Shown here: positions 1 to 47,678 of the stretch, one piece after another
Position numbering within the stretch: the first letter of the stretch is position 1
Layout: the number at the start of each line of letters is the position of its first letter
Origin: Vasconcelosia minhoensis LEGE 07310
Lineage (GTDB): Bacteria; Cyanobacteriota; Cyanobacteriia; Phormidesmidales; Phormidesmidaceae
Direction: 5' to 3'
DNA: 47,678 nucleotides
NCBI RefSeq assembly: GCF_015207255.1
Contig: NZ_JADEXG010000043.1
Span: forward strand, 1-47,678
Notes under the pieces: model-generated
Seen by the model: only the letters and a program-made list of their open reading frames with translations
The model's database searches: none
What the model was told of the DNA's origin: nothing
Program-made: the position numbers and the translations under genes

Positions 1-66
1 AGGGTGGTGATAGCGCTCGTATTCAAGTGCGCTAATGTCGGCTTCGCTGAACTCTAGTTGAATCAT
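1..66 (-). CDS. IS630-type transposase, N-terminal piece cut by the window edge
   Basis: Reading leftward from the ATG at 66, the 22 visible residues include FSEADISALEYERYHHP. This resembles the start of IS630/Tc1-type cyanobacterial transposases, which open with a helix-turn-helix region. The rest lies outside the window. The element appears to sit against the end of the restriction-like gene at 118-513, whose frame stops just before it, so it may have interrupted that gene. No terminal inverted repeat can be confirmed from this short piece. The family call rests only on N-terminal similarity. Confidence 0.55.
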   Translation of the reverse strand, partial: MIQLEFSEADISALEYERYHHP

Positions 67-117
67 GACCGCGGTGTCTTTTGGGTGGGCTAACTCAATT
101 TCACCATGACTATAGAA

Positions 118-513
118 TTAGTTCAAGCCCGAACCGGCTAGAGTATAAGCAAACTTGATAGCGCGTTTGACCTCAGCAAACGTCTTGAGCTTGATTTTCG
201 AAGCAAATATCCTTTCAAACCTTGGATTTGGCCAGAGATGCCAGAACTTTCCACTTCTCATGTGGAAGAAGGGTTTAGAAATGTCAGGATTGTGGGTAGG
301 AGAGCCAAAGTAGACCCAGTACTTCAGGAAGGTCTGAATCAGCGCGGGTGTTAGAAAAATTCGGTTTTCGCTGATAATCCCTTTCTGAATATGCTCAATG
401 ACCGATAGCAGCAGAATTGGCTTATGCGGAGCTACGCCATGCGCTCGGTCAACTCTGATCTTTTGAAACTTCTGGCCGTAATAGCATAGAAGCTCAGCCT
501 TTGCTAGTTCCAT
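118..513 (-). pseudogene. Sulfur-binding-type (phosphorothioate DNA) restriction protein, truncated after the N-terminal domain
   Basis: The 131 residues contain the block VAPHKPILLLSVIEH followed by PFFHMRSGKFWHLWPNP. This pattern is typical of the N-terminal domain of ScoMcrA-like or SBD-HNH restriction proteins that recognise phosphorothioated DNA. Family members continue to an HNH nuclease domain and are about twice this length. Here the frame stops at 118, right beside an IS630-like transposase start, and no HNH motif is visible. The likely history is interruption by the insertion sequence, with the nuclease half lost or left of the window. The start at 513 gives the expected N-terminus. 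It opens a run of defence and toxin genes. Confidence 0.55.
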
Positions 514-599
514 TGACTGCCGCGCCTTAACCTGAATCTTTCATCAGCCAGAATGCTAGCATCGGAAATCCACCTATAATCCTCAATCTTACTGAGCCA

Positions 600-815
600 A
601 CCAGCCGCATTCGGCCCCCCTAGCGAATAAACGCCGTCAGCCCCCTGGCCACCGCCGCCATGGACGTGCTGGAGAAAAAGCCGACAGCTCGGTCATACCG
701 GATGGCTCGCTCCAGGCAGGGGAGGTAGAAATCCTGGATGAGGTGAGCGCGATCGCTCCGATATTCCGCCCGCAGCGGCAGCTCTGCTAAACCCAACGCC
801 CTGACCCCCAGCTAG
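600..815 (-). repeat. Copy A of a repeated 5' fragment of a PLD-like gene
   Basis: On the minus strand this decodes to pieces such as RAHLIQDFYLPCLERA and YDRAVGFFSSTSMAAVA, the N-terminus of a phospholipase-D-fold protein usually joined to a helicase. The frame is broken and no full gene follows. The same sequence recurs near 1498, 2767, 3656 and 4969, always next to a toxin-antitoxin module. This copy abuts the end of the vapC gene at 812. Confidence 0.7.
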
Positions 816-1216
816 CTGTCTTGACTGATCCAATTGACTACCGTTATCCCATCAATGAAGTTGAAGTGCCTATCGAAAGTAGCCAGAGTCCAATGATTTT
901 CGATGGTTTGTGCCCCAATCCACAAATCATTCTCGGGGATTGGCTTCCCCTTGCGCTTCAAACTCAGCCGCATCTGCGAATAGTGCCGGGCCGTCTCTAG
1001 CCCCATCGGCACAACCTTACAGGTATCGATAAACTTCAGGTACTGAGACAGATTATGCAGGGTTCGACCTGAGTTCTCAGCCCCAAAGAGCAATTCCCCC
1101 ACTACTGGCAGGGGTAAAATCACCATCGATAGCGCTTTCACCCGTTCTGCAATCGCTTCATTGCCATTTAGAAACTGAATCGCGACTGAAGTGTCTAGCG
1201 CTACTTCACCAGGCAT
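812..1216 (-). CDS. vapC: VapC-type PIN-domain toxin ribonuclease
   Basis: A 134-residue PIN-domain protein. The conserved acidic residues of the metal-dependent RNase site are visible: Asp in ALDTSVAIQFL near the N-terminus, Glu in VVGELLFGA, Asp in ENDLWIGAQ and Asp in LATFDRHF. VapC toxins cleave tRNA or other RNA and are held inactive by the cognate antitoxin. The gene overlaps the upstream antitoxin by 11 bases, the usual arrangement for a co-translated pair. It looks intact. The family assignment is firm; the RNA target cannot be told from sequence. Confidence 0.85.
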   Translation of the reverse strand: MPGEVALDTSVAIQFLNGNEAIAERVKALSMVILPLPVVGELLFGAENSGRTLHNLSQYLKFIDTCKVVPMGLETARHYSQMRLSLKRKGKPIPENDLWIGAQTIENHWTLATFDRHFNFIDGITVVNWISQDS

Positions 1217-1427
1217 TCAGGTCAACCTGCTCAAACTCTTCAGCGACCATGGCCTGAATGTCTTCAGCCTCCTCGTCGCTCAAAATTCCTGAAAACTGAG
1301 CAAAGGGACTTTCCGCTCTAGATTCAGTGCGTCCTTGCTTTAGAGAGCGCAGAAAATCGAGCACCGTCCTCAAAGTTGCTTCCGGCACCTGCTCCAGCTC
1401 CTGCAAAATCAGCTCTTTTGTCGTCAT
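1206..1427 (-). CDS. vapB: VapB-type (DUF2281-like) antitoxin
   Basis: A 73-residue protein starting MTTKELILQELEQVPEATL, which matches the short helical N-terminus of DUF2281/VapB antitoxins. The acidic C-terminal tail ending in LNAW would bind and block the PIN toxin. It lies directly upstream of vapC and overlaps it. A near-identical copy without the toxin lies at 4700-4888, and the similarity continues upstream of both genes, so the region was duplicated. Autoregulation of the pair is usual for the family but was not traced here. Confidence 0.8.
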   Translation of the reverse strand: MTTKELILQELEQVPEATLRTVLDFLRSLKQGRTESRAESPFAQFSGILSDEEAEDIQAMVAEEFEQVDLNAW

Positions 1428-1497
1428 CGTTTAGTCCTCCCAGCTCTGCTTATACCCTTACGATAGCGCCTAACCCCCTTTACTTCATATTGAAGAG

Positions 1498-1612
1498 CCT
1501 GCTTTGGGCAGGGAATGTATAAGTCCTGAATTTAGAGGGTCGCGATCGCGCCGATATTCCGCCCGCAGCGGCAGCTCCGCTAAACCCAACGCTCTGACCC
1601 CTAGCTCGCTTG
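1498..1612 (-). repeat. Copy B of the repeated PLD-gene 5' fragment
   Basis: A shorter and more decayed copy that keeps the segment with CCGATATTCCGCCCGCAGCG and the following AACCCAACGCTCTGACC. It lies between the vapB promoter region and the HEPN/MNT pair. Its continuous similarity with 4945-5060 runs on into the vapB upstream sequence, which marks it as part of one duplicated block. Confidence 0.65.
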
Positions 1613-1707
1613 GTCTTCAAATTGGTGCAGAGTGCTCAGAACCGCTGGCAGCGGATTCGAGGCTTCAAACATCTCGGCAATGTGATGGAAGGCGTTCAGT
1701 TCAAAAA

Positions 1708-2130
1708 TCATGTCGGCTTGCTAAGGATTGAACTATTTTCGGGTTGGCTGTCAATTACTGATTTCACAGTATTTTCAAGCAGCTCAATGCGCTTAAGTAA
1801 GTCGTCACGATTCACCTTTAGGTCATCCGTTTCAATCAGGTCATAACGCATTTGTACAGCAAATGGATTAAGCTCCAGTAATTCCCAAAATTCAGTCACC
1901 TCACACTCATAGTTTTCCAACCTTTGCAATAAGACACCCAAATCATGGGTCTGAGGATACACATCTCCTAATGTCGCAAGCCATGCTTTCAGCGCTTTTT
2001 CTGCAGACTGCTGGGCATGAAATCCAAAAACCTCATCTGCAAAAACGCTAGCATCTATCATTCCTCTGAGCGCTCTCAGGTCGCGCTGAGCAACCAATAG
2101 TAGCATTCTAGCCTGCTTTAGGTCGCTCAT
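1708..2130 (-). CDS. HEPN-domain protein of a HEPN/MNT toxin-antitoxin pair
   Basis: A 140-residue helical protein with the HEPN signature FHAQQSAEKALKAWLATLG followed by THDLGVLL. The family motif is a helix carrying A-x-(S/A)-x-EKALKA, then an Arg/Lys or His in the next helix. HEPN partners of minimal nucleotidyltransferases act as RNase-like toxins, or as substrates that the MNT protein modifies. It overlaps the MNT gene by 23 bases and lies downstream of it on the same strand. The classic RX4-6H site is not evident, so RNase activity is uncertain. Confidence 0.8.
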   Translation of the reverse strand: MSDLKQARMLLLVAQRDLRALRGMIDASVFADEVFGFHAQQSAEKALKAWLATLGDVYPQTHDLGVLLQRLENYECEVTEFWELLELNPFAVQMRYDLIETDDLKVNRDDLLKRIELLENTVKSVIDSQPENSSILSKPT

Positions 2131-2473
2131 ATAGCAACTGCCCTTCCTTTAACGCCTTTGAAATCACATGATTCGGGCTTTTACTCCATTCTCTTACTTC
2201 CTCAGTGCTATATACCAGCACATCAGTAGGCACACCAAATTTTGCCAAAGTCCGCCAAACCCTTATAGCTTCTTGGCGTCGGCTGTGCTGAGGGCCAAAC
2301 CCCTCAGCTTTTATCACTAAAAAATCAACATCTGAATCTGAGCGAGCGCTACCTTTTGCCCGTGAACCAAACAAAATGATCTGTGTGGGATCTACAGCCT
2401 TTACCACGGACTGAACCATCTCATTCAGCAGCTCACTATCTACTATTGGAATCTCAAACCTTGAAGAACTCAT
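2108..2473 (-). CDS. MNT-type minimal nucleotidyltransferase (antitoxin partner)
   Basis: A 121-residue nucleotidyltransferase-fold protein. It shows the GSRAKG motif followed by the metal-binding D-x-D of SDSDVDFLV near residues 46-51. Such MNT proteins neutralise the adjacent HEPN toxin, in studied cases by adding AMP to it. The gene starts at an ATG at 2473 and overlaps the HEPN gene, so translation is probably coupled. It is intact and of normal length. Confidence 0.83.
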   Translation of the reverse strand: MSSSRFEIPIVDSELLNEMVQSVVKAVDPTQIILFGSRAKGSARSDSDVDFLVIKAEGFGPQHSRRQEAIRVWRTLAKFGVPTDVLVYSTEEVREWSKSPNHVISKALKEGQLLYERPKAG

Positions 2474-2493
2474 GTCAGTATTCTAATTCGAAC

Positions 2494-2980
2494 TCAGCGA
2501 ACTGCAACTACTTCAGTCCACTCAAACTCATCTACACTGTGCCCCACCAGCGCATAGACCTCACCGCTCAGCCGAATATTGTCCTGCTCGCAATCTCATC
2601 TCCACGCTGCCCGTCTGATTCTGCTAGAGCCTTTCAAAATGCGCCGCCTTCTGCGCTCAGCGCCAAAGCCAGACTCCGGCTCAGCGCTTCGCCGACGATC
2701 GCGTCTCGCCTGCTCAGGCCCTGCTCAATCGTGGTTACGTCCTCTGCTGACAGGCAGGGCGAGGCCACCAGCCGCATTCGACCGCCTGAGCGAATAAAGA
2801 CTTCCAGCCCCCGGACCACGGCGGCCATCGAAGTGCTAGCGAAAAAGCCCACGGCTCGGTCATACCGGGTGGCCCGATCCAGGCAGGGAAGGTAGAAATC
2901 CTGGATTGAGTGAGCGCGATCTCGCCGATATTTCGCCCGCAGCGGCAGCTCCGCTAAACCCAACGCTCTGACCTCACAGC
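2494..2980 (-). pseudogene. Longest copy (C) of the PLD-like gene: N-terminal piece plus a possible C-terminal remnant
   Basis: From about 2963 to 2634 the minus strand reads an N-terminal phospholipase-D-like segment with IQDFYLPCLDRATRYDRAV, VGFFASTSMAAVVRGLEVF and GGRMRLVASPCLS. It then loses the family pattern and stops. A second short frame ending at 2494 encodes RLSGEVYALVGHSVDEFEW and may be the far end of the same gene after an internal deletion; that link is inference. PLD-fold proteins of this kind are often fused to a DEAD/DEAH helicase in defence loci. This copy lies between the HEPN/MNT and ParE/ParD modules and is the best template for recognising the four shorter copies. Confidence 0.6.
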
Positions 2981-3056
2981 TCGCTCTTTTCTTTCAGTTA
3001 GACGGGTTCTATCAATCCTGTCTGTGATGACATTGGCCTACTCGACACTGATTTAC

Positions 3057-3350
3057 TCATTCTAAAAAGACTGACCGCAGGTCTCGGTATCCACTAAGAA
3101 CGCGAAGAATCGTAATAGCTTCATCTGTAACCTGGTAAAAAATAATATAGCCTTGTAACGGCATCCCTCTAAGCTCTGGCATAATCTCCGTATAGCTACG
3201 GCCTGTATGCGGAAACTGTGCTAATTGTTGGCACTTTCGATTGAAGCTCTGGATAAATCGATCGCCAGCATCAACGTTACGACTTAGAAAATAGTCGATG
3301 ATATCATCTAGATCTTGGCTTGCTGCACGAGCGATCGTGCAGCGTCTCAT
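3057..3350 (-). CDS. parE: ParE/RelE-family toxin
   Basis: A 97-residue protein with the ParE/RelE pattern: RAASQDLDDIIDYFLSRN near the N-terminus, then FPHTGRSY, LRGMPLQGYIIFYQV and ITILRVLSGYRDL at the end. ParE toxins inhibit DNA gyrase, while RelE relatives cleave mRNA on the ribosome. The partner antitoxin precedes it with a 4-base overlap. It is of normal length. The sequence does not settle which target applies. Confidence 0.85.
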   Translation of the reverse strand: MRRCTIARAASQDLDDIIDYFLSRNVDAGDRFIQSFNRKCQQLAQFPHTGRSYTEIMPELRGMPLQGYIIFYQVTDEAITILRVLSGYRDLRSVFLE

Positions 3351-3613
3351 CCTTCCGTATCCTGTGCTTTTATCACTCTTGCCCGCAGGCGTTCCGTCAC
3401 GGCTTCTAGATCAAGCACCTCCCCCGCTTGCGCTTGTGCTGCGCCGACCTCGACCTTTTGACGAGTTTCTGCTAGCCATTGCTCATATTCCTGTTCCCAT
3501 TCTTGCAGCAGCTTCAGAGCACGACTAACGACCTCATTAGGGTTAGCATAGCGACCGCGAGTAACCTGCGTCTGAATAAACTTAGCTTGCTCAGGTTTTA
3601 GCGTGATTTCCAT
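3347..3613 (-). CDS. parD: ParD-type ribbon-helix-helix antitoxin
   Basis: An 88-residue protein opening with MEITLKPEQAKFIQTQV and then GRYANPNEVVSRALKLLQE. This is the ribbon-helix-helix DNA-binding N-terminus of ParD/CopG antitoxins, with the strand, the conserved Y/F-x-N/S-P turn and helix 2. The charged C-terminal half would clasp the ParE toxin encoded next to it. It starts at the ATG at 3613 and should repress its own operon. Confidence 0.85.
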   Translation of the reverse strand: MEITLKPEQAKFIQTQVTRGRYANPNEVVSRALKLLQEWEQEYEQWLAETRQKVEVGAAQAQAGEVLDLEAVTERLRARVIKAQDTEG

Positions 3614-3655
3614 AATTCTGGACGGTAATGGTCTGATTCTATTTTAGATAGAATA

Positions 3656-3795
3656 GCAGTGGTTGAGAAGAAGCCTACGGCCCGGTCGTATTGGGTAGCC
3701 TGCTCCAGACAGGGGAGGTAGAAATCCTGGAGCAGGTGAGCGCGATCGCGCCGATGTTCCGCCCACAGCGGCAGCTCTGCTAAACTTATAGCTTA
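3656..3795 (-). repeat. Copy D of the repeated PLD-gene 5' fragment
   Basis: The minus strand again decodes to LLQDFYLPCLEQA followed by a Tyr-Asp-Arg-Ala run, matching copies A and C. It lies just upstream of parD and before the rightward gene at 3885. The frame is not extended into a complete gene. Confidence 0.65.
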
Positions 3796-3884
3796 CCCGA
3801 TAGCTGCTGCTTGCTTTGCAACGCTCTCTAAGCATAGGAACTTGCCATAATAGAAATGAGTCTAGCTGCGGAGCAGTACTAACA

Positions 3885-4283
3885 ATGGAAAATCTTCAGC
3901 AAGCGACTATTGATACTGTCAAGAAGCTTACTCCTGAGCAAATGCAGGCGCTATTACTCTTGATAGAGTCGTGGCAAAATCATAGAGCGCAGGCGGCGAT
4001 AGGGTCATCTGAGGCAGAAGCTATCGTCAACGGGTGGCTGCTTGATAACTTGCCCGATCGCTTCACAGCAGGTACGGCTCAACCGATTACGTCGCGTCAC
4101 ATTTGGTACGTGCCTATTGAGCTTACGTATCCCACTACAGGCAGCATAGGAAAAGTTGGCGAAGCGCTAGTCAGCGCATTCTCCGGCGTTCTGCTATCAG
4201 TATCACAGGTCGAAGATTTGCAACGGACTGCTGCTGAGCTGTATAACACCCGGCCGAATGAGCTCCAAGCCCCAGTTTTATAA
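3885..4283 (+). CDS. Hypothetical protein encoded with a C39-like peptidase
   Basis: A 132-residue protein that I do not recognise. The start at 3885 (MENLQQATIDTVKKLTPEQM) is preferred over the longer frame because its N-terminal helix is well formed and the upstream extension looks non-coding. A helical N-terminal half of about 60 residues is followed by a compact segment with RHIWYVPIELTYP and SIGKVGEALVSAFSGVLLS. No signal peptide or membrane segment is visible. It overlaps the downstream peptidase gene by 26 bases, so the two probably work together, perhaps as a partner or inhibitor, but that is only inferred from position. Confidence 0.55.
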   Translation: MENLQQATIDTVKKLTPEQMQALLLLIESWQNHRAQAAIGSSEAEAIVNGWLLDNLPDRFTAGTAQPITSRHIWYVPIELTYPTTGSIGKVGEALVSAFSGVLLSVSQVEDLQRTAAELYNTRPNELQAPVL

Positions 4284-4695
4284 GCAGGCCACGTCCTATT
4301 CCTGTGTGCCCGCCTGCTTGCGAATGGTGTTGGCTGGTTTGGGTCTCAGCTTAAGCGAGGCAGAGCTTAGAGACCGTTGCGACTGTACGGTTTTTGGTAC
4401 AGAAGCCCTGAAGGCTGTCGATGCAGTGCGGCAGCTTGGCTTTGAACGCTCTCAGAAAGTCAATTTATCGTTGAGCGAGCTGACGACTTTGGTCAGATCT
4501 GATGTCTACCCTATCGTCTACGTGAACTTAAAACCGATTGACAACATTCAATGTAGCCATGCGGTTGTGGTCGTCAGCATAGCGGATGAGAGCTGTGGCG
4601 TATATGATCCAATGCAAGGAGAAAGATGTTTGCCTCTAGCCCTATTTGAAGCAAGCTGGCGGTTAATGAATGGCTTGGCCATCGTAGTGCATTAG
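4258..4695 (+). CDS. C39-like papain-fold cysteine peptidase domain protein
   Basis: A 145-residue stand-alone domain resembling the C39 peptidase/bacteriocin-processing fold. The probable nucleophile Cys is at residue 16 in ATSYSCVPACLRMVL, with a His in CSHAVVVVSI and an Asp in VYDPMQGER. Canonical C39 domains cut double-glycine leader peptides and are fused to ABC exporters; none is present here. It is cytoplasmic by appearance and translationally overlapped with the gene before it. It may be a processing enzyme or part of a small effector pair. The fold assignment is fairly secure, the role is not. Confidence 0.65.
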   Translation: MSSKPQFYKQATSYSCVPACLRMVLAGLGLSLSEAELRDRCDCTVFGTEALKAVDAVRQLGFERSQKVNLSLSELTTLVRSDVYPIVYVNLKPIDNIQCSHAVVVVSIADESCGVYDPMQGERCLPLALFEASWRLMNGLAIVVH

Positions 4696-4699
4696 CGTT

Positions 4700-4888
4700 T
4701 CATGCTTCCATTGCCTGAATGCCCTCGGCCTCCTCGTCACTCAAAATTCCTGCAAACTGAGCAAAGGGACTTTCCGCGCTAGACTCCTTGTGTCCTCGCT
4801 TAAGCGATCGCAAAAAATCAAGCACCGCCTTTAAAGTAGCTTCGGGCATCTGCTCCAGCTCTTGCAAAATCAGCTCTTTTGTCGTCAT
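4700..4888 (-). CDS. Orphan duplicate of the VapB-type antitoxin, shortened
   Basis: A 62-residue near-copy of the antitoxin at 1206-1427. The first 57 residues differ at only about ten sites, then the protein ends at EGIQAMEA, so the acidic tail that should bind the toxin is missing. No PIN-domain gene follows; the convergent peptidase gene stops five bases away. The upstream DNA also matches that of vapB. It may be a remnant, or it may still bind the vapBC operator. Confidence 0.6.
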   Translation of the reverse strand: MTTKELILQELEQMPEATLKAVLDFLRSLKRGHKESSAESPFAQFAGILSDEEAEGIQAMEA

Positions 4889-4968
4889 CGCTCAGACCTT
4901 CCCAACTCAGCTTATACCCTTTTATACCCTTACAATAGCGCCCAAACTCCCTTTACGTCATATTGAAG

Positions 4969-5060
4969 AGCCTGTTCCAGGCAGGGAAGGTAGAAATCCT
5001 GGATGAGGTGAGCGCGATCGCGCCGATATTCCGCCCGCAGCGGCAGCTCCGCAAGAGCAA
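4969..5060 (-). repeat. Copy E of the repeated PLD-gene 5' fragment, in a gene-free stretch
   Basis: The segment GGTAGAAATCCTGGATGAGG through GCCGATATTCCGCCCGCAGC matches copies A, C and D almost exactly. It closes the island. The surrounding 4889-5260 stretch has no gene. Besides this copy it holds a C-rich/G-rich dispersed-repeat-like segment near 5067-5115 and a small palindrome GTAGCTAAAGCTAC near 5185, ahead of the next gene. Confidence 0.65.
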
Positions 5061-5260
5061 GCTCTACAGTCCCCTAATTCTGGGGGCAGCCGGACTCAAA
5101 GCCCCCAAAAACGCTGGGTCTTTCTTTCCTCAGTCCAAAACGTTAGCTTAAAAAATTGTCGGGAAGGGGGTTCTTTCCGGAATGTAGCTAAAGCTACGGT
5201 AATCCTCATTTTGAATGTATACATTATTCATGAAAGCCAATATTCCGTAGAGTCATACCT

Positions 5261-6010
5261 ATGGTTAAACGCACGCTCTTGGGGATGCTTACCCCCTCAT
5301 CAAACACGGTTCTAGAGCCGGTCACGAGCGCCATGGTTGCCGGGCTGCCCGATGTCTCAGCCCACTTTGGACGCTTTCGGGTGACTGAAATTTCGCTGCG
5401 GCAGCAGGCGCTGGAGCAGTTTGACCTGTCTCCGCTGCTCCAAGCAGCAGAGCTGCTAGCCGACGCCCAGGTGGATGTGATTGCCTGGAACGGCACCTCC
5501 TCTGGATGGTTGGGATTTGAGGCCGATATTCAGCTTTGTGAGGCAATTACTCAGGCGACGGGAATTCCGGCAACGACTTCAGTGCTGGCCCTGCTGGAGA
5601 TTTTTCGCGATCGCAATCTCTCCCAAATAGGTCTAGTGACTCCTTATCTCACTGCTGTTCAAGAACGGATTATCAATAATTTTGCCAACGCGGGTATCCG
5701 CTGCATTGCGGAGCAGCATCTCGGCCTATCGGTCAACTTTGACTTTTCTGAAGTGGGACCTGACCAGCTGGCTGAGATGGTTCATACGGTGGCAGCTAGC
5801 GAACCTGAAGCGATCATGACCTTCTGCACCAACTTACGCACGGCGCCGCTGGTCAATCAGCTGGAGCAGCAGACCCAAATACCGATTTTTGACACGATAT
5901 CGGTGGTCGTCTGGAAATCGCTCATGCTAGCCGGGGCCGATCCCTCTCGCGTTCAAGGCTGGGGCAGGCTGTTCTCGGAACCCCAGATGGCCGTTCAGCT
6001 AAGCGGGTGA
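5261..6010 (+). CDS. Asp/Glu racemase-superfamily protein (maleate isomerase / arylmalonate decarboxylase-like)
   Basis: A 249-residue cytoplasmic protein with the N-terminal pattern LGMLTPSSNTVLEPVT of the maleate isomerase branch of the Asp/Glu racemase superfamily. Most members use two cysteines. Here the first site reads AWNGTSSGWLGF with no Cys, while the second is kept as IMTFCTNLRTA. A single Cys is the arrangement of arylmalonate decarboxylase, so a decarboxylase-like or altered reaction is possible. It heads a catabolic-looking cluster and its end overlaps the end of the convergent deacetylase gene by 12 bases. The exact substrate cannot be read from sequence. Confidence 0.7.
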   Translation: MVKRTLLGMLTPSSNTVLEPVTSAMVAGLPDVSAHFGRFRVTEISLRQQALEQFDLSPLLQAAELLADAQVDVIAWNGTSSGWLGFEADIQLCEAITQATGIPATTSVLALLEIFRDRNLSQIGLVTPYLTAVQERIINNFANAGIRCIAEQHLGLSVNFDFSEVGPDQLAEMVHTVAASEPEAIMTFCTNLRTAPLVNQLEQQTQIPIFDTISVVVWKSLMLAGADPSRVQGWGRLFSEPQMAVQLSG

Positions 6011-6928
6011 AATGGGCTGAATGGGGATATCTCCCCGCTGCATCCGCTGCTGCCAGTGCCGGGCAATCTGATCGCGCCGAGCCACCCAAACCGGGTCATG
6101 CTGCTGAACGTGGTCAAGAAAATCTCTGAGCGCCGGTATTCGCCCCGGTCGGCCAATGATGCGGGGATGCAGACCTACCGTCATCATCCGAGGACAAGCC
6201 GCGCCCTCTTCCCAAAGCCAGTCGAAGCTGTTGATCAAGTAAGTCGAAAAGTCTGAGGCTAGGCGAAAGGTCTCCGCGCCTGTAAACCGCATATCGTTGG
6301 TGTCAAAGCTATAGGGTAAAACAATGTGAGACTGACCTAGAACTTCCACGGTGTAAGGCAATTCGTCGTTATAGGCATCGGAATCGTAAAGAAAATTTTG
6401 CGCTACTAAGATACTGCGGGTTCTGGGACTGCTCGGTGCGCGAGTATGCCAGCCCACTGGCCTCACCCCAGTCGTTTTTTCAATAATCTCTACCGTTCGT
6501 GTAATCGTTTGTCTTTCTTCCGCTTCTGTCATATTTGCCAGATGCTCCCACCGATAGCCATGACAGCCTACCTCATGCCCGCGCTGAATAATTTCAGTTC
6601 CAATCCAAGGAGACAGCTCAAGCACCCTGGCGCAAATGCTGACGGTGATTTTGAGGTTATACCACTCAAACAGGTCCAAGATGCGCCATAGTCCCACCCG
6701 GCTTTCGTACTCAAAATGAGACTCCATCGACAGGTCGGGAACGCCCTTAATCTCTTGAACAATCTCATAGACGCTCTCATTTCGCTCATCCGCCATGGAA
6801 ACTGACAGCTCGGCCCCAGCCTCAATATTCAGCACAAAGGAGACGGCTAGCCGCGCCTGGTCTGGCCAGTCTGGATCGGGGGGAGTCGAACCATAGCCAT
6901 AGAAGTCCCGATGATATTGCAACGCCAT
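5999..6928 (-). CDS. Polysaccharide-deacetylase-fold hydrolase, PuuE allantoinase-like
   Basis: The ATG at 6928 (MALQYHRDFYGYG) is chosen over the longer frame because GGAG lies just upstream and PuuE-type proteins begin this way. The 309-residue protein carries RLAVSFVLNIEAGAE near the N-terminus, then RGHEVGCHGYRWEH and GWHTRAPSSPRTR, and MMTVGLHPRIIGRPGR near the end. This is the layout of the NodB-fold PuuE allantoinase family, which opens ring amides without the metal centre of classical allantoinases. Its neighbours are amidases and a remnant carbamoylase, so a role in ureide or cyclic-amide breakdown is likely. True allantoin activity is not proven. Confidence 0.72.
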   Translation of the reverse strand: MALQYHRDFYGYGSTPPDPDWPDQARLAVSFVLNIEAGAELSVSMADERNESVYEIVQEIKGVPDLSMESHFEYESRVGLWRILDLFEWYNLKITVSICARVLELSPWIGTEIIQRGHEVGCHGYRWEHLANMTEAEERQTITRTVEIIEKTTGVRPVGWHTRAPSSPRTRSILVAQNFLYDSDAYNDELPYTVEVLGQSHIVLPYSFDTNDMRFTGAETFRLASDFSTYLINSFDWLWEEGAACPRMMTVGLHPRIIGRPGRIPALRDFLDHVQQHDPVWVARRDQIARHWQQRMQRGDIPIQPISPA

Positions 6929-6987
6929 AAATTCTCCAAGAATATGGACCGCGACCATCTTACCGTTTTGGCCTAGCCCTGATCGCA

Positions 6988-8310
6988 ATGCTTTCTAGCC
7001 CAGCGCTTACCGCCACCCAGGCCCTCCATAAAATAGACCAGGGATTTGCTATTCAGTCCCTGCTGCAAGACTGTTTGGCCCAAATTTCCGCCCGTGAACC
7101 GGTGGTTAAAGCCTGGCAATGTTTGAATTCAGCGGCGGCTCAGCAGAAAGCAGAGCGTTTAGACTGTCAGGAAAATTACCGGGGTGTGCTGGGCGGAATT
7201 CCGGTGAGCGTGAAGGATATTATTGCCACCGCAGACCTGCCAACCGAGTGGGGTACGCCGATCTATCGCGATCGCAATCTGGGCTACGATGCCGCAGTCG
7301 TCGAGCGGCTGCGGCAGGCGGGCGCAATCATTTTGGGTAAGACAACGACAACCGAATATGCGTCTGGGCAACCGACGCAGACGACCAATCCCCATAATCC
7401 CAACCATACCCCTGGCGCTAGCTCAAGCGGCTCCGCTGCGGCAGTGGCGGCAGGGATGGTGCCGCTCGCTATCGGTACGCAGTCCGTCGGGTCAGTGCTG
7501 CGCCCGGCAGCCTACTGCGGCGTTTTGGGCTTTAAGCCGAGCTTTGGCACCATTTCCCGGTTTGGCGTTATGCCGGTCAGTCGCGAGATCGATCAGGTGG
7601 GCTGCTTTGCTCGCAGCGTTGACGATCTAGCCCTGCTTTGCTCGGTGCTCATGGGTTCCGACCGGCGCGACCCGGACTGTTGGACACAGCCGTTTTCCTT
7701 TGAGGTACAGCGGCTGATACAACCGCCGACCATTGGGCTGCTGCGGGGGCCGTTTTGGGCACAGGTTGAGAATGAGGGTCAGGCGGCTCTGATGGGTCAG
7801 GCAGAGAGCCTTGCCGCCGCTGGCGCAGAGCTGACTGAGGTAGCGCTATCGGCTGACTTTACAGCCTATTTTTCCCATATTGAAACCCTGATGATGAGCG
7901 GGCTGGCTGTTAACCATGGGAAAGATTTGGCCCAGCATCCTGACCAGGTTTCGCCTAAGCTGCGGGGGCTGATTGAGCAGGCGCGATCTCTGCCCCCGCT
8001 TGCCTATGGCCGGGCTCGCCAGGCCGTCGTTCACTATCACCGCTATCTGAACTCGCTATTCGGTCGAGTAGACGCCATCCTCACGCCGGTGACAACAGGT
8101 CCCGCTCCTATAGGGCTAGAAAATACCGGTTCTCCCCTATTCTGTGCGCTATGGACACTGTGCGGTCTACCGGCAATCAGTATCCCCGCCGGGACTGCTG
8201 CAAATGGATTGCCTTTAGCGGTTCAATTAGTCGCGCCACCCAGAGCGGATGCCCGGCTCCTAGGCATTGCCGACTGGCTCATCCAGTCTTCTAAGTTTGC
8301 TATGAACTGA
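6988..8310 (+). CDS. Amidase signature-family hydrolase
   Basis: A 440-residue protein with the Ser-cisSer-Lys triad of amidase-signature enzymes: Lys in GIPVSVKDIIATAD, the Gly/Ser-rich loop GASSSGSAAAVAAGM and the nucleophile region GTQSVGSVLRPAAYCGV. These enzymes hydrolyse carboxamides, from small amides and biuret-type compounds to Gln-tRNA. The gene starts at an ATG at 6988, 59 bases from the divergent deacetylase start, so both may share a control region. It is slightly shorter than GatA and lacks GatB/C neighbours, which argues for catabolism rather than tRNA amidation. Confidence 0.82.
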   Translation: MLSSPALTATQALHKIDQGFAIQSLLQDCLAQISAREPVVKAWQCLNSAAAQQKAERLDCQENYRGVLGGIPVSVKDIIATADLPTEWGTPIYRDRNLGYDAAVVERLRQAGAIILGKTTTTEYASGQPTQTTNPHNPNHTPGASSSGSAAAVAAGMVPLAIGTQSVGSVLRPAAYCGVLGFKPSFGTISRFGVMPVSREIDQVGCFARSVDDLALLCSVLMGSDRRDPDCWTQPFSFEVQRLIQPPTIGLLRGPFWAQVENEGQAALMGQAESLAAAGAELTEVALSADFTAYFSHIETLMMSGLAVNHGKDLAQHPDQVSPKLRGLIEQARSLPPLAYGRARQAVVHYHRYLNSLFGRVDAILTPVTTGPAPIGLENTGSPLFCALWTLCGLPAISIPAGTAANGLPLAVQLVAPPRADARLLGIADWLIQSSKFAMN

Positions 8311-8356
8311 TTTTTATCACTGTTTCATCTAATTTCTAATCAACTGAGATGCCACT

Positions 8357-8521
8357 ATGGGCGAGCCTACAGTTTTTCACATGTCATGCTGGGCTTTCGC
8401 TGTTCAACTTTTATTAACGCAAACAATGGCTGCAATTTCTACAGGACTGATTGTGCTGACTGGCGCCGTCTCGATTTTAGGTGATCGGCTAGTAGGACTT
8501 CGACGGTTAGCCTCGATGTAA
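8357..8521 (+). pseudogene. Possible remnant of an ABC permease or other membrane protein
   Basis: A 54-codon frame encoding MAAISTGLIVLTGAVSILGD and then RLVGLRRLASM, which looks like a last membrane helix with a basic tail. It lies directly upstream of a BMP-type binding protein, where permease genes would be expected. No Shine-Dalgarno sequence is convincing. It may be the worn end of a lost permease gene, or chance. Confidence 0.25.
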
Positions 8522-8558
8522 AAAGGCAGGAAACCAAAAAGCTAACAGAGTAAGCATT

Positions 8559-9590
8559 ATGCAAAATCATTCCCGACGGCTTTTTATCGCTCAAATGGCC
8601 ACGCTAAGTCTGGGTAGCGCTGCTCTTTCCGTACTGGGAGGGCAAAAGGCGGGTTCGGCAAAGTCCTTAAAGGTCGGGATGCTGATTCCCGGCCAGATTG
8701 ACGACGGCGGCTTTATGGAGGCGGGCTATCAGGGCTTGCTCAAGATTGAGCAGGAGCTAGACGCAGAGACGCTCTACATCGACCAGATTGCGCCTGAAAT
8801 GGACCCGCTTACCAACGCCTTAAGAGAGCTTTCAGCAGCCGAGCCGGACCTGATTTTTGCCCATGGGGGACAGAACGCCCAGGCAGTAGAGCAGGTTGCG
8901 CCCGAATATCCCGACCAGACCTTTGTGATTGTTCAAGGCAACATCACTGGCCCCAATTTCACCAGCTATGAGGTGCTTCAGGAACAGTCCGCCTGGCTAG
9001 CTGGGGCGGCAGCGGGTCTGCTGACTCAAACACAGACTGTCGGCCATATTTCCGGTATCCGCGTGCGACCGGGGCTGAAGGGACGAGCAGCCTTTGCCGA
9101 CGGTCTCCGCCACACCAATCCTGAGGCTGAATTTCTGACGATCTTCTGTGGCGATCAGGACGATGCTGAACTGGCTAAGGCCGTTGCTCTAGCTGAAATT
9201 GAAGCCGGAGCCGATATTATCTTTACCATGCTGAACGCGGGTCGCGTCGGCGCCATCGAAGCCTGCCAAGAAACGGGAACCTACCAGATCGGCAATGTGC
9301 GAGACTGGTACCCGGTGGCGCCAGAAGTGTTTATTGCCTCCGCGATCGCGGATGTCAGCCTGGCCAGCTTCCTAGCCACGCAGGACTATCTCAGCGGCTC
9401 CTTTGATCTGTCTACTCAGCATAAGATTGGGCTAGAAGTGCCGGAGGCCGTGCGCCTGGCCATGGCCCCGACGGTGCCGCTCTTCGTCCAGGCGGCGGTT
9501 AGGGGGCTATCGGCTAAGATTGTCTCTGGCGAGATCGAGGTCGCAGACGAATATGACGGTGAAGAGTTTGAACTGGAAGGGCTGGTGTGA
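8559..9590 (+). CDS. BMP-family (PnrA-like) substrate-binding protein of an ABC transporter
   Basis: A 343-residue secreted protein. The N-terminus NHSRRLFIAQMATLSLGSAA has a twin-Arg motif and a hydrophobic core, suggesting Tat export. The body starts LKVGMLIPGQIDDGGFMEAG and includes DLIFAHGGQNAQAV and AGADIIFTMLNAGRVGAIEA, as in basic-membrane-protein/PnrA binding proteins for nucleosides or related ring compounds. No ATPase or permease gene remains beside it, so it may use components encoded elsewhere or be a relic. Its stop codon overlaps the GTG start of the next amidase by four bases, marking one operon. Confidence 0.8.
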   Translation: MQNHSRRLFIAQMATLSLGSAALSVLGGQKAGSAKSLKVGMLIPGQIDDGGFMEAGYQGLLKIEQELDAETLYIDQIAPEMDPLTNALRELSAAEPDLIFAHGGQNAQAVEQVAPEYPDQTFVIVQGNITGPNFTSYEVLQEQSAWLAGAAAGLLTQTQTVGHISGIRVRPGLKGRAAFADGLRHTNPEAEFLTIFCGDQDDAELAKAVALAEIEAGADIIFTMLNAGRVGAIEACQETGTYQIGNVRDWYPVAPEVFIASAIADVSLASFLATQDYLSGSFDLSTQHKIGLEVPEAVRLAMAPTVPLFVQAAVRGLSAKIVSGEIEVADEYDGEEFELEGLV

Positions 9591-10969
9591 TTCACCAACT
9601 TTCCGCGGTTGAGCTGGTAGCAGCGATTCGAACCGGGCAGGTCAAGGCCGTCGATGCGGTGGCGGCCTGTTTTGAGCAGATTGAGCGGCATAATCAGAAG
9701 CTCAAGGCTTTGATTACGGTCTGTCGCGATCGCGCCGTCGCTGAAGCCCAGCAGGCGGATATCGCGATCGCGGAAAATTCGCCCGTCGGTCCCCTCCACG
9801 GCGTTCCCTTTACGGCCAAGGATTTAACGGCGACAGCGGGGGTTCGCACTACTTATGGTTCTCTGATTTACCAAGATCATGTCCCTACTCAGGATGAGCT
9901 ATGCTTGGCTCGCCTGCACGCTGCGGGCGGCATCCTGATTGGCAAGAGCAATACGCCCGAGTTTGGCCTGGGCGCACACTGTAACAACGCGCTCTATGGG
10001 CCTACTGCCAATCCGTATGACCCGCTCAAAACCTCGGGCGGATCTAGCGGTGGGGCCGCCGCTGCCGTTGCTACTGGGATGTGCTTTCTAGCCCAGGGCA
10101 CCGATATGGGCGGCTCAGTCCGCACGCCCGCTAGCTTTTGCGGCGTGGTTGGCCTACGTCCCTCGGCGGGCCGGATTCCGCGCCGACGCAAGCCGCTGCT
10201 GCGAGACTGGCTAGATACTGATGGCGCGATCGCGCGTACGGTCGAAGATGCCGCCCTGATGCTCTCGGTGATGGCAGGCGAAGACTGGCGCGACCCGCTC
10301 TCGGTTGGGCGAAGCTGGGAGCTGCCAGAATTTTCTGAGGCGCAGCGGCTGCGAGGCCAGGTTCGGGTCGGCTTCAGCCCGGACCTGGGGATTGCCACGG
10401 TCGCGGCGGAAACGGTTCAGGCCTTTGAGCAGGCCATTGAGCGAATAGCGCCCCTCTGTCAAACGATGACAGCCGACCATCCAGACTGCTCCCTGGCCCA
10501 GTCTGCCTTTGAAACCCTGCGCGCGGCTACCCTACGGCATAAGCAGGCCGGGCATTTGAAGAAATATCCTGAGCTGCTGTCGGAGAGCGTTCGCTGGAAT
10601 ATTCAGCGAGGTGAGGGGATTTCAGCAGCGGAGTTATTGCAGGCCGAGGCAGATTGCGATCGCGTTTACCTCAATTTCCTAACGTTCTTCGAGCGCTACG
10701 ACATTTTGATCACGCCAAGCGCTAGCCTGCCTTCATTTCCCCATACCCAGTCCGAGGTTCTAACAATAGACGGTGTTAAGTTGCGGAATATCATCGATTA
10801 CCTCACTATCACCTACACGATTTCTCTAACTGGGCTGCCCGCAATCTCCCTTCCCTATGGTTTATCGTCTTCAAAACTACCGATGGGGATACAGCTAGTT
10901 GGAAAGCCGGGCGGTGAAAAAGCACTGCTACTATTTGCCTATCTGCTGCAAGAGAACTTGGAAAAATGA
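9587..10969 (+). CDS. Amidase signature-family hydrolase (AtzE/GatA-like)
   Basis: A 460-residue amidase beginning at a GTG that overlaps the preceding stop. The triad regions are VPFTAKDLTATAGVRT (Lys), TSGGSSGGAAAAVATGM (cis-Ser) and GTDMGGSVRTPASFCGV (nucleophilic Ser). It differs clearly from the amidase at 6988. Together with the PuuE-like protein, the BMP binding protein and the remnants downstream it suggests uptake and breakdown of an N-rich ring or ureide, in the style of biuret or uracil routes. The true substrate is unknown. Confidence 0.82.
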   Translation: MIHQLSAVELVAAIRTGQVKAVDAVAACFEQIERHNQKLKALITVCRDRAVAEAQQADIAIAENSPVGPLHGVPFTAKDLTATAGVRTTYGSLIYQDHVPTQDELCLARLHAAGGILIGKSNTPEFGLGAHCNNALYGPTANPYDPLKTSGGSSGGAAAAVATGMCFLAQGTDMGGSVRTPASFCGVVGLRPSAGRIPRRRKPLLRDWLDTDGAIARTVEDAALMLSVMAGEDWRDPLSVGRSWELPEFSEAQRLRGQVRVGFSPDLGIATVAAETVQAFEQAIERIAPLCQTMTADHPDCSLAQSAFETLRAATLRHKQAGHLKKYPELLSESVRWNIQRGEGISAAELLQAEADCDRVYLNFLTFFERYDILITPSASLPSFPHTQSEVLTIDGVKLRNIIDYLTITYTISLTGLPAISLPYGLSSSKLPMGIQLVGKPGGEKALLLFAYLLQENLEK

Positions 10970-11129
10970 TCAAATGTTGGAAGGAAATGCCGTGACCTGG
11001 CGAGTTTGGTCACCGGCTCCATGAGGAAGGCAGCATGGTTGGCAGTCGCGCGATCGCGGGCAGCGTTGGCCCCGAGCTGGCAGACTATCGCACCGCCATC
11101 GACCTTCCTCTGTCCGCAGCTCTAGCGCG

Positions 11130-11377
11130 GACAGGCGGAGACTGGTCGGCTCATTACCCAAGTCTGTGACGACCTCGCCCTGAGCCATCACAGTATGCCG
11201 AGCCGGGCCATCCACGATGCCCAAGAAATTGGCCGAATCACCGACATGGGCATGATTTTTGTCCCCAGTCGGGGCGGTGTCAGTCATGCAGAGATTGAAT
11301 ACACCAGCCCTGAGCAATGCGCCCAGGGGGCAGCAGTCCTATTGCAGACGCTGATATGTTTAGATGAGCAATTATAG
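11130..11377 (+). pseudogene. C-terminal remnant of an M20-type N-carbamoyl amidohydrolase (carbamoylase/allantoate amidohydrolase-like)
   Basis: The frame running into the stop at 11377 contains IHDAQEIGRITDMGMIFVPS and then GGVSHAEIEYTSPEQC. This is the hallmark end of N-carbamoyl-amino-acid hydrolases and allantoate amidohydrolases, where the family reads GHDAQ...GMIFVPSxGGxSH. A full enzyme has about 400 residues; only roughly 80 remain, with no start codon at the right place. The 10970-11130 stretch shows no readable N-terminal portion. The gene has therefore been largely deleted. Confidence 0.75.
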
Positions 11378-11440
11378 CTGAACCATTTGGCTTAATCGGA
11401 TGCGCTGGGCTTCGACCCATCTTTAACTGGCAGCGGGCTG

Positions 11441-12931
11441 ATGAACTTCTTTGACAAACTGAGCAAAGCAATCTCCCAAAATCAGAGTCTGCTCTATGTC
11501 GGGCTGGATCCGAGTCCCGAAGTTTGGCCAGAGTGCTATGCCGCGCTAGCCAAACCTCAGGCGGAGTATTCTCTGGAAAGGGCACTGCATGACCACCCGC
11601 AGCTAGGCAAACTCAGGGCCTGGCTCCAGAGCTTAATTGCTGACACAGCGGATTCGGTCTGCGCGTTCAAACTCAACCCGGAATTTTACCGGCTCCTGGG
11701 GGTGGCAGGGATAGAGCTGATGCATGAGACGCTCAGCTGCATCCCTGACGCTATCCCGATTATCCTGGATGCGAATCACAGCGACCTCAATAGCAATACG
11801 ATTTTTGCCCAAACTATTTTTCGAGCCTGGCAGGTCGATGCGGTTACGCTCAATGCCTATTCAGGGCAGGACCTGGCCGCTCCATTTCTGCTTTACCCTG
11901 ACCTGGGAATCTTTGTGCTTTGCACCACGAGCAATCCGACCGCTCAAACCCTACAAGCCTATCCCTCCGCAGATACCCCGTTCTATCTCCATTTGGGCAA
12001 CGAAGCTAGAACCTGGGGGCTGCCCAAACAGGTTGGGCTGGAAGTCGGTGCGCCTAGCCCTGATGTCCTGGCCCGCATCCGCGCCACTGCGCCAGAACGT
12101 TGCATTCTGGCTCGGAGCGTTTGGACGGAGGGCAGCGATCTGCAAAAGCTCTTAGAAGCGGGGCTCAATGCTGACGGAGACGGGCTGTTGATTCCTGTTC
12201 CGACGGAGGTCTTGATACCTGCCGCTGGCGAGAAGACTTATCTTGAAACTGTGAAAGCCTTGAAAGCTCAGGTCAATCAGGTCCGAGAAGCCGTCGCCCA
12301 GCAGCATCCTTCCTGCTCAGTTTGGGTTTCCGATATCTGTCTATTAAAGCCGCTACCCCATGAAGATCTAATCTTGCAGCTGTACGACATTGGCTGCCTT
12401 CAGTTTGGTAACTTTGTTCAGGCTTCAGGTGAGACATTCTCCTACTATGTTGACCTGCGAACGATTATTTCCAATCCGCAGGTGTTCGACAAGGTGATTG
12501 GGGCCTATGCCACCATCCTCAAAACGCTGAGGTTTGAGCGGATTGCGGGCATTCCCTACGGTGCCCTACCCACCGCGACTGGTTTAGCCCTGCGCCTCGA
12601 TCGCCCTATGATTTTTCCGCGTAAAGAAGTTAAAGCCCACGGTGCCCGGCGACTGGTTGAAGGCCAATATCACGAGGGAGAAACGGCTGTGGTGGTCGAT
12701 GACATTCTGATTTCAGGACGGAGCGCCATGGCGGGGGCTGCTAAACTCCAGTCGGTTGGCTTGAATGTGAAAGACATCGTGGTGTTTATTGACCACGAAA
12801 AAGGGGTGATGGATCGGCTGAAACAGAACGGCTATCAGGGCCATGCTGTGATGACGATTTCTGAAATTGCTGAAACTTTACTGGAAGCCGGTCGCCTCAC
12901 TGAGACCCAATTTCAAACCCTGACCGAGTAA
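11441..12931 (+). CDS. pyrFE: Bifunctional orotidine-5'-phosphate decarboxylase / orotate phosphoribosyltransferase
   Basis: A 496-residue fusion. The N-terminal OMP decarboxylase half, about residues 1-275, shows LLYVGLDPSPEVWPE and VCAFKLNPEFYRLLG. The C-terminal phosphoribosyltransferase half has the PRPP-binding motif AVVVDDILISGRSA. Together they would turn orotate into UMP. The decarboxylase catalytic motif is normally D-x-K-x-x-D but reads LDANHSDLNSN here, with Asn at 112 in place of the catalytic Lys; Asp110 and Asp115 remain. Decarboxylation would be expected to fail unless this is an error or compensated elsewhere. It is set between decayed catabolic genes. Confidence 0.85.
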   Translation: MNFFDKLSKAISQNQSLLYVGLDPSPEVWPECYAALAKPQAEYSLERALHDHPQLGKLRAWLQSLIADTADSVCAFKLNPEFYRLLGVAGIELMHETLSCIPDAIPIILDANHSDLNSNTIFAQTIFRAWQVDAVTLNAYSGQDLAAPFLLYPDLGIFVLCTTSNPTAQTLQAYPSADTPFYLHLGNEARTWGLPKQVGLEVGAPSPDVLARIRATAPERCILARSVWTEGSDLQKLLEAGLNADGDGLLIPVPTEVLIPAAGEKTYLETVKALKAQVNQVREAVAQQHPSCSVWVSDICLLKPLPHEDLILQLYDIGCLQFGNFVQASGETFSYYVDLRTIISNPQVFDKVIGAYATILKTLRFERIAGIPYGALPTATGLALRLDRPMIFPRKEVKAHGARRLVEGQYHEGETAVVVDDILISGRSAMAGAAKLQSVGLNVKDIVVFIDHEKGVMDRLKQNGYQGHAVMTISEIAETLLEAGRLTETQFQTLTE

Positions 12932-12972
12932 GCGCAGTCCTAGTGCGGCGGGAGCCCTCGCAGCGAAGAACA

Positions 12973-13294
12973 CCTTTCCCATGGGTCCCTCGCTGCCAAT
13001 TTCGGCCTGCTGTCGCCTAGAGCGCTCTAGCTTATGGGGCGGACAGTCGCTCAGGTCGGGGCGATGACCTTCGCGGGTATGGATAATGGTCACGGGTGTT
13101 CGACGCAGCCCGGCCAGCAGGGTTTGCAATGGCCCGATCGGCTGCTGGGTGTAGCGAACGCCTAAGCCCATGCGATCGGCCCAGCCGCCCTCGGTACAAA
13201 AGTCATTTTGCATATCGATCACCAGCAGCGCCGTGCGCTCCAGGGTCAGCGTCAGCAGGTATGGCTGAGCCGGAACAGAGATTTGGGGAGTCAT
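12973..13294 (-). pseudogene. N-terminal remnant of an isochorismatase-type cysteine hydrolase
   Basis: Starting at 13294, the first 107 residues follow the family pattern: TALLVIDMQNDFCTEGGW carries the catalytic Asp, and TPVTIIHTREGHRPDLSDCP follows. The similarity ends at EGPMGK, and the remaining frame is only the antisense of the pyrFE tail. The catalytic Lys and Cys region of the C-terminal half is missing. The break lies about 40 bases from the end of pyrFE, so a deletion joined the two. Biuret hydrolase and ureidoacrylate amidohydrolase belong to this family, in keeping with the neighbours. Confidence 0.72.
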
Positions 13295-13305
13295 GGGTTC
13301 TATCC

Positions 13306-13626
13306 TTATTCAATGCGGGTAAAGCGCTCAATCGGCAGCGGCTGGGCCATTGCCTTTTGGTAGGTGGCCTCGATGGCGGGCATCAGCCGTTCGGCATGAT
13401 GATACATTTCTGCTCGCTCTGTCTCATACTCGCCGTAGGTCGCCCACGGGCAATGGTGCAGGGGTTTATTGACGGAGTCAGCCACAGCTTCAATTCGAGC
13501 GGCGACCTCCATAATTCGATCATCCTCGACTAAGACGTCCGCTTTCTGAACAGTCAGATCTAACTCCCCGCTGGGCTGATGGGTGAAGGGCAGAACTGTC
13601 GCATTTCGAATGAGCTGTCGAGGCAT
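13306..13626 (-). pseudogene. Amidohydrolase (chlorohydrolase/guanine-deaminase-like) with a large internal deletion
   Basis: The 106-residue frame joins two distant parts of one enzyme. Residues 1-45 read LIRNATVLPF and DVLVEDDRIMEVAARI, the N-terminal sandwich of amidohydrolases. Residues 52-106 read ERAEMYHHAERLMPAIEATY and PLPIERFTRIE, the extreme C-terminus. The whole metal-binding barrel of more than 300 residues is missing, so the product cannot be catalytic. The frame has stayed open across the join. It lies 12 bases upstream of the truncated hydrolase and shows that the catabolic operon has been cut down. Confidence 0.7.
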
Positions 13627-13760
13627 ATACGTTTAGCTAGCAGCATTGACTGAATGACGCTCCTTGACGCCGATTTGTAGGAGGTTAGCAGTCAATCGAC
13701 TGACAGCGCTGAATCTCAGGTTTGAGACGCTACCGGTTAGCAGACATCCTGTATTCTCCA

Positions 13761-13790
13761 GTCTTCATCATATCTCCATTTTGTTTTGTT
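13761..13790 (+). promoter_or_regulatory. Shared FaRLiP promoter motif, copy upstream of psbA3
   Basis: GTCTTCATCA is followed by TATCTCCATTTTG, about 45-70 bases before the psbA3 start. Very similar sequences lie at 25803 (apc/psbO divergent region) and 27781 (psbV/chlF divergent region). It may bind the cluster regulator RfpB, which is inference. The whole 13627-13832 gap holds no gene. Confidence 0.45.
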
Positions 13791-13832
13791 CTAATGGCTT
13801 TGTCCATTTAGACAACTACATCTTGTAAATTC

Positions 13833-14912
13833 ATGACTACCGTTCTCCAACGTCCAGATTTATCCCCGTGGGATAGATTCTGTAATTGGGTCACAAGTAC
13901 TGAAAATCGGCTCTATGTGGGCTGGTTTGGCGTCTTGATGATTCCCCTGCTCGGCGTCTCCATAACCGTTTTTGTCACTGCCTTTATCGGAGCGCCGCCC
14001 GTCGATATTGACGGCATTCGCGAACCGCTTTCGGGTTCGTTGCTCTACGGCAATAACATTATCACGGCGGCTGTCGTTCCCACATCCAACGCCGTTGGCC
14101 TCCATTTTTATCCAATTTGGGAGGCTGCTACCCTAGATGAATGGCTTTACAACGGCGGTCCCTACCAGATGATCGCTTTCCACTATATTCCCGCTTTGCT
14201 CTGCTATATGGGGCGAGAGTGGGAGCTGAGCTATCGTTTGGGCATGCGTCCCTGGATTTGTGTGGCCTACTCTGCCCCTGTCGCAGCGACGACTTCCGTA
14301 TTTCTGATTTATCCCATCGGTCAGGGCAGCTTTTCTGATGGCTTGCCCATGGGGATTAGCGGCACCTTCAACTTTATGTTCGTCTTCCAGGCAGAGCATA
14401 ATATTTTGATGCATCCGTTTCACATGTTAGGGGTTGCAGGGGTGCTAGGTGGCTCGCTGTTCTCGGCGATGCACGGATCTTTGGTGACCTCCAGCCTGGT
14501 GCGTGAAACTACCGATGCCGAATCTCAAAACTATGGTTACAAGTTCGGTCAGGAAGCAGAAACCTACAACATCCTCGCTGCCCACGGTTATTTTGGCCGC
14601 CTGATCTTTCAATATGCCAGCTTCAATAACTCGCGCTGGCTGCACTTTTTCCTAGCGGCCTGGCCGGTGGTGTGCATCTGGCTAGTTGCCTTGGGCATCA
14701 GCACGATGGCGTTTAACCTCAACGGCTTTAACTTCAATCACTCCGTTCTAGATTCGCAAGGTCGGGTGTTGCCAAGCTGGGCTGACGTCCTCAACCGAGC
14801 TAGCCTAGGTTTTGAAGTGCTGCATGAGCGCAATGCCCACAATTTTCCCCTGGATTTAGCCAGCGGTGAGCCAACGCCAGTGGCGCTACGGGCTCCTGAA
14901 ATCCAGGCTTAA
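13833..14912 (+). CDS. psbA3: Far-red photosystem II D1 protein
   Basis: A 359-residue D1 reaction-centre protein of normal length with five membrane helices. It keeps the oxygen-evolving ligands: the Asp of GSFSDGLP, the Glu of VFQAEHNIL, the C-terminal HERNAH, and the DLA cleavage site. It is thus a working water-oxidising D1 and not the chlorophyll f synthase, which is at 28065. It has Glu at the position that tunes pheophytin ([12 protein letters not shown]). The gene stands alone at the left end of the cluster, with its own motif-bearing promoter and terminator, and should replace the white-light D1 in far-red light. Confidence 0.93.
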
Positions 14913-14939
14913 TGCTTAGCTGAAGCATCTAAGGCTAAG

Positions 14940-14966
14940 AGCGCCTTCCAAAGAAGGCGCTTTTCT
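14940..14966 (+). terminator. Rho-independent terminator after psbA3
   Basis: The 9-bp stem AGCGCCTTC / GAAGGCGCT has a CAAA loop and is followed by TTTTC. It lies 28 bases past the psbA3 stop. Confidence 0.85.
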
Positions 14967-15076
14967 GATCAGCTGATTAAGCTAGCCAAGTCCCCGCTCA
15001 CAGAATAAGTACCTGAGCATTGAAATTTACATAGGATCGAGAATTAAATAACTTGACCATTTGTGCATGTCTCGCG

Positions 15077-15160
15077 GCCCTCACCCCGGCCCTCTCCCCG
15101 GGGGAGAGGGAGCTAGATCCGGCCCCCTTCTCCCCCGGGAGAAGGGTTGGGGATGAGGGC
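15077..15160. repeat. Palindromic intergenic repeat with two nested hairpins
   Basis: The outer arms GCCCTCACCCC and GGGGATGAGGGC enclose two hairpins, CCCTCTCCCC/GGGGGAGAGGG and CCCTTCTCCC/GGGAGAAGGG. This type of C-rich intergenic palindrome is scattered through many cyanobacterial and other bacterial genomes. A simpler relative lies at 15376-15425. Confidence 0.75.
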
Positions 15161-15204
15161 TCGGGAGTTGTGCATCTTATTAAATCCTTGATCCATAAAA
15201 GGAT

Positions 15205-15285
15205 TTGTCATTCCGAGCAAGCGAGGAATCTCTCGAATGCTGATGCTTCAGGGTGAGATGCCTCGACCAGCTCGGCATGACATCA
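15205..15285. repeat. Dispersed intergenic inverted repeat
   Basis: The arms TTGTCATTCCGAGCAAGCGA and AGCTCGGCATGACA, with GAGGAATCTC and GAGATGCCTC inside them, form an imperfect long hairpin. The same kind of TCATTCCGAG...GGCATGACA element is common between genes in many bacteria. The gap between psbA3 and the DUF1257 gene (14913-15636) holds only repeats and terminators. Confidence 0.65.
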
Positions 15286-15375
15286 GACTTCGCTCTGCAA
15301 AAAGCATGTAATTAATTTTGGCTGACTACTTAGGCTGCCGCATATACACAGCTTCTGAAAGGTTAGCCGTGCGTA

Positions 15376-15425
15376 GCCCTCATCCTAAATCCTTCTCCCA
15401 AATCTGGGAGAAGGGGCTGGGGGAT
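15376..15425. repeat. Second C-rich palindromic intergenic repeat
   Basis: GCCCTCATCC, then CCTTCTCCCA/TGGGAGAAGG, then CTGGGGGATG. It has the same plan as 15077-15160 with a single hairpin. Confidence 0.6.
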
Positions 15426-15574
15426 GTAGAGCTTGCTCTTCCCGAAGGGTGGGCCATCTGCAATACTCTGCCATGCTCCGATTTGTGTATACACAGTAGC
15501 CCAGAACGGGAGAAGGATTAAGGCTTGTACAGCCTCAATTCTTCTTGCAGTAGAGCCAAAATATCGGGATGTCA

Positions 15575-15606
15575 GAAAAAAAGGCCCTCTCTCAAAGAGG
15601 GCCTGA
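15575..15606 (-). terminator. Rho-independent terminator at the end of the leftward FaRLiP operon
   Basis: Read on the minus strand, the stem AGGCCCTCT/AGAGGGCCT is followed by TTTTTTT. It lies 31 bases past the DUF1257 stop and closes the long leftward run of genes. Confidence 0.85.
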
Positions 15607-15636
15607 CTGTCACAGCATGACAACTTCATGACAACG

Positions 15637-16023
15637 TTATGAGCTCCAGCGCTGCACCACGACCCGGATGGAGCCGTCCTTTTGCTGCTGCTGCGCCGTG
15701 ACTTCAAAGCCCTGCCGAGCCGTCTCATTGACGATTTTCTGATAGGCATAGCGCTGGACGACCTGACTCAAGAATCCCTCTACCGATAGGGGCTGTTTCC
15801 AGAACTGGAGGTCGGCCACCAGGGCATATTCTTCACCGTTCCAAGCAAAGCCGATATCGTGGCCGTTGGGCTGCTCAATCACGACATTGGCGGTGCAGGT
15901 TTGGCCCTGATAGCCCTTGACCTGTCTAGGACCGGGTTTCCATTCAATCTCCAGGTCGGTGAGAGCCGCCTGAAGTTCTTCTAAATCGCGAATGCGAGTT
16001 TTGATATAGCTAAAATGTGACAT
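15637..16023 (-). CDS. DUF1257 (Ycf35-like) protein
   Basis: A 128-residue soluble protein starting MSHFSYIKTRIRDLEELQAA and containing DIGFAWNGEEYALVAD and FLSQVVQRYAYQKIV, the pattern of the DUF1257/Ycf35 family of cyanobacteria and plastids. Its biochemical role is unknown; family members are linked to photosynthetic organisms. It is the last gene of the leftward FaRLiP run, about 50 bases after the small membrane protein gene and followed by a strong terminator. It may therefore be a far-red-specific paralog. A basic and polar C-terminus ends in VVVQRWSS. The family call is good, the function open. Confidence 0.75.
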   Translation of the reverse strand: MSHFSYIKTRIRDLEELQAALTDLEIEWKPGPRQVKGYQGQTCTANVVIEQPNGHDIGFAWNGEEYALVADLQFWKQPLSVEGFLSQVVQRYAYQKIVNETARQGFEVTAQQQQKDGSIRVVVQRWSS

Positions 16024-16073
16024 GGCGGTACAGCTCTTCTAGTGGGATTGACTGCGATGTGGGATCGGAGGCA

Positions 16074-16220
16074 TTATTCCTGATCGGCGGGGTAAGCCTT
16101 GTAAGAAAGCAGGACAAAGGCGACGCAGCCAATCACTAATCCCGCTATTCCCAAAAAAACTCCGCTGGCGGTAGCGCCAAACTGGCCTTCGCCGTAGGCT
16201 AAATAAAACAGGTAGGGCAT
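16074..16220 (-). CDS. Unnamed 48-residue single-helix membrane protein in the FaRLiP operon
   Basis: The ATG at 16220 is preceded by GAGGAAG at seven bases, a strong ribosome-binding site. The product starts MPYLFYLAYGEGQFGATASG, has one hydrophobic helix (VFLGIAGLVIGCVAFVLL) at about residues 21-38, and ends SYKAYPADQE. It does not match the small PSII or cytochrome b6f subunits I can recall (PsbI, J, K, L, M, T, X, Y, Z, Ycf12, PetG, L, M, N). Lying between psbH2 and the DUF1257 gene, it is a candidate far-red-specific small subunit or assembly helper of photosystem II; this is inference. Confidence 0.72.
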   Translation of the reverse strand: MPYLFYLAYGEGQFGATASGVFLGIAGLVIGCVAFVLLSYKAYPADQE

Positions 16221-16299
16221 GGTTCAACTTCCTCGCATGGTGATCTTAAAGGATAAAAGAGAGCGGCGAGAGCCAGCAGTCTAGCCGATGTCGGGAGGG

Positions 16300-16530
16300 T
16301 CAAAAAGAGGTAAAAACCGGATTTTCTCGATTTACATTGACGCCTTCTAGCATGATCGAGCCGTTGTAGATCTGCAAGATGATCAGCATAAAGATCAGCA
16401 GCAAAACCAGCAGCACAGCCATGATTGGGGTGGTGCCCCAGCCCGGCGAAACGCGACCGGCTTCCGAATTTAGCTTTCTCAGCGCGTACTGAATCGGCGC
16501 TTTATTTTTTGAGACATATTTTTGCTGCAT
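16300..16530 (-). CDS. psbH2: Far-red photosystem II PsbH
   Basis: The ATG at 16530 ([20 protein letters not shown]) is preferred to the longer frame since it gives the expected length of 76 residues. The core [20 protein letters not shown] and a single membrane helix ([20 protein letters not shown]) are the PsbH signature. PsbH binds near CP47 and affects the quinone side of PSII. It has a slightly longer N-terminus and C-terminus than the usual form. It follows psbB2 after a hairpin that may act as a partial terminator. Confidence 0.9.
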
Positions 16531-16564
16531 GGGTGACCTTTTGTTTGGTAGAGGACAAGAACTG

Positions 16565-16611
16565 AAAAACATTCATGTAGAGATACTCGGTTGTGTACCT
16601 CTACATGAATG
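16565..16611 (-). terminator. Hairpin with T-run between psbB2 and psbH2
   Basis: The 13-bp perfect stem CATTCATGTAGAG / CTCTACATGAATG has a 16-base loop. On the minus strand it is followed by TTTTTC. It could end or reduce transcription before psbH2, or protect the psbB2 message. Confidence 0.7.
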
Positions 16612-16637
16612 CAGCGATCGTTAAGAGGTAGATCAGT

Positions 16638-18173
16638 CTATGAAATGGTCGTCGTTTGCCGGGTGGTGGGGTCGCCTACTTTTTGGAAATAGCCCCACTC
16701 TACCTGTTCGATATTCAGCGCCGGATCGACCCCCGAGAAGACATCTTGGAAGAGGGCCCGCAGACCGTGCCAGATATGGCCAAAGAACCAGACCAGGGCA
16801 AAGCAGGCGTGGAAGAAAGCAAAGAAGCCGCGATTGCTGGTTCTAAAGGCCCCGTCGGAGTCGTAGACCGTACGGTCAAACTCAAAGGGCTGGCCCAGCT
16901 GGGCTTTGCGGGCATACTTTTTCACCTCCTGAGGGTCAGTGAAGGTCTGGCCGTCGAGGGCGCCGCCGTAGAAGCTGACGCTCAGGCCCGTCTGCTCGAA
17001 GCTATATTGTGAATCGGCCTGGCGGAAGGGGATATCTGCCCGAACAATGCCCTGCCGGTCGGTCAGCACAACGGGAAAGTTTTCAAAGAAGTTGGGCATG
17101 CGGCGGACGGTCAGCTCTCGATCGGCTTGGTCTTTGAAGACGGGGTGACCGAGCCAGCCGGTCGGCAGGCCGTCGCCGTCTACCATCCGACCGACGCGGA
17201 AGAGGCCGCCCTTGGCGGGACTGTTGCCGACATAGTCGTAGAAGGCCAGCTTAGCGGGAATCGCCGACCAGGCTTCGGATGGGCTCTTGCCCTGCTCCAG
17301 TCCATTCTGAACCCGGCGGCTGATCTCTTTTTGAAAATAGGCCTGGTCCCACTGGTAGCGGGTCGGCCCCCAGAGCTCAATCGGGTTGGTTGCCGTACCG
17401 TACCACATGGTACCGGAGGCAATGAAACCAGCCGCGAAGAAGACGGCTAGGCTGCTGGCGAGGGCACCCTCAATGTTGCCCATCCTCAGCGCCTGGTAGA
17501 GGTACTGGGGAGGCCGCACAAAGATATGGAACAGTCCCCCAATGATCACCACGATGCCCAGGGCAATGTGATGGGCGACGACCCCGCCAGGATTCTGCGG
17601 GTCAAAGCCAGCGGCTCCCCATTCGGGAGCGACGCCCTGGATGTGGCCGGTCAGTCCATAGGGGTCGGAAACCCACATCCCTGGCCCGAAGACGCCGGTG
17701 AGGTGGAAGGCCCCAAAGCCAAAACACAGCAGCCCCGCCAAGAGTAAATGAATGCCAAAGACCTTGGGCAGGTCGATTACCGGCTCGTCGGTTTTGGGAT
17801 CGAAGAAGGTGGCAACATCCCAGTAAACCCAGTGCCAGCAGGCGGCAAGGAATTCTAGACCGGAGAAGACGATGTGCGCGATCGCAACCGCTTCAAAAGT
17901 CCAAAGCCCCGGGTCGGCAAAGGTTTCTCCGGTGACGCTCCAGCCCTGCCAGGAGTTGGTTACCCCCAGGCGAGACACGAACGGCATTAAAAAGCAGCCC
18001 TGCCGCCACATCGGATTCAAGACCGGGTCGCTGGGGTCATAGCGGGATAGCTCAAACAGCAGCATTGAACCGGCAAATCCAGCGCAGAGCGCATTGTGCA
18101 TTAAATGCACCGCAATCAGTCGTCCCGGATCGTTTAAGACAGAGGTGTGAACGCGATACCAAGGCAGTCCCAT
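16638..18173 (-). CDS. psbB2: Far-red photosystem II CP47 antenna protein
   Basis: The ATG at 18173 ([19 protein letters not shown]) is the universal CP47 start; the longer frame adds 80 residues that overlap psbC2 and are not homologous. The 511-residue protein has six membrane helices with chlorophyll-binding His pairs such as VVAHHIALG and the large lumenal loop before [19 protein letters not shown]47 is the inner antenna next to D2. It lies 55 bases after psbC2 in the leftward run, and should carry chlorophyll f sites in far-red light. Confidence 0.93.
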
Positions 18174-18228
18174 TGAGTTCTTCTCCTGGTTTTTGTCGTT
18201 GTTTTGATGAGCCTTGCTCGGCGGCGGA

Positions 18229-19677
18229 TCAGTCCGACCGCAGGCTGGGATCGATTGGCGGCATTGAGAGCACGGGCTCATTTTCGCGGTCAATGCCGGT
18301 CTCAAAGCCAGCGGCGGTCGCCCTAGCCCGCCCGGCGTGCCAGAGGTGGCCCACCAGGAAAAAGAAGGCAAAAATGAAGTGAGCCGAGGCCAGCCAGGTG
18401 CGGGGCGAGACAAAGTTAAAGGCGTTGGTCTCTGTCGCTAACCCGGCGACGGAGTTGAGCGACCCCAGCGGCGCGTGGGTCATATATTCCGCTGCGCGCC
18501 GAATCTGCCAGGGCTGAATGTCTTTCTGAAGCTTCTCCAGGTCTAGGCCGTTGGTGCTGCGCAGGGGCTCAATCCAGGGCGCTCGGGCATCCCAAAAGCG
18601 CATGGTCTCGCCGCCAAAGATGATTTCTCCGGTGGGCGAACGCTGTAGGTACTTACCCAGACCGGTGGGTCCCTGAGCCGCCGCGACATCGGCCCCCAGG
18701 TTTTGGTCGCGGGCTAGAAATACCAGCGACTGGGCCTGAGACGCCTCTGGCACGGTGGGACCATAGAAGACGCTGGGGTAGACCGTATTGTTGAACCAGA
18801 TAAAGGCGGTGGCGATGAACGCCTGCCCGGCTACATTGCCCAAGCTTTGGGACAGGTAGGTTTCGCCCGTCCAGGGAAAGAGGTTGTAGGTCCAGCGCAG
18901 AGGCGGTACCAAAATATGCCAGATGCCCCCGAGAATCAGAATTGAGCCAATCCAGATATGGCCGCCGATCACGTCTTCCAGATTGTTAACGCCGACAATC
19001 CAGCCGCTGCCACCAAAGGGGCTGCGGAACAGATAGCCAAAGATGATGCGCGGGTCGAGGGTGGGATTCGTAATCAGCCGGACGTCGCCGCCGCCGGGTG
19101 CCCAGGGGTCGTATAGGCCGCCCCAGAACATCGCCTTGGCGGCGAACAGCAGGGCAAATACTCCCAGAATCAGGATATGAAACCCGAGAATCTGCGCCAC
19201 CTTGGCCTTATCGGTCCAGTCAAACTGGAAAAACCCAGAGAGTTTCTCCGGTCCTTGGATGGCATGGTACATGCCGCCCACGCCGAGAAAGGCCGAGCCG
19301 ATCAGGTGAGCCACGCCGATGGCGAAAAAGGGAAAGATGTTGGCAATTTCGCCGCCGTGGCCCACGCCGATGCCGAGGCTGGCGATGTGGGGCATAAGAA
19401 TGCATCCCTGCTCATACATCGGCTGGGACAGATTGTAGTGGGAGACTTCAAAGAGCAGCATACCGCCTGCCCAGAGCGCAATCAGCCCGGCGTGGGCCAC
19501 GTGAGCCCCTAAAAATCGGCCAGACAGCTCGGTGGTTATGAAGCGGGCATTGCCCGCCCACCAGGCGAAGCCACTGGAGGTTTCATCATAGCCCGCGCGG
19601 GCCGGGGCGATCAGCGACCCCGCCTCAGTGGGCAGGGTAATGGCCGCATCTGGAATGGTTTCGATGGGTGTTTCCAC
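18229..19677 (-). CDS. psbC2: Far-red photosystem II CP43 antenna protein
   Basis: A GTG start at 19677 is preceded by AAGGAGG at eight bases. The 482-residue protein shows six helices and the lumenal GGETMRFWD motif, whose Glu and Arg (354 and 357 in usual numbering) serve the Mn cluster. It thus supports water oxidation. Unlike the usual psbD-psbC pair, whose genes overlap, this one begins 64 bases after the psbD3 stop with its own ribosome-binding site, so translational coupling has been lost. Confidence 0.93.
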
Positions 19678-19741
19678 AGGGGAACCCTCCTTAAAAATGG
19701 ATTATCTTGTTGTTAAAACTGTCGGGTCTCTGAGGCCCAGC

Positions 19742-20800
19742 CTATTCGGAAAAACCGCGCGGCAGTACTTCTTCGGGAAAGACAAACTGCTTTGCAGGCT
19801 GATCCATCTCCGCCATCCAGGCTCGGACGCCTTCATTCAGCAAGATATTCTTGGTATAAAACGTCTCGAACTCGGGGTCTTCCGCCGCTCGGATTTCCTG
19901 GCTGACAAAGTCGTAGGCCCGCAGGTTAAAGGCCAGACCAATCATGCCAATAGCGCTCATCCATAGGCCCACAACCGGCACAAACAGCATGAAGAAATGC
20001 AGCCAGCGCTTGTTGGAAAAGGCAATCCCAAAAATCTGAGACCAGAAGCGATTGGCCGTCACCATCGAATAGGTTTCTTCGGCCTGGGTGGTGGCAAAGC
20101 CCTTGAAGGTGTTCTTCCCTTCGGTGTCTCTAAACAGCGTATTTTGCACCGTCGCCCCGTGAATCGCACAGAGCAGGGCCGCCCCCAGCACTCCCGTCAC
20201 GCCCATCATGTGAAAGGGATTCAAGGTGTAGTTATGAAATCCCTGGAAAAATAGCAGGAACCGGAAAATTGCAGCGACCCCAAACCCCGGCCCAAAGAAC
20301 CAGCTCGACTGGCCCAGCGGATAGATTAGAAACGTCGCGACAAAGACCGCAATCGGGGCCGAAAACGCGATCGCGTTATAGGGCCGAATCCCCACCAGCC
20401 GGGCAATCTCAATCTGCCGCAGCATGAAGCCCATCAGCGCCAGTACGCCGTGCAGCGCCGTAAAGGTCCACAGGCCGCCGATCTGGCACCAGCGAACAAA
20501 GTCCCAGTTGGCCTCTGGCCCCCACAGCAGCAGCAGCGAATGCCCCATGCTCTCTGCCGGGGTGGATACGGCCACGGTGAGAAAGTTGCAGCCTTCTAAA
20601 TAAGAGCTCACCAGCCCGTGGGTATACCAGGAGGTGACAAAGGTGGTACCGGTAAACCAGGCCCCAATCGCCAGGTAGGAACAGGGGAACAGCAGCAGCC
20701 CCGACCAGCCGATAAACACAAAGCGATCGCGCTTCAGCCAGTCGTCCAATATCCCTGCCCAGCTTTTAGCGGGCCTGAGCGCGCCCATTGAAATTGTCAT
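19742..20800 (-). CDS. psbD3: Far-red photosystem II D2 protein
   Basis: A 352-residue D2 reaction-centre protein starting [20 protein letters not shown]. It keeps the chlorophyll/quinone region [20 protein letters not shown], the redox Tyr in [13 protein letters not shown], and the non-haem iron His residues. Length and helices are normal for D2. An AAAGGA sequence precedes the ATG. It leads the psbD3-psbC2-psbB2-psbH2 stretch, downstream of the allophycocyanin genes, and should pair with PsbA3 in the far-red reaction centre. Confidence 0.93.
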
Positions 20801-20852
20801 AGCTCTGTCCTTTTGTTCAATACATCCAATTCAAAGTGTTTCCTGAAGCGGC

Positions 20853-21383
20853 TTAAACGGGCTCACTTTCGCCAGGGCCGTCGTTCATGTAATAGGGTGG
20901 TCCCGGCAGGGCCAGCTCTTGAATAATTTCGTCAAAGTAGGGAATAATCGCCGCCGCTTCGGCCTCATCGAGCAGCGCGATCGCTTCGGCCTTGAGGCAG
21001 CGCAGGTACTGCAAAATGTTGGCGAGGGGAATGCCGATATTGGTGTATAGCTCCTTCATCCCCACCAGGCCGATCTCGCGCAGTGGCCGATCGTCTCCGG
21101 CCAGCAGGCAGTAGCTAATCAGGCGAATATACCAGCCCATATCTCGCTTTGCTGCCCCAGTTTTACGGCGGTCGCCGCTGTTGCTGGGAGTTTTGGGGCA
21201 GACCTGCCAAAACTTTTGAGTGCCGCGATCGACGATGGCTTGAGCCTTTTCTTCTAACGTTCTAGCCAAGCGAATCCGCTCTTCCCCCGTTTTGCAGAAG
21301 CTGCGAATCGTCCGCAGCTCCCCCGGCGTCGGATAGCGCAGCTCTTCGTCGGCGTTGAGAATGACCTGTTTAACGATACTCAT
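20853..21383 (-). CDS. Far-red allophycocyanin alpha-type subunit (ApcD group) lacking the bilin cysteine
   Basis: The ATG at 21383 (MSIVKQVILNADEELRYPTP) is preferred; the longer frame begins at a TTG. The 176-residue protein follows the ApcD-type fold, but the bilin site that reads TASCQRD in its paralog at 25119 reads TGAAKRD here, with no Cys. Any phycocyanobilin would have to be held without a covalent bond, as known for ApcE2. A tail of about 15 residues (GPPYYMNDGPGESEPV) extends beyond the usual end. It follows a 68-codon frame that overlaps its start by 14 bases. Its place beside apcE2 may make it ApcD5, but I cannot confirm the numbering. Confidence 0.85.
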   Translation of the reverse strand: MSIVKQVILNADEELRYPTPGELRTIRSFCKTGEERIRLARTLEEKAQAIVDRGTQKFWQVCPKTPSNSGDRRKTGAAKRDMGWYIRLISYCLLAGDDRPLREIGLVGMKELYTNIGIPLANILQYLRCLKAEAIALLDEAEAAAIIPYFDEIIQELALPGPPYYMNDGPGESEPV

Positions 21384-21576
21384 GGCTTTCAACTTTGGGA
21401 TAGATTTGCACGCCCCCGAACCAGCCGATATGGATGCGATAGCTAAAGGGATGGGTCAAACGATGGACCAGACGGTAGCGGGGCCTTTGGGCCAAGAGAG
21501 CATCTAAGTCCGGCGGCACCCAGCAGTCTTGCTTTCTAGAGCATTCATCGGGGGAATTCGGTTGATTTTGAATCAT
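21370..21576 (-). CDS. Hypothetical 68-residue protein between apcE2 and the ApcD-type gene
   Basis: The frame starts at an ATG 40 bases after the apcE2 stop and overlaps the next gene by 14 bases. The product contains DCWVPPDLDALLAQRPRYRL and FSYRIHIGWFGGVQIYPK. It is not recognised; the basic, aromatic second half could form a small linker-like fold such as CpcD/ApcC, but no match is claimed. There is no good ribosome-binding site, so coupling with apcE2 would be needed. It may be a real small linker or a chance frame. Confidence 0.4.
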   Translation of the reverse strand: MIQNQPNSPDECSRKQDCWVPPDLDALLAQRPRYRLVHRLTHPFSYRIHIGWFGGVQIYPKVESHEYR

Positions 21577-21615
21577 TTTGAACTTTTAATCGGGTGACAG
21601 GAGTATGGGGTTGAG

Positions 21616-24015
21616 TTAGTCCTCATTGGTTTCAGGCGGCGCGATGGCGGGCGGCGCGGCGACGGCAACAGATTTATCGGCGTCCTGTGAAACCTCGGGT
21701 AGGTTCTCAGCTAGAAGCCGATTGGACGGTTGTTCTCCATCTGGTGCTGTAGAAGCGGCTGCGGGCTGCTCGTCAGCTTTAGCGGGCTGCTCGTTGTCGT
21801 CAGGCTGAGCGGGCGGGGCCATCGTCGCCGTCACCGAGCCAGCGCCATCGGCCCGGTGGCCCATCATCACCCGCCCTGCCGTAGGCGGATTGACCCGGGG
21901 TTTGGACCAGGCAACCGGCCCCTGGGGCGATCGCATGGCCAGCCCGCGCGGCGTCACATAGCGCTCGTAGGGCACCGTATCTTCGCCAAAGACCTCGGCG
22001 TATTCGGCGCTATCTACGATGGCATCGATCAGCGCATAGAAGCCCTGACGACCGCAGATGTCGTAGTACCGATTCAGCTCTCGCCGTCCGTAGGTGGGGC
22101 GTCCCAACAGCCGCCGATGGATGTATTCGACTGCCTTGGTCACGTAGAGCTGCTCCCAGTAGAGGCGACGAAATGCTGCCGACTGAGCCAGCTGGCGCAC
22201 AAACTCCCGCAGGGTGATCAGTCCCCCTTTGAGCTGGGACTCGGCAATGGAATGACGCTGGCTCTCGAAGACCTCACGCCCAAACACCTGCCGGTAGGTA
22301 GCTAAAATCACTTCTTCAGGAGAATGGCGGGCGCTGTTGAAGCTGACCGGGGCAGAGTCGTCTTTCCGGCGGTAGACGGGTTCCAGGCTGTGGCCGTTGT
22401 TCAGGGAAGGGGGCGACAGCGACCAGACCTGTTCGGCTGAGCCGGGAACTCGTCCCAGGTCGGTGTGGCCGTGGGTGCCGTTGCCAGCGTCATGGGAACG
22501 GCCTTTGCGATCGCCACTGCTGATTAAAATTCGGCGGCTGTCTTCGCTGAAGTGAGCAGGCTGGGCCTTGGGATCTCGGTTTTCTTGAGGGAAGATAGCG
22601 CCAAACTGGATCTCCAGCGGGTCATTGCCCTGGCCATAGGGGTGCTGATTGGGCAGCGGCTGTTGATATCCGGCGAAAGTCGTGACAAACTGGGGCACCT
22701 TGCGCATCGGCGCGCTGTATTTGAATAGATCTAGCTGCGGTCCCCAGTTGCGGCATTCTTGCGCCTCCATCCCCAGGCCCCGGAGGTAGGGAACGGTCTC
22801 TTCGCCAAAGTAGTCGGCATATTCCTGAGAGTCGATGAAGGCATCTACCAGGGCCGGGAAGCCCCGTTCAGAGATCACGTCGAAGTAGGTTTGAAATTCC
22901 TCCAGGCAGCTCAGTCCCCGTCCCAGGAAGTGGCGACAGCCCAGCTCAATGCTGCGGCTAATCGTAAAGGGCTCGTAGTAGAGCTGCCGGTAGAGCCGCG
23001 ACTTTCCCAGCTGGCGAATGAACTCTTTCATCGACCCCTGTCCGCTTTTGACCTGCGAGGCCAGCTCTGTGACCGCCGCTCCGTAGGGATGGGTAATATC
23101 GCGCTCAAAGACCTGCCGATAGGCAGCCCGCACCGCCTCGTTTTTTTCAATATCGGGCAGGTCTGGCTTCATCACCCAGCGCGGCCTGGGGCTGTCACTG
23201 TCGCCATAGCTCTGGGGCAGCTCCAGCCCCTGGTGATGTTTTGAAACCCCGGCCCGCAGCCGATGGGCGGGCTTTTCCACCCAGTAGTCGGTAATCAGCA
23301 CGTCGAAATATCGCCGCACCAGGGCCGCTGCGGTTTCAGAGGGAAAATAGGTTAGGGCCTTCCACTGCATTTCGCGCAGAGCGACGACGGTGGCGAGGGT
23401 GACGTCTTCGGGAATGACGCCCCGCAGCCCGCGGGTGTTGACGCTGATGATGCTGGTGTCCCCAGCGACGATCGCGTAGGTGACATAGCGCAAAAACCAG
23501 CTCAGGTCGCGCATGGAGCGCTTCATCCGGACGTTGCCGTAGCGGGAGATATCGATGGTGCGAAAGCTGCTGGGAACATTGGGTTTGCCCCCGGCGAGCA
23601 GTCCCTTAAACCATTCCACGATACCGTTGACAGAATCGATCTGGTAGCCGCCCTGATAGCCGCTGGAACTCTGCCGTTTAGCTCTGGCAGCGGCAGAGAG
23701 ATAGTCTTCCCCCACGTAGTAGCCCGAACCCGGCATCCCTAGCGGCTCTTCGGGCCGCTCTAGATAGGCCATGGCGTTGCCGCCAACAAAGATCCGATTG
23801 GCCCCGGCGGCCACGATCTTTTCAGCCTGCTGAGTCAGAACCTGGGCGATCTCCAGCCGCCTCAGCCCGGTGCTAAAGAAGGCCGAAAGCTGCCGGGTCT
23901 CACTGTGGTTCAGATAGCGATCGCGCTGGCAGGCCTCAACAATCACAGCCGTGGGCACGGTGTGATAGGGCTGCGGATGGACGGCTGGGCTGCCTCCGTT
24001 GATCCGATCGGTCAT
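21616..24015 (-). CDS. apcE2: Far-red phycobilisome core-membrane linker with two linker repeats
   Basis: The 799-residue protein has an N-terminal bilin-binding lobe (residues 20-250) interrupted by the PB loop. The usual chromophore Cys is replaced, and VIPEDV at residues 200-205 marks the far-red ApcE2 type that holds phycocyanobilin without a covalent link. Two linker (REP) domains follow at about 290-415 and 565-690, each with the AYRQVFERD or TYRQVFGRE start and a DSAEYAEVFGED-type end. Two repeats predict a bicylindrical core. The tail from about 730 is rich in Pro, Ala, Glu and Gln and unlikely to be folded. It anchors the far-red core to the membrane. Confidence 0.93.
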   Translation of the reverse strand: MTDRINGGSPAVHPQPYHTVPTAVIVEACQRDRYLNHSETRQLSAFFSTGLRRLEIAQVLTQQAEKIVAAGANRIFVGGNAMAYLERPEEPLGMPGSGYYVGEDYLSAAARAKRQSSSGYQGGYQIDSVNGIVEWFKGLLAGGKPNVPSSFRTIDISRYGNVRMKRSMRDLSWFLRYVTYAIVAGDTSIISVNTRGLRGVIPEDVTLATVVALREMQWKALTYFPSETAAALVRRYFDVLITDYWVEKPAHRLRAGVSKHHQGLELPQSYGDSDSPRPRWVMKPDLPDIEKNEAVRAAYRQVFERDITHPYGAAVTELASQVKSGQGSMKEFIRQLGKSRLYRQLYYEPFTISRSIELGCRHFLGRGLSCLEEFQTYFDVISERGFPALVDAFIDSQEYADYFGEETVPYLRGLGMEAQECRNWGPQLDLFKYSAPMRKVPQFVTTFAGYQQPLPNQHPYGQGNDPLEIQFGAIFPQENRDPKAQPAHFSEDSRRILISSGDRKGRSHDAGNGTHGHTDLGRVPGSAEQVWSLSPPSLNNGHSLEPVYRRKDDSAPVSFNSARHSPEEVILATYRQVFGREVFESQRHSIAESQLKGGLITLREFVRQLAQSAAFRRLYWEQLYVTKAVEYIHRRLLGRPTYGRRELNRYYDICGRQGFYALIDAIVDSAEYAEVFGEDTVPYERYVTPRGLAMRSPQGPVAWSKPRVNPPTAGRVMMGHRADGAGSVTATMAPPAQPDDNEQPAKADEQPAAASTAPDGEQPSNRLLAENLPEVSQDADKSVAVAAPPAIAPPETNED

Positions 24016-24081
24016 GGCGTTTCTAAAGCTCCAAATCTAAAAATTTCACTAGGTCTTGCCTAGGGCTTGCCTGGGGCTGTG

Positions 24082-24561
24082 CTAGGGCACCAGCCCCTGA
24101 ATCAGGTAGTCAAAATAGGGACCCACCTCAGCTGCGTCCTCCAGGGTCAGCATGTCCAGGGTGACCTCCTTGAGACAGCGCATACATTCCGCGACGTTGC
24201 GGAGGGGAATTTCTAAAGAGAGATACATCGCTTTGCCCCCCCTAACGCCGCTGGCCTCAATCGGGTCGATATCGCCTACCACCACGGCATAGGTAATCAG
24301 GCGCATAAACCAGGCCTGGTCGCGCAGGCAGGACGCCTGGAACCGCTCGCTGCCGCTGTTGCTAGGGGTAATCGCGCAGCGTTGCCAAAACCGCTGGCTG
24401 CCTTTTTCAACAATCGCCTGCACGTTGTTCGTCAAAATGGAGGCAATCCGCAAACGCTGCTGCCCGTCGTGGAAGAAATGGTCAATGGTTTCCAATTCTC
24501 CGCGACTGAGATAGCGCGCCTCTCGATCGGCATTGGCAATCGCCTGAGTAATAATGCTCAT
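24082..24561 (-). CDS. Far-red allophycocyanin alpha-type subunit (ApcD group)
   Basis: The second ATG, at 24561, is chosen: AGGAA lies eight bases upstream and it gives the family start MSIITQAIANADREARYLSR. The 159-residue protein keeps the bilin Cys in FQASCLRDQAWFMRL and has the VVVGDIDPIEASG helix. It is one of three ApcD-like genes in the run and sits between apcB2 and apcE2. These subunits form the red-shifted allophycocyanin, absorbing beyond 700 nm, with ApcB2. By gene order it is ApcD2 or ApcD3; only an alignment would decide. Confidence 0.88.
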   Translation of the reverse strand: MSIITQAIANADREARYLSRGELETIDHFFHDGQQRLRIASILTNNVQAIVEKGSQRFWQRCAITPSNSGSERFQASCLRDQAWFMRLITYAVVVGDIDPIEASGVRGGKAMYLSLEIPLRNVAECMRCLKEVTLDMLTLEDAAEVGPYFDYLIQGLVP

Positions 24562-24604
24562 GATCATGGTTCCTAAAATGAGGTGGGGGAATGGGGCGCG
24601 ATCG

Positions 24605-25090
24605 CTAGCTCAGGCCCGAACAAATGTGATCAAAGAAGGTGCCGATCTCTCGGCCCGCCTCTGCTCCCACCATCTCGGTGGTCACTTCTTTCATCGCCTG
24701 TACCGCCCGCACCGTCGCACCTACCGGCACGCCCAGGGAGTTATAGGTCTCCTTCAGACCGTTGAGCACGCGTTCGTCTAAAATGGACGGATCGCCCGCT
24801 AGCATGGCGTAGGTGCCATAGCGGAGGAAATAGTCCATATCGCGGACGCAGGCGGCATAGCGGCGGCAGGTATACATGTTGCCGCCGGGGGCGGTGATGT
24901 CGGTGTAGAGCAGCGCTTTGGCCACTGTTTTGGTCACAATCATTGAGGCATTGGCGCTGATGGTCATGGCCGCCCGCGCCCGCAGGTCGCCGCTGCGAAA
25001 ATAGGATTGCAGATTCTCTAGGGAAGCATCGTCTAAATACTTACCCTGTACGTCAGAGGAATTGATCAGGGTGGTGATAGCGTCTTGCAT
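24605..25090 (-). CDS. apcB2: Far-red allophycocyanin beta subunit
   Basis: A 161-residue beta subunit with the canonical bilin site [20 protein letters not shown] and the following [26 protein letters not shown] precedes the ATG. The conserved methylated Asn segment and C-terminal DHICSGLS are present. It should pair with all three ApcD-type subunits of this run. It lies between two of them, the compact order expected for a single transcript. Confidence 0.92.
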
Positions 25091-25118
25091 GGTTGTCTCC
25101 TTTTAGATTAATTTCCGC

Positions 25119-25595
25119 CTACAGCAGCGAATGGATGATCAAATCAAAGTACGGTGCAACTTCCTGCGCATCTTCTTCACTCAGGACGGCCAGGGCTTCT
25201 TCCTTCAAACAGCGCATACATTCGGCAATATTCCGAATTGGAATTTCTAAATTGTTGTACATCTCCTTAATGCCGACCGTACCAATCTCTTCCAGGGGGC
25301 GCTCACTCCCGGCCAGAATAGAATAGGCGATCAGGCGCACATACCAGCCCTGATCGCGCTGACAGGAGGCCGTCTTGCGATCGTTGCCGCTGTTACTCGG
25401 CGTGTTAGGGCAGCGCTCCCAAAATTTTTGACTACCATTTTGAACAATACGCTGTTCGTTTTCGGCCAGCGCTTTGGCAATCCGAATTCGCTGTTCTCCG
25501 GTTTTGACAAAATCTTGAAAAATTCGAAGTTCTTTTGGCGCGGGATAGCGGGCCTCGCTATCGGCGTCAAGAATTAGCTCTGTGACCAGACTCAT
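25119..25595 (-). CDS. Far-red allophycocyanin alpha-type subunit (ApcD group), first gene of the leftward run
   Basis: The ATG at 25595 (MSLVTELILDADSEARYPAP) is preferred, with AAGGGAGA upstream; the longer frame adds 24 unrelated residues. The 158-residue protein keeps the bilin Cys in RKTASCQRDQGWYVRL. It opens the leftward series that runs without a large gap to 15637, so its promoter, in the 25596-25946 interval, likely serves the allophycocyanin and PSII genes. It is ApcD2 or ApcD3 by context. Confidence 0.88.
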   Translation of the reverse strand: MSLVTELILDADSEARYPAPKELRIFQDFVKTGEQRIRIAKALAENEQRIVQNGSQKFWERCPNTPSNSGNDRKTASCQRDQGWYVRLIAYSILAGSERPLEEIGTVGIKEMYNNLEIPIRNIAECMRCLKEEALAVLSEEDAQEVAPYFDLIIHSLL

Positions 25596-25802
25596 TGAGA
25601 TTTCTCCCTTATGAACGACGCGATTGATGAACTCGGGCTTGATAGCTTCTGTAAGTTTCAGAGCCAAGATCTCTAGAAAGGTTTAAATCCAAAGGGTTAT
25701 CTCAGCTCAGGCTTGAAAGTAGAATAGGCAACAAAAATGGAGAACCTATGAAAACCTGAAAACGGCTTAACTAAAGTTAACAGTCGGAAAACAACAGACC
25801 AG

Positions 25803-25829
25803 TTCTTCATCAGTTCTTCAGCTTTTTCT
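25803..25829. promoter_or_regulatory. Shared FaRLiP promoter motif, copy in the apc/psbO divergent region
   Basis: TTCTTCATCAGTTCTTCAGC then TTTTTCT matches the motif upstream of psbA3 and chlF. The 25596-25946 interval has no gene and must hold the promoters of both the apcD-apcB2-apcE2 run and psbO. The motif lies about 120 bases before psbO and 210 before the first apc gene. Confidence 0.42.
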
Positions 25830-25946
25830 GATTCAATTAATATCGCCAGTTGGCATCTATCTTTAGAGGCTATTTTACCCAGCTTGAAACAGCCCAACGG
25901 CCCGAGCAACGTGACAGCTGCCGAACCCACAAATTTGGATGGAAAG

Positions 25947-26774
25947 ATGAAATATCGCAGTTTAATGACATTTTTTTTAGTCTTATGTTTAGGCATCCTT
26001 ACCGCCTGCAGCAGCAGTCCAAAGCTGGAAGGCTCGCTGAGCTATGACGATATTAAAGGAAGCGGGCTGGCGAACAGCTGCCCCCAGCTCCCAGAAACCA
26101 GCATGGACTCGATCAATATCGGGGCCGATCGGTCCTATCAGCTCAAAGCGCTGTGCCTACAGCCCCAGACATTTGCGGTCAGGCGATCGGCCCTGATGAA
26201 GCGGCAGGAGAGTAAATTTGTCCCGAGCAAGCTGCTCACCCGGGAAAGCTCTACCCTCGATCAGATCAGCGGTTCGCTTAAAATTGGCCCCGACGGAAAT
26301 TTGACCTTCGTCGAGCAGGGTGGATTTGACTTCCAGCCGATCACGGTGCAGCTTCCCGACGGCGAGCGGGTACCGCTGCTGTTTACGGTCAAGGGTCTGG
26401 TGGCGAAAAACCAGGACGCAGCGGCCAGCCTCTCCCCCTCGACTCGCCTGGTGGGAACCTTTGAAGTGCCGCCCTACCGCACCTCTAGCTTCATTGATCC
26501 GAAAGGTCGGGGGCTGACGATGGGCTACGACTCAGCCGTGGGGCTGCCCGTTCAGGCAGACCGGGAAGACTTTTCTCGCCAGAACAACAAGGCTTTTGAC
26601 ATTGGTCAGGGCCACATCTCGCTACAGGTCAACCGGGTCAACCGCGCTACTGGTGAGATTGCCGGCTGGTTTGAGAGCGAACAGCCTTCTGATTCCGACT
26701 TCGGGTCTAAAGAACCGATGGCCGTCGAAATTCGCGGCCAGTTCTACGGGCGGATTGAGTCAGAAATTGCCTAG
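25947..26774 (+). CDS. psbO: Photosystem II manganese-stabilising protein PsbO, paralog inside the FaRLiP cluster
   Basis: The ATG at 25947 begins a lipoprotein signal with lipobox LTAC (Cys21). The 275-residue protein shows the PsbO hallmarks LSYDDIKGSGLANSCPQL, GGFDFQPITVQLPDGE, GRGLTMGYDSAVGLP and GEIAGWFESEQPSDSDFG. The two disulfide Cys are present (45 and 70). PsbO caps the lumenal side of PSII and stabilises the Mn cluster. It is not part of the commonly described FaRLiP gene set, so this copy may be a far-red-tuned version. The divergent apc promoter region lies directly upstream. Confidence 0.92.
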   Translation: MKYRSLMTFFLVLCLGILTACSSSPKLEGSLSYDDIKGSGLANSCPQLPETSMDSINIGADRSYQLKALCLQPQTFAVRRSALMKRQESKFVPSKLLTRESSTLDQISGSLKIGPDGNLTFVEQGGFDFQPITVQLPDGERVPLLFTVKGLVAKNQDAAASLSPSTRLVGTFEVPPYRTSSFIDPKGRGLTMGYDSAVGLPVQADREDFSRQNNKAFDIGQGHISLQVNRVNRATGEIAGWFESEQPSDSDFGSKEPMAVEIRGQFYGRIESEIA

Positions 26775-26838
26775 TGCGATCGCGGTTACGCCATCGGCTC
26801 AATCCTAAAATGACGCTAACTTGAGAGCACCCATCGCT

Positions 26839-26997
26839 ATGAAACCAGAACAGCTAACGTTGGAACAAGAGCTAGAGCTGCAAATCATCAGAACGCAGGC
26901 CCGAGGACTCTCGCTCGATCAGGCCCAGGACTACATCATTGCGGTTACCCGGCAGATCATGGTCAAAGAGAATCTACTTAGACACCTGCTCAAGTAG
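26839..26997 (+). CDS. nblA: NblA-family phycobilisome degradation protein
   Basis: A 52-residue helical protein starting MKPEQLTLEQELELQIIRTQ and continuing ARGLSLDQAQDYIIAVTRQI, ending LLRHLLK. This is the NblA layout: short N-terminus, the LS.DQA segment, and a C-terminal Leu that binds phycobiliproteins. NblA delivers phycobilisomes to the Clp protease. Placed 64 bases after psbO and in the same direction, it would let far-red light remove the white-light phycobilisomes while new cores are made. A clear terminator follows. Confidence 0.85.
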   Translation: MKPEQLTLEQELELQIIRTQARGLSLDQAQDYIIAVTRQIMVKENLLRHLLK

Positions 26998-27041
26998 AGC
27001 CGCCGCCTCAATTTAGGTCAATAAAACGTCCTCCCATGCTG

Positions 27042-27075
27042 AGTCCCCAAGGTTTTAACCCTGGGGACTTTTCTT
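27042..27075 (+). terminator. Rho-independent terminator after nblA
   Basis: The stem AGTCCCCA / TGGGGACT is followed by TTTTC, 45 bases past the nblA stop and just before the convergent psbV stop. Confidence 0.85.
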
Positions 27076-27097
27076 GTGAGCGTTTACAGGTTGGCCT

Positions 27098-27610
27098 CTA
27101 TCTGTTCGGTTTGCCGCCGCTCCACTGGTCACCGACAATTTTGGGCTGAACCAGGATGTAACCCGCGATCGCGGTTAAATCGTCCTCGGTTAAATCCCGC
27201 ATCTTCGGAAAGTATTCCGCCCGCGCAGTAGACGGATGCAGCTCGGCAAGCGATTGCAGCCCATCGTAGGTGGTAGGATGCTCCAGATAATCGACGATGC
27301 TTTCGACGCTGACGCGCGGCGGGGTAGCTAAGGCCAGCGTACGAGGTCCCAGATCGATGTCAGGATTAGTTTTGGTGCCTCCATCCACGTGGCACTGGGC
27401 GCAGCTGCTGTTGAACTGGCGCTGTCCCTTCGCCAGCTGTTCTGTACTCAGGGTAATTTGCTCGCCGGTATCGTTCAGTGGAACGGTCAGCGTCGCCGGG
27501 TCAATTTCGACCGCCATGGCCGGGGTTATCCAAGCAGCGGCCGAAATTAGCATCGCCATAATAGAGCAGGATAAATATCTGATCAAAGTCTTTTTGAAAC
27601 AGAGCGTCAT
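27098..27610 (-). CDS. psbV: Cytochrome c550 (PsbV), paralog inside the FaRLiP cluster
   Basis: A 170-residue secreted c-type cytochrome. A signal peptide ends at AMA (residue 33). The mature part has the haem site CAQCH (residues 70-74), the TLALATPPR segment and the His at mature position 92 in LAELHPS that is the second iron ligand in PsbV. The C-terminus ILVQPKIVGDQWSGGK also fits PsbV. It is a lumenal extrinsic subunit of PSII that supports chloride and calcium retention. Convergent with nblA and divergent from chlF, it shares the chlF control region. Confidence 0.9.
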   Translation of the reverse strand: MTLCFKKTLIRYLSCSIMAMLISAAAWITPAMAVEIDPATLTVPLNDTGEQITLSTEQLAKGQRQFNSSCAQCHVDGGTKTNPDIDLGPRTLALATPPRVSVESIVDYLEHPTTYDGLQSLAELHPSTARAEYFPKMRDLTEDDLTAIAGYILVQPKIVGDQWSGGKPNR

Positions 27611-27780
27611 CTTGATTAATCTCCGAAAAACTGTTGGTTTAATGACTTGAAAATGTCACACCTTCCCATCTGTAAATAAACAATATAGCAATTCTTGAGC
27701 TGACAGATAACAGATTACATTTAGTTAGGTTTGGGGGATAGTTTAGGCCGTGTTTGTATCTTTTGTTTAAGGGCTGTGCC

Positions 27781-27810
27781 GTCTTCATCAGTTCTCCATT
27801 TTTCTTTCCT
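27781..27810 (+). promoter_or_regulatory. Shared FaRLiP promoter motif, copy in the psbV/chlF divergent region
   Basis: GTCTTCATCAGTTCTCCATT then TTTCTTTCCT closely matches the psbA3 copy. It lies about 255 bases before chlF and 170 before psbV in the opposite direction. The gap 27611-28064 holds no gene but contains this motif and a small hairpin at 27867-27887. Confidence 0.45.
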
Positions 27811-27866
27811 AACGTTGCCCTAATAACCGAGATAGGTCGTTTCTGAAAGCGCCCCTTGCCTCTCCT

Positions 27867-27887
27867 GTCAGCCAGCCTGGCGCTGAC
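27867..27887. other. Inverted repeat in the putative chlF leader
   Basis: GTCAGC-CAG and CTG-GCGCTGAC pair to form a compact hairpin about 180 bases upstream of the chlF start. It would lie in the leader if transcription starts near the motif at 27781. It has no run of T and is not a terminator. Confidence 0.4.
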
Positions 27888-28064
27888 GGATAGGATTCCA
27901 GCCGCTGCATCGCTTGGCTGTAACGGAGCAGGGGGCTGCTAGTTTTAGAAAAACCGCTGATGTTTCCTTGGGGTCATAAGGATTCTGTGTATGCGCTAGC
28001 CCGCTTCTGGCCTAGCGAACAGTTTCCTATTGCCGCAAGCTATTCAGTCATACAGGAGCTTAAG

Positions 28065-29231
28065 ATGACACAGTTTAGGTTTGGTAGAGCGCTCGACTTC
28101 GATCGTTCTGACCAGCTAAAAACGCCCGATATTCAAAGACATAGCGGCGTCACAATTTCCCTGCCGGCGCTGTGGGAGCGCTTTTGTCGATGGGTCACCA
28201 GCACTGAAAACCGCATCTACGTCGGCTGGTTTGGGGTGATTATGTTCCCGACCCTATCTACCGCTGCTGTCGTGTTTGTGCTGGCCTTTATTGCGGCTCC
28301 GGCCGTCAATATGGATGGCACTGGCAACATGATTTCCGGTTCCTTGCTCGACGGCAACAACCTGATTACAGCTGCTGTTGTACCTTCTTCGGCGGCGCTA
28401 GGGCTACACTTTTATCCCATCTGGGAAGCCGCTTCAATGCAGGAGTGGCTCGTCAACGGCGGCCCCTACCAGCTGATTGTGCTACATTTTCTGATTGGCA
28501 TCATCGCCTATCAGGACCGGGAATGGGAGCTGAGCTATCGCCTGGGGATGCGGCCCTGGATTTCGCTCACCTTTACGGCTCCTGTGGCCGCGGCGGTTTC
28601 GGTGCTGTTGATCTATCCGATAGGCCAGGGCAGCTTTGCCTCGGGGATGCCCCTGGGGATCTCGGGCACCTTCACCTTTATGATGCAGTTTCAGGCCGAT
28701 CACAACATTCTCGCCAATCCGCTCCACCAGGTCGGCGTAATCGGCGTTTTGGGCGGCTCTCTGCTCTGCGCCGCCCACGGCTCACTGGTGACGTCAGCGG
28801 TGTTTCGTCAGCCCCAGCAGTCTGATCATCCAAAGCGGTTTCAGTCAGACCGGGGTGAAAAGGTCTACAGCTTTGACCACATCCAGAACTACCAGCAGAA
28901 ACTGCTCTGGCCGGGAGCAACCTTTAGATCCTCGCGATCTCTGCACTTTTTCCTGGCAGCCTTTCCCGTCGCGGGCATCTGGTCGGCGGCGCTCGGGGTC
29001 GATATGACCGCCTTTGGATTTGACCAGTTTTCTCTCAATCGAACGGTGGGCGGCTCTATTCAGAAAACGGTCGTGCCGACCTGGGTGGATGTGGTGAATC
29101 GAGCTAATCATGGCCTGCAGTCGGTCGAAGAATCGGATGAGGCGATGTTTCCCGTCTTTTTAGGAGACGCCGGCTTTGACAGCGAACGGCGTATCTCCTG
29201 GAACGCGATCGCGCAGCGCAATCCTCCCTAG
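28065..29231 (+). CDS. chlF: Chlorophyll f synthase (super-rogue D1)
   Basis: The ATG at 28065 is preceded by CAGGAG at seven bases; the longer upstream frame is not homologous. The 388-residue protein has D1-type helices with [14 protein letters not shown] and redox Tyr in [12 protein letters not shown]. The Mn ligands are gone: Ser replaces Asp170, Asp replaces Glu189 (QADHN), and the C-terminus lacks HE, H and D-x-A. It carries the YQDREWEL site, whose Gln-Asp pair is typical of ChlF. It thus makes chlorophyll f by a light-driven reaction and is not a PSII subunit. It leads into the PSI genes. Confidence 0.95.
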
Positions 29232-29311
29232 GGCCGCGATCGCGCCGTTTAACACGAGGCTCTTTAACCACCTAGTTTTCTCAGCAAGTTCAGCAAAAAA
29301 AGGAGAGTTTA

Positions 29312-31669
29312 ATGACAACCAGTCCTCCAGAACAGAGGCAACGGGTTAGAGTTACTGTCGATAATGATCCCGTACCCACCTCTTTTGAGAAATGGTCTAA
29401 ACCAGGCCATTTCGACCGTGCCCTGGCGCGGGGACCCAAGACCACCACTTGGATTTGGAACCTGCACGCCGATGCCCATGATTTTGATTCTCACACCAGT
29501 GACTTAGAAGAGACGTCTCGAAAAATCTTTTCGGCCCACTTCGGCCATCTGGCCGTTGTGTTCATCTGGCTGAGCGGTATGTATTTTCACGGCGCTCGCT
29601 TTTCTAACTTTTCCGCCTGGATGGCCGATCCCATTAATCTGAAGCCCAGCGCTCAGGTGGTCTGGCCGATCTTTGGCCAGGAAATTCTCAATGCCGATGT
29701 CGGCGGCGGCTTCCATGGCATTCAGATTACCTCAGGGCTGTTTCAAATGTGGCGGGGCGAGGGCTTCACCAACGAATTTCAGCTCTACTGCACGGCTATC
29801 GGCGCTTTGGTGATGGCCGCGGTGATGCTGTTTGCGGGCTGGTTTCACTACCACGTGCGAGCGCCCAAGCTAGAGTGGTTCCGCAATTGGGAATCGATGA
29901 TGAATCACCACCTGGCGGGACTGCTCGGCCTGGGCAGTTTGGGCTGGGCTGGGCACCTGATTCACGTCGCGCTGCCCACCAATAAGCTGCTGGATGCCGG
30001 GGTGCCGCCGGGAGAGATTCCGCTGCCCCATGAGTTCATTCTCAATCCGCAGCTGATGACCGACCTGTATCCCGGCTTTGCCCAGGGGTTGAGGCCCTTT
30101 TTCACCCTGGACTGGGCAGCCTATGCCGACTTTCTCACCTTTAAAGGCGGCCTCAATCCGGTTACCGGCAGCCTGTGGATGACGGACATTGCCCACCACC
30201 ATGTCGCGATCGCCGTTCTCTTTATCATTGCCGGTCATTTCTACCGCACCAACTGGGGCATTGGTCATAGCTTTAGGGAGCTGCTAGATGACGCCAGAAC
30301 GCCCAAAATGCTGCCGATTTTTAACTTTATTGGGCCAGTCGGTCACCGGGGCCTCGACAAAATTTTTGAGACCTCTTGGCATGCCAATCTTTCCATTCAC
30401 CTGGTCCAGTTCGGCACGGCTAGCCTGCTGGTGGCCCACCACATGTACGCAATGCCGCCCTATCCCTACCTGGCCACCGACTATGCTACGGTGACCTCGC
30501 TGTTTACCCACCATGTGTGGATTGCCGGATTCTGTATCGTGGGCGGAGCGGCCCATGCGGCCATTTTTATGGTGCGAGACTACAATCCGGCTGACCATGT
30601 CAACAACATTCTTGACCGGGTGATTCGCCATCGGGATGCGATCGTGTCTCACTTAGCCTGGGTCTGTCAGTTCTTAGGCTTCCACAGCTTTGCGATGTAC
30701 TGTCACAACGACACGATGCGCGCTTTTGGTCGGCCTCAGGATATGTTCTCCGATACGGGGATTCAGCTCCAGCCGATTTTCGCCCAGTGGATTCAGCAGA
30801 TTCATACGATGGCGGTGGGCAACTCTGCCCTGCAGGCAGCTGAGCCCTTAGGCAACGTGTTTGGCGGCCTCCGCAATATCGACGTCGCTGGAATCGGCAC
30901 CACGGTACCCGGGATCGGGCAACCGGTGAGCTACGCCTTTGGCGGCGGAGTCGTCGCCGTGGGCGGCAAGATTGCGATGATGCCGATTCCGCTGGGCACA
31001 GCCGATTTCCTGATTCACCATATCCATGCGTTCACGATTCACGTGACGGTGCTGGTGCTGCTCAAAGGGGTGCTGTTTGCCCGCAGCTCTCGGCTGATTC
31101 CCGACAAGGGCGAACTGGGCTTCCGCTTCCCCTGCGACGGGCCGGGCCGAGGCGGCACCTGCCAGGTTTCAGCTTGGGACCACGTGTTTCTGGGCCTGTT
31201 CTGGATGTACAACTGCCTGTCCATGGTGATTTTCCACTTCTTCTGGAAAATGCAGTCGGACGTCTGGGGTACGGTCAACGCCGATGGCAGTATCCTGCAT
31301 ATCACTGGCGGCAACTTCGCCCAGTCGTCGATTACCAACAATGGCTGGCTGCGAGACTTCCTCTGGGCGCAGGCTTCCCAGGTGATTAGCTCCTACGGTT
31401 CAGCCCTCTCAGCCTACGGTCTGATGTTCCTGGCTGGGCACTTTGTCTTTGGCTTCAGCCTGATGTTCCTGTTTAGCGGTCGCGGCTACTGGCAGGAGCT
31501 GATCGAGTCGATTGTCTGGGCCCATAACAAGCTGAGGATTACGACGGCGATTCAGCCCCGGGCCTTGAGCATTGTTCAGGGCCGGGCGGTGGGGGTTGCC
31601 CACTACCTGCTAGGCGGTATTGTCACGACCTGGGCCTTTTTCCTGGCCCGCATGGTCGCACTTGGATGA
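29312..31669 (+). CDS. psaA2: Far-red photosystem I P700 apoprotein A1
   Basis: A 785-residue PSI core subunit with eleven membrane helices. The FX iron-sulfur motif [12 protein letters not shown] and many chlorophyll His residues (such as [23 protein letters not shown]) are kept. AAAGGAGAG precedes the ATG. It binds the far-red form of the electron-transfer chain with PsaB2. It is 80 bases downstream of chlF on the same strand and probably co-transcribed. Some additional length lies in a Gly-rich loop near residue 540, with [19 protein letters not shown]. Confidence 0.95.
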
Positions 31670-31711
31670 TCAACAGTCACAAATTCATCATTGCATACGT
31701 AACTTAGAACC

Positions 31712-33943
31712 ATGGCGACAAAATTTCCCAAATTTAGTCAGGACTTACAGCAAGATCCGACCACCCGTCGAATCTTCTATTCGATCGCCACGGCCCATGA
31801 TTTTGAAAGCCACGATGGGATGACCGAGGAGAATCTCTATCAGAAGATCTTCGCCTCCCATTTTGGTCACATTGCCATTATCTTTCTCTGGATTTCTGGC
31901 ATTTTGTTTCATGTGGCCTGGCAAGGCAATTTCGAACTCTGGATTAAAGACCCGCTGACCGTATCGCCGATCGCCCACGCGATCTGGGATGCTCAGCTGG
32001 GGCCACCCGCGATCGAAGCCTTTACCCGGGCCGGGGCCGGTAATCCGGTAGACCTCTGCTACTCCGGCGTCTACCACTGGTGGTACACGATCGGCATGCG
32101 CACCAATAACGACCTGTTTGTCGGGTCTTTGTTCCTGCTGCTGCTGGCGGCGGTGATGCTCTACGCCGGCTGGCTGCACTTGCAGCCCCGCTACCGCCCC
32201 GGGCTAGCCTGGTTTAAGAATGCGGAATCTCGGCTGAACCACCATCTAGCCGGTTTGTTTGGAGTCAGCGCCCTGGCCTGGACCGGACACCTGGTGCATG
32301 TGGCGGTTCCCGAATCTCGGGGCCAGCATGTCGGCTGGGATAACTTTCTGGCCGTGCCGCCCCACCCCCAGGGCCTGGGACCGTTCTTCAGCGGCAACTG
32401 GGGAGCCTATGCCCAGAATCCCGATACGGCGGAGCATATCTTCAATACCTCGCAGGGGGCCGGTACCGCCATTCTCACCTTTTTAGGCGGCTTCCATCCC
32501 CAGACCGAGTCGCTATGGCTGACCGATATGGCCCATCACCACCTGGCGATCGCGGTTATCTTCATCATCGCCGGGCACATGTACCGTACCAACTTCGGCA
32601 TCGGCCATGACATCAAAAACATGACCGAGTCCCTCCAGGGGCCGGGGTTGGATGGCTTCTTCATCGCCCCCCGCACCGGGCGCGGTCACCAGGGCATCTA
32701 CGATACCTACAACAACTCGCTGCACTTTCAGCTGGGCTGGCACCTGGCCTGCCTGGGGGTAATTACCTCGCTGGTGGCGCAGCACATGTATTCAATGCCG
32801 CCCTATGCCTTCATCGCCCGCGACTACACCACCATGTCCGCCCTCTACACCCATCACCAGTACATCGCTGGGTTCATTATGCTGGGGGCGTTTGCCCACG
32901 GGGCCATCTTCCTGGTGCGGGACTATGACCCGGTAGCCAACGAAAACAACGTGCTGGCCCGGGTGCTCGACCATAAGGAAGCGATCATCTCTCACCTGAG
33001 CTGGGTATCACTGTTCCTGGGCTTCCACACCCTGGGGCTCTATGTTCACAACGACTGCGAGATGGCCCTGGGCAGCCCGGATAAGCAAATCCTGGCGGAA
33101 CCAGTGTTTGCCCAGTGGATTCAGGCGGTTCATGGCAAGGTGCTCTATGGCGTCAACGCGCTGCTGTCGAACCCGGACAGCGTAGCGACGACCGCCTGGC
33201 CGAATCATGCCAATGTCTGGCTGCCCAACTGGCTAGAGGCGATTAATAGCGGCACCAACTCGCTGTTTCTGACGATTGGGCCGGGAGACTTCCTGGTGCA
33301 TCACGCGATCGCGCTGGGGCTCCACGTCACCACCCTGATCCTGGTCAAAGGGGCCCTGGATGCTCGCGGCTCCAAGCTAATGCCGGATAAAAAAGACTTC
33401 GGCTACAGCTTCCCCTGCGACGGCCCTGGCCGTGGCGGCACCTGCGACATTTCCGCCTGGGATTCCTTCTACCTGGCCACCTTCTGGATGCTCAATACCC
33501 TGGGCTGGGTGACCTTCTACTGGCACTGGAAGCACCTGGCGATCTGGAGCGGCAACGTGGCCCAGTTCAACGAAAGCTCCACCTACCTGATGGGCTGGTT
33601 CCGCGACTACCTGTGGCTCAATTCAGCCCAGCTGATCAACGGCTACAATCCGGCAGGCACGAATAATCTAGCCGTCTGGGCCTGGATGTTCCTGTTCGGC
33701 CACCTGGCCTGGGCCGTGAGCTTTATGTTCCTGATTACCTGGCGGGGCTACTGGCAGGAGCTGATTGAGACGCTGCTGTGGGCGCACGAAAATACGCCCC
33801 TGTCCTTTGGCTATCCCAAAGACAAGCCCGTGGCCCTGTCGATCGTGCAGGCCCGGCTGGTCGGGCTCACCCATTTCACCGTCGGCTACATCGCCACCTA
33901 CGGCGCTTTCCTGATCGCGTCAACCGCCAGCCGATTTCCGTGA
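31712..33943 (+). CDS. psaB2: Far-red photosystem I P700 apoprotein A2
   Basis: A 743-residue PSI core subunit starting [20 protein letters not shown]. The FX motif [15 protein letters not shown] is intact, as are the C-terminal helices [17 protein letters not shown]. Length is normal. It starts 42 bases after psaA2, the usual tandem order. PsaA2 and PsaB2 together should replace the white-light heterodimer and bind several chlorophyll f. A hairpin with T-run lies downstream, before psaL2. Confidence 0.95.
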
Positions 33944-34010
33944 TTCAACCTTGGCCAGGGTGAGCGATCGCACGCTGGCCCCAAGTCTGGGCTCTCCTTA
34001 ACCCAGATCG

Positions 34011-34047
34011 GTCCTGGTCGCAAGGTTCAGCGGCCAGGACTTTTTTC
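34011..34047 (+). terminator. Rho-independent terminator between psaB2 and psaL2
   Basis: The stem GTCCTGG / CCAGGAC, with a further G:C pair, has a loop of about 15 bases and is followed by TTTTTT. Read-through may set lower levels of the small PSI subunits, or psaL2 has its own promoter. Confidence 0.75.
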
Positions 34048-34082
34048 CCACCCCCTCAAATTCAACTGCAAGAGGCAATACT

Positions 34083-34652
34083 ATGACGCCTACTCAATCC
34101 CCCGCTTGGGCCGATGCCTATGGCAAAGACGATCCCATCCAGCCTTATAAGGGCAATCCCCAGCTGGGCAATCTAGCGACTCCGCTGAATAGCTCGAACT
34201 GGGTAAAGGTCTACATCAACAATCTGCCCGCCTACCGACCCGGACTCTCGCCTTTTCTACGAGGTTTGGAAATTGGCATGGCCCACGGCTACTTTCTAGT
34301 CGGTCCAGAAATTGTCGTGGGTCCCCTACGAGAAACCGCTCACGGAGCCAACCTCAGTGGGTTAATCACCGCCATTTTTATCACCGTATCCGCCTGTCTG
34401 GGAATTTCCATCTTTGCCCTGTCTACCTTTCAGGGCAACCCCAAAGGAGCCTATAACTCTCACTCCCAAGACCGCCTGCGCCCCTTACGCAAAAAAGAAG
34501 ACTGGTTCCAACTCTGTGGCGGCATTTTGCTAGGGTCCATGGGCGGGGCCATTTTTGCCTATGTCCTGTTAGAAAACTTTGACGAACTCGATGCCATGCT
34601 TCGGGGTGCCGTCAACGTTAGTCAAATGGTCCTATCAGGTGGTGTTGGCTAG
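34083..34652 (+). CDS. psaL2: Far-red photosystem I subunit XI
   Basis: A 189-residue protein with the PsaL pattern: IQPYKGNPQLGNLATPLNSS, then LPAYRPGLSPFLRGLEIGMA with GYFLVGPEIVVGPLR, and two further membrane helices. PsaL holds PSI trimers or tetramers together. A longer N-terminal segment (MTPTQSPAWADAYGKDDP) and an extended loop after the second helix (GNPKGAYNSHSQDRLRPLRK) distinguish it. GAGG precedes the ATG. Confidence 0.92.
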   Translation: MTPTQSPAWADAYGKDDPIQPYKGNPQLGNLATPLNSSNWVKVYINNLPAYRPGLSPFLRGLEIGMAHGYFLVGPEIVVGPLRETAHGANLSGLITAIFITVSACLGISIFALSTFQGNPKGAYNSHSQDRLRPLRKKEDWFQLCGGILLGSMGGAIFAYVLLENFDELDAMLRGAVNVSQMVLSGGVG

Positions 34653-34702
34653 CTATTCAGCTCAAACCCGTCCCGCAAACGCATTTCTAAAGGAGAACCC
34701 CC

Positions 34703-34948
34703 ATGGCCGATATGACTCAGCTGACCGGTGACTACGCCGCCGCCTGGCTACCCTGGATTATGATTCCGATGATTTTCTACATTCTGCCGTTTCCCGTTTT
34801 TGCGATTGTCTTTCTCTGGATCGAACGAGAAGGCCGTGACGAAGGAGAAATGGGGGCCGATCGCACCGGCCAGGCAGCGGGAATGCTGACTCAAACCCAG
34901 GCTGACCCGATGGGAGCTGACCCGATGGGAGGCACCTCTACCTCGTAG
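34703..34948 (+). CDS. psaI2: Far-red photosystem I subunit VIII with a long C-terminal extension
   Basis: An 81-residue protein. The first 45 residues with AAWLPWIMIPMIFYILPFPV are the PsaI helix. Ordinary PsaI ends near 38-40 residues; here a hydrophilic tail continues, with the tandem ADPMGADPMGG. AAGGAGA precedes the ATG. It lies between psaL2 and psaF2 and would sit next to PsaL in the complex. The tail faces either side of the membrane and has no known role. Confidence 0.9.
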   Translation: MADMTQLTGDYAAAWLPWIMIPMIFYILPFPVFAIVFLWIEREGRDEGEMGADRTGQAAGMLTQTQADPMGADPMGGTSTS

Positions 34949-35037
34949 ATTGCCTTTCAATCGGCTTGACTCATCAGACCTCAACATTTCCAGGTCGTTC
35001 ACAAGAAACCTACTTTAGTTTGCTAGGAGACATCTCG

Positions 35038-35529
35038 ATGAGAAAACTTTTTGCCATTTTGCTGATGGGGCTGCTCTGGTTTACCCTTGCGCCTGCCGAT
35101 GCGGCTGCAGCTGGCGCACCAGATACTCATCTGGTGCCCTGTCAGGCGTCGGAGGCTTTTCAGGAGCGGATGCAGAACGCCCCCGAGAGCTACTATTTTG
35201 ATCAGCCCTATCAGGCCTATGAATCCAATCTGCTCTGTGGTGCCGATGGGCTGCCCCACCTACAGCTGCGGTTCGACCGAGCGATTGACGTGGTCATTCC
35301 CTTCGCCATTTTCTTTTACTTCGCGGGGTTTGTCGGCTGGTCGGGTCGAGCCTATCTGATCGGCAGCAAGCGAGCGTCTAAACCCGAAGAAACGGAAATC
35401 TTTATCGATCTGCCGCTGGCGATTCGCGCCTTTAGTCAGGGACTGTTATGGCCTCTACTGGCGATCAAAGAACTGACTGCCGGCGAGCTAACCGTTCAAA
35501 AAAACGAACTTTCGGTATCGCCTCGATAG
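35038..35529 (+). CDS. psaF2: Far-red photosystem I subunit III
   Basis: The ATG at 35038 (MRKLFAILLMGLLWFTLAP) opens a cleavable signal peptide ending near ADAAAA; AGGAGA is just upstream. The mature part has HLVPCQASEAFQERMQN, the two Cys and the membrane segment DVVIPFAIFFYFAGFVGW, then GRAYLIGSKRASKPEETEIF. PsaF docks plastocyanin or cytochrome c6 on the lumenal side. At 163 residues it is of normal size. It precedes psaJ2. Confidence 0.93.
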   Translation: MRKLFAILLMGLLWFTLAPADAAAAGAPDTHLVPCQASEAFQERMQNAPESYYFDQPYQAYESNLLCGADGLPHLQLRFDRAIDVVIPFAIFFYFAGFVGWSGRAYLIGSKRASKPEETEIFIDLPLAIRAFSQGLLWPLLAIKELTAGELTVQKNELSVSPR

Positions 35530-35566
35530 TCAATAGCGTCATCAAAACCAGATTTAGGAGAATTTC

Positions 35567-35707
35567 ATGCAGTACCTGATGAAGTATCTGACCAGCGCCC
35601 CGATTATGGCCACGTTAGCCCTGGTGATTCTATCGATAGTGATGATAGAATTGAACCATGTATTCCCCGGCCTACAGTACGGCACCTATTTCCACCGGGC
35701 ACTTTAG
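35567..35707 (+). CDS. psaJ2: Far-red photosystem I subunit IX
   Basis: A 46-residue single-helix protein starting MQYLMKYLTSAPIMATLALV and ending ELNHVFPGLQYGTYFHRAL. This is the PsaJ plan, with KYLSTAPV-like start and the helix ending before FNRFFPDLLxHP-like residues. TTAGGAG lies ten bases upstream. It is 37 bases after psaF2, the usual psaF-psaJ order, and is the last gene of the PSI run before a strong terminator. Confidence 0.9.
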   Translation: MQYLMKYLTSAPIMATLALVILSIVMIELNHVFPGLQYGTYFHRAL

Positions 35708-35756
35708 CCTTGTTGAATAGAAAGCTGTTGGCAATCACTTGTCTTTTCAATAGAAG

Positions 35757-35801
35757 AAATATGGAGAGAAGTAGGGTTTCGATCTCTCCGTATTTCTTTT
35801 T
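35757..35801 (+). terminator. Rho-independent terminator after psaJ2
   Basis: The 13-bp stem AAATATGGAGAGA / TCTCTCCGTATTT is followed by CTTTTTG, about 50 bases past the psaJ2 stop. It closes the chlF-PSI run. The 35802-36137 gap has no gene. Confidence 0.85.
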
Positions 35802-36052
35802 GCAGTGAATTGACCGCTCCCAAAGGATTAGCGCAATGCCAGCGCTAATTAATATCCTAATGCCAGCAATAGCGGCCGTCTCAGAGGGCCTATGCCTGAA
35901 TAAGGGATAAGCTTTAACTTTCATAAATTTCGATGAGATATAAACCGTTTTGATTAAGATTATTTATATTATTCATAAATCAGAAATTGTTTTTCCATCA
36001 TCTGATGGGAATAGTTTCTCAGAATGGTCGGCTTTGATAACGTTCTTTTTGC

Positions 36053-36121
36053 GTGAGCGAATAGACGTTTCACTTTGCTCAAGCGAACAGCTTTCTTCGC
36101 TCAAGCGAACGACGTTTCACT
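36053..36121 (+). promoter_or_regulatory. Tandem direct repeats upstream of rfpB, possible regulator site
   Basis: GCTCAAGCGAAC occurs at 36077 and 36099, exactly 22 bases apart, and a related GTGAGCGAAT at 36053. ACGTTTCACT flanks them at 36065 and 36112. The spacing of two helical turns suits an OmpR/PhoB-type winged-helix dimer such as RfpB. The array ends 17 bases before the rfpB start, so binding could block or adjust rfpB expression. Confidence 0.5.
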
Positions 36122-36137
36122 AGGCAGGCAATAAACC

Positions 36138-38105
36138 ATGAAGATTCTACTCATTGAGGATGATGAATCCGTTGCCAAAGTGCTTGAGAAAGGGCTGGCT
36201 GACGAATACTATGCCGTAGATGTTGCCCATGATGGACAGACTGGCTGGCAGTTGGTCAGTGCCTTTGACTATGACATGGTGATATTAGACGTGATGCTGC
36301 CTCAGCTGAGCGGGCTAGATCTGTGTCGGCGGCTGCGGGAACAGTCCTACAGTATGCCGGTGCTGCTGGTGACGGCGCTGGACTCCAGCCATAAGAAAAT
36401 TGCGGGACTGAACGCCGGGGCTGACGACTACATCACCAAGCCCTTTGAGCTCGAAGAACTGCTGACCCGGGTGCGGGTGCTGATGCGGCGGGTGCAAACG
36501 CCCGTTTCTTCAGCCCTTGAGCTAGGCGAGCTGTGTTTAGACCTGAGCAGCCGGGAGGTCACCTACGGGGGCACCTATCTGAATCTGACCCCCAAGGAAT
36601 ACGGCATGCTGGAGCTGTTTTTAAGAAATCCGTCTCAGGTGTTTAGCCGCAGCGCCATTTTAGATAAGCTATGGAGCTTTAGTGAGGCCCCCGGCGAAGA
36701 TACCGTTACTTCTCATATAAAAGGGCTCCGCCGCAAGCTCTCAGCCGCTGGCGCGCCAGCGGATTTAGTCAAAACGGTCTATGGGGTGGGCTACCGAATC
36801 AAGTCGGAGCCCCCTGTGATGCATACTCAAACCCATGCTCGCCGCGATCGCGATCCTTCCCCAGCCCTCGCATCCATAGCAAATCCTCGCTCCACCGAAC
36901 TGAGGGAGCAGCAGACCCATGCTGCCCTCCAGACCCTTTGGCAGTCGGTCAAGTTCCAGCACTTCGATCGGCTGGAGCTGCTGAAGCAGGCGGTGCGTGA
37001 CCTGCAAGCCCAGCAGCTCTCTGACCAGACCCGGCAATCTGCCTATCGAGCCGCCCATAGTCTGACTGGGGCGCTCGGCATATTTGGCCTGGCGTCAGGT
37101 TCCAAGCTGGCCCATCAAATTGAGCAAATTCTGCGGGGGAATGCGCCCCTTACCGCCGATCGGGAACGGCTGATAGACCTAGTTGAAGCGTTAGACCAGG
37201 TGCTGAATCAGGCGCTCCATCAGCTAGAGCCGCCGCCGCTGCAGCTGGCGGATCTGCCCCTGCTGGTGTTCGTTGACGATCGCTCAGCACTGCCGACCGA
37301 GATGGTTGGCGTTCTCAAAGCGGCCGGCCTGACCGTCAAGGTCTCACCCCATGCAGCGGCCCTCCGAGACCTGATGACCGCCTTAGCCCAGCTGCCCGAT
37401 GCCAAGATTCCGACCTCGTTTGCGGTCAATGGGGATCTGCCCGATGTGGTATTGGTGGATTTTTCTCTAGAAGCGAGCGATCCGAGCGATCTGGCTGAAC
37501 TGTCCGTGCTGATCGATCAGGTGCCGTCTCTGATGGTGCTGGTCTGTAGCGCCGATGGCAGCCTAGCCGCTCGGGTGAAAGCGGCTCATCTCGGGCAGCA
37601 TCCCTTTTTTCATAACCTCAGTGCAAAGCAGGTATTCAAAACCATACAGCTGCTGCGATCGCGCTTTCAGCAAATCCCTCACAAGGTGCTGGTCGTCGAT
37701 GATGATCCGGAGGTTTTAGCCGCCCTGCGGACCCTGCTGGAGCCTCGGGGCTTTCAAATTGTGACCCTGAATCAGCCCCTTGATTTCTGGCAAACTCTCA
37801 AGGATTCTGCGCCAGACCTGCTGCTGCTCGATATCACCATGCCCAAGTTTAGCGGCATTGAGCTGTGTCAGGCGGTGCGTCAGGCCCCGGTTTGGAGCCA
37901 CCTGCCGATTGTTTTCTTGACTGCCCATGCCGATACTCAGGTGCAGCAGGCCGCCTATAGAGCGGGCGCTAACGACCTGGTGGAAAAATCTCTATCCAGC
38001 TCGGAGCTGCTCGCCCGCCTGTTCGATCAGCTCCGGCGAACCCAGCTGCGGCGGGCAATGGACGCCATTGCTGAGGGCTGTCCTCAAGTCGAGGCGGGGG
38101 GGTGA
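36138..38105 (+). CDS. rfpB: FaRLiP response regulator with DNA-binding domain
   Basis: The 655-residue protein has, in order: an N-terminal receiver (Asp51 in MVILDVMLPQLSG), an OmpR/PhoB winged helix (about 130-225; LNLTPKEYGMLELFLRNPSQ and DTVTSHIKGLRRKL), an Hpt-like helical bundle with His307 in AAHSLTG, a degenerate receiver-like segment near 375-510, and a C-terminal receiver (Asp565 in LLLLDITMPKFSG). RfpB is the transcription activator of the far-red genes. Two good receivers plus a DNA-binding domain match the known type. It is transcribed with rfpA 80 bases downstream. Confidence 0.9.
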   Translation: MKILLIEDDESVAKVLEKGLADEYYAVDVAHDGQTGWQLVSAFDYDMVILDVMLPQLSGLDLCRRLREQSYSMPVLLVTALDSSHKKIAGLNAGADDYITKPFELEELLTRVRVLMRRVQTPVSSALELGELCLDLSSREVTYGGTYLNLTPKEYGMLELFLRNPSQVFSRSAILDKLWSFSEAPGEDTVTSHIKGLRRKLSAAGAPADLVKTVYGVGYRIKSEPPVMHTQTHARRDRDPSPALASIANPRSTELREQQTHAALQTLWQSVKFQHFDRLELLKQAVRDLQAQQLSDQTRQSAYRAAHSLTGALGIFGLASGSKLAHQIEQILRGNAPLTADRERLIDLVEALDQVLNQALHQLEPPPLQLADLPLLVFVDDRSALPTEMVGVLKAAGLTVKVSPHAAALRDLMTALAQLPDAKIPTSFAVNGDLPDVVLVDFSLEASDPSDLAELSVLIDQVPSLMVLVCSADGSLAARVKAAHLGQHPFFHNLSAKQVFKTIQLLRSRFQQIPHKVLVVDDDPEVLAALRTLLEPRGFQIVTLNQPLDFWQTLKDSAPDLLLLDITMPKFSGIELCQAVRQAPVWSHLPIVFLTAHADTQVQQAAYRAGANDLVEKSLSSSELLARLFDQLRRTQLRRAMDAIAEGCPQVEAGG

Positions 38106-38185
38106 TGATCGGCTAACTGGCAGCTTCCGTCCTATCTTTTAGCGAACCGCCCCGCCCAAACCCTACTGAGGTCGCGCCTTCTCCT

Positions 38186-40747
38186 ATGACTCAGCTCTCC
38201 CATCGACCGATTAAACACCTAGAAGAACTGCTGCATCGGATGACTGACCGCATCCGTCAGTCGCTGGAGCTGCCTGAGATTCTGGATGCTACCGTGGATG
38301 AAATGCGCCGGTTTTTGGGCACCGACCGGGTTAAGGTCTATCGCTTTCACGAAGATAACAGCGGCGAAGTCGTCGCCGAGGCCGTTCAGCATCAGCGGCT
38401 GCCCTCGCTGCTGGGACATCGATTTCCCGCTGAAGATATTCCAGAACATGCCCGCGAGATGTTCTTAACGGCTCGCCAGCGCACGATTGTCAACGTCGCT
38501 AAGGGGAAAATCGGCATCAGCCCGTTCTGTCGTACGGCCCTGTCCTCCCCACCCAGCGATCTCTGGTTTCGGCCGATTGATGCCTGCCACGTCGAATATC
38601 TGACCGCGATGGGTGTGCAGTCATCCCTGGTCGTCCCGATTTTGCATCGCCATCAGCTTTGGGGTCTGCTGGTCGCCCACCACAGTACGCCTCGCCAGTT
38701 TGGCCCAAAAGAGCTGAAAATCGTACAGCAGATTGCCGACCAGGTGACCGTCGCAATCTCCCATGCCAGCCTGCTACATCTCACCCGCTTACGCGGGCAG
38801 CATGAAGCGATTACCAATCAGGTCGTCTCGCTGCTCCATTCCAGTACACCAGATCCGCTCCAGAAAGCCCTAGACAAAACCGTCTCGGCGCTGCAATGCG
38901 TCGGCGGTAGGCTCTATCTGTCAGCCGAAAGTTCGAAACCTGCGCAGCTGGTGACCAGCGGCATCCAGCCCGAACTCTCCAGGACGGGGGGCCAACCGGC
39001 TCGTCGCCGGTCTGCAACCGCCGTATTGGAACAGCTGCCTGACTGGCAAAGCTGGCTCGAAGCCGAAGCGCCTAACCAGTGGATGACTCAGCTTTGGGCG
39101 ATTGCCGACGTCAGTCAGATTGAAATGTCCTGGTCCATTGCGTCTGCCCTGATAGAACAAGAGATTCGCGGTCTGCTAGTCGTCAGACTCATCCATCGCA
39201 ATCGCTTTTTAGGATATCTCAGCCTGTTTCGTCAGTCCATCGATATTGAGACGGTTTGGGCGGGTCGGCTGGATGCCGCCGACCCTCGCCAAAACCGGCC
39301 CCGCCGGTCGTTTGAAACCTGGCGAGAGCTCAAGCGGAGTCAGCCCCAGCCCTGGACGGCCCGGGAAATTGGGCTAATGCAGGATTTGGCCGACCGATAT
39401 GCTTCGGTAATTTACCAAACCCAGCTTTTGCAAACCGTGCAGGCTCTCAACGCCGATTTGGAAAAGCGCGTTATCGAGCGCACGGCGGAACTCCAGCAGC
39501 TTAATCAGAGCCTGATTCAGGAGAATATAGAGCGGGAACGCGCGTTAAAGGAACTCCAGCAGGCCCGAGATTCTCTCAAGCGCCTCAGCCATCAAAACGA
39601 GCTGATTCTCAGCTCTGCTGGAGAAGGCATCTGCGGCATTGACCCTGAGGGCAACACCGTCTTTGTCAATCCGGCGGCGGCCAGAATGCTAGGGTACGAC
39701 AAGAAAGACCTGATTAACCAGTTTATGCACGACTGGCTCCAGCACACCAAGCCCGGCGGCGAGCGCTATGACTGGCCGCATAGCCCCATCTTTAAAACGC
39801 TGAAATATAGCCAGACTCATCATGTCACAGGCGATCTGTTTACGCGGCAAGACGGCCAGAGTTTCCCGACAGAATATGTCAGCACCCCCATCCATGAAAG
39901 CGGCAAAATTGTCGGAGCAGTTGTTATCTTCAAAGACATTACCGAACGGCAGCTGATTGAGCGGATGCGAGATGAATTTATCGCCGTTGTCAGCCATGAG
40001 CTGAGAACCCCGCTCACGTCCATTCGAGCGGCCCTGGGGTTGCTGGCTCAGGAAAAGATTGACCTTCAGCCTGAAAAACGCCAGCGCATGGTCGAAATTG
40101 CCTTCTCCAACACCAATCGGCTGGTGCGATTGGTCAACGACATTTTGGATGTTGAACGGATTAAGCTGGGTAAAGTGACGCTGGACAAGAAACCGTGCAA
40201 TCTGGCCAACATTATGGCTCAAGCTGCGGATGAGATGCGGGCGATGGCCGATAACCACGGCATACAGCTTTTGGTTGACCCGCTTACGACGCAGATATGG
40301 GCAGATCCCGATCGGATTATTCAGACGCTGACCAACTTGCTCAGTAACGCGATTAAGTTTTCACCCAACGGCTCAACGGTAGAGATGCGAGCCCAGCAGG
40401 TTGATTCCAAGAGCGTATCGAGAGTGGCTCAGGGTCTGAATGTGACTGGTACGGACGCGCTTCAGGCCGGCATTGACGCTTCAGGGTCGGTCATCCTGCT
40501 CCAGGTAACCGATCGGGGGCAGGGCATTCCTGAGAATAAGCTAGAAACGGTTTTTGCTCGGTTTGAACAGCTCGATGCCTCAGATAACGGCCACAAAGGA
40601 GGTACCGGCCTGGGGCTGGCTATCTGTCGTAGTATTGCGCAAGAACATGACGGCGAGATCTGGGCTCAGAGCCAGGTGGGTTGCGGCAGCACGTTTTTTC
40701 TGACGCTGCCGGAATATGCCGAAGCTGGTCCAGAAGACGGTTCTTAA
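38186..40747 (+). CDS. rfpA: FaRLiP knotless phytochrome histidine kinase
   Basis: The 853-residue sensor begins directly with a phytochrome-type GAF domain (about 20-195). It holds the bilin Cys134 in RPIDACHVEYLTAMGV, the ISPFCRT segment and PAEDIPEHAREMF; there is no N-terminal PAS, hence knotless. A second, divergent GAF follows (about 205-425), then a coiled coil (440-475), a PAS domain (about 475-590; LILSSAGEGICGIDPEGN), the kinase His604 in VSHELRTPLTSIRA, and an ATPase domain ending GGTGLGLAICRSIAQEHDG. It should sense red/far-red light and phosphorylate RfpC and RfpB. Confidence 0.93.
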   Translation: MTQLSHRPIKHLEELLHRMTDRIRQSLELPEILDATVDEMRRFLGTDRVKVYRFHEDNSGEVVAEAVQHQRLPSLLGHRFPAEDIPEHAREMFLTARQRTIVNVAKGKIGISPFCRTALSSPPSDLWFRPIDACHVEYLTAMGVQSSLVVPILHRHQLWGLLVAHHSTPRQFGPKELKIVQQIADQVTVAISHASLLHLTRLRGQHEAITNQVVSLLHSSTPDPLQKALDKTVSALQCVGGRLYLSAESSKPAQLVTSGIQPELSRTGGQPARRRSATAVLEQLPDWQSWLEAEAPNQWMTQLWAIADVSQIEMSWSIASALIEQEIRGLLVVRLIHRNRFLGYLSLFRQSIDIETVWAGRLDAADPRQNRPRRSFETWRELKRSQPQPWTAREIGLMQDLADRYASVIYQTQLLQTVQALNADLEKRVIERTAELQQLNQSLIQENIERERALKELQQARDSLKRLSHQNELILSSAGEGICGIDPEGNTVFVNPAAARMLGYDKKDLINQFMHDWLQHTKPGGERYDWPHSPIFKTLKYSQTHHVTGDLFTRQDGQSFPTEYVSTPIHESGKIVGAVVIFKDITERQLIERMRDEFIAVVSHELRTPLTSIRAALGLLAQEKIDLQPEKRQRMVEIAFSNTNRLVRLVNDILDVERIKLGKVTLDKKPCNLANIMAQAADEMRAMADNHGIQLLVDPLTTQIWADPDRIIQTLTNLLSNAIKFSPNGSTVEMRAQQVDSKSVSRVAQGLNVTGTDALQAGIDASGSVILLQVTDRGQGIPENKLETVFARFEQLDASDNGHKGGTGLGLAICRSIAQEHDGEIWAQSQVGCGSTFFLTLPEYAEAGPEDGS

Positions 40748-40775
40748 TAATGCAAATTCTGTTAGGAAAGCAGCG

Positions 40776-41147
40776 ATGTCTACTAAGCGTATTTTAATCA
40801 TTGATGATGAGGACGACATTCGAGAAGCGACTCAGCTTTGTCTAGAGATCACCGGCCAGTGGGATGTTTTGAAGGCTAGCAACGGTAAAGAAGGAATCGC
40901 GATCGCGGATTCACAACAGCCCGATGTCATCCTGCTAGACATGATGCTGCCTGAGATGGACGGGCTGACCATTTTGCAAAAGCTGCGAGAAAATGCAAAA
41001 ACCCAGCAGATTCCAATTATCATCCTAACGGCAAAGGCGCAGTCCCACGAAAAGCAATACTTTGACCAGCTAAAAGTGGCCTCGGTCATCACCAAACCCT
41101 ACGATCCGCTAACCATATCAGACCAGATCTTTTTAGCGATCGCTTAG
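40776..41147 (+). CDS. rfpC: FaRLiP CheY-type response regulator
   Basis: The ATG at 40776 (MSTKRILIIDDEDDIREATQ) is preferred, with TTAGGAAAG upstream; the longer frame overlaps the end of rfpA. The 123-residue single receiver has Asp55 in VILLDMMLPEMDG, Thr in IIILTAK and the Lys in SVITKPYDPL. It has no output domain, as in RfpC, which relays phosphate between RfpA and RfpB. It lies 28 bases after rfpA, so the order is rfpB-rfpA-rfpC. Confidence 0.92.
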   Translation: MSTKRILIIDDEDDIREATQLCLEITGQWDVLKASNGKEGIAIADSQQPDVILLDMMLPEMDGLTILQKLRENAKTQQIPIIILTAKAQSHEKQYFDQLKVASVITKPYDPLTISDQIFLAIA

Positions 41148-41244
41148 TCCGATTCAAACAGCGCAAACTCATCTGTAGCGTTTTTACAGCTTAAGCTTTT
41201 CCAATTGGCCGGACAAAGCTAGCCGCACAAGCAGCCTGTGCGTT

Positions 41245-42075
41245 ATGATATTTAGCCTGGCGTTTAAGAAGGCCGCCGAGGATATGCAAGGTAGCTTATC
41301 GCTTTTCCCTGAAGAATATAGGGTCACTGAGCAGGACGGACGGAAGTATACGCGGTACTGTTTGCTCAGCGCTGGAATATTGGTCGGGGTATATGGGCTC
41401 GCAATCCTACCTATCCTCCCGCTAGCCGCATTGCCTATCGCTGTGCTATTGCTGCTGCCCCGCTGGATGATTAACTTCCACGAGCTGCTCCATATCTATG
41501 ATCAGCAGCAGATCAATCCTGTGATCCGACTGATGGGGGTAAGTCCGCTACCGCTATCGGTCATTTCCCTGAGCTATAGCCAGGTTCGGACATTGCATTT
41601 TGCCCATCATGCAGCGCCCGCAACCGATGCCGACCCGGATGCCTATCATATTCGAGGCAGCTGGCCACAGTCGATTTTTAACGCCTTTGTATCCCCCGAG
41701 CAAAGTGCTATCCGCTGGATCGCTAAGCATGGACTAACGCTGCAGCTCAGCTTAGACCTGGCAACCAAACTGATTATCCTGGGCGGCTTGACCTGGGTAG
41801 GAGGACGCGCTTTTCTGTGGCTGTGGCTGTCTCTGCGACTGGTCTATGGGCTGGGTGATATCGCCTTCTTTCGCATGATCCATCATCGAGAGGGCGAATA
41901 TGGCACCTTTGCGCTGCCTTTACCCAGCTGGCTGCTCGCCTCAGGTGAGCTAATCTTTGGTCAGACGGTCATTCAGGCCACCATCCACCATGATATTCAT
42001 CACCAGAATCCTCGAATTGCTGCCCGCGCTCTGGCGGCAGCCCGAGACGATGCAATTGCCGCTGGAACAGCATAA
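41245..42075 (+). CDS. Fatty-acid-desaturase-superfamily membrane protein
   Basis: A 276-residue membrane protein with three His clusters of the di-iron desaturase/hydroxylase superfamily: INFHELLHIY (H-x3-H), LHFAHHAA (H-x2-HH) and IHHDIHHQNP (HH-x2-HH). About four hydrophobic segments surround them. It could desaturate lipids or oxidise carotenoids. The first ATG is used, though one at 41284 is also possible. It lies 98 bases after rfpC in the same direction and ends at a terminator, so it may be read with the regulator genes. A role in far-red growth is possible but unproven. Confidence 0.72.
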   Translation: MIFSLAFKKAAEDMQGSLSLFPEEYRVTEQDGRKYTRYCLLSAGILVGVYGLAILPILPLAALPIAVLLLLPRWMINFHELLHIYDQQQINPVIRLMGVSPLPLSVISLSYSQVRTLHFAHHAAPATDADPDAYHIRGSWPQSIFNAFVSPEQSAIRWIAKHGLTLQLSLDLATKLIILGGLTWVGGRAFLWLWLSLRLVYGLGDIAFFRMIHHREGEYGTFALPLPSWLLASGELIFGQTVIQATIHHDIHHQNPRIAARALAAARDDAIAAGTA

Positions 42076-42096
42076 TGCAATGCGAAAGCGATCGCT

Positions 42097-42126
42097 GAAA
42101 AGCCCCGACTAAAAGCCGGGGCTTTC
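42097..42126 (+). terminator. Rho-independent terminator after the desaturase-like gene
   Basis: The stem AAAAGCCCCG / CGGGGCTTT has an ACTAAAAGC loop. The T-run is short (TTTCCC), so strength is uncertain. Confidence 0.7.
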
Positions 42127-42194
42127 CCATAAACAGCATTCAGTGGGCCAACAAGCTGACCTCCATCAGCCTGCTGGCATCCAGCTCGAGAACG

Positions 42195-42371
42195 CTACTT
42201 CGGATTGCGCTGGTTTCGGTTGTATATGTTGAGCTCCGTCAATGAGACATCCCCATCGCCGTTCAGGTCGGCAGCTAAGTCGTTCAGGTGGGTTTGACCG
42301 GCATAGGCAACCGATGAAATTGTCAAGCTAGAGAGCAGAACAGTCAAACCAGTTAATAAAAAGCGTTTCAT
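42195..42371 (-). CDS. Small secreted EF-hand protein
   Basis: A 58-residue frame not reported by length-based finders. AAGGAGG lies nine bases before the ATG at 42371, a perfect ribosome-binding site. The product has a signal peptide (MKRFLLTGLTVLLSSLTISS, ending VAYA) and one calcium-binding loop, DLNGDGDVSLTE, of EF-hand or dockerin type. It ends NIYNRNQRNPK. Only one loop is present, so it could dimerise or be a short calcium-binding peptide of the periplasm. Its role is unknown. Confidence 0.75.
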   Translation of the reverse strand: MKRFLLTGLTVLLSSLTISSVAYAGQTHLNDLAADLNGDGDVSLTELNIYNRNQRNPK

Positions 42372-42848
42372 AATAGGCCTCCTTAAAAGCGAGATTGCTT
42401 AACTCATTTCCTACAGTTCCATCGTCAGCTGCAAGGCTGAGAGGTGGGTTAATGTATTCTGTGATACATTTTAATTTTGACTTAGAAACCTATGAGAAAT
42501 CGGGTAGCGTTCTAGAGGCAATGATGGGGTCGTTTGCCTCACAACAGGGTTTTGCGATTGTGTAGTGTTAAGTACAGTAATCCTACGGATTCTACAGATA
42601 TTATTGATTCGTCTTCAGAAACCAAGTACCAATTAGGCTATTTGTTACTCAATCGCCGGGCCTGTTCCCGGCTTTATCCGGTGAAGCGATTGAGCATGAT
42701 AAAGCGCCAGCCTGCAATGCTGGCGCTCGGTGCGTTAGGAATGCGATTTGTGAAACGCTGTTGTTGAGTCCTGCTTGGCTGAGGAGACAATTACGCCTTT
42801 AGCCCATAGCCGTTCTGGTTCATCTTTATTCTGGGGGTATCCGAGTTC
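42372..42848. other. Gene-free stretch between the EF-hand gene and the amidase
   Basis: About 480 bases with short open frames but none with a convincing ribosome-binding site or protein pattern. It includes a hairpin AGCGCCAGC / GCTGGCGCT near 42704-42728, without a T-run, and an A/T-rich segment near 42450-42480 that may carry the EF-hand promoter. Confidence 0.5.
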
Positions 42849-44549
42849 ATGATGAGTTTTGCCAAACGAGCCGCGATCGCGATCGCAACGCCGGTTGCCG
42901 TCTATGCCACTATCCCTAACGCTGCTAGGGCAGCCGTATTTCGGCTTCAGGAAGCGACGGTGTCAGACATCAACAAAGCCTTCGATGCTGGAGCCCTATC
43001 ATCGGAATCGCTAATTCAGCTGTATCTGAACCGGATTGAGACCTATGACGACGAACTGAACTCGATTATTAGGGTCAATCCAAACGCGCTTGAAACTGCC
43101 CGGGCGCTGGACCTAGAGCGCCAGATTAAAGGCCCCAGGAGCCCGCTGCATGGGATTCCTGTCATTCTCAAGGATAACTATGACACGTTTGACTTGCCGA
43201 CGACGGCAGGGTCGGTTGTGCTCAAAGGGTCGATTCCGCCCGATGATGCTTTTACCGTCAAGCAGTTTCGCGACGCGGGGGCGATCATTTTAGCGAAGGC
43301 AAATATGAGCGAGTTTGCCTCTGGGGTTCCCGGGGGCTCGCTACAGGGGCTGACCCGCAACCCCTATGAGCTAGACCGCAGCCCGTCTGGCTCTAGCGGT
43401 GGTACGGGCGCGTCGATTGCCGCTAATTTCGGCGTGATTGGGACAGGGAGCGATACCGGCGGCTCGATTCGCGGTCCCGCTGCCGCCAACGGCCTAGTCG
43501 GCGTTAAGCCAACCCTGGGACTCACTAGCCGGGATGGCATTATTCCCCTCGCCCTCTCCTTTGACGTTGGTGGGCCGCTCGCCCGTACGGTGGAAGACGC
43601 CGCGATCGCGCTGGGTACCATGGCTGGGATCGACCCCAGCGATCCGGCAACTCTAGACAGCGCCAGTAAAACCTTCGACGATTACACCCCGTTTTTAGAC
43701 AAGGATGCGCTCAACGGGGCTCGGATTGGCGTTGCGCGGGACTTTTTTGGTCGCAATCCCGAAGTAGACCAGATTATTACAGACGCGATCGCAACGTTGG
43801 AACAGTCGGGTGCAGAAATCGTAGACGCCCTGTTCTTCCCAGAGGAAGTGATTGAAGATAAAGGCACTATCTATACGCGCATCCGCTGGCCTGAATTTAA
43901 AGCGCAGATTCCTGACTATCTGGCCACGATTGGCGACGAATATCCTAAGACACTGGCTGAAATCATTGAGGTGGCGGAGCAGGATGACTTTTTTGAGACC
44001 TATTCGACCCGTCTAGATCTGTTCAGGGTAGAACAGGATAGCGTACCGCTCACCGATCCAGATTATATCGATGCGCTCACCAATGGCCGTGCCCTGGTCC
44101 GCAATTCTGCGCTCAATCTGCTGGAGCGTAACAATCTCGATGCGCTGATCTATCCCACGTCGGGCTGTCCAGCTAGCCCACTCCCGGGTTTAGAAGATCC
44201 CACCTATATCTGTGAGCCTGGCCCATCGCCGACTAATATTGCCAACATTTCTGGATTTCCGGATGTTCAGGTGCCCGCTGGATTTACGTCAGATGAACTG
44301 CCCGTCTCGCTTTCTTTCTTCGGAAAAGCCTATAGCGAACCAACCTTACTGGGGCTGGCCTATGCCTTTGAGCAGGCAACTCAGGTTCGAATGCCGCCCT
44401 TACTCTTCCCAGCACTAGCAGGTGAGGTCATTGAGTACGAGCCAGTCCCCGAACCGGGAGCGGCAGCCGCTCTGATCGGATTGGGTACTGTGCTGGTTGG
44501 TTTCAAGTTCACTAAGCGTCGGCAATGGCTCAATAGAAGAAGCGGGTAG
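42849..44549 (+). CDS. Secreted amidase with PEP-CTERM sorting signal
   Basis: The 566-residue protein has a signal peptide (ending NAARAA) and a full amidase domain: Lys in IPVILKDNYDTFD, cis-Ser loop SPSGSSGGTGASIAANFG and nucleophile Ser in GSDTGGSIRGPAA. The C-terminus has VPEPGAAAALIGLG, a hydrophobic stretch and RRQWLNRRSG. This is a PEP-CTERM signal, normally removed by an exosortase during export. Amidase enzymes are usually cytoplasmic, so a surface-bound one suggests use of extracellular amides. No exosortase gene is in the window. It resembles the other two amidases only within the catalytic core. Confidence 0.85.
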   Translation: MMSFAKRAAIAIATPVAVYATIPNAARAAVFRLQEATVSDINKAFDAGALSSESLIQLYLNRIETYDDELNSIIRVNPNALETARALDLERQIKGPRSPLHGIPVILKDNYDTFDLPTTAGSVVLKGSIPPDDAFTVKQFRDAGAIILAKANMSEFASGVPGGSLQGLTRNPYELDRSPSGSSGGTGASIAANFGVIGTGSDTGGSIRGPAAANGLVGVKPTLGLTSRDGIIPLALSFDVGGPLARTVEDAAIALGTMAGIDPSDPATLDSASKTFDDYTPFLDKDALNGARIGVARDFFGRNPEVDQIITDAIATLEQSGAEIVDALFFPEEVIEDKGTIYTRIRWPEFKAQIPDYLATIGDEYPKTLAEIIEVAEQDDFFETYSTRLDLFRVEQDSVPLTDPDYIDALTNGRALVRNSALNLLERNNLDALIYPTSGCPASPLPGLEDPTYICEPGPSPTNIANISGFPDVQVPAGFTSDELPVSLSFFGKAYSEPTLLGLAYAFEQATQVRMPPLLFPALAGEVIEYEPVPEPGAAAALIGLGTVLVGFKFTKRRQWLNRRSG

Positions 44550-44616
44550 GGCCGAGTAAATCAGCTTGGCTCAGCTTTTGGAGGCAGTTGTTTCAGATTG
44601 GAATGTGGCTCCGTTG

Positions 44617-45014
44617 CTAAGAATTGTTCAAAAGCTGATGCATCTCTTGAACAAAGCCTGCTGCATCTTGGAGCAGCTGTTCGACTTGCTCAGGCTCGAA
44701 AGTAAATAAAACTAGATAGTCTGCTGTTTGGCGACTTTCAAAGGCACGATCAAACACCTTGCCCCATATGGAGGCTAAATGTCCTGGTTTGACCAGCTCC
44801 CGGTGAACTGCGCCTCTCAACCCAGAATGTTTGGCAACTGTTTTCCTCGTTGAAGCATGACTGCGCTAGCTGCATAGAAGCAAGCATAATAGGCACGATT
44901 GACGGCAAAGTCTAACCGGTCTGCCTGAAGTTCTGACCGAGCCGAATCTAACGCCTGAGATGCTTTCTGCAGCAGATAGTCGATGATGGCTTCAGATTGG
45001 GAATCTTTCCTCAT
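44617..45014 (-). pseudogene. HEPN-domain gene split by a one-base frameshift
   Basis: The first part (65 codons, ending at 44817) reads ALDSARSELQADRLDFAVNR then AYYACFYAASAVMLQRGK. The second (to 44617) reads LRGAVHRELVKPG, FDRAFESRQTADYLV and the C-terminal helix. They join perfectly if one base is restored in the A-run of CCAAACATTC (expected CCAAAACATTC, giving PKHSG). The whole would be a 130-residue HEPN protein, partner of the MNT gene upstream, whose stop overlaps the ATG at 45014. The cause could be a real inactivation, a phase-variable run or a sequencing error. Confidence 0.8.
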
Positions 45015-45397
45015 TAAGCCGCTACACCATGTCTGTCAATCTCATCGTGTATGGGAAGCAGACTGTAGGGGCCAGTCATCCATTCGGTACGAGTCACAAT
45101 CAGGGTGCTGATGACGACATCGTAGACTAGCTCTTGGTCAAAAAGCGTATCAGTAATCGTATTGCGCTCTTGCCAAGTCAGCGGTCGCCGAGTAAGCACG
45201 AGTAGGTCTATGTCGGACTCTTCGGTATCTTGCCCAGAGACTTTGGAACCGTAGAGAATGACCTGCTCTACTGGGAACTGATTGAGTAGTAAATCAACGG
45301 CTGCCTCAATGGCAAGCCGGTCATTCTCCTTTAACGGTAAATCAGCAATGATTTGCATAATGTAGGGAGATACTGGTTTACGCCTAGTTCCGATCAT
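45014..45397 (-). CDS. MNT-type nucleotidyltransferase (antitoxin partner of the HEPN gene)
   Basis: A 127-residue nucleotidyltransferase-fold protein with VILYGSKVSGQDTEESDIDL, the GSxV and D-x-D motifs. The true start may be the internal ATG at 45358 (MQIIADLPLKENDR). It overlaps the start of the HEPN gene by one base (TAATG). It is intact although its partner is frameshifted. This is the second HEPN/MNT pair of the window; the one at 1708-2473 is only distantly similar. Confidence 0.8.
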   Translation of the reverse strand: MIGTRRKPVSPYIMQIIADLPLKENDRLAIEAAVDLLLNQFPVEQVILYGSKVSGQDTEESDIDLLVLTRRPLTWQERNTITDTLFDQELVYDVVISTLIVTRTEWMTGPYSLLPIHDEIDRHGVAA

Positions 45398-45440
45398 AGC
45401 GGAATTTGCAATACGCTTGAGGTCTAAGTTAGCAATATAT

Positions 45441-46151
45441 CTACAGGTGAGCCTGAAAAAACGAGATCAGCTCTTGCCAGGCGTCTTTGGCGGCTGCCGG
45501 ATGGTAGGATGAACGCTCGTGGCAGAAGAATCCGTGATCGGCCTCTGGGTAGACCTTCAGCCGATATTCTTTGCCCAGTTCATCAAACCTAGCGTCGATT
45601 TGCCGAACGCGATCGCGCGAAATAAACGGGTCGGCTCCGCCAAAGAAGAGATAAACGGGCACCGTAATCTCTTTCACAGCCTCAATCCACTCATCCAACA
45701 CCATTCCATAGAAGGGGGCCGCAGCGGCAATGCGATCTGAGAATCGGCAAGCCGTCAAAAAGGTCAGCCCGCCGCCCAGGCAAAATCCTGTGACCCCAAT
45801 TCGCTCAGGGTCTACGTCTGCACTCGATGCGAGGTAAGCCAGTGCGGCCTCAAGGTCTGCTTCAACAGGCTGACCAAAATCCAGCCGCCACATCATCGCC
45901 GTCGCTGGCTCAACCTCGTCATAGCCAAAGGTATTGGGCGGTCGCTCTCGGTAGTACAGGTTTGGAGACAGCACCGTATATCCTTCATTGGCAATGCGGA
46001 CAGTGACTTCGCGGATATGGGAGGTCAGGCCAAAGGCTTCCATCAGCAACAAGATGGCAGGCTGGCGGCCAGTTTTAGCTGGTTTGCACAGAAAGGCAGG
46101 CATCTGACCGTCAGGCGTGGCAATCATCACTTCAGCAGTTTCAATCTGCAT
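45441..46151 (-). CDS. Dienelactone hydrolase family protein
   Basis: A 236-residue alpha/beta hydrolase. The nucleophile Cys is in GVTGFCLGGGLTF, the Asp in FGGADPFIS and the His in PEADHGFFCHERSSYHPAA. It starts MQIETAEVMIATPDGQMPAF, as in this family, and TAGGAGA precedes the ATG. Dienelactone hydrolases open cyclic esters of aromatic breakdown; many bacterial copies act on other esters. It lies 90 bases after the AraC-type regulator and in the same direction, which may control it. Confidence 0.88.
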   Translation of the reverse strand: MQIETAEVMIATPDGQMPAFLCKPAKTGRQPAILLLMEAFGLTSHIREVTVRIANEGYTVLSPNLYYRERPPNTFGYDEVEPATAMMWRLDFGQPVEADLEAALAYLASSADVDPERIGVTGFCLGGGLTFLTACRFSDRIAAAAPFYGMVLDEWIEAVKEITVPVYLFFGGADPFISRDRVRQIDARFDELGKEYRLKVYPEADHGFFCHERSSYHPAAAKDAWQELISFFQAHL

Positions 46152-46241
46152 GACTTTCTCCTAGAGAATCTGCTGACAGCTTAGAAACTGGGCGGTTTGG
46201 TCTCTAGAAGAAAATTGCGGCCTTTTAGAACATTCCTGCGC

Positions 46242-47150
46242 TCAGCCCTGATGGAATTGGGCAGGCGTCATCCCCACGATGCGTTTGAAGCAGCGAGTTA
46301 GATGGCTCTGGTCACAAAAGCCAACCCTAAGCGCAATTTCAGCCAGGCTCTGGTCGCTATGACGCAGCAGATACTGGGCCTGCTCGACCCGACGCTGCAA
46401 AATGTATTGGTGGGGCGTAGTTCCTACGCTGCGCTTAAACAGGCGGACAAAGTGGTAGGGGCTGATTTGCGCGATCGCGGCCAGCTTATTCAGCTTCAGG
46501 TCTTGAGCCAGGTGAGCGCTGATGTAGTCTTTAACCTGGGCCAGCTTCGCGTCAGACAGGCCGCCACCATAGCTGAATAGCCTGGGCTGGGTGGCACAAT
46601 AGTGCCGCAGCAGGTGAATGACCAAGGCGGTCTTGAGGCTGTCCACCATCAGCGGACTCCCGAGACCAGGGGCCTCTACCTCTGCGCTCAGGGCGGAGAA
46701 GATGTTGCAAATCAGCGGATCGCGGTCAGTCATGAACCGAGGGATCAGCTCAATCTGGTCGGGGTTGACCCAGTCTTGACCCATCTGCTCAAGTAGCTGG
46801 GGCTCAATGGCTAGTACCATAAACCCAGCCGCACTATCCCAGCTACAGCGATGGGTAATCCCGGCTGGAATCATCGCAATCGCTTCGGCCTGGCGCTGTT
46901 CTAGGCATCGTTTGCCGTCCAGCCACCGGTCGCCGGCAGCGCAGCGGCCCGATGCGTCAGGGAGCCCTAGCGCGATCGCGTGCAGGGTATGCCGATGCTC
47001 AGCCGTCGCAAATTTGGGCTGCTGATAAAGCTCTAAATGCAGGTCGTCCCAGCCTGAGCTGGAGAAAACAGCAGGGTTCGGCAGCAGCTGCTGGGTCGCA
47101 TTGGCCTGGCGGTGATCGAGGACCTGAATGTGCGGTTTCGCGTTCTCCAT
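46242..47150 (-). CDS. AraC-family transcription regulator
   Basis: A 302-residue protein with a cupin-like N-terminal sensing half and a C-terminal pair of helix-turn-helix motifs: DLKLNKLAAIAQISPYHFVR and SLAEIALRVGFCDQSHLTRC, ending RIVGMTPAQFHQG. The first half includes TLHAIALGLPDASGR and MIPAGITHRCSWDS. The ligand is unknown. It lies between a cupin gene and a dienelactone hydrolase gene, all on the same strand, which suggests a small operon with local control. Confidence 0.87.
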   Translation of the reverse strand: MENAKPHIQVLDHRQANATQQLLPNPAVFSSSGWDDLHLELYQQPKFATAEHRHTLHAIALGLPDASGRCAAGDRWLDGKRCLEQRQAEAIAMIPAGITHRCSWDSAAGFMVLAIEPQLLEQMGQDWVNPDQIELIPRFMTDRDPLICNIFSALSAEVEAPGLGSPLMVDSLKTALVIHLLRHYCATQPRLFSYGGGLSDAKLAQVKDYISAHLAQDLKLNKLAAIAQISPYHFVRLFKRSVGTTPHQYILQRRVEQAQYLLRHSDQSLAEIALRVGFCDQSHLTRCFKRIVGMTPAQFHQG

Positions 47151-47217
47151 AGGCTTATTTTACAAAGTAGCTCAGTCAAAGCGGCTCAGGAACCCGGCGG
47201 CTCAGCTACAGGATAGC

Positions 47218-47586
47218 TCAAAGCGGTCTGTGCTGAGTTTCCTCACCGGGGGTGATGAACAACATCGAGCAAGGTGCATGTACTTTGGCGGTGTGCCATG
47301 CCCCGCGCGGCACGAGCACATATGACCCGGTCGTACGCAGCGGTACAACCTGCTCCGCTCCATCCTGCTCCAGAATCAAATCGGCCTGACCTGAGAGCAG
47401 GCATACCAGCTCTTCTCCGGCGGGGTGCATTTCCCAACAGTCCCAGTCTTGGTCAAAGCTAAAGTGTGAAACGAGCCGTTTACCCCTGAAGTTGCCGAAT
47501 TTGGATGCGAGATCTTCGAAAACGCGATCGCTCACCGCAATGGGGATGGCCGGGAGTGCGTCATCATTTAGCGAGAGAAAAACCAC
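47218..47586 (-). CDS. Cupin-domain protein
   Basis: A 122-residue single-cupin protein with CWEMHPAGEELVCLLSGQAD (first cupin motif) and GSYVLVPRGAWHTAKVHAPC (second motif; metal His residues present). It starts at GTG at 47586 with no good ribosome-binding site, so the start is uncertain. Such proteins bind small molecules or act as simple metal enzymes. It lies upstream of the AraC-type gene in the same direction. Confidence 0.8.
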   Translation of the reverse strand: MVFLSLNDDALPAIPIAVSDRVFEDLASKFGNFRGKRLVSHFSFDQDWDCWEMHPAGEELVCLLSGQADLILEQDGAEQVVPLRTTGSYVLVPRGAWHTAKVHAPCSMLFITPGEETQHRPL

Positions 47587-47618
47587 TATAGAGGAGTAGG
47601 ACGCAGAGAATAGATGCC

Positions 47619-47678
47619 ATGACCCCCGAGCAAAACCAGCAGCTGCAAGCTCATGTCAGCGAAATTGCCAAGCTCCTG
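47619..47678 (+). CDS. Transposase N-terminal piece cut by the window edge (possibly ISKra4 type)
   Basis: Only 20 residues are visible: MTPEQNQQLQAHVSEIAKLL. This resembles the start of cyanobacterial ISKra4-type transposases. Inverted repeats cannot be checked because the element continues outside the window. Confidence 0.4.
   Translation, partial: MTPEQNQQLQAHVSEIAKLL

Follow-up and report, generated by a model that had tools for sequence, protein, structure and literature searches.

The heads of transcription units in the FaRLiP gene cluster of Vasconcelosia minhoensis LEGE 07310 carry a conserved 18-bp box coupled to a -10 hexamer. The box is very probably the operator part of a promoter that depends on an activator, with the response regulator RfpB binding there and recruiting RNA polymerase. 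The module consists of an 11-bp direct repeat, TCTTCAT-N4-TCTYCAT, whose spacer reads n-R-G-T, followed by a T-rich stretch and a -10 hexamer placed 10 bp past the second repeat, without a -35 element. Four copies lie in the window, by which we mean the whole stretch of 47,678 nucleotides that was analyzed (contig NZ_JADEXG010000043.1, positions 1 to 47,678) (Table 1). Our analyses confirm that this operator-promoter module is a real signal.

Table 1. Boxes, promoter elements, and genes of the window, with profile scores from sites of other genomes
Feature	Position (strand)	Sequence	Score or E value	Basis and remarks
psbA3 box	13762..13779 (+)	TCTTCAT cata TCTCCAT	profile 16.3	weakest of the four
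psbA3 -10 hexamer	13790..13795 (+)	TCTAAT		sequence, profile register
psbA3 (far-red D1)	13833..14912 (+)			Pfam Photo_RC
apc operon lead gene (allophycocyanin subunit)	25119..25595 (-)			Pfam Phycobilisome; start predicted within longer ORF; NCBIfam ApcA match below that model's cutoff
apc -10 hexamer	25721..25726 (-)	TATTCT		sequence, spacing
apc box	25737..25754 (-)	TTTTCAT aggt TCTCCAT	profile 43.3, E 1.3e-6	window maximum
Possible upstream element	25766..25782 (-)	TGTTAACTTTAGTTAAG	7.0 (99% null 11.4)	flanked by the divergent boxes of apc and psbO2; score below null, position matches
psbO2 box	25804..25821 (+)	TCTTCAT cagt TCTTCAG	profile 31.1, E 1.2e-4	
psbO2 -10 hexamer	25832..25837 (+)	TTCAAT		sequence, profile register
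psbO2 (manganese-stabilizing protein)	25947..26774 (+)		E 4.3e-101	Pfam MSP
Upstream element preceding chlF box	27755..27771 (+)	TGTATCTTTTGTTTAAG	11.8 (99% null 11.4)	position relative to box equals that in other genomes
chlF box	27782..27799 (+)	TCTTCAT cagt TCTCCAT	profile 40.2, E 1.0e-6 in own genome	
chlF -10 hexamer	27810..27815 (+)	TAACGT		10 bp past box; sequence, spacing in other genomes
chlF (psbA4, chlorophyll f synthase)	28065..29231 (+)			start predicted at 28065, longer ORF from 27960; ortholog alignments open at residue 30-49 or about 67-70 of longer ORF
rfpB (response regulator, REC-wHTH-Hpt-REC)	36138..38105 (+)			Pfam domains; proposed box reader
RfpB DNA-binding domain (residues 147-221)	36576..36800 (+)	recognition helix DTVTSHIKGLRRKL	E 3.6e-21	Pfam Trans_reg_C

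Architecture of the box and its promoter

The repeat was recovered by an unseeded dyad count over 351 upstream regions of FaRLiP genes, from which the window was excluded: TTCAT-N2-GTTCT ranked first, occurring in 32 regions compared to maxima of 6, 8, and 7 in three Markov controls. Identity between half-sites reaches 79.5% at a lag of 11, against 0.15 to 0.50 at lags 5 to 10 and 12 to 15. In 60 seeds from other genomes, picked without reference to a -10 element, TANNNT lies exactly 10 bp downstream in 52, with any other offset occurring at most 4 times; in a comparison set of seeds from elsewhere, it occupies that position in just 2 of 33. In the 55 sites having T....T at the -10 position, the -35 region is poor: its best match is 2 of 6 positions at 50 sites and 3 of 6 at the remaining 5. 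A sigma-70 promoter with a -35 element was rejected on the basis of these other-genome matches, and a scan of positions 25690-28070 of the window detected none at the boxes there.

Four boxes in the window

The original prediction placed a shared motif at 13761, 25803, and 27781, and TCTTCATCANNTCTNCA occurs exactly at these sites, each displaced by one base (13762, 25804, and 27782 on the plus strand). The claim that the motif stands at every divergent or leading promoter held for these three sites and overlooked a fourth, the minus-strand box of the apc genes. The site at 25803, assigned to apc and psbO, points at psbO2, and apc has its own box. A single bidirectional apc/psbO2 operator was rejected: two boxes facing opposite ways lie in this gap, and a separate -10 hexamer accompanies each. 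Similarly, the site at 27781, ascribed to psbV/chlF, faces chlF, and no box serving psbV2 was found on its side here or in relatives (0/11). The chlF box probably heads the unit chlF-psaA2-psaB2-psaL2-psaI2-psaF2, and the unit of the apc box perhaps extends on through psbD3-psbC2-psbB2.

To score the window, we used a profile of 64 sites from other genomes, which was seeded by the repeat of the window but excluded its sites. Outside the four boxes, the next-best place scores -3.1, in agreement with the predicted absence of the motif from the psa and rfp intergenic gaps; rfpB in the window has no recognizable box. The psbA3 score falls to 10.8 under a stricter training set, and this box is not among the matches listed by model R1. 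Its counterparts are barely recognizable in relatives G022 (4.2) and G051 (-1.3).

As originally described, the unit was a 9-mer with a tail after a two-base gap, a description that captured a real signal but missed the direct repeat and the fixed -10 hexamer. The bare 9-mer, TCTTCATCA, has 4 copies in the window compared to 0.48 expected (4 being reached in 0 of 100 shuffles), but is insufficient alone: one copy, at 32559, is located within psaB2 and has no second half, and the exact 9-mer was therefore rejected as the signal. Across the genome (5.26 Mb), TCTTCATCANNTCTNCA is not at chance frequency, with 3 copies at 0 mismatches (all in the window), 2 at 1 mismatch, and 42 places at ≤2 mismatches, versus 16 for the reversed control pattern. 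An RpaB HLR1 site was considered as the identity of the upstream element and set aside as not convincing (12.07 of 16 matches versus 10.32 shuffled).

Distribution across cyanobacterial genomes

Judged from sequence matches, the box is common to FaRLiP leaders of distantly related cyanobacteria. A match was obtained in each of the 30 other genomes that carry chlF (best E ≤ 4.1e-4 in each), a count that is partly by construction because 28 of them supplied stretches scanned for training sites. As anticipated by the original prediction, the box is present at other FaRLiP promoters: with the genome in question left out of the profile, it precedes 29/30 leaders of chlF, 17/20 of psbA3, 5/8 of psaA2, and 4/9 of psbO2. 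Here, a leader is a gene with a gap of ≥250 nt, an oppositely oriented neighbor, or no neighbor, and counts are gene rows, a few genomes giving more than one. The window was excluded from the leader counts, as were the close relatives CalN1, Fthe7521, G036, and G283, which were also excluded from the dyad count, the profile, and the covariation totals given below.

Boxes occupy the heads of transcription units, standing at differing gene leaders in rearranged clusters. The apc lead gene, for instance, has a box in 14 of 17 cases when it leads its unit and in 0 of 13 when it is internal. The low psbO2 count and the lack of psbV2 boxes imply that some cluster genes need another route, and rfpB itself has a box in 0 of 23 gene rows of other genomes.

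On stretches unscanned for training, 15 matches were found at E ≤ 1e-3. By our tally, 13 of these head FaRLiP genes, which lie on different contigs or at distances reaching 1.1 Mb; of the other two, one (L101, G224) adjoins RfpB/A/C-like genes and the second (L102, G236) an RfpC-like gene. Two sister-type sites aside, no unlinked gene other than those already known as far-red genes recurs among the 64 matches at E ≤ 1e-3 in the 30 genomes. This result is relevant to the question of the missing chlorophyll d synthase and agrees with the view, expressed in passages of PMC6424891, that this enzyme is encoded within the cluster. Among weaker matches, 10 stretches were inspected. All model E values derive from a shortened calibration, and genomes without chlF were scanned under stricter filters than chlF-bearing ones. 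The tblastn queries included a psbO2 starting one codon late and a psbB2 starting inside its ORF. One genome (G044) has a strong RfpB match, yet no ChlF above the search cut.

RfpB as the putative reader of the box

By 2015, RfpB was known as the activator of far-red light photoacclimation. As originally proposed, a candidate RfpB operator is the best-supported reading of the motif, because the repeat has PhoB spacing, RfpB has a PhoB-type DNA-binding domain, boxes vary with the recognition helix, and rfpB mutants lose the relevant transcripts. The assignment of RfpB as putative reader is thus well supported but unproven. Repeats of 7 + 4 + 7 are typical of the OmpR/PhoB family (PMC4832192, excerpts), and the far-red boxes show this head-to-tail arrangement together with a fixed -10 hexamer and an absent or poor -35. 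The third family trait, a Trans_reg_C winged helix in the regulator, is present in RfpB, the presumed cognate protein; a PDB sequence search with this domain retrieved BaeR (E 1e-14), PhoB (E 9e-13), and DrrD. Transcripts of psaA2, psaB2, psbA3, psbA4, and apcE2 are all missing in rfpB mutants (PMC4658448, excerpts). According to sections of PMC6424891, most other far-red responses are independent of RfpABC, the RfpABC-dependent changes being mostly confined to the cluster. Two statements of the same sections count against the reading: FaRLiP genes are expressed in an rfpA mutant after long far-red growth, and RfpABC autoactivate the rfp genes in far-red light, which the absence of a box at rfpB does not explain.

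In the mechanism that we propose, RfpA signals in far-red light through RfpC to RfpB, and two RfpB winged-helix domains would bind the pair of 7-bp half-sites in head-to-tail orientation. The RfpB pair would occupy the place of the missing -35 element and recruit RNA polymerase to the -10 hexamer, and the four window boxes would then turn on chlF with the psa2 genes, the apc2 (perhaps also psbDCB2) genes, psbO2, and psbA3.

An improbable alternative is that an RfpB-like paralog, likewise an OmpR-family REC-wHTH-Hpt-REC protein, reads the FaRLiP boxes and that RfpB acts indirectly through it. Candidates are plentiful: an RfpB query finds matches in 95/95 and 31/31 genomes, many of them full length and ordinary OmpR-type regulators included, and the scanned RfpB-like paralogs share the RfpB domain order, some with similar boxes nearby. 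However, paralogs also occur without chlF, where boxes lean to CTTCACaAGTTCCTCAg; altered FaRLiP boxes adjoin an altered RfpB copy in four genomes; and the cluster-centered RfpABC dependence cited above (PMC6424891, in part) argues for RfpB itself. We give still less credence to a promoter of an alternative sigma factor, with the repeat as its upstream element and no activator. The fixed spacing of T-rich stretch and -10 from the repeat, the absent -35, and the shift of sigma-factor transcripts in far-red light (sections of PMC6424891) would fit such a promoter; an in-register 11-bp direct repeat is instead characteristic of a winged-helix dimer bound in tandem, the -10 has the ordinary TANNNT form, and rfpB is genetically required (PMC4658448, excerpts). 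Chance, or drift inherited among close promoters, was rejected as practically inconceivable: some genomes are closely related, but the unseeded dyad ranking, the held-out profile, the lag-11 identity, the drop in identity among 29 chlF promoters to 25-28% beyond -40..+40, the boxes at different leaders in rearranged clusters, and an expected count of 1.8e-4 per genome at score 31 (independent-base model) all stand against it.

Comparison with known operators

A close parallel to the far-red module, with the same geometry, is the pho box of Escherichia coli PhoB, a tandem 11-bp direct repeat, CTGTCAT(A/T)4CTGTCAT (PMC4832192, excerpts), which precedes a TAN3T/A -10 by 10 bp (PMC1906773, excerpts) and overlaps the -35 region (PMC3348028, excerpts); PhoB and RfpB also share their DNA-binding fold. 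The half-site and spacer differ, being CTGTCAT and A/T in the pho box and TCTTCAT and n-R-G-T in the far-red box, as do the regulators, RfpB being a REC-wHTH-Hpt-REC protein beneath a phytochrome kinase. The cyanobacterial SphR pho box also has tandem repeats with an 11-bp period, but comprises at least three repeats of the consensus CTTAACCT (PMC1906773, excerpts); no such repeats appear in the profile of 62-64 far-red sites, which reads TCTTCAT. The enterobacterial BaeR box, with the consensus TTTTTCTCCATDATTGGC / TCTNCANAA (PMC3799227, excerpts), resembles the far-red half-site in its core (CTNCA / TCTCCAT), and BaeR, among the best solved-structure matches to the RfpB domain, has a helix (SHIKNLRRKL) resembling that of RfpB. 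The comparison covered core and helix, and the BaeR regulon and host are unrelated. PchlF, a far-red-inducible promoter from Leptolyngbya JSC-1 (Liu et al. 2023), involves the same gene and signal and is described in parts of PMC11782128 as relying on rfpABC.

No description of the box was found in a full-text search whose reach did not include Liu et al. 2023, and a word search of the accessible portions of PMC4658448 and PMC6424891 returned no DNA motif or RfpB binding site. With a defined 18-bp box and -10 hexamer, RfpB binding, the RfpB regulon, and designed far-red promoters become directly testable in strains that range from Nodosilinea to Fischerella and Calothrix.

Helix variants and related boxes

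Four genomes possess a second RfpB copy with an altered recognition helix and have altered boxes adjoining that copy. Helix and operator covary: TTTA occurs in both halves of 9/15 boxes in genomes with a VHIK[DE] copy, compared to 0/56 where only [AS]HI[KR]G copies were seen, counts that are uncorrected for phylogeny and based on an incomplete set of the RfpB copies of these genomes. The exception is CSU11, which has a VHIKD helix yet TTCA boxes; in G028, the scored RfpB copy is probably a paralog. A regulator tree was built from 57 sequences. Tentatively, and with the balance of probability somewhat against it, RfpB may be one of several related phosphorelay regulators of REC-wHTH-Hpt-REC architecture, each with its particular version of the 11-bp tandem box. 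Under this proposal, a second rfpB copy, arisen by duplication in some FaRLiP strains and altered in its recognition helix, would have recoded the psbA3/apc boxes to a CTTTAG type, chlF/PSI would keep the TTCAT type, and a third type would serve an unnamed sister regulon in cyanobacteria without a far-red response. If true, the far-red genes would fall into two sub-regulons that can be tuned separately, one for photosystem II/antenna and the other for photosystem I/chlorophyll f.

The box class appears to extend beyond RfpB and the far-red response, because related boxes also occur where chlF is absent: of 50 such genomes, 42 have a match at E ≤ 1, and 4 genomes together give 6 matches at E ≤ 1e-3. 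These boxes are weaker and altered, with the leaning to CTTCACaAGTTCCTCAg mentioned above, and 3 of the top 20 have an RfpB-like gene no more than 3 kb away.

Boxes in the FaRLiP cluster

The window holds a cluster for far-red light photoacclimation (FaRLiP) that comprises psbA3, psbB2/C2/D3, apcE2 and other apc genes, psbO2, psbV2, chlF, psaA2/B2/L2/I2/F2, rfpB, rfpA, and rfpC; families were assigned by family search, and the far-red gene names are those used in the FaRLiP literature and in the original prediction. That prediction placed one motif, a candidate operator for the response regulator RfpB, at the psbA3, apc/psbO, and psbV/chlF promoters. The three copies exist, each one base downstream of the position first given, and the exact 17-base pattern occurs three times in the genome (5.26 Mb, 161 contigs), always within the window. 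One further box had been missed; it heads the apc operon and is read on the minus strand. A 40-column profile was built from 64 sites in other genomes, with the window's repeat as seed and the window sites excluded. The held-out scores were 43.3 for the apc box, 40.2 for chlF, 31.1 for psbO2, and 16.3 for psbA3; the next-best place scores only −3.1, in line with the original statement that no copy was seen in the psa or rfp intergenic gaps. The psbA3 box is the weakest of the four: it falls to 10.8 under a stricter training set, is not among the matches of an Infernal model in the window's own genome, and in close relatives is degenerate, though about equally far from the gene (scores of 13.6 in G027, 4.2 in G022, and −1.3 in G051).

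The unit itself is an 11-bp direct repeat fused to a −10 element: when aligned, the sites read TCTTCAT-N4-TCTYCAT, followed by a T-rich stretch and a TANNNT-type hexamer 10 bp past the second half-site. Bases at lag 11 within the box are identical in 79.5%, compared to 15 to 50% at other lags from 5 to 15. To keep the −10 test noncircular, 60 seed sites were picked on half-sites alone; TANNNT lay exactly at +10 in 52 of them and at any other offset in at most 4, and among 33 seeds located elsewhere it lay at +10 in 2. The unit lacks a −35 hexamer, the best TTGACA match with 16- to 18-bp spacers being 2/6 in 50 sites and 3/6 in 5.

Coordinates of boxes, associated elements, and neighboring genes (G, genome compared; C, contig; L, fetched locus; positions without a prefix refer to the window)
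Feature	Position	Strand	Remark
Motif copy, psbA3	13762		
Motif copy, apc/psbO2	25804		
Motif copy, psbV2/chlF	27782		
apc box, TTTTCAT-aggt-TCTCCAT	25754-25737	minus	head of apc operon
−10 hexamer of apc box	25726-25721	minus	TATTCT
GTAACTTTTTTTGAAG element, chlF promoter	27755-27771	+	fixed −26 to −10 position
GTAACTTTTTTTGAAG element, perhaps	25766-25782	−	candidate
DUF1257 gene	15637-16023		near psbH2/psbB2
psbO2	25947-26774		
psbV2	27098-27610		
RfpB, with Hpt domain	36138-38105		Hpt, Pfam E 2e-9
rfpB-rfpA boxes	G124:C7:37040; G332:C286:13726		about 0.5 kb (G124) and 0.9 kb (G332) upstream of rfpA
RfpB match in G044	G044:C146:14240-16276		760.7 bits, 59%
Extra CheY-like genes	L039 2353-2785; L043 ~4015; L036 ~8132; L038 ~4381; L105 6163-6603		
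Sister box, L109	G000:C4:7331-7362	minus	window's own genome

Distribution across FaRLiP genomes

In the class search, 31 of 388 genomes, including the window's, had ChlF orthologs that separated from PsbA (at least 471 bits, the remainder at about 448 or below); G044 has a strong RfpB match but no ChlF above this cut. We compared the cluster regions of the 30 other chlF genomes and 17 named loci from partly overlapping genomes, including Nodosilinea, Chlorogloeopsis fritschii PCC 6912, Fischerella, Calothrix, and Pleurocapsa. In an unseeded count over the upstream regions of their FaRLiP genes, the top 5+5 dyad was TTCAT-N2-GTTCT, in 32 of 351 regions; three Markov controls peaked at 6, 8, and 7.

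Gene by gene, counts were made over gene rows using leave-own-genome-out profiles at a threshold of 15, with leaders defined by a gap of at least 250 nt, an oppositely oriented neighbor, or no neighbor. The box was found at 29/30 leaders and 2/5 internal copies of chlF, 17/20 and 4/7 of psbA3, 14/17 and 0/13 of the lead apc gene, and 5/8 and 1/23 of psaA2, as well as at 4/9 psbO2 leaders. At this threshold it was not found at rfpB (0/23), rfpC (0/25), or psbV2 (0/11), and rfpA had it once in 23. The leader and internal counts indicate that the box marks the heads of transcription units and moves with them when gene order changes. Several clusters also contain an extra CheY-like gene, 37 to 49% identical to RfpC, that carries a separate box in 5/6 instances; a receiver protein may thereby be far-red induced and act back on the relay. 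No ATG-started open reading frame was seen for the copy in L039. Among the fetched regions, psbO2 was seen solely in genomes of the window's family, and psbV2 in that family plus G203 and the named locus L045. The DUF1257 gene is kept in the relatives G007, G022, and G027 at 72 to 80% identity.

Genome-wide, a sequence-only model built from 62 nonwindow sites ranked chlF (E 1.0e-6), apc (E 1.3e-6), and psbO2 (E 1.2e-4) highest in the window's genome. The box is not absent from other FaRLiP promoters: all 30 other genomes gave matches (best E ≤4.1e-4 in each), partly by construction because 28 of them were scanned for training sites. The 64 matches at E ≤1e-3 in these genomes lie at chlF (29), psbA3 (14), lead apc (12), psaA2 (3), and psbO2 (2), between rfpB and rfpA (2), and away from FaRLiP genes (2; L101, beside RfpB/A/C-like genes, and L102, beside an RfpC-like gene). 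Fifteen fall in stretches outside the training scan; FaRLiP genes are headed by 13 of the 15, one of which (G036) duplicates the site of its close relative G027. Examples among the 13 are the boxes at psaA2 in G385 (about 270 kb from chlF) and at an apc operon in G031 (1.1 Mb from chlF). The boxes between rfpB and rfpA in G124 and G332 suggest local autoregulation of the sensor.

RfpB as the candidate regulator

The best reading of the motif is an operator, and we regard it as a putative RfpB operator, new but of known type; the original observation was right, and its claim is amended here by the direct repeat, the fixed −10, the fourth box, and the related boxes outside FaRLiP. RfpB carries a Trans_reg_C domain flanked by a receiver and by an Hpt domain plus receiver, and PDB matches to the Trans_reg_C domain include PhoB, DrrD, and BaeR. 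The box fits the OmpR/PhoB-type rule of 7-bp direct repeats with a 4-bp spacer, as given in PMC4832192, and the spacing given in PMC1906773, where pho boxes precede TAN3T/A by 10 bp. It shares the core CTNCA of the BaeR consensus reported in PMC3799227, and the BaeR recognition helix (SHIKNLRRKL) is close to that of RfpB (SHIKGLRRKL). The Hpt domain lies between the winged helix and the second receiver; published passages describe RfpB as having two receivers and a winged helix only.

As reported in PMC4658448, Chlorogloeopsis rfpA, rfpB, and rfpC mutants lose the psaA2, psaB2, psbA3, psbA4, and apcE2 transcripts. According to statements in PMC6424891, most other far-red responses are RfpABC independent, FaRLiP genes are expressed in an rfpA mutant after long far-red growth, and RfpABC also increase their own transcripts; this self-induction is unexplained by the box, since rfpB lacks one. 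A full-text literature search found no description of the box; Liu et al. 2023 (far-red promoter PchlF), outside that search, may contain it.

Covariation of box and recognition helix

The usual RfpB recognition helix is TVT[AS]HI[KR]GLR. A second copy with TVTVHIK[DE]LR occurs in G169, G227, G325, and G332, where it directly precedes the psbA3 box. In these four genomes both halves of the psbA3 boxes carry TTTA, which is also true of the apc boxes in G325 and G332. The chlF box, by contrast, retains TTCA: twice in G169, G325, and G332, and in a single half in G227, whose other half is altered. By genome group, double-TTTA boxes number 9/15 with VHIK[DE], 0/8 with VHIK[GA] (three genomes), and 0/56 where [AS] alone was seen, a count that leaves seven boxes (five genomes) without an assigned RfpB and is based on an incomplete set of RfpB copies. 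Fisher tests of 9/15 versus 0/56 boxes (p 6.7e-8) and 5/6 versus 0/22 genomes (p 6e-5) overstate independence because the tree leaves the number of V-type origins unsettled. Single TTTA halves are present in all three groups, CSU11 is an exception (a VHIKD copy with TTCA boxes), and for G028 the score was probably taken from a paralog (42% identity). The co-occurrence of two helix types and two box subtypes in each of the four genomes (L049, L099, L100, and L108) suggests that the far-red regulon is split there.

A second upstream element

Across 29 chlF promoters, the window's included, similarity is confined to −40 to +40 around the box. A second element with consensus GTAACTTTTTTTGAAG has its best match at −26 to −10 relative to the chlF box in 27 promoters and exceeds the 99% null in 24; a looser form exceeds it at 2/11 apc and 2/14 psbA3 boxes. 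The element bears only a weak likeness to the RpaB HLR1 box and may be bound by a second regulator.

Sister boxes outside FaRLiP

In 50 genomes lacking chlF, the model gave matches at E ≤1 in 42, with six at E ≤1e-3 in four genomes. Chosen for likeness to the FaRLiP model, 19 of the top 20 sister matches had profile scores >15; they lean to CTTCACaAGTTCCTCAg, with repeat, T-run, and −10 as in FaRLiP boxes. A long RfpB-like gene lies within 3 kb of three of the 20 (L125, L135, and L139), and at L129 and L132 one lies about 4 and 6 kb off, with RfpA/RfpC-like genes in between. The REC-wHTH-Hpt-REC order is shared by the RfpB-like proteins of L125, L129, L132, and L135 and by a paralog on C4 of the window's genome (L109; Hpt marginally below cutoff), which lies 0.4 kb from that genome's fourth-ranked match. 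These results make it probable that the box class belongs to a regulator family of which RfpB is the far-red member. Sister boxes were located at L121 to L140, L101, L102, L109, L110 to L112, L114, L115, and L119. Downstream lie genes that on inspection by eye resemble those for DnaK, a hydrogenase maturation protease, Hsp20, a universal stress protein, NrdG, and pentapeptide-repeat proteins, and the sister boxes perhaps represent a stress or low-oxygen regulon.
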